This document shows, in pieces, positions 1 through 64,000 of a stretch of 64,000 nt of DNA. Below the pieces are notes generated by a model, which did not search any database, was not told the DNA's origin, and saw only the letters and a program-made list of their open reading frames with translations. This stretch comes from Geodermatophilus sp. DSM 44513. GTDB taxonomy: Bacteria > Actinomycetota > Actinomycetes > Mycobacteriales > Geodermatophilaceae. Each line of letters begins with the position of its first letter. Position 1 is the stretch's first letter. The DNA is taken from contig NZ_CP135963.1 of the NCBI RefSeq assembly GCF_032460525.1, forward strand, positions 3,162,001 to 3,226,000, read 5' to 3'. The position numbers and the translations under genes are program-made.

Positions 1-1499
1 ACCCACGACGCACCGAGGCTCCGCGACGCCTCCTCGACCTCTGCGCCGATCTGGCCCATGCCGGCGTGCACGTAGGCGTAGGACAAGGGCAGGGCGCTGC
101 CGGCGTAGGCGATGAGCAGGATGGTGAGCGTGCCGCCGAGCCCGAACGGCGTGCCGGCGTAGGCGATGATCAAGCCGATTCCGAGCACGGCACCGGGGAA
201 GGCCAGCGGTGCCGCCATCACCGGGGCGATCAGGGCGTTGCTGTGCGCCCGCGTCCGGTGCGCCAGCCATGCGGCCAGGAGCGCCACGGCGAGCGCCAGC
301 ACGGTCCCGCCCACCGCGAGCACGAAGCTGTTCCCCATGGCAGCCGTGATCAGGGGGCGGCCGAACACTTGCTCGTAGTTCCCGGTGAGGGTGAAGTTGT
401 CCCAGCCGAGCGGCCGCCCGAGGGCCTCGCGGAAGGACGTCACCAGGAGCACGCCGAACGGCAGGACGATGCTCAGCAGCACGACGGCCGAGCAGAAGGT
501 CAGCCCGAGCGCCCGACCGCCAGCACCGAGACGGGTGACGTCCTGCTGGCCGGGCTTGCCGCCGATGACGGTGAACCGCTTGCCGCCGGTCAGCCAGCGC
601 TGCAGCACGAGCAGGCCCGCGATGATCACCAAGATCGGCACGGAGATGACCGCGGCCGCCTCGATGCGGGGCGGGAACTGCATCAGGCTCAACAGCACCG
701 TGGGGATCGTCTGGAACCCCACGGGCGCACCCAGGATGGCCACCGGACCGAAGATGACCGCCGCGCTGACGAACACCAGGATGGAGCCGGCGATGAGCGC
801 CGGCGCGATCACCGGGAACGTGACCGTGCGCAGCACCCGCCAGCGCGACGCGCCCAGGCTGGCAGCCGCCTGCTCCAGGGCCGGATCGATGCCCTCCAGC
901 GCCGCCGACACCGGCAGGAACACCAGCGGGTACAGGAAGAGCGAGAGGACGAAGACGATCCCCCACGGCGTGAAGATGTCGAACGGGGCCTCCTCCAGGC
1001 CGAACAGACCCATCAGCGCCGTGTTGAGCAAGCCGTTGCGGGGCCCCAGCAGCAGGATCCACCCGAGCGCGGCGATGAAGCTCGGCGCGGCGAACGTGAG
1101 GACGGCGCTGCCGCGGAAGAAGCGCCGCAGCGGCATGTCCGTGCGCACGGCCAGCCATGCCACGGGCAGGCCCAGCAGGAGGCTGCCCACCACCGTGCCG
1201 GCGGCGATCCACAGCGAGTTCAGGATGGCCCGCACCAGGTCGGGTTCCTGACCGAGCAGCGCGTAGTTCCCGAACGTGAACCCGCCGTCATCGGCGACGA
1301 AGCTCTGGCCGAAGACCTGGGCGATCGGGTAACCGATCAACGCCAGGACAGCCACCGCCCAGACCAGTCGCATGCCGCGGTCGAACCACGCCGTGCCGCG
1401 GCGGCCGCCGGCGGGGGGCCCGCCCCGCCGGTGCGAGGGAGCCGTCCCCGCCGCGTCCGTGCCGGACGCGGCGGGGACGGCAGGGGTGCTCACCGCCAT
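1..1499 (-). CDS. Fused two-domain ABC importer permease (FbpB/ThiP type), C-terminus cut by window edge
   Basis: Inner-membrane permease of a binding-protein-dependent importer. I translated it by hand from the ATG at 1499; about 499 codons are visible before the gene runs off at base 1. It has two homologous halves of about six hydrophobic segments each. An EAA-type coupling loop lies near residues 200-232 (core EQAAASLGAS). The second loop (EEASRSLGAS) lies right at the window edge, so only the last 50 or so residues are missing. FbpB, SfuB and ThiP permeases share this fused layout. It is the last gene of a minus-strand cluster, 106 nt behind the binding protein. The substrate is not shown by the sequence; 'iron' would be only a family default. 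Confidence 0.88.
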   Translation of the reverse strand, partial: MAVSTPAVPAASGTDAAGTAPSHRRGGPPAGGRRGTAWFDRGMRLVWAVAVLALIGYPIAQVFGQSFVADDGGFTFGNYALLGQEPDLVRAILNSLWIAAGTVVGSLLLGLPVAWLAVRTDMPLRRFFRGSAVLTFAAPSFIAALGWILLLGPRNGLLNTALMGLFGLEEAPFDIFTPWGIVFVLSLFLYPLVFLPVSAALEGIDPALEQAAASLGASRWRVLRTVTFPVIAPALIAGSILVFVSAAVIFGPVAILGAPVGFQTIPTVLLSLMQFPPRIEAAAVISVPILVIIAGLLVLQRWLTGGKRFTVIGGKPGQQDVTRLGAGGRALGLTFCSAVVLLSIVLPFGVLLVTSFREALGRPLGWDNFTLTGNYEQVFGRPLITAAMGNSFVLAVGGTVLALAVALLAAWLAHRTRAHSNALIAPVMAAPLAFPGAVLGIGLIIAYAGTPFGLGGTLTILLIAYAGSALPLSYAYVHAGMGQIGAEVEEASRSLGASW

Positions 1500-1605
1500 G
1501 GCCGACCCCGCGGTGCGGCGAGCACGGCTGCGCCGGCCGAGTACGCGGCGACCGTCCGCGGCGCGGATCCCGGCCGGGGGTCCGGGTACGCCGGTGCGGG
1601 ACGCC

Positions 1606-2685
1606 TCATCGGTTGAAGAGCTCCGCGAACCGGGCGGTGACGTCCTCCCCGCGGGTCGAGATCTCCTCGAGGTTGGTGGTCAGCAGGGTGGCGTCGGAGA
1701 GGTCGGCGGCCTCCGGGGGCTGCGGGCCGTCGACGAGGACACTGCGCCCGCCCTGCTCGGCCAGCGCGGCCTGGAAGTCCTCGCAGAGGTGGTACTGGAC
1801 CACCAGCTGGGCCGCATTGGGGTGCGGGGCGTCGGCGAGCATCGCGAGCTCGGAGGTGAACGTCGGCACGCCGTCCTCCATGTAGGCGATCGCCAGCGGC
1901 TCTCCCTCCTGGGCGGCGCCGATCACGGCCGACTCGATCGCCGGGATGCCGAGGTCGGCCTCACCGGTGAGGACGAGCTGCGCCAGGGCCAGGCTGCTCT
2001 CGGTCACGGCGACCTGGCGTTCGGACAGCTGCTGGAGCCACTCCTCGCCGTGGAGTTCGGTGAGCATGGTGTAGTGGGCGAGGGCGGTTCCTGATGCGCC
2101 GGGGTCGGACGTGACGATCGCGCCCGGGTACTCGGCGGCCAGCTCCGTCCACGTGGTCGGCAGGTCGGCAGCGTCGGTGGTCGCGGAGTTGTACATGATG
2201 CCCAGCGGCACCAGGCTGTACGGCACCTGCGGGGTCGCCGGGTCGTCCAACCCCTCGATGATGTCGTCGGCGTTGGGCACCTCGGCATCGGCGATGACGC
2301 CCTCGTCCGCCCACTGCTGCATGGTTGCCGGGTCCGTGAGGCTGACCACGTCGGCGTTCAGGGAACCGCTGGCCAGCTCCGCGGAGATCGAGTTGGCGAT
2401 CGCGCCCGAGTCCTCGCGGGTGAAGGTGATGTCCAGGCCGAACTCCTCCTGCACCTTCTGCTGCAGCAGTTCCAGCCCCGGCCGCGTGTGGCCGCCGCCG
2501 TAGACGACGGCGCCCCCCTCCTCCTGCGCGGCGGCGACGAGTTCCTCGCTGATGCCCTCGCACGTGGTCGCGCCCCCGTCGCCGGCGGTGGCCGCGGCGC
2601 CGGTGGAACCGTTGCCACAGGCGCTGACGAGGACGGCGGCGGTCGGGACGGCGAGACAGGTGAACAGGCGACGGGACAGGGGCAT
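1606..2685 (-). CDS. Extracellular solute-binding lipoprotein of the FbpA-like importer
   Basis: A 359-residue lipoprotein that should capture the substrate outside the membrane for the neighbouring permease and ATPase. The N-terminus is a lipoprotein signal peptide with lipobox LVSAC (Cys23). The rest resembles the FbpA/extracellular binding protein family 1 fold (for example SLVPLGIMYNS near the middle). The paired tyrosines that bind ferric iron in FbpA are not visible, so an organic anion or another small molecule is more likely than Fe(III). Start: ATG at 2685; a GTG at 2694 has the better-spaced AGAAGAGG ribosome-binding site and would add three residues. It lies 68 nt behind the ATPase gene in the same operon. 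Confidence 0.85.
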   Translation of the reverse strand: MPLSRRLFTCLAVPTAAVLVSACGNGSTGAAATAGDGGATTCEGISEELVAAAQEEGGAVVYGGGHTRPGLELLQQKVQEEFGLDITFTREDSGAIANSISAELASGSLNADVVSLTDPATMQQWADEGVIADAEVPNADDIIEGLDDPATPQVPYSLVPLGIMYNSATTDAADLPTTWTELAAEYPGAIVTSDPGASGTALAHYTMLTELHGEEWLQQLSERQVAVTESSLALAQLVLTGEADLGIPAIESAVIGAAQEGEPLAIAYMEDGVPTFTSELAMLADAPHPNAAQLVVQYHLCEDFQAALAEQGGRSVLVDGPQPPEAADLSDATLLTTNLEEISTRGEDVTARFAELFNR

Positions 2686-2753
2686 CGCGGACACAGGGCC
2701 TCTTCTCGGGTGGTGGGCGGGCGGGCCGGGGGAGGTCGAACGGTGCACGCCGG

Positions 2754-3895
<1,142 letters not shown>

Positions 3896-3899
<4 letters not shown>

Positions 3900-5176
3900 G
3901 CCGAGACCTCCGTCGGCTCGAGTGGGGTGCGGTCGGCCCCGGGCCGGCCGGTGCGGTCGTCGGCCGGGGTGCTGAACAGCACCCCGGCCGCCAGCAGCTC
4001 GTCGATCTCCGCATCGGGTACGCCGGCCTCGGCGAGCACCTCCCGGCTGTGCTGGCCGAGGAGGGGGGCCGGACGGCGGACGGTGGACGGCGTTGCCGAC
4101 AGCTTCACGGGCGCGCCGATGTGGCGGACGCGGCCCATGCGGGGGTGGACGGTCTCCACGAGCATCTCCCGGGCCTGGACCTGCGGATCGGCGTACACCT
4201 GCTCGATGTCGTAGAGCGGCCCGGTGGGGACGCCGGCCGCGTGCAGCAGGTCCAGCCACTCGGCGGTGGGGCGCCGGCGCAGCCGGGTCGCCAGCTCTCC
4301 GGAGAGCTCGATCCGGTGAGTCATCCGGGCGGCGTTGTCGGCGAAGCGCGGGTCGGCCGTCAGACCGCCGTCCCCGAGCACGGAGCACAGACGCTCCCAG
4401 TTGCGCTGGTTGGCCGCTCCGATCGCAATCCACCCGTCGGCCGTCGGGAGAGCCTCGTACGGCGCCGACAGCCGGTGAGCCGACCCCATGGGCCGGGCAA
4501 CGTCACCGGTGGCGAAGAACATCGCCGTCTCCCAGACGGTGTAGGCGACGCCGGCCTCCAGCAGCGAGGTGTCGACGAACTGCCCCTCGCCGGTGCGCAG
4601 CCGGTGCACGTACGCGGACAGGACCCCGTAGGCCGCGAAGAGGCCGGCGTTGAGGTCACAGATGGGGACGCCCACCTTGGCCGGCGGCCGTCCCGGCTCG
4701 CCGGTCATGCTCATGAGGCCGCTCATCGCCTGGGCGACCAGGTCATAGCCACCTCGCCCGGCGTAGGGACCGGTGGCCCCGAACCCGGAGATCGAGCAGT
4801 AGACGAGGCCGGCGTTGAGCTCGCGCAGGGCCTGCTGGCCCAGCCCGATGCGTTCGAGCATCCCTGGTCGGAAGTTCTCCACCAGGACGTCGGCGCCCCG
4901 GACCAGCTGCCGGACGACGTCGACGCCGCGCGGGTCCTTGAGGTCGACCGCGATGCCGCGCTTGTTGCGGTTCATGGCGTTGAACGCGGGCGAGACTTCC
5001 ACGTCCGACCCCCGTGACATGCCGCGGGTGTCGTCCCCGCCGTCCGGGCGCTCGACCTTGATGACGTCAGCGCCCATGTCGGCCAGCAGCATCGAGCAGT
5101 AGGCCCCGGCCATGACCTGGGTCACGTCGACGACCCGCACGCCCTCGAGGGCCCGCGGGGAACCTGGGATGAGCAC
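3896..5176 (-). CDS. Family III CoA-transferase (CaiB/BaiF/Frc type)
   Basis: A 426-residue cytoplasmic enzyme expected to move CoA between an acyl-CoA donor and a carboxylic acid. It has the family's N-terminal signature (LEGVRVVDVTQ, residues 10-20), the NRNKRGIAVDL block (69-79) and Asp174 in PICDLNAG, aligning with the catalytic aspartate of formyl-CoA transferase. GTG at 5176 is chosen because GGAGA sits 5 nt upstream; the reading frame stays open further upstream, but that part runs through the operator region. As first gene of the importer operon, divergent from an IclR regulator, it suggests uptake of a carboxylate followed by CoA activation. The actual acid is unknown. Confidence 0.9.
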
Positions 5177-5200
5177 CTGGGTCTCCAGACTGTTGTCCCC

Positions 5201-5259
5201 TGTGCCACCGTGTGGAACGATTTGCCGCACAGTGGCACGACTGTGGCGTCGGCCACAGT
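5201..5259. promoter_or_regulatory. Divergent promoter region with palindromes, probable IclR operator
   Basis: The intergenic region between the CoA-transferase and iclR genes has an exact 8-bp inverted repeat, ACTGTGGC-N4-GCCACAGT (5240-5259). There is also a wider pair, TGTGCCAC (5201-5208) and GTGGCAC (5232-5238), flanking a partial dyad TGTGGAAC...CCGCACA. IclR-family regulators usually bind such dyads next to their own gene. The function is inferred from position and symmetry. Confidence 0.6.
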
Positions 5260-5287
5260 AGGGAGCACGAAGAGTGACGTCAACCAC

Positions 5288-6037
5288 ATGAGAAGCGTCT
5301 CCGTCGCCCTTGCGGTCCTGGAGGCGGTCGCCGAGCGTCAGCCGGTCGGCGTGAGCGAGCTGGCCCGCGCCATGGAGCTGCCCAAGTCGACGATGCAGCG
5401 CATGCTGCTCACCCTCGGCGAACTCGGTTGGATCCGGGCCGGGGCCGAGGAGCCGACGCGTTGGTCGTTGACCTCCAAGGCGATGTCCATCGGCTCACGG
5501 CACCGCGGCGACGACGAGATCCGCCGGGTCGCCCTGCCGGCAATGCACGCGCTGTCCGCGGCGACTGGGGAGACGGTCCACCTGTCGGTGCTCGAAGAAC
5601 GACGCGTCGTCCTGATCGAGAAGATCGAGAGCATCCACCCGGTGCGGACGCACACGACGATCGGCAACAGCGCACCGCTGCACACCACCGCCTCGGGCAA
5701 GGCGATCCTGGCGGCGATGCCGCAGGCGCAGGCTCGCGCACTGCTCAGGGCACCGCTCGAGGCCCTCACCGAGCGCACCCAGACCGACGTCCCCACGCTC
5801 TTGGAGGAACTGGGGCGGGCGCGGGAGGACGGCTACGCGGTCACCGTGGGCACGCGGCACCCCGAGATCGCTGCGGTGGGCGCGGCGGTCCTGGGGGCCT
5901 CGGGGCTCCCGGTGGCGTCACTGAGCCTCTCGCTCCCCGTGCACCGGTTCCCGGAACAGTCGTGGCCCGACCTCGGCGAACAGGTCGCCCGGGCCGCCGC
6001 GGAGTGCAGTCGCGAGCTCGGCTGGCGCCCGGCCTGA
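5288..6037 (+). CDS. IclR-family transcriptional regulator
   Basis: A 249-residue regulator. Residues 1-60 form the winged helix-turn-helix (VSELARAMELPKSTMQRML, with a conserved Ser-Thr before the recognition helix). Residues 75-245 form the GAF-like IclR effector domain (GETVHLSVLEERRVVLIEKIES, then ASGKAILAAMP). It is divergent from the CoA-transferase/importer operon, so it most likely controls that operon in response to its substrate or CoA ester. ATG at 5288 is used; an in-frame GTG at 5243 is possible but lies inside the palindrome. The end is 2 nt from the convergent gene at 6040. Confidence 0.9.
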   Translation: MRSVSVALAVLEAVAERQPVGVSELARAMELPKSTMQRMLLTLGELGWIRAGAEEPTRWSLTSKAMSIGSRHRGDDEIRRVALPAMHALSAATGETVHLSVLEERRVVLIEKIESIHPVRTHTTIGNSAPLHTTASGKAILAAMPQAQARALLRAPLEALTERTQTDVPTLLEELGRAREDGYAVTVGTRHPEIAAVGAAVLGASGLPVASLSLSLPVHRFPEQSWPDLGEQVARAAAECSRELGWRPA

Positions 6038-6039
6038 CC

Positions 6040-7035
6040 TCAGGCCCGCCGGCGGGACAGCCTGCCGGCCAGCCAGACGAGCACACCGGCGACCGCGGCC
6101 GCGACCAGCGCGGTGGCGACCGGCGGGATCCCCCCGTCGGCGTCGGCGCCCGCGGGGGCACCGTCGGCCGGCGGCGCGCCCGCCGGCGGTGCCGCGGCCG
6201 GCAGCGGGACCACGGTGACGTCGCCGGGCAGACCCTCCCCCGCGACCAGGAGCGCCGAGGAGTCCGCGGTGAAGGCCACCGCCTCGCCCTGCGGAGTGGC
6301 GGGCAGGGCGACCCGGAGGGGCTCCCCCGCCAGCGCCCCGGCGACGTCGGAGCCGGTCAGCGGCCACACGTAGGCGTCGGTGTAGGTGCGCAGCGCCACC
6401 GAGCGCCCGTCGGGGGAGACCGCGCCACCGGTGACCATGAGCTGCCCGGCCCGCCCGACCGGGCCGCCCGGCGTGCCGGTGAGGAGGAGGTCCACGCCGG
6501 CGACCTCGGTCAGGCCCACCGTGGCGTCCTCGACCAGCGCCGACACCGGCCGCAGCACCGCGCTCGCGCCCAGGACCTCCTTGGTCACCAGGTGGGGCGT
6601 GCCGTCCGGGGCCAGCAGCAGCGCCTCGACGTCCCGGGGCCGGTCGGGGTGGGCCAGCCGGTACACCGAGGTGCTCCCGTCGGGGCGCAGGGCCAGCAGG
6701 GCGACCGTCGTCCGCACACCGGTGTTGTCTCCGGTGTCGGCCAGCCAGACCGTGCCGTCGGCGCCCACCGCGAGGTCCTCGGGGTCGTAGGGGTCCACCG
6801 GCGCGGACCGGACGGCGACGACCGCGCACGTCCCGTCGAGCTCGAAGACCTGCAGGCCGTCCCCGCCGTCGTTGTGCACCAGCAGCCGGTCCCCCACCTC
6901 GGCCAGGCCGGACACCTCCGGCAGCCGCGGGTCGGTGATCTGGCAGCGGGTGGCCGGCGGCGCCGGCGCGGCGGCCGCCGCGCCGGGGAGGGCCACGGTG
7001 AGCAGCAGGGTCAGCGCCGGGCCGGTCACCGCCAC
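6040..7035 (-). CDS. Secreted, membrane-anchored propeller-like protein of unknown function
   Basis: About 331 residues. It starts with a signal peptide (hydrophobic LTLLLTVALPGAAAAA) and ends with a transmembrane segment and arginine-rich tail (last 25 residues), an anchor layout. The body has repeated short strand patterns (for example VWLADTGDNTG, then VSPDGRSVALRTYTDAYVWP) like WD40/NHL-type beta-propellers. A Pro/Ala/Gly-rich linker precedes the anchor. GTG at 7035 is chosen because it places the signal peptide at the N-terminus; the frame is open further upstream. No catalytic motif is recognised. It lies behind the PAP2 gene on the same strand, 22 nt away. Confidence 0.75.
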   Translation of the reverse strand: MAVTGPALTLLLTVALPGAAAAAPAPPATRCQITDPRLPEVSGLAEVGDRLLVHNDGGDGLQVFELDGTCAVVAVRSAPVDPYDPEDLAVGADGTVWLADTGDNTGVRTTVALLALRPDGSTSVYRLAHPDRPRDVEALLLAPDGTPHLVTKEVLGASAVLRPVSALVEDATVGLTEVAGVDLLLTGTPGGPVGRAGQLMVTGGAVSPDGRSVALRTYTDAYVWPLTGSDVAGALAGEPLRVALPATPQGEAVAFTADSSALLVAGEGLPGDVTVVPLPAAAPPAGAPPADGAPAGADADGGIPPVATALVAAAVAGVLVWLAGRLSRRRA

Positions 7036-7057
7036 CCGGTGCCGGGCCCGGGCGCGG

Positions 7058-7792
7058 TCAGCCGGAGGACCGGGCGGTGCGCGCACCCGCCCAGCGTGGC
7101 AGCACCACGTCGTCCAGCGCGTGGACCACGCCCAGCAGCAGGACGCCGACCGCTGCGCCGACGACCGCGTCGGTGACCCAGTGGAAGTCCAGGCAGACCA
7201 TCGCGACGCCGGTGGCCACCGGGCCGGCGACGCTGAACACGAGCGCGGTGCGCTGCACCCACGGGGCCAGCCGGTGCTCCACGACCTGCCAGCGGGCGAC
7301 CCCCCACATGAGCACGGCGTTGGCCACGTGCCCGGAGGGGTAGGAGGCGCCGTCCCGGTGGAAGAAGGACCCGGGGTAGGCCGGCGCGGTGCGGCCGGTG
7401 CCGTACTTGAGCGAGTAGACGACGACGGTGAGCAGCAGCAGGGCGAACAGCACCCGCACCAGTGGGACTGCGGTGCGGAACCGCCAGCCGAGGTAGCCGA
7501 CCAGCCCGGCGAGGACGACGAGGATGGACCCGCGGCCGCCGAGCTGGGTGACCACCCACACCGGCCGGTAGGCGCCGGAGTCCGCCAGCGCCCAGGCGCT
7601 GACGACCTCGGAGACCCGCAGGTCCACCCGTTCCAGCACCCCGCCGCCGAGCAGGTCGGCCGTCACCGCGACGGTGACCAGCGCGGACACGGCCAGCAGC
7701 CACCCCGGCGGGCGGCCGACGGACACGACCGGGCCGGCCGTGGAGCCCGGCGGGGTGGCACCTGGGCGCCGCCGCACCGCGCCCCGGGTCAC
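7058..7792 (-). CDS. PAP2-family membrane phosphatase
   Basis: A 244-residue membrane protein with about six hydrophobic helices. The three phosphatase motifs are present: K129...R134TAP137 (KX6RP-like), PSGH at 152-155, and H204...D208 in DFHWVTD. This family removes phosphate from lipid phosphates such as phosphatidate or undecaprenyl diphosphate, usually on the outer membrane face. The start is set at GTG 7792 because a TACCGT box sits exactly 7 nt upstream, the arrangement of leaderless actinobacterial genes; a GTG three codons earlier overlaps that box. The particular lipid substrate is unknown. Confidence 0.88.
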   Translation of the reverse strand: MTRGAVRRRPGATPPGSTAGPVVSVGRPPGWLLAVSALVTVAVTADLLGGGVLERVDLRVSEVVSAWALADSGAYRPVWVVTQLGGRGSILVVLAGLVGYLGWRFRTAVPLVRVLFALLLLTVVVYSLKYGTGRTAPAYPGSFFHRDGASYPSGHVANAVLMWGVARWQVVEHRLAPWVQRTALVFSVAGPVATGVAMVCLDFHWVTDAVVGAAVGVLLLGVVHALDDVVLPRWAGARTARSSG

Positions 7793-7885
7793 GCCGGCCA
7801 CGGTACCGGGCCGTGACCTGACCGTGACGTCGTCGACCGGGCAGCCGGCCCGATCGGGGGAGCCGGCCCGATCAGCGGAGGCGGC

Positions 7886-9355
7886 TCAGCCGACCGGTGC
7901 GGCGAACCCCTCGAGTGCCGCGGCGAGGGCGCCGTCGACGCGGGCGGCCAGGCGGGTGCCCCCGGCCTCGTGGGTCTCGCTGAGCACCTCGCCGTCCCGG
8001 TGCACCCGGGCGACCAGGTCGCCGCGGTCGTAGGGCACCAGCACGTCCACCTCGACGTCGGGGTGCGGCAGCCGGGCCGCGAGGACCTCGCGCAGCTGCT
8101 CGATCCCCTGGCCGGTGCGGGCCGACACCCACAGCGCCCCGGGCAGCGCCCGGCGCAGCGTGAGGATGGCCTCCTCGCTCATCGCGTCGACCTTGTTGAC
8201 CACGACGAGCTCCGGCACCGAGGACGCGTCGATGTCGGACAGCACCACGTGCACCGCGTCGATCTGCCCCAGCGGGTCGGGGTCGGAGCCGTCGACGACG
8301 TGCACCAGCAGGTCGGCGGCGGCCACCTCCTCCAGCGTGGAGCGGAAGGCGTCCACCAGCTGGTGCGGCAGGTGCCGCACGAAGCCGACGGTGTCGGTGA
8401 GGGTGTACTCGCGGCCGTCCGGCGACTGCGCCCGGCGCACCGTCGGGTCCAGGGTGGCGAACAGCGCGTCCTCCACCAGCACGCCGGCCCCGGTCAGCCG
8501 GTTGAGCAGGCTGGACTTGCCGGCGTTGGTGTACCCGGCGATCGCCACGCTGGGGACGGCGTTGCGCCCGCGGGCCGAGCGCTGGGTGGCCCGGGCGGTG
8601 GCCATGCCGGCGATCTCCCGGCGCAGCTTGCTCACCCGCGCGCGGATCCGCCGCCGGTCGGTCTCGATCTTGGTCTCACCTGGGCCGCGGGTGCCGATGC
8701 CGCCACCGCCGGCGACCCGGCCACCGGCCTGCCGGGACAGCGACTCACCCCAGCCGCGCAGCCGCGGCAGCATGTACTGCATCTGCGCCAGCTCGACCTG
8801 CGCCTTGCCCTCCCGGCTGGAGGCGTGCTGGGCGAAGATGTCGAGGATCAGCGCGGTCCGGTCGACCACCTTCACCTTGAGGATCTTCTCCAGGGCGTTC
8901 AGCTGGCCGGGGGTCAGCTCGCCGTCGCAGATCACCGTGTCGGCGCCGGCGGCCGCGACGAGGTCGCGGATCTCGGCTGCCTTGCCCGACCCGACGTAGG
9001 TGCCGGCGTCCGGCTTGTCCCGCCGCTGGCTCACCGCCTCCAGCACCTGCGAGCCCGCGGTCTCGGCCAGCGCGGCCAGCTCGGCCAGCGAGCGGTCGGC
9101 GTCGGCCTGCGTGCCCTCGGCCCACACGCCGACCAGCACCACCCGCTCCAGGCGCAGCTGGCGGTACTCGACCTCGGTGACGTCGGCGAGCTCGGTGGAC
9201 AGGCCGGCGACGCGGCGCAGCGCGCCGCGGGCCTCCAGGGCGTAGGAGCCGGTCGTGTCGTCGGCGTCGTCGGGCTCCGCAGCCGGTGCGGGCGCGGCAC
9301 GCAGGGCGCGCTCCTCGGCGTCGGCGAGCACGGCGCGGTTCTGTGCGGTCGTCAT
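7886..9355 (-). CDS. hflX: GTPase HflX, ribosome-associated
   Basis: A 489-residue GTPase that binds the 50S subunit and rescues or splits stalled and hibernating ribosomes. The N-terminal HflX domain covers about 70-230 (TYVGSGKAAEI at 119-129; RGPGETKIETD at 223-233). The G domain follows: G1 GYTNAGKS 274-281, G3 DTVGF 321-325, G4 NKVD 387-390, G5 SAR 411-413. The ATG at 9355 has a CACGCT box 7 nt upstream and GGAG close by, so it may be leaderless. hflX lies next to dapF/miaA as in other actinobacteria. Three CACCTG copies lie at 9380-9409, just upstream. Confidence 0.96.
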   Translation of the reverse strand: MTTAQNRAVLADAEERALRAAPAPAAEPDDADDTTGSYALEARGALRRVAGLSTELADVTEVEYRQLRLERVVLVGVWAEGTQADADRSLAELAALAETAGSQVLEAVSQRRDKPDAGTYVGSGKAAEIRDLVAAAGADTVICDGELTPGQLNALEKILKVKVVDRTALILDIFAQHASSREGKAQVELAQMQYMLPRLRGWGESLSRQAGGRVAGGGGIGTRGPGETKIETDRRRIRARVSKLRREIAGMATARATQRSARGRNAVPSVAIAGYTNAGKSSLLNRLTGAGVLVEDALFATLDPTVRRAQSPDGREYTLTDTVGFVRHLPHQLVDAFRSTLEEVAAADLLVHVVDGSDPDPLGQIDAVHVVLSDIDASSVPELVVVNKVDAMSEEAILTLRRALPGALWVSARTGQGIEQLREVLAARLPHPDVEVDVLVPYDRGDLVARVHRDGEVLSETHEAGGTRLAARVDGALAAALEGFAAPVG

Positions 9356-9379
9356 CGTCTCCAGCGTGGCAGACCCCAG

Positions 9380-9412
9380 CACCTGGGGCACCTGAGTTGT
9401 CATCACCTGGGG
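9380..9412. repeat. Three CACCTG direct repeats upstream of hflX
   Basis: CACCTG occurs at 9380-9385, 9389-9394 and 9404-9409; the outer two extend to CACCTGGGG. They lie 25-57 bp upstream of the hflX start, where a regulator could bind. No known operator is recognised. Confidence 0.4.
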
Positions 9413-9482
9413 TAACGCCGGGCGGGCCGCGGACCATCCCGGCAGGCGTGGCCGGGTGCGCGCCGGGTAGGGCCGCAGCCGA

Positions 9483-9523
9483 GGACCCACGACGGCCAGG
9501 ACCCACGACACCGGACCCACGAC
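9483..9523. repeat. Three direct copies of GGACCCACGAC
   Basis: The 11-mer occurs at 9483-9493, 9499-9509 and 9513-9523, just ahead of the ribosome-binding site of the small gene at 9540. Spacings are 16 and 14 bp. It may be a regulatory repeat or slippage product; no function is recognised. Confidence 0.5.
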
Positions 9524-9539
9524 GACCAGGAGGCCCCAG

Positions 9540-9788
9540 GTGACCGAGACCGGCAGCACCCCCGACGAGGAGCTCGACGACCCGGGCCGCGACCCGGTGG
9601 GCTTGGACGTGCCGCGCAACCCGATGTCCGGCGGCTTCGGCAACGCCACCGGCGGCACCGACCAGGACACCGGGCAGGGCGAGCCGGAGGGCAGCCCCGG
9701 CATCGCCGGGCAGTCGCTGATGCCCGACTCCCCGGAGGAGAGCGGCAACACCCGCGACGGCGGGGACGGCAGCCCCGGCCCCGGGTAG
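9540..9788 (+). CDS. Small acidic hypothetical protein
   Basis: An 82-residue protein rich in Gly, Asp, Glu, Pro and Ser, with no hydrophobic segment or cysteine; it is probably disordered and cytoplasmic. The start (GTG) is backed by a clear GGAGG ribosome-binding site 7 nt upstream, and codon use is the high-GC third-position pattern of its neighbours. It starts 184 nt from hflX on the opposite strand and ends 8 nt from the 3' end of dapF. No family is recognised. The composition (PRNPMSGGFGNATGG near residues 25-40) leaves the role open. Confidence 0.7.
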   Translation: MTETGSTPDEELDDPGRDPVGLDVPRNPMSGGFGNATGGTDQDTGQGEPEGSPGIAGQSLMPDSPEESGNTRDGGDGSPGPG

Positions 9789-9796
9789 CGGCGGGC

Positions 9797-10666
9797 TCAG
9801 CCGGCCAGCCACTCCTCGGTGAGCTCGCCGGCGGCGACCACGACGGCCGGGCCGGACAGCACCGTCGTCCGCCGGTCGACGGTGACCTGCAACCGCCCGC
9901 CGGGGACGTCGACGGTCACCGTGCCGGTCTCCGCGCCGGCCGCCTCCAGCGCGGTCCAGGCGGCGGCGCAGGCGCCGGTGCCGCAGGAGCGGGTCTCCCC
10001 GACGCCGCGCTCGGACACCCGCAGCCGCACGTGCGCCCCGGGCTCGAGGACCTCGACGAACTCCACGTTGACCCCGTCGGGGAACAGCCCGGCGTCGACC
10101 GCCGGCGCGGAGGTCAGGTCCAGGGTGTCCAGGTCGACGTCGGTGAGGCAGACCAAGTGCGGGTTGCCCATCGACACCGCGCGGCCCAGGAACACCGCGC
10201 CGGGGAGCTGCGCCGTGCCGGCGCCGAACGGGCGGGCCGGGCCCATGTCCACCCAGTAGCCGCCGTCGGGCGCGGCACCGACCCGTCGCGGGCCGCCGCG
10301 GGTGCCCACCCACACGCCGTCGGCGCACGCGGACCGCTCGACCAGGCCCTCGCCGACGAGCACGTGCAGGAACAGCCGGATGCCGTTGCCGCACATCTCG
10401 GCGGTGGACCCGTCGGCGTTGCGGTGGTCCATGAACCACTCGCACCGGCCCAGCGCCTCGCCCAGCACGGCCGGGGCGTCGGGCACGTGCGCGGAGCGGA
10501 CGACGCGCAGCACGCCGTCCCCGCCCAGGCCCGCGCGCCGCTCGCACAGCCGCTGCACCGTCACGGCGTCCAGCCGGTCCTCCGGCCAGGCGGTGCCGTC
10601 GGGGTCGGGCAGGACGACGAAGTCGTTCTCGGTGCCGTGCCCGACCAGCACCCGCCGTGCGCTCAC
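9797..10666 (-). CDS. dapF: Diaminopimelate epimerase
   Basis: A 289-residue cytoplasmic enzyme that converts LL- to meso-diaminopimelate for lysine and peptidoglycan synthesis. The two catalytic cysteines are C92 (AEMCGNGIR) and C228 (ETRSCGTGAC), in the expected motifs. NDFVVL near residue 14 is the usual N-terminal substrate-binding stretch. The GTG start at 10666 overlaps the miaA stop by four bases (GTGA). The pathway partners dapA (49517) and dapB (60589) are elsewhere in this window. Confidence 0.97.
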   Translation of the reverse strand: MSARRVLVGHGTENDFVVLPDPDGTAWPEDRLDAVTVQRLCERRAGLGGDGVLRVVRSAHVPDAPAVLGEALGRCEWFMDHRNADGSTAEMCGNGIRLFLHVLVGEGLVERSACADGVWVGTRGGPRRVGAAPDGGYWVDMGPARPFGAGTAQLPGAVFLGRAVSMGNPHLVCLTDVDLDTLDLTSAPAVDAGLFPDGVNVEFVEVLEPGAHVRLRVSERGVGETRSCGTGACAAAWTALEAAGAETGTVTVDVPGGRLQVTVDRRTTVLSGPAVVVAAGELTEEWLAG

Positions 10667-11586
10667 CGGTCCAGCGTACGGGTGGTGATCACCTGCACGG
10701 CCGCGTCGAGCAGGTCGGGCCGGGCGGCGTCGAGCCACGTGGTGCCCGCGTCGCGGCGGAACCACGAGCGCTGCCGGCGCACGAACCGCCGGGTGGCGGC
10801 CACCGTGCGCTCCCGCGCCTGGTCCGGGGTGAGCTGCCCGCCGAGCTGGGCGAGCACCTGCGCGTAACCCAGGGCACGCGAGGCGGTCGGGCCCTCGCGC
10901 AGCCCGTCGGCGGCCAGGGCCTCGACCTCGGCCACCAGGCTGGCGGCCCACATCCGGTCGACCCGGGCGGCGACCCGCTGGTCGAGCTCGGCCGGGTCGC
11001 GGTCCAGGCCGACGACGACCGCCGGGTAGTGCGGCCGCGGCTCGGGCAGGGTCGCCCGGAACGGGCCGCCGGTGAGCTCGACGACCTCCAGCGCGCGCAC
11101 CACCCGCCGTCCGTTCGAGGGCAGGACGGCGGCCGCGGCGGCCGGGTCGACCCGGGCCAGCCGGGCATGCAGGGCGGCGGGGCCGGTCTCGGCGAGCTCG
11201 GCCTCCAGCCGGGCGCGCACCACCGGGTCGGTGCCGGGGAAGTCCAGCTCGTCGAGGACGGCGCGCACGTAGAGCCCCGACCCACCGACCAGCAGCGGGA
11301 GCACCCCGGCCGACCGCAGCCGGTCGACCTCGGCGCGGGCGAGCCGCCGGTACTCGGCCACCGACGCGGCCTGGCGCACGTGCCAGAGGTCGAGCAGGTG
11401 GTGCGGGACGCCGTCCCGCTCGCCGGCGTCGGGCTTGGCGGTGCCGACGTCCATGCCCCGGTAGAGCTGCATCGAGTCGGCGTTGACCACCTCACCGCCC
11501 AGCCGGTGGGCCAGCGCCACCGCCAGCGCGGTCTTGCCGGTGGCGGTCGGGCCCACCAGTGCGACCACCGGCGGTGGGCCGCTCAC
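10663..11586 (-). CDS. miaA: tRNA dimethylallyltransferase
   Basis: A 307-residue enzyme that puts a dimethylallyl group on N6 of A37 in tRNAs reading U-starting codons. P-loop GPTATGKT is at residues 12-19, followed by the DSMQLYRGMDVGTAKP block that recognises substrate and the C-terminal RRQRSWFRRD stretch. MiaB (14041) adds the later methylthio group to the same base. The GTG start overlaps the stop of the upstream gene (GTGA), and the stop overlaps the dapF start, so three genes form one tightly coupled operon. Confidence 0.97.
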   Translation of the reverse strand: MSGPPPVVALVGPTATGKTALAVALAHRLGGEVVNADSMQLYRGMDVGTAKPDAGERDGVPHHLLDLWHVRQAASVAEYRRLARAEVDRLRSAGVLPLLVGGSGLYVRAVLDELDFPGTDPVVRARLEAELAETGPAALHARLARVDPAAAAAVLPSNGRRVVRALEVVELTGGPFRATLPEPRPHYPAVVVGLDRDPAELDQRVAARVDRMWAASLVAEVEALAADGLREGPTASRALGYAQVLAQLGGQLTPDQARERTVAATRRFVRRQRSWFRRDAGTTWLDAARPDLLDAAVQVITTRTLDR

Positions 11587-12302
11587 CGCACGACCCAGTC
11601 GGCCACCAGGTAGCCGACGCCGAAGGGCGCCTCGTGCGCGTGCAGCCGCCCGGTGACCGCCCGCCCGGCCAGCAGGGCGCCCACCGCCCGCCACGTGGGC
11701 ACCCCGGCGGCCAGCAGCCGGGCGCCCTCTGCGGCGTCCAGCGCGGCGAGGGCGGCCGCGTCCCCGGCGGCCAGCGCGGCGGCGACCGCGTCGTCGAAGG
11801 GCGCCGCGGCGTCGTCCAGGTGCCCGGGGGCCTTGAGCGACCGCCGCGCCGAGCCGTCGCCCACCGCGAGGACGCCGACCGGCCCGGGCAGGTCGGCCAG
11901 GGCGTCGCCCAGGTCGTCCGGCCCGACGCCGAGACGCGGGCCGGCGTACCCGGCCTGCTCCAGCAGCCAGGCGCCGACCGTGTGGGCCAGCGGCGTCCGC
12001 CGCCCGTCGGCGCGGACCGGGCCGGCGAACGGGACGGCCAGGTCGACGCCGAAGCCGCGCAGGTCCCCGCCGTCGCCCGGCCCGTACCGCCCGCCCGCGC
12101 CGACGACCACGACCACCTCCGGGCGGGCCGCCAGCAGGGCGTCGAGCGCGGTCGAGCAGGCCGCCCGGAGCCCGGCGGTGTCCTCCGCGGCCCGCCCGGC
12201 CACGGCCGGCACCAGCAGCGGCGGACACGGGCAGAAGGCGACCGCGGACGGCACCGGGCGGCGGACGCCGGAGGCGCCGGGGCGGGCGGGGGCCGGGCTC
12301 AC
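11583..12302 (-). CDS. LigB-like (class III extradiol dioxygenase fold) protein, possibly non-catalytic
   Basis: A 239-residue protein in the position held by the Rv2728c-type conserved gene beside miaA in mycobacteria. The N-terminal AFCPCPPLLVPAVAG and the VVVVVGAGGRYGPGD strand resemble class III extradiol dioxygenases. The histidine normally expected before the Pro-Pro motif is replaced here (CPCPP), so metal binding and catalysis are doubtful. The GTG at 12302 has a GAGACT box 6 nt upstream, consistent with a leaderless start. It heads the miaA-dapF operon. The fold assignment comes from memory of the family, not a search. Confidence 0.78.
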   Translation of the reverse strand: MSPAPARPGASGVRRPVPSAVAFCPCPPLLVPAVAGRAAEDTAGLRAACSTALDALLAARPEVVVVVGAGGRYGPGDGGDLRGFGVDLAVPFAGPVRADGRRTPLAHTVGAWLLEQAGYAGPRLGVGPDDLGDALADLPGPVGVLAVGDGSARRSLKAPGHLDDAAAPFDDAVAAALAAGDAAALAALDAAEGARLLAAGVPTWRAVGALLAGRAVTGRLHAHEAPFGVGYLVADWVVR

Positions 12303-12342
12303 CGCAGCAGTCTCCCGGATGCGTCGTGGGAGACTCCGGGAC

Positions 12343-13980
12343 GTGTCGAGCACGGAGAACGCCGCCAGCCCTGCCCCGCTGTCCGAGCAGGAGCCGACCG
12401 GGTCCGAGGCGGTCGCCCCCGAGGGCGGGACGGCCGCGGCACCGACCCCGGGCGACGCCGCCCTGGCCGACGCGACCGCGGGCGCCGCCGCCTCCGACGG
12501 GGCCGCTGCCCCCGAGCAGCCGGCCGACGGTGCACCGACGGGGGACGCCGGGCTGTCGGCTCCGCCCGCCGGGGACGCCCCCACACGGGACGCCGCCGCA
12601 GAGGAGACCCCCGCAGGCGACGCCGCGGCGGACGGCCCCACGGCAGGCGACGCCGCGGCGGACGGCCCCACGGCAGACGGCCCCACGGACGGGAGCACGT
12701 CCGCCGGTCCGGTGCCCGCCGCCGCCCCGGCCGCCGTCCCGCACCCGCCGGCCGAGGCGGCCGTGCCGTCCGACCCCGCCCGGTGGGGCCGGGTCGACGA
12801 GGACGGCACGGTCTACGTCCGCACCGCCGAGGGCGAGCGCACGGTGGGCTCCTGGCAGGCCGGCGAGCCGGCCGCGGGGCTGGCCCACTACGCCCGCCGC
12901 TACGACGACCTGGCCACCGAGGTCACCCTGCTCGAGGCGCGCCTGCGGGCGCACACCGGCAACCCCAGCGAGATCAAGGCCAAGGCCCAGGCGCTTGCCG
13001 AGTCCATCCCCGCCGCGGCGGCCGTCGGCGACCTGGACGGGCTGGCCGCCCGCGCCCGCGCCATGGTCGGGACGGCGGACTCCGCGGCCGCGGAGTCGCG
13101 GGCGGAGAAGGCCGCCGCACGAGCCGCCCAGGTCGCCCGCAAGGAGGCGCTGGCCGCCGAGGCCGAGCAGATCGCCGCGGAGTCCACCGCGTGGAAGGCC
13201 TCCGGTGACCGGCTCAAGGCCATCGTCGAGGAGTGGAAGACCATCCGCGGCATCGACCGCAAGACCGACGAGGCGCTGTGGACGCGGTTCGCCGCGGCCC
13301 GGGACGCCTTCGGGCGCCGCCGCGGCGCGCACTTCGCCGCCCTCGATGCCCAGCGCGGGGAGGCCCGCGCGGCCAAGCAGGAGCTCATCGCCGAGGCCCA
13401 GCGGCTGGCCACCTCGACGGACTGGGGCCCCACGAGCGCGGCCATGCGCTCGCTGATGGACCGCTGGAAGGCCGTCCCGCGCACCGGCCGCGACGGCGAC
13501 GACGACCTGTGGAAGCAGTTCCGGGCCGCGCAGGACGTCTTCTTCGCCGCCCGCGCGGAGTCCGACAAGGTCCGCAACGCCGAGCAGCTGGCCAACCAGC
13601 AGGCCAAGGAGGAGATCCTGGCCCAGGCCGAGAAGCTGGACCCGGCCACCGACCTGCGGGGCGCGCAGAACGCGCTGCGCAAGCTGCAGGAGCGCTACGA
13701 CGCCATCGGCCACGTGCCGCGCGGCGCCATCCGCCCCCTGGAGGACCGGATGCAGGCCGTCGAGCAGCGCGTCCGCGGCGCCGTCGACTCCTCCCGCCCG
13801 CGGACGGCGCCGGAGAACCCGATGGTCACCTCCATGCGCCAGGCGGTGACCAAGGCCGAGGAGCAGCTGGCCAAGGCCGAGGCCGCCGGCGACGCCCGCC
13901 GGGTCGAGCGGGCACGGGCCGACCTCAGCACCCGCCGGGAGTGGCTGGCCGAGGCCGAGCGGTCGTCCTCCCGCCGGTAG
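12343..13980 (+). CDS. DUF349-domain protein with long low-complexity N-terminus
   Basis: A 545-residue protein. Residues 1 to about 150 are Ala/Pro/Asp/Gly-rich and disordered, including a duplicated GDAAADGPTA stretch. The rest is strongly helical and charged with several DUF349-type helical repeats (LKAIVEEWKTI, then LMDRWKAVPRTGRDGDDDLWKQF, split here) and a likely coiled coil at the end. DUF349 proteins are widespread in actinobacteria and lack an agreed biochemical role. The GTG at 12343 has a GAGACT box 7 nt upstream, mirroring the divergent gene at 12302. The gene converges on miaB. Confidence 0.88.
   Translation: MSSTENAASPAPLSEQEPTGSEAVAPEGGTAAAPTPGDAALADATAGAAASDGAAAPEQPADGAPTGDAGLSAPPAGDAPTRDAAAEETPAGDAAADGPTAGDAAADGPTADGPTDGSTSAGPVPAAAPAAVPHPPAEAAVPSDPARWGRVDEDGTVYVRTAEGERTVGSWQAGEPAAGLAHYARRYDDLATEVTLLEARLRAHTGNPSEIKAKAQALAESIPAAAAVGDLDGLAARARAMVGTADSAAAESRAEKAAARAAQVARKEALAAEAEQIAAESTAWKASGDRLKAIVEEWKTIRGIDRKTDEALWTRFAAARDAFGRRRGAHFAALDAQRGEARAAKQELIAEAQRLATSTDWGPTSAAMRSLMDRWKAVPRTGRDGDDDLWKQFRAAQDVFFAARAESDKVRNAEQLANQQAKEEILAQAEKLDPATDLRGAQNALRKLQERYDAIGHVPRGAIRPLEDRMQAVEQRVRGAVDSSRPRTAPENPMVTSMRQAVTKAEEQLAKAEAAGDARRVERARADLSTRREWLAEAERSSSRR
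12616..12675. repeat. 30-bp tandem duplication inside the DUF349 gene
   Basis: A 30-bp unit starting GGCGACGCCGCGGCGGACGG is repeated at 12616-12645 and 12646-12675, followed by a partial third. It keeps the reading frame and encodes a 10-residue repeat in the disordered N-terminus. Such repeats often change copy number between strains. Confidence 0.75.
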
Positions 13981-13983
13981 CGG

Positions 13984-14037
13984 CGGCCTCCAGGGCACCG
14001 CCCCGGGGCGTGCGAGGGGTGGGGAGGAGGGGGTCCT
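13984..14037 (-). repeat. Structured stop-proximal repeat, copy A (behind miaB)
   Basis: Read on the minus strand, AGGA begins 3 nt after the miaB TGA. Arm 1 (14026-14033) and arm 2 (13984-13991) pair at about five of eight positions. They enclose a 34-nt loop with the family core CCCCAC...CTCGC. An inner helix CCC-A-CCCC/GGGG-C-GGT is well formed. It occupies nearly all of the gap between convergent DUF349 and miaB genes, so it could act as a terminator for either. Confidence 0.6.
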
Positions 14038-14040
14038 CCC

Positions 14041-15531
14041 TCAGCAGCCGCCGACGGGGACGAGCGGCGGCGGGACGCCGATCCGCGGCATCCCGAGGGA
14101 GACGCCCGGCGTCGTCGGGCGGGTGCCGGCCTCGTGCGCGTCCCCGGCACGGGTGCGCCGGTGGGAGCGCAGCGGCCCGTCGGCGACGAGGAAGTGCGGC
14201 TTGGCGTCGGTCACGACCGTCTCGACGACGTCGCCGGGGCGGACGCCGTCGGACCCGGTGAAGTGCACCAGCCGGCCGTCACGGGCGCGGCCGGAGAGCC
14301 GGCCCGTCCGCGCGTCCTTGCTGCCCTCCCCCGCGGCGACCAGCAGCTCGACGGTGCGGCCGACCTGGGCGCGGTTCTCCGCCCAGCTGACCTCCTCCTG
14401 CAGCGCGGTCAGTCGCAGGTAGCGCTCCTGCACGACCTCCTTGGGCAGCTGGCCGTCCATCTCGGCGGCCGGCGTCCCGGGGCGCTTCGAGTACTGGAAG
14501 GTGAAGGCGCTCGCGAAGCGCGCCTGGCGCACCACCTCGAGGGTCTGGGCGAAGTCGGCCTCGGTCTCGCCGGGGAACCCGACGATGACGTCGGTGGTGA
14601 TCGCCGCGTCGGGCATGGCGGCCCGCACCCGGTCGATGATCCCGAGGTAGCGGTCCTGCCGGTAGCCGCGGCGCATCCGGCGCAGCACGTCGTCCGACCC
14701 GCTCTGCAGCGGCATGTGCAGCTGGGGGCAGACCGCCGGCGTCTCGGCCATCGCGGTGACGACGTCGTCGGTGAACTCCCGCGGGTGCGGGCTGGTGAAA
14801 CGCACCCGCTCCAGGCCCTCGATCGCACCCGTCGCGCGCAGCAGGCCGGCGAAGGCGCCCCGGTCGCGGAACTCCACGCCGTAGGCGTTGACGTTCTGCC
14901 CGAGCAGGGTCACCTCCAGCACGCCCTGGTCCACCAGCGCCTGCACCTCGGCGAGGACCTCGCCGGGCCGGCGGTCCCGCTCCTTGCCGCGCAGCGCCGG
15001 GACGATGCAGAACGTGCACGTGTTGTTGCACCCGACGCTGATCGACACCCAGCCGGAGGAGGCCGAGTCCCGCCTGGCCGGCAGGGTGGAGGGGAAGACC
15101 TCCAGCGCCTCGGCGATCTCCACCTGCGCCTCGGCGTTGTGCCGGGCGCGGGCGAGCAGGGCCGGCAGCGACCCGACGTTGTGCGTGCCGAAGACGACGT
15201 CCACCCACGGGGCGCGGCGCACGATGTCCCCGCGGTCCTTCTGCGCCAGGCACCCGCCGACCGCGATCTGCATGCCGGGGTGCGCGTCCTTGACCGGGCG
15301 CAGGTGGCCGAGGTTGCCGTACAGCCGGTTGTCGGCGTTCTCCCGCACCGCGCAGGTGTTCAGCACGACGACGTCGGCATCGGCACCCTCGGGGGCGGCG
15401 GTGTACCCGGCGGCCTCCAGCAGCCCGGACAGCCGCTCGGAGTCGTGCACGTTCATCTGGCAGCCGTAGGTGCGCACCCGGTAGGTGCGCGCGGGTGCGG
15501 TCCGGTCGGCGTCGCTGAGGTCGCTCGTCAT
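14041..15531 (-). CDS. miaB: tRNA-2-methylthio-N6-dimethylallyladenosine synthase
   Basis: A 496-residue radical-SAM methylthiotransferase that completes ms2i6A37 in tRNA after MiaA. The auxiliary 4Fe-4S cluster cysteines are C24, C60 and C94 ([22 protein letters not shown]). The radical-SAM cluster cysteines are C168, C172 and C175 (CNNTCTFC). A TRAM domain fills the region after about 385. The C-terminus is longer than usual by a Pro/Gly-rich tail of about 40 residues. ATG at 15531 has a TACCCT box 9 nt upstream. It is divergent from gluA. Confidence 0.97.
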
Positions 15532-15652
15532 GACGGGTCGAGGGTACGGCGACCCGAACGGGTGTCCCCCGGTCCACTGCACCCGGGCAGTCGTTACGCC
15601 TTCGTGATCGCGGGGCGCCGACACCGTTGCCGACCGCCTCTATGGTCTGCCG

Positions 15653-16408
15653 GTGACCACCCGCACCGCCGGAGAGCCTCTCGTCCGCCTGTCCGCGGTC
15701 GACAAGTGGTTCGGTGAGCTGCACGTCCTGCAGGACATCGACCTGTCCATCGACCGCGGCGAGGTGGTCGTCGTCATCGGCCCGTCCGGCTCGGGCAAGT
15801 CGACGCTGTGCCGCACGATCAACCGGCTGGAGCCCATCGACTCCGGCGAGATCACCATCGACGGCCAGCGGCTGCCCGACGAGGGCCGCGAGCTCGCCCG
15901 GCTGCGCGCCGACGTCGGCATGGTCTTCCAGAGCTTCAACCTGTTCGCGCACAAGACCGTGCTGGAGAACGTCACGCTGGGCCCGGTCAAGGTGCGCAAG
16001 CAGCCGAGGGCCGACGCCGAGCGGCGCGCCCGCGAGCTGCTGGACCGGGTGGGCGTCGGCAGCCAGGCCGACAAGTACCCCGCGCAGCTGTCCGGCGGCC
16101 AGCAGCAGCGGGTGGCCATCGCCCGCGCGCTGGCCATGGACCCCAAGGTCATGCTCTTCGACGAGCCGACCTCCGCCCTGGACCCGGAGATGATCAACGA
16201 GGTCCTGGACGTGATGACCTCGCTGGCCCGCGACGGCATGACGATGGTCGTCGTCACCCACGAGATGGGCTTCGCCCGCCGGGCGGCCAACCGGGTCGTG
16301 TTCATGGACGGCGGCCGGGTCGTCGAGTCCGCCGCCCCGGAGACCTTCTTCACGAACCCGCAGTCGGACCGGGCCAAGGACTTCCTCGCGAAGATCCTCA
16401 CCCACTGA
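15653..16408 (+). CDS. gluA: Glutamate-type ABC importer ATPase
   Basis: A 251-residue ATPase of the polar amino-acid uptake family. Walker [10 protein letters not shown] 43-51, Q-loop VFQSFNLF from 91, signature LSGGQ 146-150, Walker B VMLFDE 166-171. It is the first gene of a four-gene cluster in the order gluA-B-C-D known for glutamate uptake in Corynebacterium, and sits beside miaB and recX-recA as there. The GTG at 15653 lies 6 nt after a TATGGT box, so it is probably leaderless. Glutamate is the likely substrate by synteny; aspartate or glutamine are possible. Confidence 0.93.
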
Positions 16409-16429
16409 GCCCGCTAGAGAGGAACGCAC

Positions 16430-17320
16430 ATGCGCATCACCCGCTACGCCGCCACCCTGGGGGCGGCCGGTCTCGTGCTCACCGGCTGTGCCAGCGAGGC
16501 CGGCCAGCAGGCCGAGCAGGCCGCCTCGGCGGCCCCCGAGGTCGCCCAGGACGCGGAGTTCCCGGCCGGGACGACGATGGCCGAGCTCGCCGAGGCCGGC
16601 TCGATCACCGTCGGCACCAAGTTCGACCAGCCGGGGTTCGGCCTGGCCAACCCGCAGGGCGTGCCCGAGGGCTTCGACGTCGAGGTGGCCAAGATCATCG
16701 CCGGGGAGCTGGGCATCGCCCCCGAGGAGATCGAGTGGACCGAGACGGTGTCGGCCAACCGGGAGTCGTTCATCCAGAACGGTGACGTCGACATCGTCGT
16801 GGCCACCTACACGATCAACGACGCCCGCAAGCAGCTCATCGACTTCGCCGGGCCGTACTACGAGGCCGGCCAGGACATCATGGTCGCCACCGGCAACCCG
16901 CTGGCCATCGAGGGCCCCGACGACCTCGCGGGCAAGCGGGTCTGCTCGGTGGAGGGCTCGACCCCGGCGCAGAACATCCGGGACAACTACCCCGAGGCCC
17001 AGCTGACGCTGTTCGACGTGTACTCCAAGTGCGCCGACGCGCTGCGCAACGGCCAGGTCGACGCGGTCACCACCGACAACGTCATCCTCACCGGCCTGGT
17101 CCAGGGCGGGCAGGGCGCCTTCGAGCTGGTCGGCAACCCCTTCACCGAGGAGCCGTACGGCATCGGCCTCACCAAGGGCGACGACGAGTTCCGCGCGTTC
17201 ATCAACGACACGCTCGAGCAGGCCTACGAGGACGGCACCTGGGCCGAGGCCTGGGACCGCACCGCGGGTGCCATCACCGGCACGGAGGCCCCCGAGCCGC
17301 CCATGGTCGACCGCTACTGA
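16430..17320 (+). CDS. gluB: Glutamate-type solute-binding lipoprotein
   Basis: A 296-residue lipoprotein, the outside receptor of the importer. The signal peptide ends in lipobox VLTGC (Cys20), followed by a Gln/Ala/Glu linker and a bacterial extracellular binding-protein family 3 domain from about residue 58 (ITVGTKFDQPGFG; EWTETVSANRESFIQNGDVD region; CSVEGSTPAQNI). The start has a good AGAGAGGAA ribosome-binding site. A very strong hairpin at 17336-17371, 16 nt after the stop, separates it from the permease genes and probably makes this subunit more abundant than the others. Confidence 0.94.
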   Translation: MRITRYAATLGAAGLVLTGCASEAGQQAEQAASAAPEVAQDAEFPAGTTMAELAEAGSITVGTKFDQPGFGLANPQGVPEGFDVEVAKIIAGELGIAPEEIEWTETVSANRESFIQNGDVDIVVATYTINDARKQLIDFAGPYYEAGQDIMVATGNPLAIEGPDDLAGKRVCSVEGSTPAQNIRDNYPEAQLTLFDVYSKCADALRNGQVDAVTTDNVILTGLVQGGQGAFELVGNPFTEEPYGIGLTKGDDEFRAFINDTLEQAYEDGTWAEAWDRTAGAITGTEAPEPPMVDRY

Positions 17321-17335
17321 CCGACCGGATCTCCT

Positions 17336-17371
17336 GACGCCGCCGGGCGGGGCCTCCCGCCCGGCGGCGTC
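17336..17371 (+). terminator. Strong hairpin between gluB and gluC (partial terminator or mRNA stabiliser)
   Basis: A perfect 16-bp stem (17336-17351 with 17356-17371) closed by a 4-nt loop GCCT. No U-tract follows, which is common in high-GC actinobacteria. Its position inside the operon, right after the binding-protein gene, suggests reduced read-through into the permease genes or protection of the gluAB message 3' end. Confidence 0.8.
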
Positions 17372-17400
17372 TCGCCGTCCCGACCCGGAGAGGAGGCGCG

Positions 17401-18048
17401 GTGGACTTCGTCAGCGAGAACGCCGACCTGTTCGTCGACGCGTTCCTGGCCACCCTCGGCCTGTCGCTGCTGGCCGGCCTGCTGGCGCTGGCCCTCGGCA
17501 CGCTGCTCGCGGCGATGCGGGTCAGCCCCGTCCCGCCGCTGCGCGGGCTGGCCACCTTCTACGTCGAGACCTTCCGCAACACCCCGCTCACGGTGGTCTT
17601 CTTCTTCATCATCTTCGGGCTGCCGCAGATCGACTTCGTGATCGGCTTCTTCCCCGGCGCGGTGCTGTCGGTCGGGCTCTACACCGCGGCGTTCGTCTGC
17701 GAGGCGGTCCGCTCGGGGATCAACGCCGTGGCGGCCGGCCAGGCGGAGGCGGCCCGGGCGCTGGGGCTGACCTTCGGGCAGTCGCTGCGCGAGGTGGTCC
17801 TGCCGCAGGCGTTCCGGACCGTCGTCCCGCCGCTGGGCAACGTGCTCATCGCGATGGTGAAGAACACCTCCATCGCGGCCGGCTTCTCGGTCAGCGAGCT
17901 CAGCTCGCTGCTGCCCCGGCTGGTGAACGCGGACGCCGGCGACCTGACCTTGGTGCTGGTCGGCGTGGTCGTCGGCTACATGGTGATCACGCTGCCGTCC
18001 GCGCTGGCGGTCAACCGGATCGAGCGCCGGGTGGCGATCCTGCGATGA
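17401..18048 (+). CDS. gluC: Glutamate-type ABC importer permease 1
   Basis: A 215-residue integral membrane subunit with about five hydrophobic helices and the polar amino-acid permease signature (FRNTPLTVVFFF, then EAVRSGINAVAAGQAEAARALG as the EAA coupling loop around residues 101-122). The GTG start has GGAGAGGAGG just upstream. Its stop overlaps the gluD start (ATGA), so the two permeases are translationally coupled and should assemble as a heterodimer. Confidence 0.93.
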   Translation: MDFVSENADLFVDAFLATLGLSLLAGLLALALGTLLAAMRVSPVPPLRGLATFYVETFRNTPLTVVFFFIIFGLPQIDFVIGFFPGAVLSVGLYTAAFVCEAVRSGINAVAAGQAEAARALGLTFGQSLREVVLPQAFRTVVPPLGNVLIAMVKNTSIAAGFSVSELSSLLPRLVNADAGDLTLVLVGVVVGYMVITLPSALAVNRIERRVAILR

Positions 18049-18950
18049 GCGCACCGGTCCTGTTCGACCTGCCCGGCCCCCGGGCCCGCCGTCGGATCCG
18101 CCTCGCCACGGCGGTCGGCGCCCTCCTCGTCGCCGCACTCGTCGTCCTCGTCCTCGTCCGGCTGGCCGGCAACGGGCAGCTGGAGGCCCAGCGCTGGGCC
18201 GTCCTGTTCGATCCGGCCAGCCAGGTGCCGCAGGCGCTGGGCCAGGCCCTGCTGCGCACGCTGCAGGTCGCCCTCATCGGCATGGTGCTCGCCACCCTGC
18301 TGGGTCTGCTGCTCGCGGTCGGGCGGCTCTCGGAGCACCACTGGGTCCGGGTGGTCGTGTCGACGGTCATCGAGTTCTTCCGCGCGGTGCCCCTGCTGGT
18401 GCTGATCTTCGCGCTGTTCTTCCTGCTGCCGAAGTTCGGCATCCGGCTCACCGCGTTCTGGGCCCTCGTCGGCGGCCTGGTGCTCTACAACGGCGCGGTG
18501 CTCGGCGAGATCTTCCGCGCCGGCATCCTGTCGGTCGACCGCGGCCAGCGCGAGGCGGCCTACGGGCTGGGCATGCGCAAGACGCAGGTCATGACACTGG
18601 TGCTGCTCCCCCAGGCCACCCGGCGGATGCTCCCGGTGCTCATCGCCCAGCTCGTCGTCCTGCTCAAGGACACCTCGCTCGGCTTCATCATCAGCTTCCC
18701 GGAGCTGCTGCGCGGGGCCCGGGGCCTGGTGGAGTTCTTCACCCTGCAGTTCGGCAACCAGTACACGTTCCAGCTCTACGTCGCGGCGGCCGTCGTCTAC
18801 ATCGTGATCAACCTGCTGCTGTCCTGGCTGGCGCGCTACGCGGAGGGCCGGACGCGGCGCAGCGCCAAGACGGCGGCCACGACTCCGGCGGAGCTGCCCG
18901 CCGACGTGCAGATGGGCGGTGGCGGCGGCGCGGTCCCGGCCGGGCGGTGA
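18045..18950 (+). CDS. gluD: Glutamate-type ABC importer permease 2
   Basis: A 301-residue permease partner of GluC. Several hydrophobic helices follow a short cytoplasmic N-terminus. The family motif FFRAVPLLVLIF is near residue 105, and the coupling loop (GILSVDRGQREAAYGLGM) near 160-180. The C-terminus has a hydrophilic tail of about 40 residues ending in Gly/Ala. The ATG overlaps the gluC stop by four bases. It is the last gene of the cluster. Confidence 0.93.
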   Translation: MSAPVLFDLPGPRARRRIRLATAVGALLVAALVVLVLVRLAGNGQLEAQRWAVLFDPASQVPQALGQALLRTLQVALIGMVLATLLGLLLAVGRLSEHHWVRVVVSTVIEFFRAVPLLVLIFALFFLLPKFGIRLTAFWALVGGLVLYNGAVLGEIFRAGILSVDRGQREAAYGLGMRKTQVMTLVLLPQATRRMLPVLIAQLVVLLKDTSLGFIISFPELLRGARGLVEFFTLQFGNQYTFQLYVAAAVVYIVINLLLSWLARYAEGRTRRSAKTAATTPAELPADVQMGGGGGAVPAGR

Positions 18951-19023
18951 CGGCGGACGCCGGGTGGGGCGGGTGGGCCGCCCGGCGGTGCGGACCCGTG
19001 GCGGGTCTGCCGAGAACTGCGAC

Positions 19024-19437
19024 GTGGACACCGCCGTGCGCCCCGCCGTGCCCCCGCTCCCCCTGCACCGCCCTATAACCGCCGCGGACCCCGCCCAGGA
19101 GTTCGTGACCCGACTGCGCGCCTCCGCGTCGTGGCTGGCCGCGGCCGCGGGTGCGGAGTCCGCCGTCGTGCGCGAGGTCGTGCCGCCGGCCCGCCACCGG
19201 CGCTCCCGCTGCCGGGTGGTGCTCCGCTTCACCGGCCGGGAGGAGACCGACGTGACCTTCCTCGGCCCGGTGAGCTCGCTGACCGCCACGGCCGAGCGGG
19301 CCTTCGACCTGCAGATCCGGGCGTGGCTGGGAGCGGACCTGGGCCGGGAGGGGAGCTGGCTGGTGGCCGACGAGGAGGCCCCGGACGGCGTGGCCGTCGA
19401 CGTCACCGCCTGGTCGGCGACCGCGCGAACGGACTGA
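19024..19437 (+). CDS. Hypothetical protein between gluD and recX
   Basis: About 137 residues, no known family. High-GC third-codon positions run through the whole reading frame, supporting a real gene. The central part (RCRVVLRFTGREETDVTFLG) looks like alternating beta strands, followed by an amphipathic helix (SLTATAERAFDLQIRAWLG). No signal peptide or membrane helix is seen. The start is uncertain: GTG 19024 is used, but GTG 19105 has AGGAG just upstream and a TATAAC box near 19074. The 3' end converges on recX. Confidence 0.55.
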   Translation: MDTAVRPAVPPLPLHRPITAADPAQEFVTRLRASASWLAAAAGAESAVVREVVPPARHRRSRCRVVLRFTGREETDVTFLGPVSSLTATAERAFDLQIRAWLGADLGREGSWLVADEEAPDGVAVDVTAWSATARTD

Positions 19438-19498
19438 GGCCCGCGCACCCCGACCTGCCCGTCGCCGCGGGGACCCGCGGGCCGGCGCGGTGGGCCGG

Positions 19499-20221
19499 TC
19501 AGGGCAGCCAGGCGTCCAGGCCGGGCCCCCCGGACGCACCGGGTGGGGCGGCGTCCGCCCCGGTGCGGTCGTCGTCGGAGCGGTCGTCGTCGGAGCGGTC
19601 ATCGCCGGAGCGGTCGTCGTCGGAGCGGTCGTCGTCCAGCGCCTCGCGGACCACCCAGCTGGCCAGTCCGCCGCCGTAGCCGCGGCGCGCGAGCATGCCC
19701 ACCAGCCGGCGTTCGGCGGTGGCGCGGTCGACCCGACGCATGCCGGGCAGCCGGCGCTGCACCAGGCGGCGGGCGGCGTCCCACTCGTCCTGGTCGTCGA
19801 CCAGGGTGACCGCCTCCTCGGCGACCTCCCCGTCGACGCCCTTGGCGCGCAGCTCCGCCTTGAGGACGCGTCGCGCCAGGCCGCGTCCGGACTGACGCGA
19901 GGTCACCCAGGCCCGGGCGAAGGCGGCGTCGTCGATCAGCCCGACCTCGCCGAACCGGTCGAGGACGGACTCGGCGACGTCGTCGGGGATCCCGCGCCTG
20001 GCCAGCAGCTCGGCCAGCTGCTGGCGGGTCCTGGCCGCACCGGTCAGCGCCCGCAGACAGATCGACCGGGCGACCTGCGCGGGGTCGCCGGGGTCGTCCT
20101 GTGCGGAGCCACCGGCCGGCGGGGCGGCGTCCGGAGCGTCCGGGTCAGGGCATGGACCGGGTCGCCGCCCGCGGCGGCGTCCGGCAGCGGGACGCTCCCC
20201 GGCCTGGGGCCAGCCGCTCAC
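19499..20221 (-). CDS. recX: Regulatory protein RecX with acidic repeat tail
   Basis: A 240-residue modulator of RecA filaments. Residues of about 50-195 carry the three-helix RecX repeats (ALTGAARTRQQLAELLARRG, then DDAAFARAWVTSRQSGRG and RRGYGGGLASWVVREAL). The N-terminal 45 residues are Pro/Ala/Arg-rich. The C-terminal tail holds five Asp/Arg/Ser pentapeptides encoded by a 15-bp tandem repeat, ending GLDAWLP. The GTG start is 2 nt after the recA stop, so recA and recX are one transcript. Confidence 0.93.
   Translation of the reverse strand: MSGWPQAGERPAAGRRRGRRPGPCPDPDAPDAAPPAGGSAQDDPGDPAQVARSICLRALTGAARTRQQLAELLARRGIPDDVAESVLDRFGEVGLIDDAAFARAWVTSRQSGRGLARRVLKAELRAKGVDGEVAEEAVTLVDDQDEWDAARRLVQRRLPGMRRVDRATAERRLVGMLARRGYGGGLASWVVREALDDDRSDDDRSGDDRSDDDRSDDDRTGADAAPPGASGGPGLDAWLP
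19561..19635. repeat. Five tandem 15-bp repeats in the 3' end of recX
   Basis: Five adjoining 15-mers, consensus CGGAGCGGTCGTCGT, at 19561, 19576, 19591, 19606 and 19621. They keep frame and encode DDDRS/GDDRS units. This is a likely length-variable minisatellite. Confidence 0.85.
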
Positions 20222-20223
20222 CG

Positions 20224-21267
20224 TCAGAAGTCGGCCGGCTCGGCGGCGGCAGCGGCGGCCGTGGCGTCGACCTGCGGCCCGATGCCCAGCTTCTCCTTGA
20301 CCTTCTTCTCGATCTCGTCGGCGAGGTCGGGGTTGTCCCGGAGGAAGGTGCGGACGTTCTCCTTGCCCTGGCCGAGCTGGTCGCCCTCGTAGGTGTACCA
20401 GGCGCCGGACTTGCGGATGAAGCCCTGCTCGACGCCGGCGTCGATCAGCCCGCCCTCGCGGCTGAAGCCGTGGCCCCACAGCAGGTCCAGCTCGGCCTGC
20501 TTGAACGGGGCGGCGACCTTGTTCTTCACGACCTTCACGCGGACCCGGCTGCCGACCGCGTCGGTGCCCTGCTTGAGCGTCTCGATGCGCCGGACGTCGA
20601 GGCGGACCGACGAGTAGAACTTCAGCGCGCGGCCACCGGTGGTGACCTCCGGGGAGCCGTAGACGACACCCACCTTCTCGCGCAGCTGGTTGATGAAGAT
20701 CGCGGTGGTGCCGGAGTTGTTCAGCGCACCGGTGATCTTGCGCAGCGCCTGGCTCATCAGCCGGGCCTGCAGGCCGACGTGGCTGTCGCCCATCTCGCCC
20801 TCGATCTCCGCGCGCGGCACGAGGGCGGCGACGGAGTCGATGACGATGATGTCCAGCGCGCCGGAGCGGATCAGCATGTCGGCGATCTCCAGCGCCTGCT
20901 CACCGGTGTCGGGCTGGCTGACCAGCAGGGCGTCGGTGTCGACGCCGATCGCCCGGGCGTACTCCGGGTCCAGCGCGTGCTCGGCGTCGATGAACGCCGC
21001 GATGCCGCCGGCGGCCTGCGCGTTGGCCACCGCGTGCAGGGCGACCGTCGTCTTGCCGGAGGCCTCGGGGCCGTACACCTCGACGACCCGGCCGCGCGGC
21101 AGGCCACCGATGCCGAGGGCGATGTCGAGGGCGATCGAGCCGGTGGGGATGACCTTCATGGCCACCTCGGGGCTGTCACCCAGCCGCATCACCGAGCCCT
21201 TGCCGAACTGCTTGTCGATCTGGGCGAGGGCCATGTCGAGGGCCTTGTCGCGGTCGAGCGTTGCCAT
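20224..21267 (-). CDS. recA: Recombinase RecA
   Basis: A 347-residue strand-exchange ATPase and co-protease of the SOS response. Walker [10 protein letters not shown] at 66-74; the conserved MRLGD and PTGSIALD blocks lie upstream, and the filament/LexA-contact regions are intact. There is no intein, unlike M. tuberculosis recA. ATG at 21267 is chosen because GAAGGTG lies 6 nt upstream; a GTG nine bases earlier has worse spacing. Two promoter signals lie upstream: a PafBC-type motif at 21324-21346 and a LexA box at 21412-21425. Confidence 0.98.
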
Positions 21268-21323
21268 GGTGCTCACCTTCGGGACGTCGCGGGTGCAGTG
21301 TGGGGTCGAGCGGGTCGGTGCCG

Positions 21324-21346
21324 ACGCTAGAGCGGGGATCTGACAC
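21324..21346 (-). promoter_or_regulatory. recA proximal promoter, RecA-NDp/PafBC type
   Basis: On the minus strand: GTGTCAGAT, 8 nt, then TAGCGT. This matches the actinobacterial LexA-independent DNA-damage promoter pattern (TTGTCRGTG-N8-TAnnnT) that PafBC activates, except at the ends of the first block. Transcription would start about 50 nt before the recA ATG. Confidence 0.7.
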
Positions 21347-21402
21347 TTCCGGAGGATCGGCCGACCTGTGGAACGACGCCCGGCCTGTGGACTGCGCGAC
21401 CC

Positions 21403-21425
21403 AATCTAGCCCGAACACGTGTTCG
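21403..21425 (-). promoter_or_regulatory. LexA SOS box with adjoining -10 element, distal recA promoter
   Basis: CGAACACGTGTTCG (21412-21425) is a perfect palindrome matching the actinobacterial SOS box CGAAC-N4-GTTCG. A TAGATT -10 element (minus strand, 21403-21408) follows 3 nt downstream, so bound LexA would cover the promoter. It is the only such box seen in the window. Confidence 0.88.
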
Positions 21426-21455
21426 ACTGCCAGCGTGACACGCCGCTCCCGCTGC

Positions 21456-21650
21456 TCAGCGCTCCCTGCTGGGCACGTCGTACTCCTCGCAGATCGCCAG
21501 CCACACCCGGCGCACCGGCAGGCCGGCCTCGATCGCCTCGACGGCGGTCCGCCCGCCGAGGGCGGAGAACACGTGGTCGCGGGCGACGGTCTCCCCGCGC
21601 AGGGGCCCAAACTGCTCGGCGAGCCGGGACCAGAACTCCTGCAGGCGCAC
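21456..21650 (-). CDS. DUF3046 small protein
   Basis: A 64-residue protein matching the DUF3046 family found just upstream of recA in many actinobacteria (the Rv2738c position). Sequence features: FWSRLAEQFGP, then DHVFSALGGRTAVEAIEAG and VWLAICEEYDVP. The role is unknown, with no cysteines or membrane segment. The GTG start lies 7 nt after a TAGCGT box, so it is probably leaderless. The family's constant link to recA-recX hints at a part in DNA repair, but that is inference. Confidence 0.88.
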   Translation of the reverse strand: MRLQEFWSRLAEQFGPLRGETVARDHVFSALGGRTAVEAIEAGLPVRRVWLAICEEYDVPSRER

Positions 21651-21705
21651 GCTCCCGACGCTAGCGCGCGCACCGGGGCGGCCCGCCGGCTCCTACGCTG
21701 GGCCG

Positions 21706-21813
21706 GTGATCGGCACCGGCTCGGCCACCCTGGACCTCGTCCTCGAGATCGGCATCGCGCTGGCCCTGCTGGCCTCCCTCGTGCTGCTCTGGCGCAACTA
21801 CCGGGGGCGCTGA
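21706..21813 (+). CDS. 35-residue single-span membrane peptide
   Basis: A short gene: GTG at 21706, TGA at 21811-21813. The peptide starts VIGTGSATLDL, then has one hydrophobic helix (about residues 9-28, with ALALLASLVLLW) and ends with the basic RNYRGR, so the C-terminus should be cytoplasmic. A TACGCT box lies 6 nt before the GTG, the leaderless arrangement used by many genes here. The last 16 bases overlap the 3' end of the convergent MFS gene. No family is recognised. Third codon positions are nearly all G or C. Confidence 0.6.
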   Translation: MIGTGSATLDLVLEIGIALALLASLVLLWRNYRGR

Positions 21814-23075
21814 GCCGCTCCCGGGCCGGTCGGCGCCCCGGTGCGCGCCCACACCACCAGCAGCGGGACGACCAGCGCGGCCGACACGACCGCCACCAGC
21901 CCGTAGCCGCCGAGGGCGAGCAGCGGGCCGCCGACCACCCCGGCCAGCGCGGCCCCCAGGCCCATCAGCAGGTCGCTGCCGCCCTGCGCGGCCGGCCGCT
22001 GCGCCTCCCCGACCGCCTCGGTGACCAGCGTGGACCCTGCGATGAGCCCGCAGGACCAGCCCAGCCCGAGCAGCAACAGCCCCGCGCCCAGCTGCACCGC
22101 GTCCCGGGGGGCCGCCGTCCCCGCCAGCGCGGCCGCCACCAGCAGCAGGCCGGCGCCCAGGGCGACCGTGGCCCGGCGCCCCGCCCGGTCGGCCAGCAGC
22201 CCGACCAGCGGGGAGAACAGGTACATGCCCGCGACGTGCACGCTGATGACCAGGCCGATGACGCGCAGCTCGGTGCCGCCGTCGTGCCCCATGTGCACCG
22301 GGGTCATGACCATGACGCCGACCATCACCGCGTGGGAGACCACCACCGCGGTCAGGCCCAGCCGGCCGCGCGGGTCGGCCCACACCGCGCGGACGGCGGC
22401 CGAGGTGGCCCGCCGCGGCCGGCCGGCGTCCGCCCCGGCCCCCCGCAGCCGGCGGGCGAGCAGCAGCGGGTCCGGGCGCAGCAGGGCAAGCAGGCCGAGC
22501 GCCACCACGGCGAACACGGCGACGGAGATGGCGTAGGCGCCGGTGAGCGGCGGCAGCCCGAGGGCGGTGCCGAGGACCTCGCCGGGGCCGGCCAGGTTGG
22601 GCCCGAGGACCGACCCGACGGTGGTGGCCCACACGACCAGGGACAGTGCCCGGCCGCGGTGCTCGGGCAGCGCGAGGTCGGCCGCGGCGTAGCGCGCCTG
22701 CAGCCCGCAGGCGGTGGCCGCCCCGAAGGCGAACAGGCCCACCAGCAGCAGCGGCAGGGAGGAGACCACCGCGGCGACGAGCGTCAGCAGGCACCCGAGG
22801 ACGGCGATCGCGTATCCGGCGGCCAGCCCGGCCCGCCGGCCGGCGCGGTCGCTGACGCGGGCCAGCGGGACGGCGAGGACGGCGGCGCCGAGCACGCCGG
22901 CCGTCTGGCCGAGACCGGCCGCGGTGTCGGTGCCGGCCACGTCGCGGGCCAGCAGGCCGCCGACGGTGATGCCGACGGTCACCCCCAGCCCGGCCAGGGC
23001 CACCGCGCCGCCGAGGACGCCGACGGTCCGGCGCTGGACGAGGGCGGGGTCGTGGACCCGGGTCTGCGCGGTCAC
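21798..23075 (-). CDS. MFS transporter
   Basis: A 425-residue membrane protein with about 12 hydrophobic segments. The loop between helices 2 and 3 has the MFS motif (VPLARVSDRAGRRAGLAAG), repeated in the second half as PLVGLLADRAGRRATVALG, showing the two six-helix halves. The cargo is unknown; the general look is of a drug or metabolite exporter. The GTG start is 12 nt behind the acyl-CoA dehydrogenase stop, so both are likely one transcript. Confidence 0.9.
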   Translation of the reverse strand: MTAQTRVHDPALVQRRTVGVLGGAVALAGLGVTVGITVGGLLARDVAGTDTAAGLGQTAGVLGAAVLAVPLARVSDRAGRRAGLAAGYAIAVLGCLLTLVAAVVSSLPLLLVGLFAFGAATACGLQARYAAADLALPEHRGRALSLVVWATTVGSVLGPNLAGPGEVLGTALGLPPLTGAYAISVAVFAVVALGLLALLRPDPLLLARRLRGAGADAGRPRRATSAAVRAVWADPRGRLGLTAVVVSHAVMVGVMVMTPVHMGHDGGTELRVIGLVISVHVAGMYLFSPLVGLLADRAGRRATVALGAGLLLVAAALAGTAAPRDAVQLGAGLLLLGLGWSCGLIAGSTLVTEAVGEAQRPAAQGGSDLLMGLGAALAGVVGGPLLALGGYGLVAVVSAALVVPLLVVWARTGAPTGPGAAQRPR

Positions 23076-23087
23076 GGCCGGGCGCCC

Positions 23088-24254
23088 CTACAGGCCCAGG
23101 GAGCGGCCGACGATCTCCCGCATGATCTCGTTGGTGCCGCCGTAGATGGGCTGGATGCGGGCGTCGCGCCAGGCCTTGGAGACCGGGTACTCGTCCATGT
23201 AGCCGTAGCCGCCGTGCAGCTGCAGGCAGCGGTCGGCCACCTTGTTCTGCAGCTCGGTCGTCCAGTACTTGGCCATGGCCGCGTCCACGGGGGTGAGGTC
23301 GCCGGCGCCGAGCTGCCGCACGCACTCGTCGACGAAGGTGCGGGCGATGGTCACCTCGGTCTGCAGCTCGGCCAGGACGAACCGGCTGTGCTGGAAGCTG
23401 CCGACCGGCCGGCCGAAGGCGGTGCGGCCGGTGACGTACTCGACGGTCTGCGCCAGCACCGCCTCGGCGGCGGCCACCGCGCCGACCGCGATCGACAGCC
23501 GCTCCTGCGGGAGGTTGTCCATCAGGTGCGCGAAGCCGTGGTGCTCCGTGCCCAGCAGGTTCTCCGCCGGCACCCGGACGCCGTCGAAGAACAGCTCCGC
23601 GGTGTCCTGCGCCTTGAGCCCGACCTTGGCCAGGTTGCGGCCGCGGGTGAAACCGGCCATGCCGCGCTCGACCACCAGCAGGCTCAGCCCGCGCGAGCCG
23701 GGGGCGTCGGGGTCGGTGCGGGCCACCACGATGACCAGGTCGGCGTTGATGCCATTGGTGATGAACGTCTTGGCGCCGGTGAGCAGCCAGCCGTCGCCGT
23801 CCCGGCGGGCCGTCGTCGTGAGGCCCTGCAGGTCGCTGCCGGCGCCGGGCTCGGTCATGGCGATCGCGGAGACCAGCGCGCCGCTGCAGAAGCCGGGCAG
23901 CCAGCGCCGGGCCTGCTCCTCGGTGGCGAGGTCGCGCAGGTAGGGGGCGACGACGTCGTTGTGCAGGCCGAAGCCCAGCCCGGTGGCGCCGACGCGCACC
24001 ACCTCCTCGTCGAGCACCGCCTGGAAGCGGAAGTCGCGCACGCCGCCACCGCCGTACCGCTCGTCGAGGTCCATCCCGAGCAGGCCCTGAGCACCCGCCG
24101 ACGTCCACACCTCGCGCGGGACGATGCCGTCGCGCTCCCACTGGTCGTGGAAGGGGACGACCTCCTTGCCCACCCACGCCCGGACCGTCTCCCGGAAGTC
24201 CTCGTGGACGGCCTCGTGTACAGCGAACGGCGCATGCCGGCCAGTGTGCCGCAC
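23088..24254 (-). CDS. Acyl-CoA dehydrogenase
   Basis: A 388-residue flavoenzyme that introduces a 2,3 double bond into an acyl-CoA. Visible features: the FAD/substrate block AIAMTEPGAGSDLQGL near 132-147, FITNGINADLVIVVARTD, and the C-terminal LHGGYGYMDEYPVSKAWRDA with IYGGTNEIMREIVGRSL, where the Glu of GGTNEI aligns with the usual catalytic base region. Substrate chain type cannot be read. GTG at 24254 is the only suitable start. It is divergent from lhr and followed closely by an MFS gene. Confidence 0.93.
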   Translation of the reverse strand: MRHTGRHAPFAVHEAVHEDFRETVRAWVGKEVVPFHDQWERDGIVPREVWTSAGAQGLLGMDLDERYGGGGVRDFRFQAVLDEEVVRVGATGLGFGLHNDVVAPYLRDLATEEQARRWLPGFCSGALVSAIAMTEPGAGSDLQGLTTTARRDGDGWLLTGAKTFITNGINADLVIVVARTDPDAPGSRGLSLLVVERGMAGFTRGRNLAKVGLKAQDTAELFFDGVRVPAENLLGTEHHGFAHLMDNLPQERLSIAVGAVAAAEAVLAQTVEYVTGRTAFGRPVGSFQHSRFVLAELQTEVTIARTFVDECVRQLGAGDLTPVDAAMAKYWTTELQNKVADRCLQLHGGYGYMDEYPVSKAWRDARIQPIYGGTNEIMREIVGRSLGL

Positions 24255-24322
24255 ACCACGCCCCGCACCCGCGGGTGATCACGGGCCAGCGGAGTGTCGT
24301 ACCCCTGTGGACACTGGGAGCC

Positions 24323-27300
24323 GTGCCCGCCCTCGACCGGTTCTCCGCGCCCACCCGGGCCTGGTTCACCGGCGCCTTCGCCGAGCCGACGCCGGCCCAG
24401 GAGGGCGCGTGGCAGGCGATCAGCGGCGGCGGCCACGCCCTGGTCGTCGCCCCCACCGGCTCCGGCAAGACCCTCGCCGCCTTCCTCTGGTCCCTCGACC
24501 GGCTGGCCAGCAGCCCCGCACCGGACGACGAGATGGCCCGCTGCCGGGTCCTCTACGTCTCGCCGCTCAAGGCGCTGGCCGTCGACGTCGAGCGCAACCT
24601 GCGGGCCCCGCTGGCCGGCATCGGCCAGGCCGCGGCCCGGCTGGGCCTGCCGCGGCCGGAGATCCAGGTGGGCACCCGGTCCGGGGACACCCCGGCGGAG
24701 GAGCGACGGGCCTTCGCCCGGCGGCCCACCGACATCCTCATCACCACGCCTGAGTCGCTGTTCCTGCTCATGACCAGCGCGGCGCGGGAGGCGCTGCGCG
24801 GCGTCGAGACGGTCATCGTCGACGAGGTGCACGCGGTCGCGGCCACCAAGCGCGGCGCGCACCTCGCGGTCACCCTCGACCGGCTCGACGAGCTGCTGGA
24901 CCGCCCGGCGCAGCGGATCGGCCTGTCGGCCACCGTGCGCCCGATCGAGGAGGTGGCCACCTTCCTCGCCGGCGGGCGCCCGGTCGAGGTGGTCGCCCCG
25001 GGCTCGACCAAGCAGTGGGACCTCTCCGTCGTGGTGCCGGTCGAGGACATGGGCACTCTGGGCCAGCCCACCGGCGAGCTCGACGGGTCGGCGGCCGGTG
25101 ACCAGCCGCGGACGTCGATCTGGCCGGCGGTCGAGGAACGGGTCCTCGACCTGGTGCAGGCCCACCGCAGCACCATCGTGTTCGCCAACTCCCGGCGGCT
25201 GGCCGAGCGGCTGACCAGCCGGCTCAACGAGCTGGCCTACGAGCGCGCCACCGGGGAACCGGTGCCACCCGGCACCAACGCCGCCGCCCTCATGGCGCAG
25301 GCCGGCTCCGGCGGCGGGGTGCCCGAGGGCGTCCAGCCGGTCGCCGCAGCCCACCACGGCTCGGTCTCCCGCGAGCAGCGGGCGGTCGTCGAGGAGGCGC
25401 TGAAGTCCGGCCGGCTGCCTGCGGTGGTGGCCACCTCCAGCCTCGAGCTCGGCATCGACATGGGCGCGGTCGACCTCGTGGTGCAGGTGGAGTCGCCGCC
25501 CACGGTCGCCTCCGGGCTGCAGCGGGTCGGCCGGGCCGGGCACCAGGTCGGCGCGGTGAGCCGCGGCGTGCTGTTCCCGAAGTACCGCGGCGACCTGGTG
25601 CAGTGCGCGCTGGTCGCCGAACGGATGAAGGCCGGCGCGATCGAGTCGATCCGCTACCTGCGCAACCCGCTGGACGTGCTGGCCCAGCAGGTCGTGGCGG
25701 TCGTCTCCGAGCGGCCGCGCACCGTCGACGAGGTGGCCGCGCTGGTCCGCCGGTCAGCGGCGTTCACCTCCCTGCCGGACTCCGCCCTGCACGCGGTGCT
25801 CGACATGCTGGCCGGCCGCTACCCGTCCGACGCCTTCGCCGAGCTGCGGCCGCGACTGACCTGGGACCGGGTCACCGACACCCTCACCGCGCGCGGCGGC
25901 GCCCAGCGGCTGGCGGTCACCAGCGGCGGCACCATCCCCGACCGGGGCCTGTTCGGCGTCTTCCTGGTCGGCGGGGACGACGCGCGCGGCGGCCGCCGGG
26001 TCGGGGAGCTCGACGAGGAGATGGTCTACGAGTCGCGGGTCGGCGACGTCTTCCTCCTCGGCTCCTCCTCGTGGCGGATCGAGGAGATCACCCACGACCG
26101 GGTGCTGGTCAGCCCCGCGCCCGGTCAGCCCGGGAAGATGCCGTACTGGCACGGCGACGCCCCCGGCCGTCCCCTGGAGCTCGGCCGCGCCCTGGGTGCC
26201 TTCCTCCGCGAGGTGGGCACCGCCACCCCCGCGGCCGGCCTGGACCGGGCCCGCGCCGCCGGCCTGGACGAGTGGGGCGCGGCCAACCTGCTGGCCTACC
26301 TCGCCGAGCAGAAGGCGGCCACCGGCCACCTGCCCGACGACCGCACGCTGCTGGTCGAGCGCTTCCGCGACGAGCTCGGCGACTGGCGGCTGGTGGTGCA
26401 CTCCCCCTTCGGCGCCCAGGTGAACGCCCCGTGGGCGCTGGTGCTCGCCGCCCGGCTGCGCGAGCGCTACGGGGTCGACGTCGCCTCGATGCACTCCGAC
26501 GACGGCATCGTGCTGCGGCTGCCCGACACCACCGGCGAGACGCCGGAGGCCGACCTCGCCGTCCTGGACCCCGACGACGTCGAGCGCGAGGTCACCACCG
26601 AGGTGGGCAGCTCGGCGCTGTTCGCCAGCCGGTTCCGCGAGTGCGCCGCGCGGGCGCTGCTGCTGCCCCGCCGCGACCCCCGCCGGCGCACGCCGCTGTG
26701 GCAGCAGCGGCAGCGCGCCGCGCAGCTGTTGAGCGTGGCCAGCGAGTTCGCCGGCTTCCCGATCACGCTGGAGGCCGCGCGGGAGGTGTTGCAGGACGTC
26801 TACGACGTGCCCGGCCTGGTGGAGCTGATGCGCGACGTCCGCTCCCGGCGGGTGCGGGTGGTCGACGTGCAGACCCAGGCGGCATCCCCGTTCGCCCAGT
26901 CGCTGCTGTTCGGTTACGTCGGGCAGTTCCTCTACGAGGGCGACGCGCCCCTGGCCGAGCGCCGGGCGCAGGCACTGGCCCTCGACACCGGCCTGCTCGC
27001 CGAGCTGCTCGGCCGCTCCGAGCTGCGCGAGCTGCTGGACGCCGAGGCGCTCACCGAGGTGGAGCGCGAGCTGCAGCGGCTGCCGGCCGAACGCCACCCC
27101 CGCGACGTCGACACCGCCGCGGACCTGCTGCGCCTCGTCGGCGACCTCACCCCGACCGAGGCCGCGGCACGCGGCGTCCCCCAGGCGTGGCTGGACGAGC
27201 TGGTCGCCGCCCGCCGCGCGCTGGTGGTCCGGATCGCCGGCGAGGAGCGGCACGTCGCCATCGAGGACGCCGGACGGCTGCGCGACGCGCTGGGCACCGC

Positions 27301-28930
27301 GCTGCCGGTCGGGGTCCCGGAGGTCTTCACCGAGCCGGTGCCCGACCCGCTCGGCGACCTGGTCGGCCGCTACGCCCGCACGCACGGCCCCTTCCAGCCC
27401 GCCGAGGTGGCCCAGCGGCTGGGCCTGGGCGTCGCCGTGGTGACCGCGACGCTGCAGCGGCTGGTCGGCACCGGCCGGCTGGTCACCGGCGAGTTCCGCC
27501 CCGGCGGCAGCGGCCAGGAGTGGTGCGACGCCGACGTGCTGCGCTCGGTCCGCCGGCGCAGTCTGGCCCGGCTGCGCCAGGAGGTCGAGCCGGTCCCGAT
27601 CGGCACGCTGGCGCGGTTCACCCCGTCCTGGCAGTCGGTGGGCAGCCGGATGCGCGGCCCGGACGGCGTCCTGGCCGTCGTCGAGCAGCTGGCCGGCGCC
27701 CTCGTGCCGGCCAGCGCGCTGGAGTCGCTGGTGCTGCCGGCCCGGGTCCGCGACTACTCCCCGGCCATGCTCGACGAGCTGACCAGCGCCGGTGAGGTGC
27801 TGTGGGCCGGCGCCGGCGGGCTGCCCGGCGGCGACGGCTGGGTCAGCCTCGTGCCGGCCGACCTCGCCCCCCTGCTGCTGCCCGAGGCGCTCGAGATGCC
27901 CGAGGCGGGGCACACCGTGCTCGACCACCTGGCCGGCGGGCAGGCGCTCTTCTTCCGCGGCCTGGCCGACCTGACCGGCGCCACCGACGACGCCGCCCTG
28001 GCCGACCTCGTGTGGGACCTCGTGTGGGCCGGCGTGCTCACCAACGACACGCTGGCCCCGCTGCGCACGAAGCTGTCCGGGAGCGGCGGCACGCACAAGC
28101 GTCAACCCACCGCCCCCCGGGCCCGGCTGGACCGCAGCCGCTACGGCCGCACGCGGCTGGGACGCCCGGCGATGCCGACCCGCGGCGGCCCGCCGACGAT
28201 GGCCGGCCGCTGGTCCCGGTTGCCCGACCGGGAGGCCAACGCCACCAAGCGGACGACGGCCCGCGCGGAGGCCCTGCTGGAGCGGCACGGCGTGCTGACG
28301 CGCGGCGCGGTCGTCGCGGAGCAGGTCACCGGCGGGTTCTCCGCGGTCTACCCGGTGCTGCGGGCCTTCGAGGAGAACGGCCGGGCCCGCCGCGGCTACT
28401 TCGTGGAGACCCTCGGCGCCGCCCAGTTCGGCACACCGGGGTCGGTCGACCGGCTGCGCGGCTTCGCCGCCCCCGACCGGGTGCCCGGCGGCGCGGTCGT
28501 GCTCGCCGCGACCGACCCGGCCAACGTCTACGGCGCGGCCCTCGCCTGGCCCGAGCGCCCGGGCACGTCGGCGGAGGCGGGCGGGGAGCCGGGCGGGGCG
28601 GTCGACGTCGGCGAGGGCACCGGCGGCGGACGGCGCCCCAGCGGGCACCGCGCCGGGCGGAAGGCCGGTGCGCTGGTCGTGCTGGTCGACGGCGAGCTGG
28701 TGCTCTACGTCGAGCGCGGCGGCAAGACGCTGCTGTCCTGGACGGAGGACGAGACCGCACTCAAGGAGGCCGCCACGGCGCTGTCCGGCGCGGTCGCCGC
28801 GGGCGCGCTGGGCCGGATGGTGGTGCAGAAGGCCGACGGCGCCTCGGTGCACGAGTCGACCCCGCTGTCCGGTGCGCTGCAGGCGGCCGGGTTCGCCGCC
28901 ACCCCCCGCGGGCTGCGGCTGCGGGGCTGA
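24323..28930 (+). CDS. lhr: Lhr-type large DEAD/H helicase
   Basis: A 1535-residue superfamily 2 helicase that unwinds DNA-RNA and DNA duplexes in repair. Walker A APTGSGKT 43-50, DEVH box 167-170, motif III LSAT, then the second RecA domain (ATSSLELGIDMGAVDLVVQVESP) with motif VI QRVGRAGH. The middle and C-terminal parts carry the winged-helix and Lhr-CTD modules; the full length is standard for actinobacterial Lhr. GTG at 24323 is chosen because GACACT lies 7 nt upstream (leaderless pattern) and the protein then starts VPALDRFSAPTRAWF. nei2 nearby repeats the lhr-nei pairing of mycobacteria. Confidence 0.95.
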   Translation: MPALDRFSAPTRAWFTGAFAEPTPAQEGAWQAISGGGHALVVAPTGSGKTLAAFLWSLDRLASSPAPDDEMARCRVLYVSPLKALAVDVERNLRAPLAGIGQAAARLGLPRPEIQVGTRSGDTPAEERRAFARRPTDILITTPESLFLLMTSAAREALRGVETVIVDEVHAVAATKRGAHLAVTLDRLDELLDRPAQRIGLSATVRPIEEVATFLAGGRPVEVVAPGSTKQWDLSVVVPVEDMGTLGQPTGELDGSAAGDQPRTSIWPAVEERVLDLVQAHRSTIVFANSRRLAERLTSRLNELAYERATGEPVPPGTNAAALMAQAGSGGGVPEGVQPVAAAHHGSVSREQRAVVEEALKSGRLPAVVATSSLELGIDMGAVDLVVQVESPPTVASGLQRVGRAGHQVGAVSRGVLFPKYRGDLVQCALVAERMKAGAIESIRYLRNPLDVLAQQVVAVVSERPRTVDEVAALVRRSAAFTSLPDSALHAVLDMLAGRYPSDAFAELRPRLTWDRVTDTLTARGGAQRLAVTSGGTIPDRGLFGVFLVGGDDARGGRRVGELDEEMVYESRVGDVFLLGSSSWRIEEITHDRVLVSPAPGQPGKMPYWHGDAPGRPLELGRALGAFLREVGTATPAAGLDRARAAGLDEWGAANLLAYLAEQKAATGHLPDDRTLLVERFRDELGDWRLVVHSPFGAQVNAPWALVLAARLRERYGVDVASMHSDDGIVLRLPDTTGETPEADLAVLDPDDVEREVTTEVGSSALFASRFRECAARALLLPRRDPRRRTPLWQQRQRAAQLLSVASEFAGFPITLEAAREVLQDVYDVPGLVELMRDVRSRRVRVVDVQTQAASPFAQSLLFGYVGQFLYEGDAPLAERRAQALALDTGLLAELLGRSELRELLDAEALTEVERELQRLPAERHPRDVDTAADLLRLVGDLTPTEAAARGVPQAWLDELVAARRALVVRIAGEERHVAIEDAGRLRDALGTALPVGVPEVFTEPVPDPLGDLVGRYARTHGPFQPAEVAQRLGLGVAVVTATLQRLVGTGRLVTGEFRPGGSGQEWCDADVLRSVRRRSLARLRQEVEPVPIGTLARFTPSWQSVGSRMRGPDGVLAVVEQLAGALVPASALESLVLPARVRDYSPAMLDELTSAGEVLWAGAGGLPGGDGWVSLVPADLAPLLLPEALEMPEAGHTVLDHLAGGQALFFRGLADLTGATDDAALADLVWDLVWAGVLTNDTLAPLRTKLSGSGGTHKRQPTAPRARLDRSRYGRTRLGRPAMPTRGGPPTMAGRWSRLPDREANATKRTTARAEALLERHGVLTRGAVVAEQVTGGFSAVYPVLRAFEENGRARRGYFVETLGAAQFGTPGSVDRLRGFAAPDRVPGGAVVLAATDPANVYGAALAWPERPGTSAEAGGEPGGAVDVGEGTGGGRRPSGHRAGRKAGALVVLVDGELVLYVERGGKTLLSWTEDETALKEAATALSGAVAAGALGRMVVQKADGASVHESTPLSGALQAAGFAATPRGLRLRG

Positions 28931-28985
28931 GCGCCCGGGCCGGGTGCGCCGCCGTCTCCCACGGTGCCCGGAGCGGGCCGGCGCG

Positions 28986-29582
28986 TCAGCGTCCGCGCGG
29001 GTGCAACCACCGGCGGAACAGCCGGGAGAGCGCCGGCATGACGACGTAGCCGAGCAGCACCACGACGACGACGGCGGACAGCAGCAGCCGGGCGACCAGC
29101 GGCCACCCCGACACGTGCGGCGCGACCAGGAGCTGGAAGGCCAGCGTGATGGCGAAGACGCCGGCCACGGTGAGCACCGTGAACCGCCAGCGGGGTCCGG
29201 GCCGGGAGGGCGTCAGTGCGGTGAAGAAGCTGTCCAGGCCGGCCACGTGGGCGTAGTCGACGCGGTCGGTGAGGTCCTCCCCGCGCCGCAGGGCCGCCTG
29301 CCGCTCGGCCGAGCGCTCCCAGCGGGCCAGCGACTCACCGTCGGCGAAGCGGTAGACCAGGTGGTAGCGGGTCGACCCCGGGCCGGGACGCAGCAGGCTG
29401 GCACCCAGGTTGCCCCGGAACCGGGCGGCCAGGTCCAGCACCTCGGCCGCCCACCGCTCGAAGGCCTCCTGCCGGTCGGCACGCACGTCGCGCGCGACGG
29501 TGACCGTGACCGGCTCGGCGGCGGCGGCGACCGCGTCGGGGGTGGTGGCGTGGGAGCTCGTCGATCGGTTCCGTCGCTGCAC
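28986..29582 (-). CDS. ABM-domain membrane protein
   Basis: About 198 residues. Residues 25-125 match an antibiotic-biosynthesis-monooxygenase-like (dimeric alpha-beta barrel) domain (VTVARDVRADRQEAFERW, then YHLVYRFADGESLARWERS). Two transmembrane helices follow (about 134-154 and 162-184) with an arginine-rich end. Proteins of this layout are common but uncharacterised, and no haem or flavin ligand is evident. The GTG start at 29582 is the only useful one before the frame runs into nei2 antisense sequence. It lies between lhr and nei2 on the opposite strand. Confidence 0.75.
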   Translation of the reverse strand: MQRRNRSTSSHATTPDAVAAAAEPVTVTVARDVRADRQEAFERWAAEVLDLAARFRGNLGASLLRPGPGSTRYHLVYRFADGESLARWERSAERQAALRRGEDLTDRVDYAHVAGLDSFFTALTPSRPGPRWRFTVLTVAGVFAITLAFQLLVAPHVSGWPLVARLLLSAVVVVVLLGYVVMPALSRLFRRWLHPRGR

Positions 29583-29679
29583 GCAGGGCTCAGCACGGCG
29601 GCCCTCCCACCCGTTCCCACCGGCCGGGTGACCTGCGCCGCGTGCAGCGGTGCCGGTGCGGCCAGGGGACACTGGGCGC

Positions 29680-30534
29680 GTGCCCGAGGGAGACACCGTC
29701 TGGTTGGCGGCCAAGCGGATGGACACCGCCCTGAGCGGTGCCACGCTGCGCCGCGGGGAGCTGCGGGTACCCCAGTTGGCGGCCACCGACCTCGCCGGGC
29801 GCACCGTCTCCGCGGTGGTCCCCCGGGGCAAGCACATGCTCACCCGGTTCACCGACGGCTGGACGCTGCGCACCCACTACCGGATGGACGGCAGCTGGCA
29901 CATCTACCGGCCGGGCACCCGCTGGCACGGCGGCCCGGCCTTCAGCGTCCGCGCCGTCCTCGCCACCGACGACTGGGAGTGCGTCGGGTACCGGCTGCAC
30001 GACGTGGCGATGGTGCGCACCGAGTACGAGGACACCCTCGTCGGGCACCTCGGCCCCGACGTCCTCGGCCCCGACTGGGACTTCGAGGAGGCCGTGCGCC
30101 GGCTGCGCGCACACCCCGACGAGCAGGTCGGCGCGGCGGTCCTCGACCAGCGCAACCTGTGCGGGCCCGGCAACCTCTACAAGGTCGAGGGCCTGTTCGT
30201 GTGCGGCGTGCACCCGTGGATGCGGGTCGCCGACGTCGAGGACCTCCCTGGCCTGGTCGACCGGACCCGGGCGCTCATGCTGGCCAACCGGGACCGGCCC
30301 GAGCAGAGCACGACCGGTGACCTGCGCCGCGGCCGGGACCACTGGGTCTACGGCCGCAAGGACCGCCCGTGCTACCGCTGCGGCACGCGGATCCTGCGCG
30401 GCGACCAGGGCCCGGATCTGCAGGAGCGGATCACCTACTGGTGCCCGCGCTGCCAGGCCACCGACGCCCCGGTCGACCCCGCCGCCCGCACCGGCGAACC
30501 CGACCACCCACCGCCGCTGGCAAACGCCCACTGA
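29680..30534 (+). CDS. nei2: Fpg/Nei-family DNA glycosylase (Nei2-like)
   Basis: A 284-residue base-excision repair enzyme that removes oxidised bases and cuts the strand. After removal of the start residue, the N-terminal Pro2-Glu3 (VPEGDTVW) supplies the catalytic nucleophile. The helix-two-turn-helix region has DQRNLCGPGNLYKVEGLF. A zinc finger is formed by C231, C234, C255 and C258 (CYRC, then CPRC). GTG at 29680 lies 6 nt after GACACT, so probably leaderless. It sits near lhr as in mycobacteria. A structured repeat begins 4 nt after its stop. Confidence 0.93.
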   Translation: MPEGDTVWLAAKRMDTALSGATLRRGELRVPQLAATDLAGRTVSAVVPRGKHMLTRFTDGWTLRTHYRMDGSWHIYRPGTRWHGGPAFSVRAVLATDDWECVGYRLHDVAMVRTEYEDTLVGHLGPDVLGPDWDFEEAVRRLRAHPDEQVGAAVLDQRNLCGPGNLYKVEGLFVCGVHPWMRVADVEDLPGLVDRTRALMLANRDRPEQSTTGDLRRGRDHWVYGRKDRPCYRCGTRILRGDQGPDLQERITYWCPRCQATDAPVDPAARTGEPDHPPPLANAH

Positions 30535-30537
30535 ACA

Positions 30538-30605
30538 AGGACCTCCCTGCCCCCCACACCTCGCTCCGCTCGGCGCGGGCCCCTGCAGGGACGCCGCTCC
30601 AGCAC
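30538..30605 (+). repeat. Structured stop-proximal repeat, copy B (behind nei2)
   Basis: AGGA begins 3 nt after the nei2 TGA. Arm 1 CCTCCCTGC (30542-30550) and arm 2 GCAGGGACG (30585-30593) pair at eight of nine positions around a 34-nt loop with CCCCCAC, CTCGC, GCTCG and CGGGCCCCT. The conserved tail CCGCTCCAGCAC follows. Confidence 0.75.
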
Positions 30606-30640
30606 TGCTGGTCCCGGAGACGGCACCGGCCTCGCGCCGG

Positions 30641-30678
30641 GGTGCCCGACCTCGCGGTACGGGGCGAGGTCGGGCACC
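30641..30678. terminator. Bidirectional hairpin between nei2 and pspA
   Basis: A perfect 14-bp stem, GGTGCCCGACCTCG (30641-30654) with its complement at 30665-30678, and a 10-nt loop. It lies between two convergent genes, so it can end transcripts from both sides. Confidence 0.7.
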
Positions 30679-30718
30679 GCACCGCGAGGTCGGCGCGGGC
30701 AGAGCGAGAGGTCGTCCC

Positions 30719-31555
30719 TCAGGCGGGGTCGGGGCGCTCGACCGGCTGGGCGACGGGCTCACCCGCGGCGGACGTCGGCACCGACGACGTGCCCTCCTCC
30801 AGGGCCGGTGCCGCGGCCTGACCGGTGACCGCCGGCTGACCCATCGAGGCACGGATCTGGTCCAGCCGGGAGGAGCCGGCCACGTCGAGGGTGGCCTTCT
30901 CCACCTCGAGCATCCGACCCTCCACCGAGGACTGGGCCAGCTCCGCCTGCCCCAGCGCATTGGCGTAGCGGGCCTCGATCTTGTCGCGGACCTCGCCGAG
31001 GCTCGGCGTGTTCCCCGGCGCGGAGAGCTCGTTGACCTGCTTGATCGAGGCGGCCACGTGCTCCTGCATCTTGGCCTGCTCCAGCTGGCTCATCAGCTTG
31101 GTCCGCTCGGCCAACGTCGTCTGCAGCCGCATCCGGCTCTGCTCGACGGCACCCCGGGCCTGCTCGGCGGCCTGCAGCGCCTCGTCGTGGCTGCGCTTGA
31201 GGTCCTCCATGGCCTGCTCGGCGGCGACCAGCTGGGTGGCGAAGGCCTGCGCCGCGTTCTCGTACTCCGCTGCCTTGGCCGCGTCCCCGCCGGCGCGGGT
31301 CCGGTCGGCCAGGACGAGTGCCTGGCGGGCCGAGGCCTGCAGCTTCTCCACCTCGCCGAGCTGCCGGCTGAGCCGCATCTCCAGCTGCCGCTGGTTGCCC
31401 AGCACCGCGGCGGCCTGGTTGGCCAGCGCCTGGTGCCGCTGCTGCTCGGCCTCGATCGCCTGGGCGATCTGGATCTTCGGGTCGGCCTTCTCGTCGATCT
31501 TGGCGTTGGCGGAGGCCGTGAGGTACTTCCACATCTTCACGAACGGGTTGGGCAT
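30719..31555 (-). CDS. pspA: PspA/IM30 membrane-protecting protein
   Basis: A 278-residue, almost wholly helical protein that coats damaged inner membrane. It begins with an amphipathic helix ([19 protein letters not shown]), followed by a long coiled coil (30-215) rich in Ala, Glu, Gln and Arg. The C-terminal 50 residues are a Pro/Ala/Ser tail not found in enterobacterial PspA. ATG at 31555 has a strong AGGAGG 5 nt upstream. In mycobacteria its homologue is next to and controlled by ClgR; here the clgR-like gene is about 7 kb away. Confidence 0.92.
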
Positions 31556-31703
31556 CGGTCCTCCTGCGCAGGTAGCGGTCGTCCGCCAGGGCCAGCCGTC
31601 CGGCGCACCGCAGCGATCGAGAGTCCCCGTCATCGTCCCAGGTGTCCCGGTGGACCGGCCAGCGGCGAGGTGCGCAGTCACCCGCCTCGCTAGGGTCGGG
31701 CGG

Positions 31704-32720
31704 GTGACCAGCGACCGCTCGGTGCTGAGCGTCCTCGGGGAACTCGTCGTCGACATGCTGCCCGACACCGCCGCCGGCGCCGGTCGGCACGGCACGGCAC
31801 CCCGCTACGTCGCCCGCCCCGGTGGCAACGCGCTCAACGTCGCGGTCGCCGCCGGGCGGCTGGGCGTCCCGGTGCGGCTGCTGGCGAGGCTGGGCACCGG
31901 GCCGCTCGCGGTCGGGCTGCGCCGGCACGTGGAGCTGGCCGGCGTGGACCTCGCCGGGCTGGTGGCGGCCGGCGAGCCGGTCAGCCTGGCAGTGGTGGGC
32001 CTGGGCCCCGACGGCTCGCCGGACTACGGCTTCCACGTGCAGGGGGCCGCCGACTGGCAGTGGAGCGACGAGGAGCTCGCCGCCGTCCTGCCGCAGGAGA
32101 CGGCGATCCTGCACGTGGGCTCCATCTCCAGCTGGACGCCGCCGGGCTGCGAGGCCATCGCCCGCCTCGTGGAGCAGGTGGCCGCGGACGGCCGGGCGCT
32201 GGTGAGCGTCGACCCGAACATCCGGCCGATGCTGGCCGACGGCCCGGTCGGGACGGCGCTGGGGAACTCGCCGGCGTCGGTGCGCGCCCGCCTGGACCGG
32301 CTGCTGTCCCGCGCCGACGTGGTCAAGGTCAGCGCCGAGGACCTCGCCTGGCTGGAACCCGACGCCGCCGGGGACCTCGACGCGGCGGCACTGCGCTGGG
32401 CCGACCGCGGCGTGGCCCTCGTGCTGCTCACCGACGGCGCGGCGCCCCTGCGCATCGCCCGGCCTGGCCGGGAGCTGCTGCACCGGGCACCCCCGCGGGT
32501 GACGGTGGCCGACACCGTCGGCGCCGGTGACTCGCTGGCCGCGGGGCTGTTCGCCGGGCTGCTGGCGGCCGGCGTCACCACCCGGGCGGCCCTGGAGCAG
32601 CTGCCCGACGACGAGCTGCTGCCCGTCGTCGACGACGCCGCCCTGGTGGCCGCCCTGAACTGCACCCGCGAGGGCGCCGACCCGCCGACCCGCGAGGAGC
32701 TGGTCGCAGCCCGCCGGTGA
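31704..32720 (+). CDS. PfkB-family sugar kinase
   Basis: A 338-residue carbohydrate kinase of the ribokinase family. The N-terminal [16 protein letters not shown] block binds sugar. The C-terminal [12 protein letters not shown] holds the anion hole (GAGD) and catalytic Asp276. The substrate may be fructose or another ketose; sequence alone cannot say. GTG at 31704 lies 7 nt after TAGGGT, so it is leaderless. It is divergent from pspA and converges on the sugar importer operon, which suggests a role in sugar use. Confidence 0.9.
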
Positions 32721-32761
32721 ACGCGCCTGGGCGGCCGACACCGGGCGGCGGGGGCCGACAG

Positions 32762-32793
32762 CGGCGCCGGCAGCCGTCCGGCCGCCGGCGCCG
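32762..32793. terminator. Hairpin between the PfkB kinase and sugC
   Basis: A 10-bp perfect stem, CGGCGCCGGC (32762-32771) and GCCGGCGCCG (32784-32793), with a 12-nt loop. It lies between convergent genes, so it is a likely bidirectional terminator. Confidence 0.6.
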
Positions 32794-32805
32794 TACCGCG
32801 AGGGG

Positions 32806-34086
32806 CTAGGCGGCGCCGGCGCGGCTGGCCCCGCCGCCGCCGACGGTCGTCCCGTGCGCCTGCGCCTCCTGGACCTGCTCGACCCGGTCCTCGGTGGCCA
32901 TCTGGGTCAGCCGCGCCCCGGCCTCGGCGTCCCGGGTCAGGTTCTCACCGGTCTGCGGGTCGAAGACGTGCACCTTGCGGGCGTCCAGCCAGAACTCCGC
33001 CTCGCGGCCCTCCCGGATCCGGCTGGTCGCGTCGATGGACACGATGGCCTGGGTGCGCAGCTCCTCGGCGTCCAGTTCGCGGGACAGGTCGCGCAGCTGG
33101 TCGCGGATCGCGTCCGGCGCCTCGTAGGGGATGTAGGCGTACTGCGAGTCACCCAGCCACTCGGTGACGTCGACCCGCGCCCGGAACAGCGAGCCCAGCG
33201 GCCGCTTCGCCTCGTCGACCAGAGAGGCGTCCTCGAAGTACTCCGGCCGGATGCCGACCAGCATCAGGTCCCGGCCCCGCACCGCGGCGGCCCGGCGCTC
33301 GTCGAGCGTGATCGGCCCGAACGGCGTCTGCAGCCGGTCGCCGTCCAGCGACGCGGGCAGGAAGTTCATCGGCGGGGAGCCGATGAAGCCGGCGACGAAC
33401 AGGTTGACCGGCTGCTCGTAGAGCTCACGCGGCGAGGCGACCTGCTGGATCTTGCCCTTGCGCAGCACGCAGACCCGGTCGCCCAGGGTCATGGCCTCGG
33501 TCTGGTCGTGGGTGACGTAGACCGTGGTGATGCCCAGCCGGCGCTGCAACCGGGAGATCTCGGTGCGCATCTGTCCGCGCAGCTTGGCGTCGAGGTTGGA
33601 CAGCGGCTCGTCGAAGAGGAACGCCTCGGCCTGGCGCACGATGGCCCGGCCCATCGCCACGCGTTGGCGCTGGCCACCGGAGAGGTTGGCCGGCTTGCGC
33701 TCCAGGTGCTCCTTGAGCTCCAGGACGTCGGAGGCCTCGGTGACCCGGCGGCGCACCTCGTCGTCGGACATCTTGGCCAGCCGCAGCGGGAAGGCGATGT
33801 TCTCGTACACGGTCATGTGCGGGTAGAGCGCGTAGTTCTGGAAGACCATCGACAGGTTCCGGTCGCGCGGGGCGAGGTCGTTGACCCGCTTGCCGCCGAT
33901 CACCATGTCGCCGCTGGTGATGTCCTCCAGTCCGACGATCATCCGCAGCAGCGTCGACTTCCCGCAGCCGGACGGGCCGACGAGGATCATGAACTCCCCG
34001 TCGGCGATGTCCAGGCTGACATCGTTGACCGCCGGGTAGCCGTCGCCGTACTGCTTGACGATGTTGCGCATCTCGATCGAAGCCAT
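32806..34086 (-). CDS. sugC: Sugar ABC importer ATPase (MalK/SugC type)
   Basis: A 426-residue ATPase. Walker A GPSGCGKST 37-45, Q-loop FQNYALYPHM, signature LSGGQRQR, Walker B AFLFDEPLSNLD, then a MalK-type regulatory domain (YEQPVNLFVAGFIGSPPMNF onward, split by family blocks). It is about 30 residues longer than most MalK proteins, with a Gly/Ala-rich tail. It is the last gene of a four-gene operon. The set resembles mycobacterial LpqY-SugABC, which takes up trehalose. The symbol is by analogy; the substrate could be another oligosaccharide. Confidence 0.85.
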   Translation of the reverse strand: MASIEMRNIVKQYGDGYPAVNDVSLDIADGEFMILVGPSGCGKSTLLRMIVGLEDITSGDMVIGGKRVNDLAPRDRNLSMVFQNYALYPHMTVYENIAFPLRLAKMSDDEVRRRVTEASDVLELKEHLERKPANLSGGQRQRVAMGRAIVRQAEAFLFDEPLSNLDAKLRGQMRTEISRLQRRLGITTVYVTHDQTEAMTLGDRVCVLRKGKIQQVASPRELYEQPVNLFVAGFIGSPPMNFLPASLDGDRLQTPFGPITLDERRAAAVRGRDLMLVGIRPEYFEDASLVDEAKRPLGSLFRARVDVTEWLGDSQYAYIPYEAPDAIRDQLRDLSRELDAEELRTQAIVSIDATSRIREGREAEFWLDARKVHVFDPQTGENLTRDAEAGARLTQMATEDRVEQVQEAQAHGTTVGGGGASRAGAA

Positions 34087-34124
34087 GAGATCTCGTCCCT
34101 CGCTGAGGTGGGTGGGTACGGGGG

Positions 34125-34958
34125 TCAGCCCTTGACCGCGCCGTTGGTGAGACCGGCGACGATGCGCCGCTGGAAGAGCAGGACCAGGACCACGACCGGG
34201 ATGGTGACGATCACGGCGGCGGCCGCGGTGACGCCGGTCGGGTCCTCGAACTGCGACGCCCCGGAGAAGAGGCCGAGAGCGGCGGGGACCGGTCGCGCCG
34301 CCTCCGTCGAAGTGAGTGAGATGCCGTACAGGAAGTCGTTCCAGGCGATGAAGAACGCGATGATCGCCGTGGTGAACACCCCGGGTGCGGCCAACGGGAC
34401 GATGACCTTGCGGAACGCCTGCCAGCTGGTCGCGCCGTCGACCTGCGCGGCTTGCTCCATCTCCCAGGGGATCTCCCGGAAGAACGCCGACATCGTCCAG
34501 ATGGAGATCGGCAGCGTCAGCGACAGGTACGGGAGGATCAGCCCCGGCCAGGTGTCGTAGAGGCCGATCTGGCGCCACACGTTGAACAGCGGCGTGACGA
34601 TCGAGATGATCGGGAAGATGGCCACGGCCAGCGCGGTCGTGAGGATGAGGCGCTTGCCCGGGAAGTCGAGCCGTGCGATGGCGTAGGCGGCGAACATGGA
34701 CAGGATGGCCGCGATCGCGGTGGCGATCAGGACGATCCCGAAGGAGTTGCGCAGTGCCGGCAGGAACAGGCCGCTGGCACTACCGGTGAAGATGTCGCTG
34801 TAGTTCTGCCCGGTGACGTCCGTGGGCAGGAACCGGCCGTTGGCGAGGTCCGACGGGGCCTTGAGCGACAGCGACACGATCCAGGCGATGGGGAACAGGC
34901 AGTAGACGACGAGGACCGCCCCGCCGATGAGCCACCAGGTCTTCTCGCGTCGGGACAT
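34125..34958 (-). CDS. sugB: Sugar ABC importer permease (MalG/SugB type)
   Basis: A 277-residue inner-membrane permease with six hydrophobic helices. The EAA coupling loop is EMEQAAQVDGATSWQAFRKV near residues 175-195. Its ATG overlaps the stop of the first permease by one base (TGATG), so both are translated together. Substrate by analogy: trehalose or a related sugar. Confidence 0.88.
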   Translation of the reverse strand: MSRREKTWWLIGGAVLVVYCLFPIAWIVSLSLKAPSDLANGRFLPTDVTGQNYSDIFTGSASGLFLPALRNSFGIVLIATAIAAILSMFAAYAIARLDFPGKRLILTTALAVAIFPIISIVTPLFNVWRQIGLYDTWPGLILPYLSLTLPISIWTMSAFFREIPWEMEQAAQVDGATSWQAFRKVIVPLAAPGVFTTAIIAFFIAWNDFLYGISLTSTEAARPVPAALGLFSGASQFEDPTGVTAAAAVIVTIPVVVLVLLFQRRIVAGLTNGAVKG

Positions 34959-35920
34959 CACTTCTCCCCTCTGGCCTGTGACAGGTCGACCTTGAAGCCC
35001 TTGATGAAGCCCACCGCGATGACGACCACGGCGAGGAACAGCAGGACCGAGACCGCGGACCCCAGGCCGATCTCCAACCGGGCGATCGTCTGGCGGTAGG
35101 CCAGGAACGACACCGTCTCGGTGGCGTTGGCCCCGGCGGTCATGATGAAGACGGTGTCGAAGATGCGGAAGGCGTCCAGTGTCCGGAACAGCAGGGCGAC
35201 CATGATCGCCGCCTTCATGTTCGGGATGGTCACCCGCCACAGCCTCTGCCACCAGGTGGCCCCGTCGACCTTGGCCGCCTCCTGAAGCACCTCCGGCACC
35301 TGGGCCAGGCCGGCGAGGAGCAGCAGGGAGATGAATGGCGTGGTCTTCCAGATCTCGGCCAGGCAGATCACCAGCAGGGACGTCCAGGTGCCACCGAACC
35401 AGTCGGTGTCCGTGCCGACCCCCGGGATCCAGGCAAACCAGCTGTTGACGAAGCCCGTGTTGATGTCGAAGGCGAACTGCCAGGCGAGCGCGGAGACGAC
35501 CGTGATGACCGCGTAGGGGATCAGGATCGAGGCCCGGACGACCGGCCGGATGGAGCTCAGCGCCTTGGCCATCACCATGGCCAGGCCGAAGCCGAGGACC
35601 AGTTCGACCGCGACGGTCACCACCGTGATGAAGAAGGTGACGCCCAGGGCCTGCCACCACAGTGAGTCGCTGAGGATGACCACGTAGTTGGACAGCCCGG
35701 TGAAGGCCCGGTTCGTCGGGTCGGTGAGCCGGTAGGAGAACAGCGACTCGTAGACCGCCTGCAGGATCGGGTAGGCGGTCACCGCCAGCATCACGAAGAA
35801 GGCGGGGCCGGCCAGCAGCCAGCCGAGTCGCCGTTCCGAGCGGGACCGGTCGGTGATCTTGCCGTTCGGCGCTGACGCGGGTTGGGTCTTCTCCCGCGGC
35901 GGGAGGGTCGTGGTGCTCAC
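34958..35920 (-). CDS. sugA: Sugar ABC importer permease (MalF/SugA type)
   Basis: A 320-residue permease with six to seven hydrophobic helices after a charged 30-residue N-terminus. The coupling loop is EVLQEAAKVDGATWWQRLW near 215-235. The GTG start at 35920 overlaps the binding-protein stop by four bases (GTGA), and its stop overlaps sugB. It forms the heterodimeric channel with SugB. Confidence 0.88.
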   Translation of the reverse strand: MSTTTLPPREKTQPASAPNGKITDRSRSERRLGWLLAGPAFFVMLAVTAYPILQAVYESLFSYRLTDPTNRAFTGLSNYVVILSDSLWWQALGVTFFITVVTVAVELVLGFGLAMVMAKALSSIRPVVRASILIPYAVITVVSALAWQFAFDINTGFVNSWFAWIPGVGTDTDWFGGTWTSLLVICLAEIWKTTPFISLLLLAGLAQVPEVLQEAAKVDGATWWQRLWRVTIPNMKAAIMVALLFRTLDAFRIFDTVFIMTAGANATETVSFLAYRQTIARLEIGLGSAVSVLLFLAVVVIAVGFIKGFKVDLSQARGEK

Positions 35921-37257
35921 AGCAGCTGCTCCCCTGCGAGGACGGCGCGGATGAGCTCGGCCGCGGCCGGACCGGTGACACCCGGCGTGACGGAAGACGG
36001 CGGGTGGTAGGTCCGCTGGACCGCGGCGGAGACCTCGTTGTAGTAGACGGTCTGCGGCCGGGGGGCGGCCATCTCCAGGGACTCCCGGATCTCGGGGGCC
36101 ATGGGGAAGACCTCCAGGACCTCGGGGTCGTCGTACACCGGGATGGAGGAGGCCGGGTTGCCGTTGGAGGTGAAGTAGTACGCCTGGTTCTCGTCCGACA
36201 CGATGCACTCCGCGGCCGCATAGGCGGCGTCGACGTTCTCGCTGAAGGCGCCGACCCCGATGTTGATGCCGCCGTAGGGCGGCGCGGCCGGGTCGTCGGG
36301 GTTGACCCTCGGGTAGATCGTCCAGCCATAGTCCTCCGGCACGGAAGGGTCGAGCGTCCCCGCCTCCACGGCGCTCTGCGCCCTTCCGTAGACGAACGGC
36401 CAGTTGACCATGAAGCCGCCGTCCGGCCCCTCGAACTCGGTGGCCGAGGCGTCCTCGTTCTCGGTGGAGAAGGCCGGCCCCGCGACGCCGCTGTCGGCAA
36501 CCGAACGCATCACCTCGGCCGCCCGCACGGCGGCGTCCGACTCCAGGCCCAGTTGGATGTCCTCCGGGTCCTCGGCGGTCTCGGTGATGATCGAGCCGCC
36601 CGCGGACTCGATGAGCGCGTTGAGCCAGACCGTGAGGGACTCCGCGCGGGCGCCCTGGGCCCCGACGAGCGTCCCGGTCTGCTGGGCGGCCTCGACGATC
36701 TGGTCCCAGGTGACCGGCTGGCTCATGTCCAGACCGGCCTCCTCGGCGACCGACTCCCGGTACCAGAGCAGCTGGGTGTTCGCCCAGAAGGGCACGGTGA
36801 CCAACTCGCCGTCCCAAGTCGCGCCAGCGACCGCGCTCTCCACGACGTCCTCGGTGACCCGCTCGGCGACGTCCTCGGGCACGGGAGCGAGGAAGCCGGC
36901 CTGCGCGAACTCCGGGATGAAGGGCGGGTCGAGGCTCATCAGGTCGATCGAGGAGTCGTTGGCCGCCAGCCGGCGGACCAGCTGCTCGCGCTGCTGCGAG
37001 GCCTCCCGGGGCAGCTGCGCGGTCTCGATGGTGTACGCCCCGTCGGCGGCCTCGGTGCACCGCGCGGCGATCTCGGCCTGGCCGCCGGAGTCGGGGTTGG
37101 TGTACCAGGTGAGGGTGTTGCCCCCGCCGCCGGAGTCGCCACCGCACGCCGCCAGCGTCGAGGCCACGACGGCGGCGGCCGCCGCCGCGCCGAGCGAGCG
37201 TCTGCGCGTCCCGGCCTGACCCGGGGCCCGGCTCCTGCTGTCACTCGACACCGTCAT
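35917..37257 (-). CDS. lpqY: Sugar-binding lipoprotein (LpqY-like)
   Basis: A 446-residue lipoprotein. The signal peptide with twin arginines (TRRRSLG) ends in lipobox TLAAC (Cys38), followed by a Gly-rich linker. The mature part is an extracellular binding protein family 1 domain (LTWYTNPDSGGQAEIAA; WANTQLLWYRESVAEEAGL; GGFMVNWPFVYG). ATG at 37257 has GGAGG 3-4 nt upstream. It is first in the operon, behind a promoter whose spacer holds a palindrome. Naming by analogy with LpqY; the bound sugar is not proven. Confidence 0.8.
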   Translation of the reverse strand: MTVSSDSRSRAPGQAGTRRRSLGAAAAAAVVASTLAACGGDSGGGGNTLTWYTNPDSGGQAEIAARCTEAADGAYTIETAQLPREASQQREQLVRRLAANDSSIDLMSLDPPFIPEFAQAGFLAPVPEDVAERVTEDVVESAVAGATWDGELVTVPFWANTQLLWYRESVAEEAGLDMSQPVTWDQIVEAAQQTGTLVGAQGARAESLTVWLNALIESAGGSIITETAEDPEDIQLGLESDAAVRAAEVMRSVADSGVAGPAFSTENEDASATEFEGPDGGFMVNWPFVYGRAQSAVEAGTLDPSVPEDYGWTIYPRVNPDDPAAPPYGGINIGVGAFSENVDAAYAAAECIVSDENQAYYFTSNGNPASSIPVYDDPEVLEVFPMAPEIRESLEMAAPRPQTVYYNEVSAAVQRTYHPPSSVTPGVTGPAAAELIRAVLAGEQLL

Positions 37258-37304
37258 CCGCCTCCGTTTTGGGCGCAGCGAGCTCCGGTCACCCGCGGTC
37301 CTCG

Positions 37305-37334
37305 CACCGTGGCCCAGGCCACAGTGGGTGTCAA
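37305..37334 (-). promoter_or_regulatory. Promoter of the lpqY-sugABC operon with operator in the spacer
   Basis: On the minus strand: TTGACA (37329-37334), 17 nt, then CACGGT as a -10 (37306-37311). The spacer and -10 are covered by a near-perfect dyad CACTGTGGCC-TG-GGCCACGGTG (37305-37326). A second weaker dyad, AACGA-N7-TCGTT, lies at 37339-37355. A repressor bound here would block RNA polymerase. Confidence 0.65.
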
Positions 37335-37380
37335 CTCGAACGAAACCGCCTCGTTACCGACTCTTCCGGCCTCCGTGGGG

Positions 37381-37396
37381 GGTCCCGCCGGGGACC
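37381..37396. terminator. Small hairpin behind the DUF4032 gene
   Basis: GGTCCC-GCCG-GGGACC forms a 6-bp stem with a 4-nt loop, 28 nt after the stop at 37425. It is short, so support as a terminator is weak. Confidence 0.35.
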
Positions 37397-37424
37397 ACGG
37401 GCGGCGGGGGCAACGGGTGGTGCG

Positions 37425-38660
37425 TCAGCCCCGGCCGCCGAGGATGGCCGAGGGGGTGGTCAGCTCCTTGGGGGTGCGGGGCAGGACGGTGTCGAAGTAG
37501 GAGCGCGCCGCCCGCGTCGTCCCCACGTCGTGCCCGGCCTGCTCGGACAGGAACCAGCGGTGCTCGAGGATCTCGTGGAAGACCTCCGCGGGCGCCAGCC
37601 GGCCCACGAGGTCCGGCGGGATCGCGTCGACGACCGGCTGGTAGGCCTCGGCCAGCCACCGGTAGCCGGCGACGGTCTCCGGGACGGGCGTGCCGGTCCG
37701 CTGCTCCAGCGTCGCCCGGTAGGCGCGCAGGTCGTTGAGCAGCCGGCGGGCCTGGCGCTCCTGCACCTCCAGACCGGTCAGCCGGAACAGCTCCCGGCGG
37801 TTCTGCCCCGGCTCGGACACGCGGGTGTCCACCCGCAGCCGTGCGCCGCCGTCGGGGTCGGTCACCAGGTCGACCTCCCCGACGTCGAAGCCCAGGTCGT
37901 TGAGCCGCTGCAGCCGCTCGGCCACGCGCTGGCGCTGCTCGGCCAGCGCGAACACCTCCTCGTGGGTGACCTCCTCCCACAGCGCCTCGTAGCGCGGCGG
38001 CAGGCTGTCGGCGACCTCGATGGGGTCGACGTCGGCCGGCAGCAGGTCGCCGAACTGCAGGTCCAGCAGCTCCGCACCCACCCGTTCGCGGGCCAGGTCG
38101 ACGTCGTAGCGCCGCTGACCGGGGCTCAGCTGCGGGTGGCGCTCGGAGGTCTCGGCGTCGACCAGGTGGGCGGTGAAGGCGCCGGCGTCGAGCCGGAACA
38201 GCGTGTTGGACAGCGAGCAGTCGCCCCAGAACACGCCGGCCAGGTGCAGCCGGACCAGCAGCACCACCATGGTGTCGAGCAGCTGCTCGGCGGACTGCTC
38301 ACCGTGCGGGCGGGAGAAGAGGTAGCGGTAGGACATCGAGTACTCGAGGTAGCGGGTCACCAGGACGGCGTCCTGGTCGTCGGGGCGGTCGACGCAGATG
38401 CCCAGCACCGACACCGAGGGCAGCCCCTCCTCCTCGAACTGGCCGAGCAGCCCGTACTCGTGGCGGGCCAGCCGTTCGGGGATCTCCTTGAGCGCGTAGA
38501 CGTGCCCGCCCTGCGCGGTGAAGCGCACGACGTGCCGGGAGATGCCGCGCTGCGGCACCTCGAGGAGCAGCTCGGGGTCCCACTGCTCCAGCGGCAGGTG
38601 GAAGGGCAGGCCCAGCAGGGCCGCACCGTCGCTGGCCGGTGGCCGGAAGAGGTACCGCAC
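37425..38660 (-). CDS. DUF4032 protein with kinase-like domain
   Basis: A 411-residue cytoplasmic protein. The N-terminal half looks like a small protein-kinase-type fold (lipopolysaccharide-kinase-like): K58 in ALKEI, E68, the catalytic-loop pattern GD-x4-N (D147, N152 in GDCSLSNTLF) and a metal-binding Asp168 in LVDAET. The C-terminal half (about 240-411) is the DUF4032 region. Family members are common in actinobacteria, but the substrate is unknown. GTG at 38660 is chosen for GGGAG 6 nt upstream. Confidence 0.82.
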   Translation of the reverse strand: MRYLFRPPASDGAALLGLPFHLPLEQWDPELLLEVPQRGISRHVVRFTAQGGHVYALKEIPERLARHEYGLLGQFEEEGLPSVSVLGICVDRPDDQDAVLVTRYLEYSMSYRYLFSRPHGEQSAEQLLDTMVVLLVRLHLAGVFWGDCSLSNTLFRLDAGAFTAHLVDAETSERHPQLSPGQRRYDVDLARERVGAELLDLQFGDLLPADVDPIEVADSLPPRYEALWEEVTHEEVFALAEQRQRVAERLQRLNDLGFDVGEVDLVTDPDGGARLRVDTRVSEPGQNRRELFRLTGLEVQERQARRLLNDLRAYRATLEQRTGTPVPETVAGYRWLAEAYQPVVDAIPPDLVGRLAPAEVFHEILEHRWFLSEQAGHDVGTTRAARSYFDTVLPRTPKELTTPSAILGGRG

Positions 38661-38765
38661 GAGGGACTCCCGAGGTCCGTGACCGCAGCCGACACCCTGA
38701 TGGCGGTGCCGGACCGTCACCCTCCCATGCCGGACGCGTCCGGCCCGCAGTCGTCCCCGGCCGGT

Positions 38766-38973
38766 CGAGCGGCCCCTCCTGCAGGGTCCCGCCGCGAGCT
38801 CGGGTGACGTGCTGGAACGGCCCCCTCCTGCAGGGTCCCGCCGCGAGCTCGCGAGCGGTGGGGGGCGAGGGCGGCCCCGTCCAGGGCACCGCCCCGAGCC
38901 GGTGACGTGCTGGAACGGCCCCCTCGCAGGGTCCCGCCGCGAGCTCGCGAGCGGTGGGGGGCGAGGGGGTCCT
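38766..38973 (-). repeat. Structured stop-proximal repeat array, copy C (behind clgR-like gene)
   Basis: The region 38661-38976 has no gene and mostly consists of this array. Copy C1 (38901-38973) begins with AGGA 3 nt after the TGA. Its arms CCCCCTCGC (38961-38969) and GCGAGGGGG (38919-38927) pair perfectly at nine positions around a 33-nt loop, with tail CCGTTCCAGCACGTCACC. A right-half copy (to about 38872), a second full but mispaired copy (about 38803-38871, same tail) and another half copy (38766-38802) follow. Confidence 0.82.
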
Positions 38974-38976
38974 TCC

Positions 38977-39378
38977 TCAGGCCGCGAGCGACACCGCGCC
39001 GGCCGTACGACCCGTGGCGCGGGTGGGCGCGCCGACCAGGGCCAGGGCCGGCTCGGCGACCGGCTGCTCCTCGGCGGCGGCCGGCACCTGCTCCACGGGG
39101 ACCTCGACCGGGGCGGCGGCGGGCGCGACGGGGCGCAGCCGCCCGTCCTCACCGCGCAACCCGAGGCTCACCTCGGCCAGCAGGTCGGCCAGCTCGACGT
39201 CGAGGGCGTCGCAGATCGAGGCGAGCAGCTCCGAGGACGCCTCCTTCTGGCCGCGCTCGACCTCGGAGAGGTAGCCCAGGCTCACCCGGGCCGCACCGGA
39301 GACGTCGCGCAGCGTCCGACGCTGGCGCAGCCGGTGGCCGCGCAGGGTCGTCCCGAGCTGGGTGCGCAGCAGCGTCAT
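38977..39378 (-). CDS. clgR: XRE-family regulator, ClgR-like
   Basis: A 133-residue DNA-binding protein. Residues of about 8-65 form a Cro/CI helix-turn-helix ([26 protein letters not shown] is split around the recognition helix), the pattern of ClgR/Rv2745c. In actinobacteria ClgR activates clp protease and psp genes. The tail is Ala/Pro/Val-rich. ATG at 39378 has GGAG 7 nt upstream. It lies beside pgsA-rimO-ftsK as in mycobacteria, which supports the name. Target genes here are not known. Confidence 0.85.
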
Positions 39379-39519
39379 CGCCGTCTCCTGTCCTGCCTGT
39401 GCGGGGCGGCGGCACCCGGGGTGCCGTGCGCTCACGGTACGCGGCGCCGATGACGATCACCGGACGACGCCGGATGCGTCCGCTGACGGCGTAACACCGC
39501 AGGCCGCCGGCCCCTTCCG

Positions 39520-39638
39520 GGTGAGGGACCGCAACGGCCCCCCTGCAGGGGCCCGCCGCGAGCCTGGTGACGTACTGGAACGGCCGCCCTCCAGGGGCCC
39601 GCGCCGAGCTTGCGAGGCGTGGGGAGGAGGGTGGTCCT
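39520..39638 (-). repeat. Structured stop-proximal repeat, copy D (behind pgsA)
   Basis: AGGA begins 3 nt after the pgsA TGA. Arms CCACCCTCC (39626-39634) and GGAGGGCGG (39584-39592) pair at eight of nine positions around a 33-nt loop. An inner helix CCC-A-CGCC/GGCG-C-GGG forms. Tail CCGTTCCAGTACGTCACC (39566-39583), then a right-half copy (39520-39565) with a variant tail. Confidence 0.78.
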
Positions 39639-39641
39639 CCT

Positions 39642-40295
39642 TCAGGCGGCGGGCTCGGTCCTCGGTCCGCCGGCCGCGCGGCGGGCGGCGGCGGCGCGCG
39701 CGGCCCGGATGCTGGTGCGCCGCAGCGTGAGGGCGCGGTGGACGTAGTCCAGACCGGTCACCACGGTGAGCACCACAGCAGCGGCCATGACCCACCAGCG
39801 GGCGGTCCCGAACAGGCCGTCCAGCGGGAGGGTGTACATCCCGATGGCCAGGGCCTGGACGACGGTCTTGGCCTTGCCACCCCGGCTGGCCGCGATCACC
39901 CCGTGGCGGAGCACCCAGAAGCGCAGCACCGTCACCCCGACCTCGCGGACGACGATGGTGAGCGTCACCCACCAGGGCAGCAGGGCCAGCACCGACAGCC
40001 CGACGAGCGCGGTACCGGTCAGCGCCTTGTCGGCGATCGGGTCGGCGAGCTTGCCGAACTCGGTGACCTGACCGGTGCGCCGGGCGATCATGCCGTCGTA
40101 GCGGTCGGTGATGATGGCCAGCGCGAACGCGAGGGTGGCCCAGTAGCGCAGGCCGTCGTCGGTCCCGCCGTCGGCGAGCAGCAGGGCGGCGAAGACGGGC
40201 ACCAGGGCCAGCCGCACGAGGGTGAGCGCGTTGGGCAGGTTGAGCAGCCGCGCCGACCGGGGCGGCGTGGCGGCCGGGTCCGCCGGAGGGGTCAT
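39642..40295 (-). CDS. pgsA: CDP-alcohol phosphatidyltransferase (PgsA type)
   Basis: A 217-residue membrane enzyme that joins a CDP-diacylglycerol to an alcohol acceptor such as glycerol-3-phosphate. The full CDP-alcohol motif is present: D64, D67, G68, A71, R72, G81, D85, D89 (in [10 protein letters not shown] and [10 protein letters not shown]). Several hydrophobic helices surround it. The ATG overlaps the rimO stop by four bases (ATGA). Phosphatidylglycerophosphate synthase is most likely from the rimO-pgsA-clgR gene order; a related acceptor cannot be excluded. Confidence 0.92.
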
Positions 40296-41734
40296 GCGCG
40301 CACCGCGGGAACGAGTGCTGAGGTGACCAGTGTGGTGGCCACGAGGTCCACGCCCTCGGTGGCGACGACCTGGGCGGCGACCAGCTCGCCGGCGACCGCG
40401 CCCGCCGGCACGCCGGTGACCGTCGTCGTCCCGTCGGCCTCGGGGTCCTGGTGGGCGGCGTGGCCGGCCCAGACCCCGGGGGCCTCGTCGGCGGAGAGGT
40501 CCTCGGTGAGCAGCACCTCGACCCGGTCGCCGAGGCGGTCCTCGGCGCGCTGCGCGGTCAGCTCCTCGACCAGGTCGGTGACCCGCCGGACGCGGGCGTC
40601 GATCTCGGCCTGGTCGAGCTTGCCGGGCAGGCCCATCGCCTCGGTGCCCTCCTCGTCGGAGTAGCCGAACACGCCGACGGCGTCCAGGCGGCCCTCGACG
40701 AGGAAGCGCTCGAGCTCGGCGACGTCGTCCTCGGTCTCCCCGGGGAAGCCGAGGATGACGTTGGTGCGGAAGCCGGCCGCCGGCGCCAGTGCCCGCGCGC
40801 GCCCGATCAGCGCGAGGAAGTCCTCGGTGCCACCGAAGCGGCGCATCCGGCGCAGCAGCCCCGGCGAGGAGTGCTGGAAGGACAGGTCGAAGTAGGGCGC
40901 GACCCCGTCGGTCCCGGCGATGACCTCCACCAGGCCCGGGCGCAGCTCGGCCGGCTGCAGGTAGGCCACCCGCACCCGGACGACGCCCTCGACGGCGGCC
41001 AGCTGGGGCAGCAGCCGCTCGAGCAGCCGCAGGTCGCCGAGGTCCTTGCCGTAGGAGGTGGAGTTCTCGCTGACCAGGACCAGCTCGGTGACGCCCTGGG
41101 AGGCCAGCCACTGCGCCTCGCCGAGCACCTCGGCCGGCGGGCGGGAGACGAACGAGCCGCGGAAGGCCGGGATGGCGCAGAAGGCGCACCGCCGGTCGCA
41201 GCCGGAGGCGAGCTTGAGGGCGGCCGAGGGACCCGAGGCCAGCCGGCGGCGCTGCAGCCAGCCGTGCCCGGGGATCGCGGGGGCGTCCGCCGCGGTGACG
41301 GCGGCGGTGCGCTGCGCCGGGCTGATCGGCAGCAGGGTGCGCCGGTCGCGGGGGTCGTGCGGGACGAGCGGGCGGCCGGTGAGCACGTCGTCGAGCCGGT
41401 CACCGATCGCGGTGTAGTCGTCGAAGCCGAGCACCGTCGCCTCGGGCAGCGCGCCGGCCAGCTCGGAGCCGTACCGCTCGGCCATGCAGCCGACCGCGAC
41501 CACCCGGGCGCCGGAGTCGGTGGCGGCCAGGATGGCGTCGACGGAGTCCTTCTTCGCCGACTCGATGAAGCCGCAGGTGTTCACCAGGACGGCGTCCGCG
41601 CCCTCGGCATCCTCCACCAGCCGGTACCCGCCGGAGGCCAGCCGGCCGGCCAGCTCCTCGGAGTCGACCTCGTTGCGGGCACACCCGAGGGTCACCACCG
41701 CCACGGTGCGGGCAGGGTCGGGCGCACGTGTCAC
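40292..41734 (-). CDS. rimO: Ribosomal protein S12 methylthiotransferase RimO
   Basis: A 480-residue radical-SAM enzyme that methylthiolates the conserved aspartate of ribosomal protein S12. The auxiliary cluster cysteines are C18, C54 and C83; the radical-SAM cysteines are C179, C183 and C186 (CDRRCAFC). A C-terminal TRAM domain follows about 390. It is a paralogue of MiaB, also in this window. The [15 protein letters not shown] start and position beside pgsA and ftsK support RimO rather than MiaB. GTG at 41734 lies 7 nt after TACGAT, so it is leaderless. Confidence 0.95.
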
Positions 41735-41749
41735 CCGGCCGATCGTAGT

Positions 41750-41797
41750 GGCCTCCCGCGGGGGACCGCGCCGAGCGGGCGAGGGTGGGAGGAGGCC
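41750..41797 (-). repeat. Structured stop-proximal repeat, copy E (behind ftsK)
   Basis: A short form starting 2 nt after the ftsK TGA: arms GGCCTCC (41791-41797) and GGAGGCC (41750-41756) pair perfectly at seven positions around a 34-nt loop containing CCCTCGCCCGCTCGGCGCGG. It ends 3 bp from the rimO -10 box, so it fills the whole gap. It lacks AGGA and the long tail. Confidence 0.65.
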
Positions 41798-41799
41798 GG

Positions 41800-44316
<2,517 letters not shown>

Positions 44317-44390
44317 GTGCCGACGGTAGACGCCCGGCCCGCACGGCGACGGCAGGCGCGCAGCCCGTGTCCGGCACCTACGGTCGGGCC

Positions 44391-46358
44391 GTGCCCGAAC
44401 ACGACTCCCTCCCGTACGGCAGCTGGCCGACCCCCGTCACCTCCGAGCTCGTCGTCCGCGCCGCCGCACGCCTGGCCGAGGTCTGCGTCGACGGGGAGGA
44501 CGTCTGGTGGTCCGAGTCCCGCCCCGCCGAGGCGGGGCGCTCGGCGATCGTGCGCCGGAGCGCCGACGGCACGACCGCCGACGTCCTGCCACCGCCCTGG
44601 AACGCCCGGACGCGCGTCCACGAGTACGGCGGTGGGTCCTGGACGGTGGCCGACGGCGTCCTGTGGTTCACGGACTTCGCCGACCAGCGGCTCTACCGGC
44701 TCGCCCCCGGCGACGGCGGCCCGGTCGCGGTCACGCCGGAGCCCGCGGTGCCCGCCGGCGTCCGGCACGCGGACTTCTCCCCGCTGCCCGACGGGGCCGT
44801 CCTGGCGGTGCGCGAGACGCACACGGCGAGCGGCGCGGCGGCCGAGGTGGTCAACGAGGTCGTCCGCGTCGAGCCGGACGGGTCGACGACCGTGCTGGTC
44901 AGCGGCCCGGACTTCGTGTCCGACCCGCGGATGGCACCGGACGGCGTCACGCTCTGCTGGCTGCAGTGGGACCACCCGCACATGCCGTGGGACGCCGCGC
45001 AGCTCGTCGTCCGGGCCGCCGACGGGAGCGAGCAGGTGGTCGCGGGCGGGCCCGGCGAGTCGGTGGTGCGGCCGGTGTGGGGCGAGGACCTGGCGCTGTG
45101 GTGGCTGGACGACCGCACCGACGTCTGGTCGCTGTACCGCCGCCGGCCGCACGGCGGGGCGGAGCTCGTGCTCGACGTCGGCAGCGACATCGCCGGACCG
45201 CAGTGGGTCTTCGGGCAGAGCCGGTACGCGCTGCTGGCCGACGGCCGGGTCGCCCTCGCCTACGGCCGGGAGGGCGCCGACCGGCTGGCCGTGCTCGAGC
45301 CCGGCGGCGACCTGCGCGAGCTGGACCTGCCCCACGCGGCCTACGCCCAGGTCCGGGCGCAGGGCACGTCGGTGGTCTGCGTGGCCGGCGGGCCGGACGC
45401 CGAGCCGGTGGTGCTGCGGGTCGGGGTCGACGGCGGGGTCGACGGCGGCGGGAGCGAGGTACTCCGGCCGGCCCGCGACCTGGGGCTGGACCCGGCCTGG
45501 TTCTCCCGGCCGGAGCACGTGACCTTCCCCACCCCGGACGCCGGCACCGGCGTCTCCGAGGCGCACGCGCTGGTCTACCCGCCGACCAACCCGCAGGCGA
45601 CCGCGCCGGAGGGCGACCTGCCGCCGCTGCTCGTGGTCGTCCACGGCGGGCCGACGTCGGCAGCGCGTGCGGTCCTCGAGCTGGGCGTCCAGTACTGGAC
45701 CTCCCGCGGCTTCTGCGTCGCCGACGTCGACTACCGCGGGTCCACCGGCTACGGGCGCCGGCACCGCGACGCGCTCCAGGGCCGGTGGGGCCAGGTCGAC
45801 CTCGACGACGTCATCGCCTGCGCGCGCCACCTCGCCGACGCCGGCCGCGTCGACCCGGCGCGGATGGCGATCCGGGGCGGCTCGGCCGGCGGCTACACCA
45901 CGCTGGCCGCGCTGAGCATGCGCCCGGGCACCTTCACGGCGGGCGCCAGCCACTTCGGCGTCGCGGACCTCGGCGCCCTGGCCGAGGAGACGCACAAGTT
46001 CGAGTCCCGCTACCTCGACGGCCTGGTCGCCCCCTGGCCGGAGGGCCGGGCGGTCTACGACGAGCGGTCACCGATCAACCACGTCGACGCCCTCGACACC
46101 CCGCTGGCGGTCTTCCAGGGCGACGAGGACCGCGTCGTGCCGCCCGAGCAGGCGGAGGTGGTCGTCGCGGCGCTGGGCGCCCGGGGCGTGCCGCACGCGT
46201 ACCTGCTGTTCCCCGGCGAGCAGCACGGGTTCCGCAGGGCCGAGAACATCCGCGCCGCCCTGGACGGCGAGCTGTCCTTCTACGCCCAGGTGTGGGGGTT
46301 CGCCCTGCCGGCGGAGGAGGGCATCGCACCGATCGAGGTGGTGCGCCCCGCCGGGTGA
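44391..46358 (+). CDS. S9-family prolyl oligopeptidase-like peptidase
   Basis: A 655-residue serine peptidase. The N-terminal part (about 30-390) is a beta-propeller that filters substrates. The alpha/beta-hydrolase part has the nucleophile Ser498 in GGSAGGY, Asp580 in GDEDRVV and His612 in EQHGF. No signal peptide is present, so it is cytoplasmic, probably cleaving short peptides. GTG at 44391 lies 6 nt after TACGGT (leaderless). It is divergent from ftsK. Confidence 0.92.
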
Positions 46359-46423
46359 GTGGTGAACACGACCGCCGGCACGGCCGTACCCCCAGTGACG
46401 GGGTGTGGGACGGGAGGAGCCGG

Positions 46424-46960
46424 ATGGCGCGTCACCTGAGGCCGCTGGGCGGGGCGGAGCTCGACGTCCGTGCCGCCTACGCCGCGCACGGCCCGGAGCT
46501 GTACCGGTTCGCGCTGCGCCAGCTCGGCGACGGTGGCGCCGCGCAGGACGTCGTCCAGGAGGTGTTCCTGCGGGCGTGGCGCTCGGCGGGCGCCTACGAC
46601 CCGCAGCTGGCCAGCCTGCGCACCTGGCTGTTCGCGATCGCCCGGAACGTCGTGGTCGACGAGGCGCGTCGCTTCGCCGTCCGGCCGTGGCAGCGCACCC
46701 TGACGGAGGTCACCGACGACGACACCCCCGCCGTGGGGGGGATCGACGAGGCAGTCGTGGACGCCTGGGTGGTGGAGGAGGCGCTGCGCCGGATCGGGGA
46801 GGAGCACCGGACGGCGATCGTGCAGACCCACCTGCGCGGCCGGCCGCACGCCGAGGTGGCCGCCGAGTTCGGGATACCGGTCGGGACGCTGCGCAGCCGG
46901 GTGTTCTACGGCCTCAAGGCACTGCGGCTGGCGATGGAGGAGATGGGGGTGGAACCGTGA
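46424..46960 (+). CDS. ECF-family RNA polymerase sigma factor
   Basis: A 178-residue sigma factor. Region 2 covers about 20-88 (YRFALRQLGDGGAAQDVVQEVFLRAWR with the DVVQEVF -10-binding helix); region 4 covers about 118-170 (HRTAIVQTHLRGRPHAEVAAEFG, GTLRSRVFYGLKALR). It belongs to the SigK/SigL-like class by look. ATG at 46424 has GGGAGGAG 6 nt upstream. Its stop overlaps the anti-sigma start by four bases, the usual pairing that keeps the sigma factor inactive until a signal arrives. Confidence 0.94.
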   Translation: MARHLRPLGGAELDVRAAYAAHGPELYRFALRQLGDGGAAQDVVQEVFLRAWRSAGAYDPQLASLRTWLFAIARNVVVDEARRFAVRPWQRTLTEVTDDDTPAVGGIDEAVVDAWVVEEALRRIGEEHRTAIVQTHLRGRPHAEVAAEFGIPVGTLRSRVFYGLKALRLAMEEMGVEP

Positions 46961-47622
46961 CCGATCAGGGAGAGCACCGCAGGGTGCGCGAGCAGCTGGG
47001 CTGGTACGCCCTCGGGCACGGGACGCCGGAGGAGCGGGCCGGCGTCCGCGCGCACCTGGACGGGTGCGCCGCCTGCCGCGCGGAGTTGGCCGAGCTGGCC
47101 CCGCTGCCGGCCTGGCTGGCGCGGGTGGACCCCGACCGGCTCGACGAGCAGCAGCCGGCGCCGCCGGCCGGGCTCGGCGACGCGGTGCTGGCCCGGATCG
47201 CCGCGGAGAGCGCCGCGGTCCGGAACCGGCCGTCCCGGCGGGTGCTGGCCGCGGCGGCCGCCGTGGGCGTCGCGGCGGCCGGCTTCGGCGTCGGGTGGCT
47301 GGTGCGGCCGGTGCCGCCGCAGCCGCCGCTGGAGCCGGTCGCGGTCGAGGTCGCCACGACCGACATCCAGGCGACCGCGAACGTCATCCCGCACACCTGG
47401 GGCGTGGAGGTGCGGCTGGTCGGCGAGGGCTTCACGGCCGGCGCGGTCTACGAGGTCGTGGTGACCGACGAGGACGGCACGGCGGTCCCGGCGGGGCAGT
47501 TCCTCGGCATCGGCCCGGGCGAGCTGAGCTGCAACCTCAACTCCTCGGTGCTGCGCGAGGACGCCACCGGCTTCGAGGTGCTCGCCGCCGACGGCACGGT
47601 GGTGGCCAGCTCACAGCTGTGA
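46957..47622 (+). CDS. Zinc-finger anti-sigma factor with one membrane helix
   Basis: A 221-residue partner of the upstream sigma factor. The ZAS motif HLDGCAAC (H33, C37, C40) lies in the N-terminal cytoplasmic part, followed by a helix across the membrane (about 96-116) and an outside beta-rich domain (118-221; VRLVGEGFTAGAVYEVVVTD). The outer domain has the look of the Rv0736/RslA-type anti-sigma sensor. GTG overlaps the sigma stop (GTGA). The stimulus is unknown; a zinc-dependent redox signal is plausible from the cysteines. Confidence 0.9.
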   Translation: MTDQGEHRRVREQLGWYALGHGTPEERAGVRAHLDGCAACRAELAELAPLPAWLARVDPDRLDEQQPAPPAGLGDAVLARIAAESAAVRNRPSRRVLAAAAAVGVAAAGFGVGWLVRPVPPQPPLEPVAVEVATTDIQATANVIPHTWGVEVRLVGEGFTAGAVYEVVVTDEDGTAVPAGQFLGIGPGELSCNLNSSVLREDATGFEVLAADGTVVASSQL

Positions 47623-47634
47623 CGCGAGGACTCT

Positions 47635-47651
47635 GCGGTCCTCCGGACCGC
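47635..47651 (+). terminator. Hairpin behind the anti-sigma gene
   Basis: A 7-bp perfect stem, GCGGTCC-TCC-GGACCGC, 12 nt after the stop. It lies upstream of structured repeat copy F, so the two may act together as a terminator. Confidence 0.5.
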
Positions 47652-47671
47652 ACCGCGGCCAGGTGCCCAGG

Positions 47672-47729
47672 AGGACCTCGGTGCCCCCCACGCCTCGCGA
47701 GCTCGACCCGGGCCCCTGCACCGAGGCCG
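47672..47729 (+). repeat. Structured stop-proximal repeat, copy F (behind the anti-sigma gene)
   Basis: AGGA (47672-47675), arms CCTCGGTGC (47676-47684) and GCACCGAGG (47718-47726) pairing perfectly at nine positions, 33-nt loop with CCCCCACGCCTCGC and CGGGCCCCT, then CCG. The arm sequence differs at most positions from copy C yet pairs fully. It lies 49 nt after the stop, further than the other copies. Confidence 0.78.
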
Positions 47730-47805
47730 ATCGCCGCGCGGAGCTGTTGCGTCGCGCCTGCGCGGACCCCTCCGGGGCCCACTCGGCACGACAGGGGAAC
47801 GAGGC

Positions 47806-49506
47806 CTACACCTCCAGGACGGTGGGGATGATCATCGGCCGGCGGCGGTGGGTGTCGGACACCCACTTGCCCATCGTCCGGCGGATCACCTGGGACAGCC
47901 GGTGCGCGTCGGTCGTCCCGTCGGCCAGCGTGCGGCGCAGCGCCTCCTCGACCAGCTGCAGCGCCGGGTCGAAGACGGCCGGGTCGTCGGCGAACCCGCG
48001 CGCGGACAGGTGTACCGGCCGCACGATGGTGCGGGTCGAGGGCTCGATGACCACGGTCAGCGCGACGAACCCCTCGTCACCGAGGATCCGCCGCTCCTGC
48101 AGCGACTCCTCCCCCACGTCGCCGACGTTGAGCCCGTCGACGTAGACGTCGCCGACCGGGACCGAGCCGACGATCGTCGCCTTGCCGTCGACCAGGTCGA
48201 CCACGACGCCGTTCTCGGCGAGCAGCACGCGGTCGGCGGGCATGCCGGTCTCCTCGGCCAGCGCGGCGTGCGCGCGCAGGTGCCGCCACTCGCCGTGCAC
48301 GGGCATGAGGTGGCGCGGCTTGGCCACGTTGAGCAGGGTGCGCAGCTCGCCGGCCGGGGCGTGCCCGGAGACGTGCACCTTCGCGGTCTCCTTGTGCACC
48401 ACGGTGGCACCGAGCCGGGCCAGCCCGTTGATCACCTTGTAGACCGCCGTCTCGTTGCCGGGCACCAGCGAGGAGGCCAGCACGATGGTGTCGCCGGCCT
48501 CGATGGTCACCTGGTGGTGCTCCCCGCGGGCCATCCGCCCCAGCGCGGACAGCGGCTCGCCCTGGGAGCCGGTGCTGACCAGCACCACCTGCTCCGGCGG
48601 CATGCTGGTGGCCTCGTCCAGGCTGACCATGAGGCCGGGGGCCACCCGCAGCAGCCCGAGGTCGCGGGCCACCCCCATGTTGCGCACCATCGAGCGGCCG
48701 ACGAAGGCGACCTTGCGGCCGTGGGTGTCCGCGGCGTCGAGCACCTGCTGGATGCGGTGCACGTGGCTGGCGAAGCTGGAGACGATCAGCCGCTGGGTGG
48801 CCCGCCGGAACACGTCCTCCAGGACCGGGCCGATGGACCGCTCCGGGGTCACGAAGCCGGGGATCTCCGCGTTCGTGGAGTCGGCGAGCAGCAGGTCGAT
48901 GCCCTCCAGGCCCAGCCGGGCGAAGGCGCCCAGGTCGGTGAGGACGCCGTCCAGCGGCAGCTGGTCCATCTTGAAGTCACCGGTGTGCACCAGGACCCCC
49001 GCCGGCGTGTGCACGGCGACGGCCAGCGCGTCGGGGATCGAGTGGTTGACCGAGATGAACTCGCAGTGGAAGGGGCCGGCGACGTGGTCGTCGCCCGCCG
49101 CGACCTCGACCAGCACCGGGTCCAGCCGGTGCTCGCGCAGCTTGGCCTTGACCAGCGCGAGGGTGAACCGAGAGCCGACCAGCGGGAGGTCCCGGCGCAT
49201 CCGCAGCAGGTAGGGGATCGCGCCGATGTGGTCCTCGTGCCCGTGGGTGAGGACGACGGCCACGACGTCGTCGAGCCGGTGCTCGATGACCCCGAAGTCC
49301 GGCAGGATCAGGTCGACGCCGGGCTGCTCGGCCTCGGGGAACAGCACGCCGCAGTCGATGACCAGCAGCTTGCCGTCGAACTCCAGCACGGCCATGTTGC
49401 GGCCGATCTCGCCGAGGCCGCCGAGTGCCATCACCCGCAGGCCGCCGGCCGGCAGGGCGGGCGGGACCTGCAGGTCCAGGTGCGGCTGGGTGGTCGCGGT
49501 GGTCAC
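47806..49506 (-). CDS. rnj: Ribonuclease J
   Basis: A 566-residue metallo-beta-lactamase-fold RNase with 5'-exo and endonuclease activity in mRNA decay and rRNA maturation. The zinc motif HGHEDH is at residues 88-93; further metal ligands are in NHSIPD and HTGDFKMD. The beta-CASP domain follows (ADSTNAEIPGF; SSFASHVHRIQQ; STGSQGEPLSAL), then HVSGHAP and the C-terminal dimerisation domain. It lies 10 nt behind dapA, the actinobacterial order. The GTG start lacks a strong ribosome-binding site and probably relies on coupling. Confidence 0.96.
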   Translation of the reverse strand: MTTATTQPHLDLQVPPALPAGGLRVMALGGLGEIGRNMAVLEFDGKLLVIDCGVLFPEAEQPGVDLILPDFGVIEHRLDDVVAVVLTHGHEDHIGAIPYLLRMRRDLPLVGSRFTLALVKAKLREHRLDPVLVEVAAGDDHVAGPFHCEFISVNHSIPDALAVAVHTPAGVLVHTGDFKMDQLPLDGVLTDLGAFARLGLEGIDLLLADSTNAEIPGFVTPERSIGPVLEDVFRRATQRLIVSSFASHVHRIQQVLDAADTHGRKVAFVGRSMVRNMGVARDLGLLRVAPGLMVSLDEATSMPPEQVVLVSTGSQGEPLSALGRMARGEHHQVTIEAGDTIVLASSLVPGNETAVYKVINGLARLGATVVHKETAKVHVSGHAPAGELRTLLNVAKPRHLMPVHGEWRHLRAHAALAEETGMPADRVLLAENGVVVDLVDGKATIVGSVPVGDVYVDGLNVGDVGEESLQERRILGDEGFVALTVVIEPSTRTIVRPVHLSARGFADDPAVFDPALQLVEEALRRTLADGTTDAHRLSQVIRRTMGKWVSDTHRRRPMIIPTVLEV

Positions 49507-49516
49507 GGGGTGGTGC

Positions 49517-50413
49517 TCACAGGGGGATGCCTCCGTCGGCGAGGTCGACGCGCAGCTGCGCGATCTGGTCGGGGGTGGCGTCGACCAGGGGCGGGCGCAC
49601 GGGCCCGGCCGGCAGGCCGAGCTCGCGCAGCGCCGCCTTGGTCAGGATGACGCCCTGGGTGCGGAAGACGCCGGCGTAGACCGGCAGGAGGCCGTCGTTG
49701 ACCGTCCGGGCCTTGACCAGGTCACCGGACTCCACGGCGGCGATCAGCTCGGCCAGCCGCGGCCCGGTGAGGTGCCCGACGACGCTGACGACGCCGACGG
49801 CACCGACCGCCAGCAGCGGCAGGTTGAGCACGTCCTCGCCGCTGTAGTAGGCCAGGTCGGTGCGGGCCAGCGTCTGCATGACCGCGCCGAGGTCGCCCTT
49901 GGCGTCCTTGACCGCGACGATCCGCGGGTGCTCGGCCAGCCGGGCCAGGGTGTCCACCTCGATGGGCACCACCGAGCGCGGCGGGATGTCGTAGAGCATC
50001 ACCGGCAGGTCGGTGGCGTCGGCGACGGCGGTGAAGTGCCGCAGCAGGCCGGCCTGCGGGGGCCGGTTGTAGTACGGGGTCACGACCAGCAGGCCGTGCG
50101 CGCCCAGCCGCTCGGCGCGGCGGGCGTTCTCGATGCTGTGCGCGGTGTCGTTGGTGCCCACGCCGGCCACCACGGTGGCCCGGTCGCCCACGGCGTCGAG
50201 CACGGCCTCGAGGACGGCGGACTGCTCGCCGTCGCTGAGGGTGGGCGCCTCCCCCGTCGTGCCGAGGACGACCAGCCCGTCGTGCGCCTGCCGGTCGACC
50301 AGGTGGGCGGCCAGCTCCTGGGCCCCGGCCAGGTCGATCGAGCCGTCCTCGGCGAAGGGCGTCACCATCGCCGTGAGCACACGCCCGAAGGGCCGGGCGG
50401 GGTCACTGGTCAT
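49517..50413 (-). CDS. dapA: 4-hydroxy-tetrahydrodipicolinate synthase
   Basis: A 298-residue enzyme that condenses pyruvate with aspartate semialdehyde, the first step of the diaminopimelate/lysine branch. Schiff-base Lys169 is in [19 protein letters not shown] (51-59) binds pyruvate and YYNRPP carries the active tyrosine. The ATG overlaps the folA stop (ATGA), and a TAGATT box lies 6 nt upstream inside folA, so it may have its own leaderless promoter. The product goes to DapB (60589). Confidence 0.96.
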
Positions 50414-50964
50414 GCCGAGAATCTACCGACCCGCCCGGGGGGCACGTCGGCGTCGCCCGTCGCGCGCCGGTGGTCGGACACCGCGTACCGCAGCCCGGTG
50501 GCCGAGACCGACCAGCCCGACCCGGGGGCGCGCGCCACCCGCACCCAGTCGGCCCCCAGCGCGGGTGCCCAGGTGTCGCCGTCGGCGTCGGTGTCGACGT
50601 CGGTGACGACCACCCGGGAGGCGTGCGGGAGGAAGGCGGCGTACACCCGCCCGCCGCCGATGACCCACACGTCACCGCCGTCGCGCCGGGTCAGCACCTC
50701 GTCGGCCAGCACCTCGTCGACGGAGCCGGCGCGCTCCGCCCCGTCGGCGGCCCAGGCCGGGTCGGTGCTGAGCACGACGTTGCGCCGGCCGGGCAGCGGG
50801 CGGGACCGCGCGGGCAGCGACTCCCAGGTGCGCCGGCCCATGACCACGGTGCTGCCGGTGGTGAGCTCCCGGAACGAGCGGAGGTCCTCGGGCAGGTGCC
50901 AGGGCAGCCGCCCGCCGGCGCCGATCACCCCGCCGCGGGCCTGGGCCCAGACCAGTCCGAGCAC
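50410..50964 (-). CDS. folA: Dihydrofolate reductase
   Basis: A 184-residue enzyme that regenerates tetrahydrofolate with NADPH. The N-terminal [30 protein letters not shown] region holds the substrate pocket with its acidic residue (E26/D27 area); [12 protein letters not shown] and [14 protein letters not shown] are the cofactor motifs. It follows thyA by 8 nt, since ThyA converts methylene-tetrahydrofolate to dihydrofolate. The last ~20 residues extend past the normal fold. Confidence 0.95.
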
Positions 50965-50972
50965 CCGGTCGC

Positions 50973-51788
50973 TCAGACCGCCACCGCGGCGCGGATGGCC
51001 GGGTGGTGCCGGTAGTCGCGCAGGGTGAGGTGCTCGTAGGTGTAGTCGAACAGCGACGGGGCGGGGGCGAGGTTCAGCGTCGGGAACGGCAGCGCCTCGC
51101 GGGAGAGCTGCTCGCGGACCTGCTCGACGTGGTTGCTGTAGACGTGGCAGTCGCCGCCGACCCAGACCAGGTCACCGGGGGCCAGGCCGGCCTGGTCGGC
51201 GACCATGCGGGTGAGCAGCGCGTAGCTGGCGATGTTGAACGGCACGCCGAGGAACATGTCGGCGCTGCGCTGGTAGAGCTGGCAGGACAGCCGCCCGCCG
51301 GCGACGGAGAACTGGAACAGCGCGTGGCAGGGCGCCAGGGCCATCTCCGGGAGCGCCGCGACGTTCCACGCCGAGACGACCATGCGCCGGGAGTCCGGGT
51401 CGGTGCGCAGCGTCTCCAGGACGCCGGCCAGCTGGTCGACGTGCCCGCCGTCGGGCGTGGGCCACGACCGCCACTGGACGCCGTACACCGGCCCCAGCTC
51501 CCCCTCCGGGGAGGCCCACTCGTCCCAGATGCTGACCCCGTTGTCCTGCAGCCAGCGCACGTTGCCGTCGCCGCGGAGGAACCACAGCAGCTCGAGGGCG
51601 ACCGACCGGAAGTGCACGCGCTTCGTCGTCACCAGCGGGAACCGCTCGGACAGGTCGTAGCGCAGCCGCTCGCCGAACAGGCTCACCGTGCCGGTGCCCG
51701 TCCGGTCGGACTTCGGGGTGCCCTGCTCCAGCACCCGGCGCAGCAGGTCCTCGTACTGCGTGTCGACCTGTTCTCCGTCGCTGCCCAC
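50973..51788 (-). CDS. thyA: Thymidylate synthase
   Basis: A 271-residue enzyme that methylates dUMP to dTMP. Catalytic Cys154 is in [10 protein letters not shown]; the phosphate-binding Arg pair is in [11 protein letters not shown]; the RDRTGTGT-like start ([13 protein letters not shown]) and DCHVYSNH block are intact. GTG at 51788 has a purine-rich GAGGGGGAA 8 nt upstream. It is first in the thyA-folA-dapA-rnj run on the minus strand. Confidence 0.96.
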
Positions 51789-51859
51789 CGGATCCGTTCC
51801 CCCTCGCCGTTCGACTGCCGGCCCCAGGGTAGGGGGCGCCGCCGACCAGACTGGCGTCC

Positions 51860-52270
51860 GTGGGGTGGGTGCAGCCGGCGCTGTCCGTGGGGGCCGGGCT
51901 GGTGCTGCTGTGGGCCGCGCTGCTCGTGGCGCTGTGGTGGGCCCGGCCGGCGGACCTGACCGTGCGGCAGGCGCTGCGGCTGCTGCCGGACCTGGTCCGG
52001 CTGGTGCGCCGGCTGGCCGTCGACCCCGCCCTGCCGCGCGGGGTGCGGGTGCGGTTGTGGCTGCTGCTGGGCTACCTGCTGCTCCCGGTCGACCTGGTGC
52101 CCGACGTCGTCCCGGTGCTCGGGTACGCCGACGACGTGGTGGTCGTGGCCCTGGCGCTGCGCGCTGTGGTGCGCGCGGCGGGGGACGCGGCGCTGGTCCG
52201 CTCCTGGCCGGGGAGCCCGGCGGCGCTGGCCGTGGTCCGCCGGCTGGCCGGCCTCCCGGCCGGGTCATGA
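51860..52270 (+). CDS. YkvA/DUF1232-family small membrane protein
   Basis: A 136-residue protein with an N-terminal membrane helix (about 8-27) and the DUF1232 hairpin [20 protein letters not shown] at 72-91, with its conserved P-D-x-x-P-D pattern. The role of this family is unclear. GTG at 51860 lies 7 nt after CAGACT, so possibly leaderless. The stop overlaps by six bases with the convergent gene at 52265. Confidence 0.83.
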
Positions 52271-53482
52271 GCGGCCGACGGCGGCGGCGAGGTCGGCGGC
52301 CAGGTCGCCGCGCCCGGCCACGACGACCGCGTCGAGCAGCATCCAGTCGGCCATGAGCGCCAGCTCCGCGGCGAGCGCGTCGGCCACCTCGGCGCGGTCC
52401 ACGCCGTCCTCGGCGAACGCGGACTGCACGCGCAGGACGCCGGCCTGCCGGTCGGCCTTGAGGTCCACCCGGGCGACCAGCCGGTCACCGAGCAGGAAGG
52501 GCAGCACGTAGTAGCCGTGCACCCGGCGGGCGGCCGGCGTGTAGATCTCCAGCCGGTACCGGAAGCCGAACAGCCGCTCCACCCGCGGCCGCTCCCACAC
52601 CAGGGAGTCGAAGGGGCTCAGCAGCGCCCGGGCGCCCGCCCGGCGGGGACGGCGCGCCGCCGGGTCCAGCCACGCGGGCGCGCCCCAGCCGGCCACCTCC
52701 ACGGGCAGCAGCTCGCCGGCGTCGGCCAGCTCGGCGATCGCCGCCCGCGCGGCGGCCGGGCGCAGCCGGAAGTAGTCGCGCAGGTCCCGCTCGGTGGCCA
52801 CGCCGAGCGCGCGGGCGGCGGTGCGCACCAGCTCGCGGACGGCGTCGGCCGGCTCGGGGGTGGGGGCCTGCAGGACGGCGGCCGGCAGCACCCGCTCGGT
52901 GAGGTCGTAGACCCGCTCGAAGCCGGCCGTGCGGCCGCGGGTGGTGACCACGCCGGTGTAGAACAGCCACTCCAGCGCCACCTTGCCGGCGTGCCAGTTC
53001 CACATGCTCCCGGGGCGGTCCGGGCGGGGCTCGGCCAGGTCGCTGGCCTTGAGCGGCCCGGTCGCCCGCACCCGGTCGAGCACCTCGCTGACGTAGCCGG
53101 GCCGGTCCCGCTGGATGCCGACCATGGAGCCCCAGGCGTGTTCCTCGGCGGCGGCCATCCGCCAGCGCAGGTGCGGGTGCAGCCGGACGGGCAGCAGCGA
53201 GGCCTCGTGCGCCCAGTACTCGAACAGCTCCCGGCGGCGGCCGGCCAGGTCGTCGAGCGCCTCCCGCGGATAGGGTCCGAGCCGGCTGAACGCGGGCAGG
53301 TAGTGGGCGCGGGACAGCACGTTGACCGAGTCGATCTGCAGCACCGCGAGGCGGGCGGCCAGCCGGCGCAGTGCCCGGGTGTCGACGGCGCCCGCCGGCC
53401 GGGGGTCGGCGAGGCCCTGCGCGGCCAGGGCGATGCGCCGGGCCAGGGCGGCCGGCAGCCGGTCGACGACGGGTGCTCCCAC
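52265..53482 (-). CDS. YcaQ-type winged-helix DNA glycosylase
   Basis: A 405-residue protein of the YcaQ/AlkX (HTH_42) family, which unhooks DNA interstrand crosslinks. The N-terminal winged helix has [25 protein letters not shown], split around the conserved QIDSVNV stretch. The middle domain has [12 protein letters not shown]. The conserved [19 protein letters not shown] region, also split, carries the RLFGF-YRLEIY motif. A QxQ/QxD-like catalytic pattern is present as Q-I-D. GTG at 53482 lies 7 nt after CAGGAT. It is divergent from the GNAT gene, which also uses a close -10 box. Confidence 0.85.
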
Positions 53483-53549
53483 GGCGCCGATCCTGCCGGT
53501 GACCCCTGACGTCCTCGGCAGGTCCCCGCCCGGGCCTACGCTGCCTGGC

Positions 53550-54137
53550 GTGCAGCCGTCCTCGCCGTTCCCCCGCCGGTCGGGGACCGCGGAGGTCTCG
53601 GTGCGCCCGGCCCGGCCCGGTGACGCCGAGGCGATCGCCCGCGTGCAGCTGGTCACCTGGCGGACGGCCTACCGCAGCGTGCTGCCGGCCGAGGTCCTCG
53701 ACGCCTGGGACGCGGCCGCGGCGGCGGACACCTGGCGGGCCGCGGTCACCAGCCCGCCGACCCCGGGACACGGCGTCCTGGTGGCCGTGGAGCAGGACGC
53801 GGTGGTCGGCTTCGCCGCGCACGGCCCGGCGGAGCTGGGCCCCGGGGAGGCGTCCTCCCCGGCCGGCCCGAGCAGCGAGGTGGCCGCACTGCTGGTCGAG
53901 CCCCGGTGGGGCCGCCGGGGGCACGGCAGCCGGTTGCTGGCCGCCGTCACCGACCTCGCCCGGGCCGACGGGACGGCGCGGCTGCAGGTGTGGCTGCCCG
54001 AGCAGGACGTCGTCTCGGCCGGCTTCTTCGAGTCGGCCGGCTGGGGGCCGGACGGGTGGGTGCGCACGCTGGACACCGGTGGGGCGCCCCTGCGCGAGGT
54101 CCGCTGGCACACGCTGCTGGAGGAGGGCCGGACGTGA
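53550..54137 (+). CDS. GNAT-family N-acetyltransferase
   Basis: A 195-residue acetyl-CoA-dependent transferase. The core is VSVRPARPGDAEAIARVQ at the start, VAALLVEPRWGRRGHGSRLL for CoA binding (the R/Q-x-x-G-x-G/A motif as RRGHGS), and VSAGFFESAGWGPDGW near the end. The substrate is unknown. GTG at 53550 lies 7 nt after TACGCT, leaderless. Its stop overlaps the next start (GTGA). Confidence 0.9.
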   Translation: MQPSSPFPRRSGTAEVSVRPARPGDAEAIARVQLVTWRTAYRSVLPAEVLDAWDAAAAADTWRAAVTSPPTPGHGVLVAVEQDAVVGFAAHGPAELGPGEASSPAGPSSEVAALLVEPRWGRRGHGSRLLAAVTDLARADGTARLQVWLPEQDVVSAGFFESAGWGPDGWVRTLDTGGAPLREVRWHTLLEEGRT

Positions 54138-54802
54138 CGGGCTTCCAGGGGTTCCCCGACGAGGGGCTGGTCTTCTACGAGGGGCTGGAGGCCGACAACA
54201 GCAAGACCTTCTGGACCCGCCACAAGGCCGTCTACGACGGCTGCGTGCGGGCGCCGGTGCAGGCGCTGGTCGACGAGCTGGCCGGCGAGTTCGGCACCGC
54301 CAAGCTCTTCCGGCCGTACCGCGACGTCCGCTTCAGTCACGACAAGACGCCGTACAAGACCCACCAGGGGGCGGTGGTCGCCCCCGAGGGCCGCGGCCCG
54401 GGAGCGCTCTACGTCCAGTTGTCCGCCGAGGGACTGCTGGTGGGCGGTGGGTGCTGGCGGCTGGAGTCCGACCAGGTGGCCCGGTACCGGCGGGCCGTGG
54501 CCGACGACGTCCAGGGCCCCCGGCTGCGCTCCGAGGTCGACCGGCTCACCGGCGCGGGGTGGGAGATCGGCGGGGACCGCCTGGTGCGCGTGCCCTCCGG
54601 CTTCGACGTCGCGGACGACCGCGTCGACCTGCTGCGGCACAGGTCGCTGCACGCGGCCCGGCGGTGGGAGCCGACGGAGTGGCTGCACGACCGAGGTGCG
54701 CTGGAGGAGGTCCGGACCGCCTGGCGGGACCTCGCCGCCCTCAACACCTGGTTCGCCGACAACGTGGGCGCCACGACCGCCGAGCCGCGCGCCCGCCGCT
54801 GA
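54134..54802 (+). CDS. DUF2461 family protein
   Basis: A 222-residue protein of the DUF2461 (TIGR02453) family. Typical blocks: FYEGLEADNSKTFWTRHK, then FRPYRDVRFSHDKTPYKTHQ, then LYVQLSAEGLLVGGGCW. No catalytic role is known. The start overlaps the GNAT stop, so they form one two-gene unit that converges on the rRNA operon terminator. Confidence 0.88.
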   Translation: MTGFQGFPDEGLVFYEGLEADNSKTFWTRHKAVYDGCVRAPVQALVDELAGEFGTAKLFRPYRDVRFSHDKTPYKTHQGAVVAPEGRGPGALYVQLSAEGLLVGGGCWRLESDQVARYRRAVADDVQGPRLRSEVDRLTGAGWEIGGDRLVRVPSGFDVADDRVDLLRHRSLHAARRWEPTEWLHDRGALEEVRTAWRDLAALNTWFADNVGATTAEPRARR

Positions 54803-54843
54803 TCGGGCGGCACAGCGCTGCCGGAGGCCGTTCCCCGGGAACG

Positions 54844-54881
54844 CACGTAGGGCCCTCACCGGGTGGTGAGGGCCCTACGTG
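54844..54881 (-). terminator. rRNA operon terminator
   Basis: A perfect 17-bp stem (54844-54860 with 54865-54881) and a 4-nt loop, 10 nt behind the 5S 3' end on the minus strand. It is the strongest hairpin at the end of the rrn transcript; it may also end the convergent DUF2461 transcript. Confidence 0.88.
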
Positions 54882-54891
54882 AACGGTTTGT

Positions 54892-55008
54892 CCGGCGGCG
54901 TCCTACTCTCCCACCCCGTCTCCGGGGCAGTACCATCGGCGCTGAGAGGCTTAGCTTCCGGGTTCGGAATGGGTCCGGGCGTTTCCCTCTCGCCATGGCC
55001 GCCGTAAC
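54892..55008 (-). rRNA. rrf: 5S ribosomal RNA
   Basis: About 117 nt on the minus strand, starting GTTACGGCGGCCATGGC and ending near GACGCCGCCGGA. It has the usual loop C sequence (CCCATTCCGAACCC) and closing helix I between GGCGGC and GCCGCC. It is third in the rRNA operon. Confidence 0.95.
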
Positions 55009-55048
55009 ACGGTGAACGGTGGAACCAGCCAATCTGGTTCGTGCGTTC

Positions 55049-55068
55049 AGAACCGCACAGTGGACGCG
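55049..55068 (-). other. 23S rRNA processing stem, 3' strand
   Basis: This 20-nt stretch in the 23S-5S spacer is complementary at 19 of 20 positions to 58353-58372 in the 16S-23S spacer. The two would form the long stem that RNase III cuts to release pre-23S rRNA. Confidence 0.85.
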
Positions 55069-55124
55069 AAACACCTGCAAGTGACTCGACCGTGTCCCCG
55101 CACCCCCGCCAGGGGGGTGTGTGT

Positions 55125-60257
<5,133 letters not shown>

Positions 60258-60588
60258 ATGTTCGAACCCCGGCCGAGAACCGAGAACTGGACGCTCTCGA
60301 TCAATCAACCAAAGGAACCCACAAAGGGGTTAGTTACTTGGCACTGACTTTCGGCACGCTGTTGAGTTCTCAAAGAGCGGACGCACAGCGACTCGACCCT
60401 CTCGGGTGTCGTCTCTGGCGGCTTGTCCCACTGTACGCCGGCTCGCGGAGCCCGCACCCCGGGGGGTGCTCTCCGCGGCCCTGTCGGGCCCGTCCGGCGC
60501 GAGAGAGACGATACACGACGCCCGGGGTCCGTGCGCAACTCGGCCGGGGGCGGCGCCCGTCACAGCCGGCGACGCGGGACGCGGCCGG
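60258..60588 (-). promoter_or_regulatory. rRNA operon promoter and leader
   Basis: No gene lies in these 330 bp. A TATCGT -10 box (minus strand, 60508-60513) with TTGCGC about 19 nt upstream is the best promoter. A TACAGT box nearer the 16S is a possible second one. The boxA antitermination motif TTTGAGAACTC is at 60364-60374. The region begins right behind the dapB stop. Confidence 0.7.
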
Positions 60589-61776
<1,188 letters not shown>

Positions 61777-61777
<1 letters not shown>

Positions 61778-63153
61778 CAGAGCCGGTCGAGCTCCGACTC
61801 GCGGTAGGGACCCACCACCGCCAGGCAGGTGTCGCGGGTGAGCAGGTCGGCGGCGACGGCACGCACCTGCCCCTCCTCGACGCCGTCCAGGCGGGCGAGC
61901 ACCTCCCGCACCGGCAGGTACTCGCCGTGGGACAGCTCGCTCTTGCCCAGCCGGCTCATCCGCGAGCCGGTGTCCTCCAGGCCGAGCACCAGGCCGCCCT
62001 TGAGCTGGCCGCGCCCGCGGGCGACCTCCTCGGGCGTCAGGCCGTCGGCCGCGACGCGGGCGAGCTCCTCGCGCACGATCCGCAGCACCTCGGGCACCCG
62101 CTTGGGCGAGCAGCCGGCGTAGACGGAGAAGGAGCCGGTGCCCGCGTAGTGCGACAGCGCGGACCCCACGCTGTACACCAGCCCGCGCTTTTCCCGGATC
62201 TCCTGGAACAGCCGCGAGCTCATGCCCCCGCCGACGGCGGTCTCCATGACCGCCGCCGCGTACCGCCGCGGGTCGAGCCGGCCCAGGCCCACCGAGCCGA
62301 GCAGCAGGTGCGTCTGCTCGGTGCGCCGGCGGACCAGGCCGGTGGGTCGGGCCGGCGTGCTCGCCGCGCCCTCCTCGCCCTGTCGCAGCGGGGCCGGCCG
62401 GGCCGGGCCCGACAGCCGGGACCCGAAGGCGGCGGTGACCAGGTCGAGCACCTGCCGGTGGTCCACCCGGCCGGCGGCGGCGACCACGACGGAGGGGACG
62501 GTGTAGCGCCGGCGGTACCACCCGTCCACGTCGTCCCGGGTCAGGGCCTCGATGGACTCCACGGTGCCGAGCACCGAGCGGCCCAGTGCCGTCCCCCCGA
62601 AGAGGGTCTCGGCGAACAGGTCGTGCACGAGGTCGGCGGGCTCGTCGTCGCGCATGGCGATCTCCTCGAGCACCACCGTCCGCTCGCTCTCCAGGTCCGC
62701 GGCGGTGTTCAGCGCGTCGGTGACCAGGTCCCCGAGCAGGGTGACGGCCAGCGGCAGGTCGCTGGCGAGCACGTTGGCGTAGTAGCAGGTGTGCTCCTTG
62801 GCGGTGAAGGCGTTCATCTCACCGCCGACGGCGTCCATGGCCGTCGCGATCTCCAGCGCGCCGCGGCTGCCCGTGCCCTTGAACAGCAGGTGCTCCAGGA
62901 AGTGCGAGGAGCCGGCGACGGCGTCGGTCTCGTCGCGCGACCCGACGCCGACCCAGATCCCGACCGTCGCCGAGAGCACCCCGGGCATCGTCTCGGTGAG
63001 CACCCGCAGGCCCCCGGGCAGCTCGGTGCGCTCGACGGTGCCGCCGACCTCGTCGACGTCGAGGACCACGGTGTCCCCGACACCGGCCGGGGCCGGGACG
63101 GGTGCGGCACCCGTCCCGGCCCCGGTCAGGGTCGACCTCGCGGGCTCGGTCAT
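61777..63153 (-). CDS. pepR: M16-family zinc metallopeptidase (PepR type)
   Basis: A 458-residue peptidase of the mitochondrial-processing-peptidase-like family. The inverted zinc motif HFLEH is at 84-88, with Glu164 exactly 76 residues later as the third ligand. The C-terminal half holds the second, inactive M16 domain ([22 protein letters not shown] region, split). It lies directly behind pnp (ATGA overlap), the order found in mycobacteria. The substrate is not known. Confidence 0.94.
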
Positions 63154-64000
63154 GCCCCCGCAGGTGCCGGCTCGGCGTCACCGGCCGGGGCGGCGTCGGC
63201 GGCCGCGGCGTCGCCCTCGGCCACGACGGGCACCAGGCTGATCTTGCCGCGGGCGTCGATGTCGGTGATCTCGACCTGCAGCTTGTCGCCGACGTTGACG
63301 ACGTCCTCGACCTTGCCGATGCGCTTGCCGGCGCCGAGCTTGCTGATGTGCACCAGCCCGTCCTTGCCCGGCAGCAGGGAGACGAAGGCGCCGAACGGCG
63401 TGGTCTTGACGACCGTGCCGAGGAAGCGCTCGCCGACCTTGGGCATCTGCGGGTTGGCGATGGCGTTGATCCGGTCCACCGCGGCCTGGGCCGAGGGGCC
63501 GTCGGAGGCGCCGACGTAGATGGTGCCGTCGTCCTCGATGGTGATGTCCGCGCCGGTCTCGTCCTGGATCGAGTTGATCATCTGGCCCTTGGGGCCGATG
63601 ACCGCGCCGATCTTGTCGACCGGGATGCGCACCGTGGTGACCCGCGGCGCGTACGGGCTCATCTCGTCGGGGCCGTCGATGGCCTCGCCCATGACGTCCA
63701 GGATGTGCAGCCGGGCGGCGCGGGCCTGAGTCAGCGCCTGGGCGAGCACGTCGGAGGGGATGCCGTCGAGCTTGGTGTCCAGCTGCAGCGCGGTGACGAA
63801 CTCCCGGGTGCCGGCGACCTTGAAGTCCATGTCACCGAAGGCGTCCTCGGCACCGAGGATGTCGGTCAGCGCGACGTACTCGGTCTTCCCGTCCACCTCG
63901 TCGGAGACCAGGCCCATCGCGATGCCCGCGACCGGGGCGCGCAGCGGCACACCGGCGTTGAGCAGCGCGAGGGTGGAGGCGCAGACCGAGCCCATGGACG
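63150..64000 (-). CDS. pnp: Polyribonucleotide nucleotidyltransferase, C-terminal part
   Basis: About 283 codons of the 3' part are visible; the start lies outside the right edge. Seen: the end of the second RNase PH domain ([30 protein letters not shown]), the KH domain with GPKG ([12 protein letters not shown]) and the S1 domain ([26 protein letters not shown]), then an Ala/Asp/Pro-rich tail. PNPase degrades mRNA 3' to 5' and can act with RNase J, also in this window. The stop overlaps pepR (ATGA). Confidence 0.97.

Follow-up and report, generated by a model that had tools for sequence, protein, structure and literature searches.

The MIRUs of mycobacteria are actinobacterial intergenic repeats that form tandem arrays and are linked to TGA sites, with insertion at DTGA stop sites, and to our knowledge they are not known as covarying hairpins. 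TRIT and actinobacterial intrinsic terminators are sequence-conserved hairpins at gene ends that were found with covariance models, while MITEs and hairpins derived from IS200-IS605 are non-autonomous and hairpin-ended, and their insertion is tied to a target, on the 3' side of a short motif. The attC sites of integrons are imperfect hairpins with a bulged base that lie just behind stop codons. TRIT is named in an excerpt of PMC3526491. REPs are described as 20-40 bp long; according to an excerpt of PMC3733652, GTAG REPs often touch stop codons and CGTC REPs have no dedicated transposase.

The repeat described here, from Geodermatophilus sp. DSM 44513, is likewise high-copy, extragenic and hairpin-forming, although its core of about 58 nt exceeds the 20-40 bp given for REPs, it lies at a fixed distance behind stop codons, and no Y1 transposase was found in 23 genomes. 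Like MIRUs as they are generally described, it is actinobacterial and intergenic and has tandem arrays, but it is a covarying hairpin and 39 of 58 copies lie behind stops, including those of convergent genes. It shares with TRIT the sequence-conserved hairpin at gene ends, yet it lacks a T-tract and is present inside ribosomal-protein operons. It is short, non-coding and dispersed with complementary ends, as MITEs are, whereas neither a parent element nor, in the 23 genomes, a Y1_Tnp domain was found. With attC it has in common the imperfect pairing of its hairpin, a bulged base and a place just behind stops, and it differs in being scattered behind chromosomal genes as opposed to lying in a cassette array. 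Among the literature matches listed, which in one case were the best 10 of 194 and named neither Geodermatophilus nor Modestobacter, no description of the repeat was found; PMC9686282, as excerpted, concerns CRISPR.

The core reads AGGACC, an arm, CCCCCAC, N4, TCGCNNGCTC, N4', CGGG, NCCCTG, the second arm and GGCC followed by G or A, and its predicted fold is a hairpin in which an internal loop separates a long outer stem from an inner one. Strong covariation in an alignment of 47 copies supports both helices, with 95.9% of cells paired (81.9% in shuffles) and 111 double changes (30 in shuffles), and pairing drops to 46.0-51.9% when one strand is slid by 1-3 columns as a control. The sequence-only reading had proposed an undescribed structured repeat with covarying stems. 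The structure and the covariation are borne out, the stems pairing above shuffled controls, and Rfam at gathering scores gives only three rRNA matches, none to the repeat, in the 64-kb window (the whole stretch of DNA that was analysed). The outer stem has 22 G.U and 27 A.C cells and thus no G.U excess. In the inner stem, A.C cells would point to the complementary strand, but since subfamilies have them in common this is only suggestive.

In the window, copy A (13984..14037, minus strand; 35.5 bits with repeat model R1, E 1.3e-5) begins 3 nt 3' of the stop of a miaB-like gene, copy B (30538..30596, plus strand; 68.4 bits) 3 nt behind an Fpg/Nei gene that our gene call places at 29680-30534, and copy D (39581..39638, minus strand; 77.9 bits) 3 nt behind pgsA, its tail and one right-half unit being readable from the sequence at 39520..39580 on the same strand. 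The first full unit of copy C (38916..38973, minus strand; 83.2 bits), 3 nt behind the stop of an HTH gene, is followed by an array with a second full unit (38818..38877, minus strand; 50.9 bits); the rest of this array, read from the sequence within 38766..38915 on the minus strand, consists of TTCCAGCACGTCACC tails and right-half units. Copy F (47672..47729, plus strand; 72.9 bits) lies 49 nt 3' of the stop of a zf-HC2 gene. The reported copy E (41750..41797, minus strand), 2 nt 3' of the ftsK stop, is a doubtful member because its R1 score is not significant (17.6 bits, E 0.14); either it is only weakly related or its hairpin arose by chance. R1 was trained on a set that includes B, C, D and F and excludes A and E. 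The six copies originally listed are accordingly confirmed for A, B, C, D and F (35.5-83.2 bits) and not for E, and placement directly behind stops applies to A-D, where AGGACC does begin exactly 3 nt 3' of TGA, and not to F. The host gene names given earlier agree with Pfam (UPF0004/Radical_SAM, Fapy_DNA_glyco, HTH, CDP-OH_P_transf, FtsK and zf-HC2). The weaker copy A ends 3 nt from the stop of a convergent gene.

A systematic 800-kb sample of the genome contains 58 dispersed copies, only one of them inside a gene call, itself weak, which corresponds to a high-copy extragenic palindromic repeat and extrapolates to roughly 330 copies per genome. Copy number varies widely among species, with 5, 53 and 74 copies in three genomes that belong to one genus. 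The proposed search of related genomes yielded many further copies, with the repeat in 34 of 37 Geodermatophilaceae genomes and in none of 24 from the remaining order. Elsewhere in the class, one further family gave a single weak match (locus L350, 37.3 bits), which lies 89 nt downstream of a gene and was treated as chance. Carriage by plasmids or phages was rejected, as one 58-nt copy searched against plasmids and one 73-nt copy searched against phages gave no match.

The AGGACC end is the anchoring end. In the sample, 39 of the 58 copies begin -1 to 4 nt past a stop codon, where random placement expects 0.66, and 24 begin exactly 3 nt past it; ten lie farther downstream of a same-strand gene and eight adjoin the start side of an opposite-strand gene. 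The anchored copies use TGA (31), TAG (5) and TAA (3) in about genomic proportions, and stop-codon identity as a DNA target was rejected for want of a TGA preference. Copies had been thought always to follow the direction of the upstream gene, which fails for the family as a whole given the eight on the opposite strand and the reversed copies that face the rimO promoter in 11 of 76 relatives' loci spanning the ftsK-rimO gap.

Several observations bear on mobility. In one relative (G014), the 20 fetched copies include five identical 58-mers and one identical pair in unrelated surroundings. At loci L213, L216 and L273, and likewise at L254, L257, L258, L262 and L263, an inner copy interrupts a host copy of which both halves remain. 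Automated counts of nested copies came to 6 of 64 (mean 2.5 and maximum 8 in the shuffled-flank control), 6 of 20 (3.0, maximum 6) and 4 of 66 (3.8, maximum 10), and because these are not clearly above the control, the evidence for nesting is taken from reading the split sequences. Different elements between similar flanks occupy 33 of 39 orthologous site pairs, a raw count that may include ordinary non-coding divergence. These pairs are not independent of one another, the rplK region supplying 29 of the 33. Two loci (L294 and L295) agree letter for letter in the copy at one site of an operon, whereas a second site in that operon holds different copies. No convincing clean empty site was present among the loci listed, and no target-site duplication was seen by eye around copies. 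The genome also contains 69 GTTCCAGNNCNTCNCC tails; a longer autonomous element ending in this tail was rejected, as no gene-bearing form occurs among the tails behind GGCC in the fetched loci, the only ones read, so that a form elsewhere would be missed. Compensatory changes had been taken to imply selection on structure. The covariation stands, whereas compensation in place was not seen, with no compensated change in six orthologous pairs that have similar occupants (small numbers). Since orthologous elements often differ wholesale and these six pairs show no compensated change, what maintains stem pairing may be the choice of copies that spread and not function in place.

Taken together, the repeat is probably a miniature, protein-less mobile hairpin element of Geodermatophilaceae. 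A mobile REP-like element also ranks highest in support among the four roles first proposed, although the linked RAYT that was to be looked for was not found. The Y1 transposase domain PF01797 was not found in the organism's own genome or in 23 copy-bearing genomes of the same genus, whereas a control search recovered the domain from 5 of 14 known genomes, and RAYT as the mover was rejected. It is very improbable that a RAYT (Y1) transposase, missed or recently lost, moves the repeat as a REP element, even with its high copy number, its hairpin, the contact with stop codons that the excerpt of PMC3733652 also gives for GTAG REPs, and the GTAG in front of several of the copies that face the rimO promoter. 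A missing RAYT would still be compatible with REPs if these are taken broadly, because CGTC REPs lack a dedicated transposase in the same excerpt. An unusual transcription terminator without a U-tract is more improbable still. A GC-rich hairpin close behind stops would suit it, as would the finding that, of the 37 stop-anchored copies for which the next gene is called, 15 sit between close convergent genes; however, nine of the 37 have a same-strand gene start within 60 nt, no TTT occurs in the 12 nt behind any of the 58 sampled copies, and copies lie downstream of nusG, rplK, rpsM and rpoA inside operons, within nusG-rplK-rplA and rpsM-rpsK among others. Judged from the missing T-tract and the copies inside ribosomal-protein operons, which contradict the terminator role suggested earlier, the repeat is probably not an ordinary terminator.

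The same operons lend some weight to a hairpin selected by the host in mRNA, which would shield the upstream message from 3' decay or uncouple the translation of neighbours and would have spread because it is useful. The strong sense-strand anchor behind stops fits such a role, as do copies between cotranscribed ribosomal-protein genes; of 30 fetched loci, 13 carry a copy in sense orientation at nusG-rplK, and 12 of these orthologous copies covary among themselves. Identical and nested copies argue against it, as do the 18 sampled copies that are not at stops, among which neither orientation clearly prevails (10 against 8), outer-stem G.U cells no more frequent than A.C, the lack of compensated changes in the few similar orthologous pairs, and the presence of a copy at rpsM-rpsK in only 3 of 30 fetched loci. 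We consider this role unlikely. Against a mobile element, in turn, no mobilising enzyme was found, the covariation of the 12 nusG-rplK copies is what slow in-place compensation would give as well, and DNA-target specificity does not by itself explain the use of TGA, TAG and TAA in genomic proportions.

For the mobile element, we envisage that the folded strand is recognised by an enzyme of a type that we leave unspecified, so that only hairpin-competent copies would spread. The enzyme would insert the repeat either within copies already present or on the 3' side of short T-purine-purine sites, and insertions in coding sequence would be removed by selection; where copies lie between cotranscribed genes, the hairpins of some might, more tentatively, be tolerated or put to use. 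More speculatively, and less likely than not, the hairpin may move by a non-Y1 single-strand mechanism aimed at stop codons and at the loops of earlier copies, each gene end being a lasting docking site at which one occupant replaces another time and again. If so, the lineage would keep renewing its own set of intercistronic hairpins, some of them in ribosomal-protein operons. A family with traces of recent spread but no Y1 transposase, and with two thirds of the sampled copies starting at most 4 bases from stops, points to a putative, undescribed mobilising activity in culturable bacteria and opens it to testing. In Geodermatophilaceae genomes the repeat can also serve in practice to mark gene ends, and its copies inside essential operons are a natural experiment on the effect of a hairpin directly behind the stop codon. 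In the flanks of 97 profiled copies, no GTAG is fixed at the hairpin base; at the rimO promoter, GTAG precedes some of the copies.

The repeat is a high-copy, lineage-specific hairpin of REP/MITE type for which no RAYT, the Y1 transposase (PF01797) of REP elements, was detected, and it is unusual among such elements in its anchor to stop codons, its nesting within itself and the way in which occupants are exchanged at the same sites. The open-access papers searched yielded no description of it. CGTC REPs without a dedicated transposase have already been published, as stated in sections of one paper (PMC3733652), and thus a missing RAYT is by itself no proof of novelty. A linked RAYT-like transposase elsewhere in the genome had been envisaged from the sequence alone, but a search for PF01797 found none in the DSM 44513 genome or in any of 23 same-genus genomes searched; the same search matched PF01797 in 2 of 14 genomes from other families. 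Plasmid records queried with one 58-nt copy and phage records queried with one 73-nt copy gave no matches.

The window occupies positions 3162001-3226000 of a 4.63-Mb single-contig genome, in which blastn with copy C, behind the clgR-like gene, gave at least 50 matches (best 40 of 269 candidates scored) and the TGANNNAGGACC pattern occurs 218 times versus 20 for the reversed pattern. Across 47 aligned copies, 95.9% of the cells in the two helices are paired compared with 81.9% in shuffles, both sides have changed in 10 of 17 pairs, and double changes number 111 versus 30 in shuffles; with one strand slid along as a control, pairing falls to 46.0-51.9%. A model-fitted alignment of 71 matches from relatives behaves likewise (94.2% versus 78.5% paired; 161 versus 46 double changes), and the covarying stems proposed in the sequence-only reading are supported on the 47 copies. 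Its list of six window copies stands in five cases: the search model, R1, whose training set includes B, C, D and F, recovers these four and copy A behind miaB but not E behind ftsK (17.6 bits, E = 0.14). R1 also found an extra copy behind C. The TGANNNAGGACC pattern additionally matches, on both strands, a second repeated hairpin with arms like GGTCCT(G/C)GCTCAC / GTGAGC(C/G)AGGACC (loci L033 and L036; G000:C1 9519-9552, 53877-53910 and 895854-895887). The window also carries a complete rRNA operon (16S, 23S, 5S) on the minus strand at 54890-60258.

Further copies had been expected in related genomes, and R1 matched all 26 same-genus genomes, the DSM 44513 genome included, and 8 of 11 genomes from other genera of the family, the three matchless ones being fragmented drafts, one just 79% complete. 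R1 matched none of 24 genomes from other families of the order, and a class sample of 197 genomes yielded nothing beyond the DSM 44513 genome and one weak single match. In 40 evenly spaced 20-kb stretches of that genome, 58 matches reached at least 28 bits, which scales to about 336 copies per genome with tandem and nested copies counted in. Whole-genome scans were saturated, with at most 150 candidates scored per genome, and copy numbers from them are lower bounds. Within one genus, copy numbers of 5 (genome G028), 53 (G069) and 74 (G062) were found. Around pgsA, 41 of 80 loci (78 from the family, 2 from Streptomycetaceae) hold a match. Among named organisms the nearest pgsA comes from G. pulveris (95%). 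L251 and L144 share both their element and its 5' flank.

With genes called by a purpose-made codon-usage gene caller, a same-strand stop codon lies -1 to 4 nt ahead of the copy start in 39 of the 58 sampled copies, and exactly 3 nt ahead in 24; for the -1 to 4 nt range, random placement in non-coding DNA yields a mean of 0.66 copies and a maximum of 4 over 2000 draws. These 39 copies use TGA (31), TAG (5) and TAA (3); the corresponding counts among 746 stops are 647, 89 and 10. The two bases ahead of AGGACC are mostly GA in 97 strict copies. Ten of the 19 unanchored copies lie further behind a same-strand gene, eight behind the start end of a gene on the opposite strand, and one within a weak gene call. 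In the ftsK-rimO gap, 11 of 76 loci spanning it hold a reversed copy, its AGGACC end a few bases off a TAG complementary to the CTA(C/G)GAT box that precedes rimO, a box which we take to be a -10 element. Three copies in the DSM 44513 genome (L205, L273, L285) lie 17-19 nt off the start of a gene that is directed away from them. Given these and the reversed rimO copies, the anchor is mainly, not solely, the stop codon.

Copies follow nusG, rplK, rplA and rpoA and also lie between rpsM and rpsK (genes confirmed by Pfam), with a sense copy at 13 of 30 fetched nusG-rplK loci (of 54 genomes with rplK) and a copy at 3 of 30 fetched rpsM-rpsK loci (of 55). Read by eye, most other rpsM-rpsK gaps (e.g., L321, L324, L336) show a different hairpin, whose core is CCCGTGAGGGCGGG-like and whose arms vary. 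In the rplK-rplA gap (L290-L319), many genomes have a conserved GTGGGAGGGCC...GGCCCG...ACCAC stretch ahead of rplA, perhaps a ribosomal-protein leader. An RNA role is possible for copies between genes. Of the 37 stop-anchored copies whose next gene was called, 9 have a same-strand gene beginning within 60 nt downstream, TTT within 12 nt behind the copy was seen in none of the 58 sampled copies, and the outer stem holds 22 G.U versus 27 A.C cells over three fitted alignments. An A.C mismatch in the inner stem is present in 43 of 55 strict copies of the DSM 44513 genome and in 37 of 42 from elsewhere; on the complementary strand it would be G.T, and as DNA that strand is the slightly more stable one in 82 of the 97. 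This is a hint, not proof, of a DNA-strand role.

Among 20 strong copies picked from the best scores of the same-genus relative G014, five are identical over 58 nt and another two are identical to one another, in different surroundings. One of the five lies behind a stop; two are clearly nested in another copy (L257, L258) and a third less clearly (L259). More nested copies were seen in G014 (L254, L262, L263), in the DSM 44513 genome (L213, L216, L273) and at pgsA loci (L168, L124 and L184, the last with its inner copy reversed). Nesting rests on these split sequences themselves, the automated counts not clearly beating shuffled flanks: 6/64 versus a mean of 2.5 (maximum 8), 6/20 versus 3.0 (maximum 6) and 4/66 versus 3.8 (maximum 10). 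Right-half repeats of the element are also present, and L216 holds at 11441-11755 a head-to-tail array of hairpin units of about 50 nt without the AGGA leader.

The pgsA and rplK regions provided 102 copies, of which pairs were taken as orthologous when their flanks were at least 90% (left) and at least 75% (right) alike. Elements are similar in 6 of 39 such pairs and differ in the other 33, through identity under 88% in 31 cases and through length alone in 2; the 33 are not independent, the rplK region supplying 29, and non-coding divergence of the ordinary kind may account for some of them. The copy at one site is identical between L294 and L295, while the copies at another site of the operon differ between them. 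The six similar pairs show no compensated changes; at their 120 paired positions there are four changes to G.U (two in L192 counted twice) and one broken pair, and at their 228 unpaired positions 14 changes. Against the exchange of occupants runs the covariation among 12 orthologous nusG-rplK copies (18 double changes versus 6 in shuffles), a pattern that whole-unit exchange and slow compensation would both give. At about 8350-8500 in L119, an unrelated short insert sits in the loop of a copy with ACAGG on both sides, which might resemble a target duplication.
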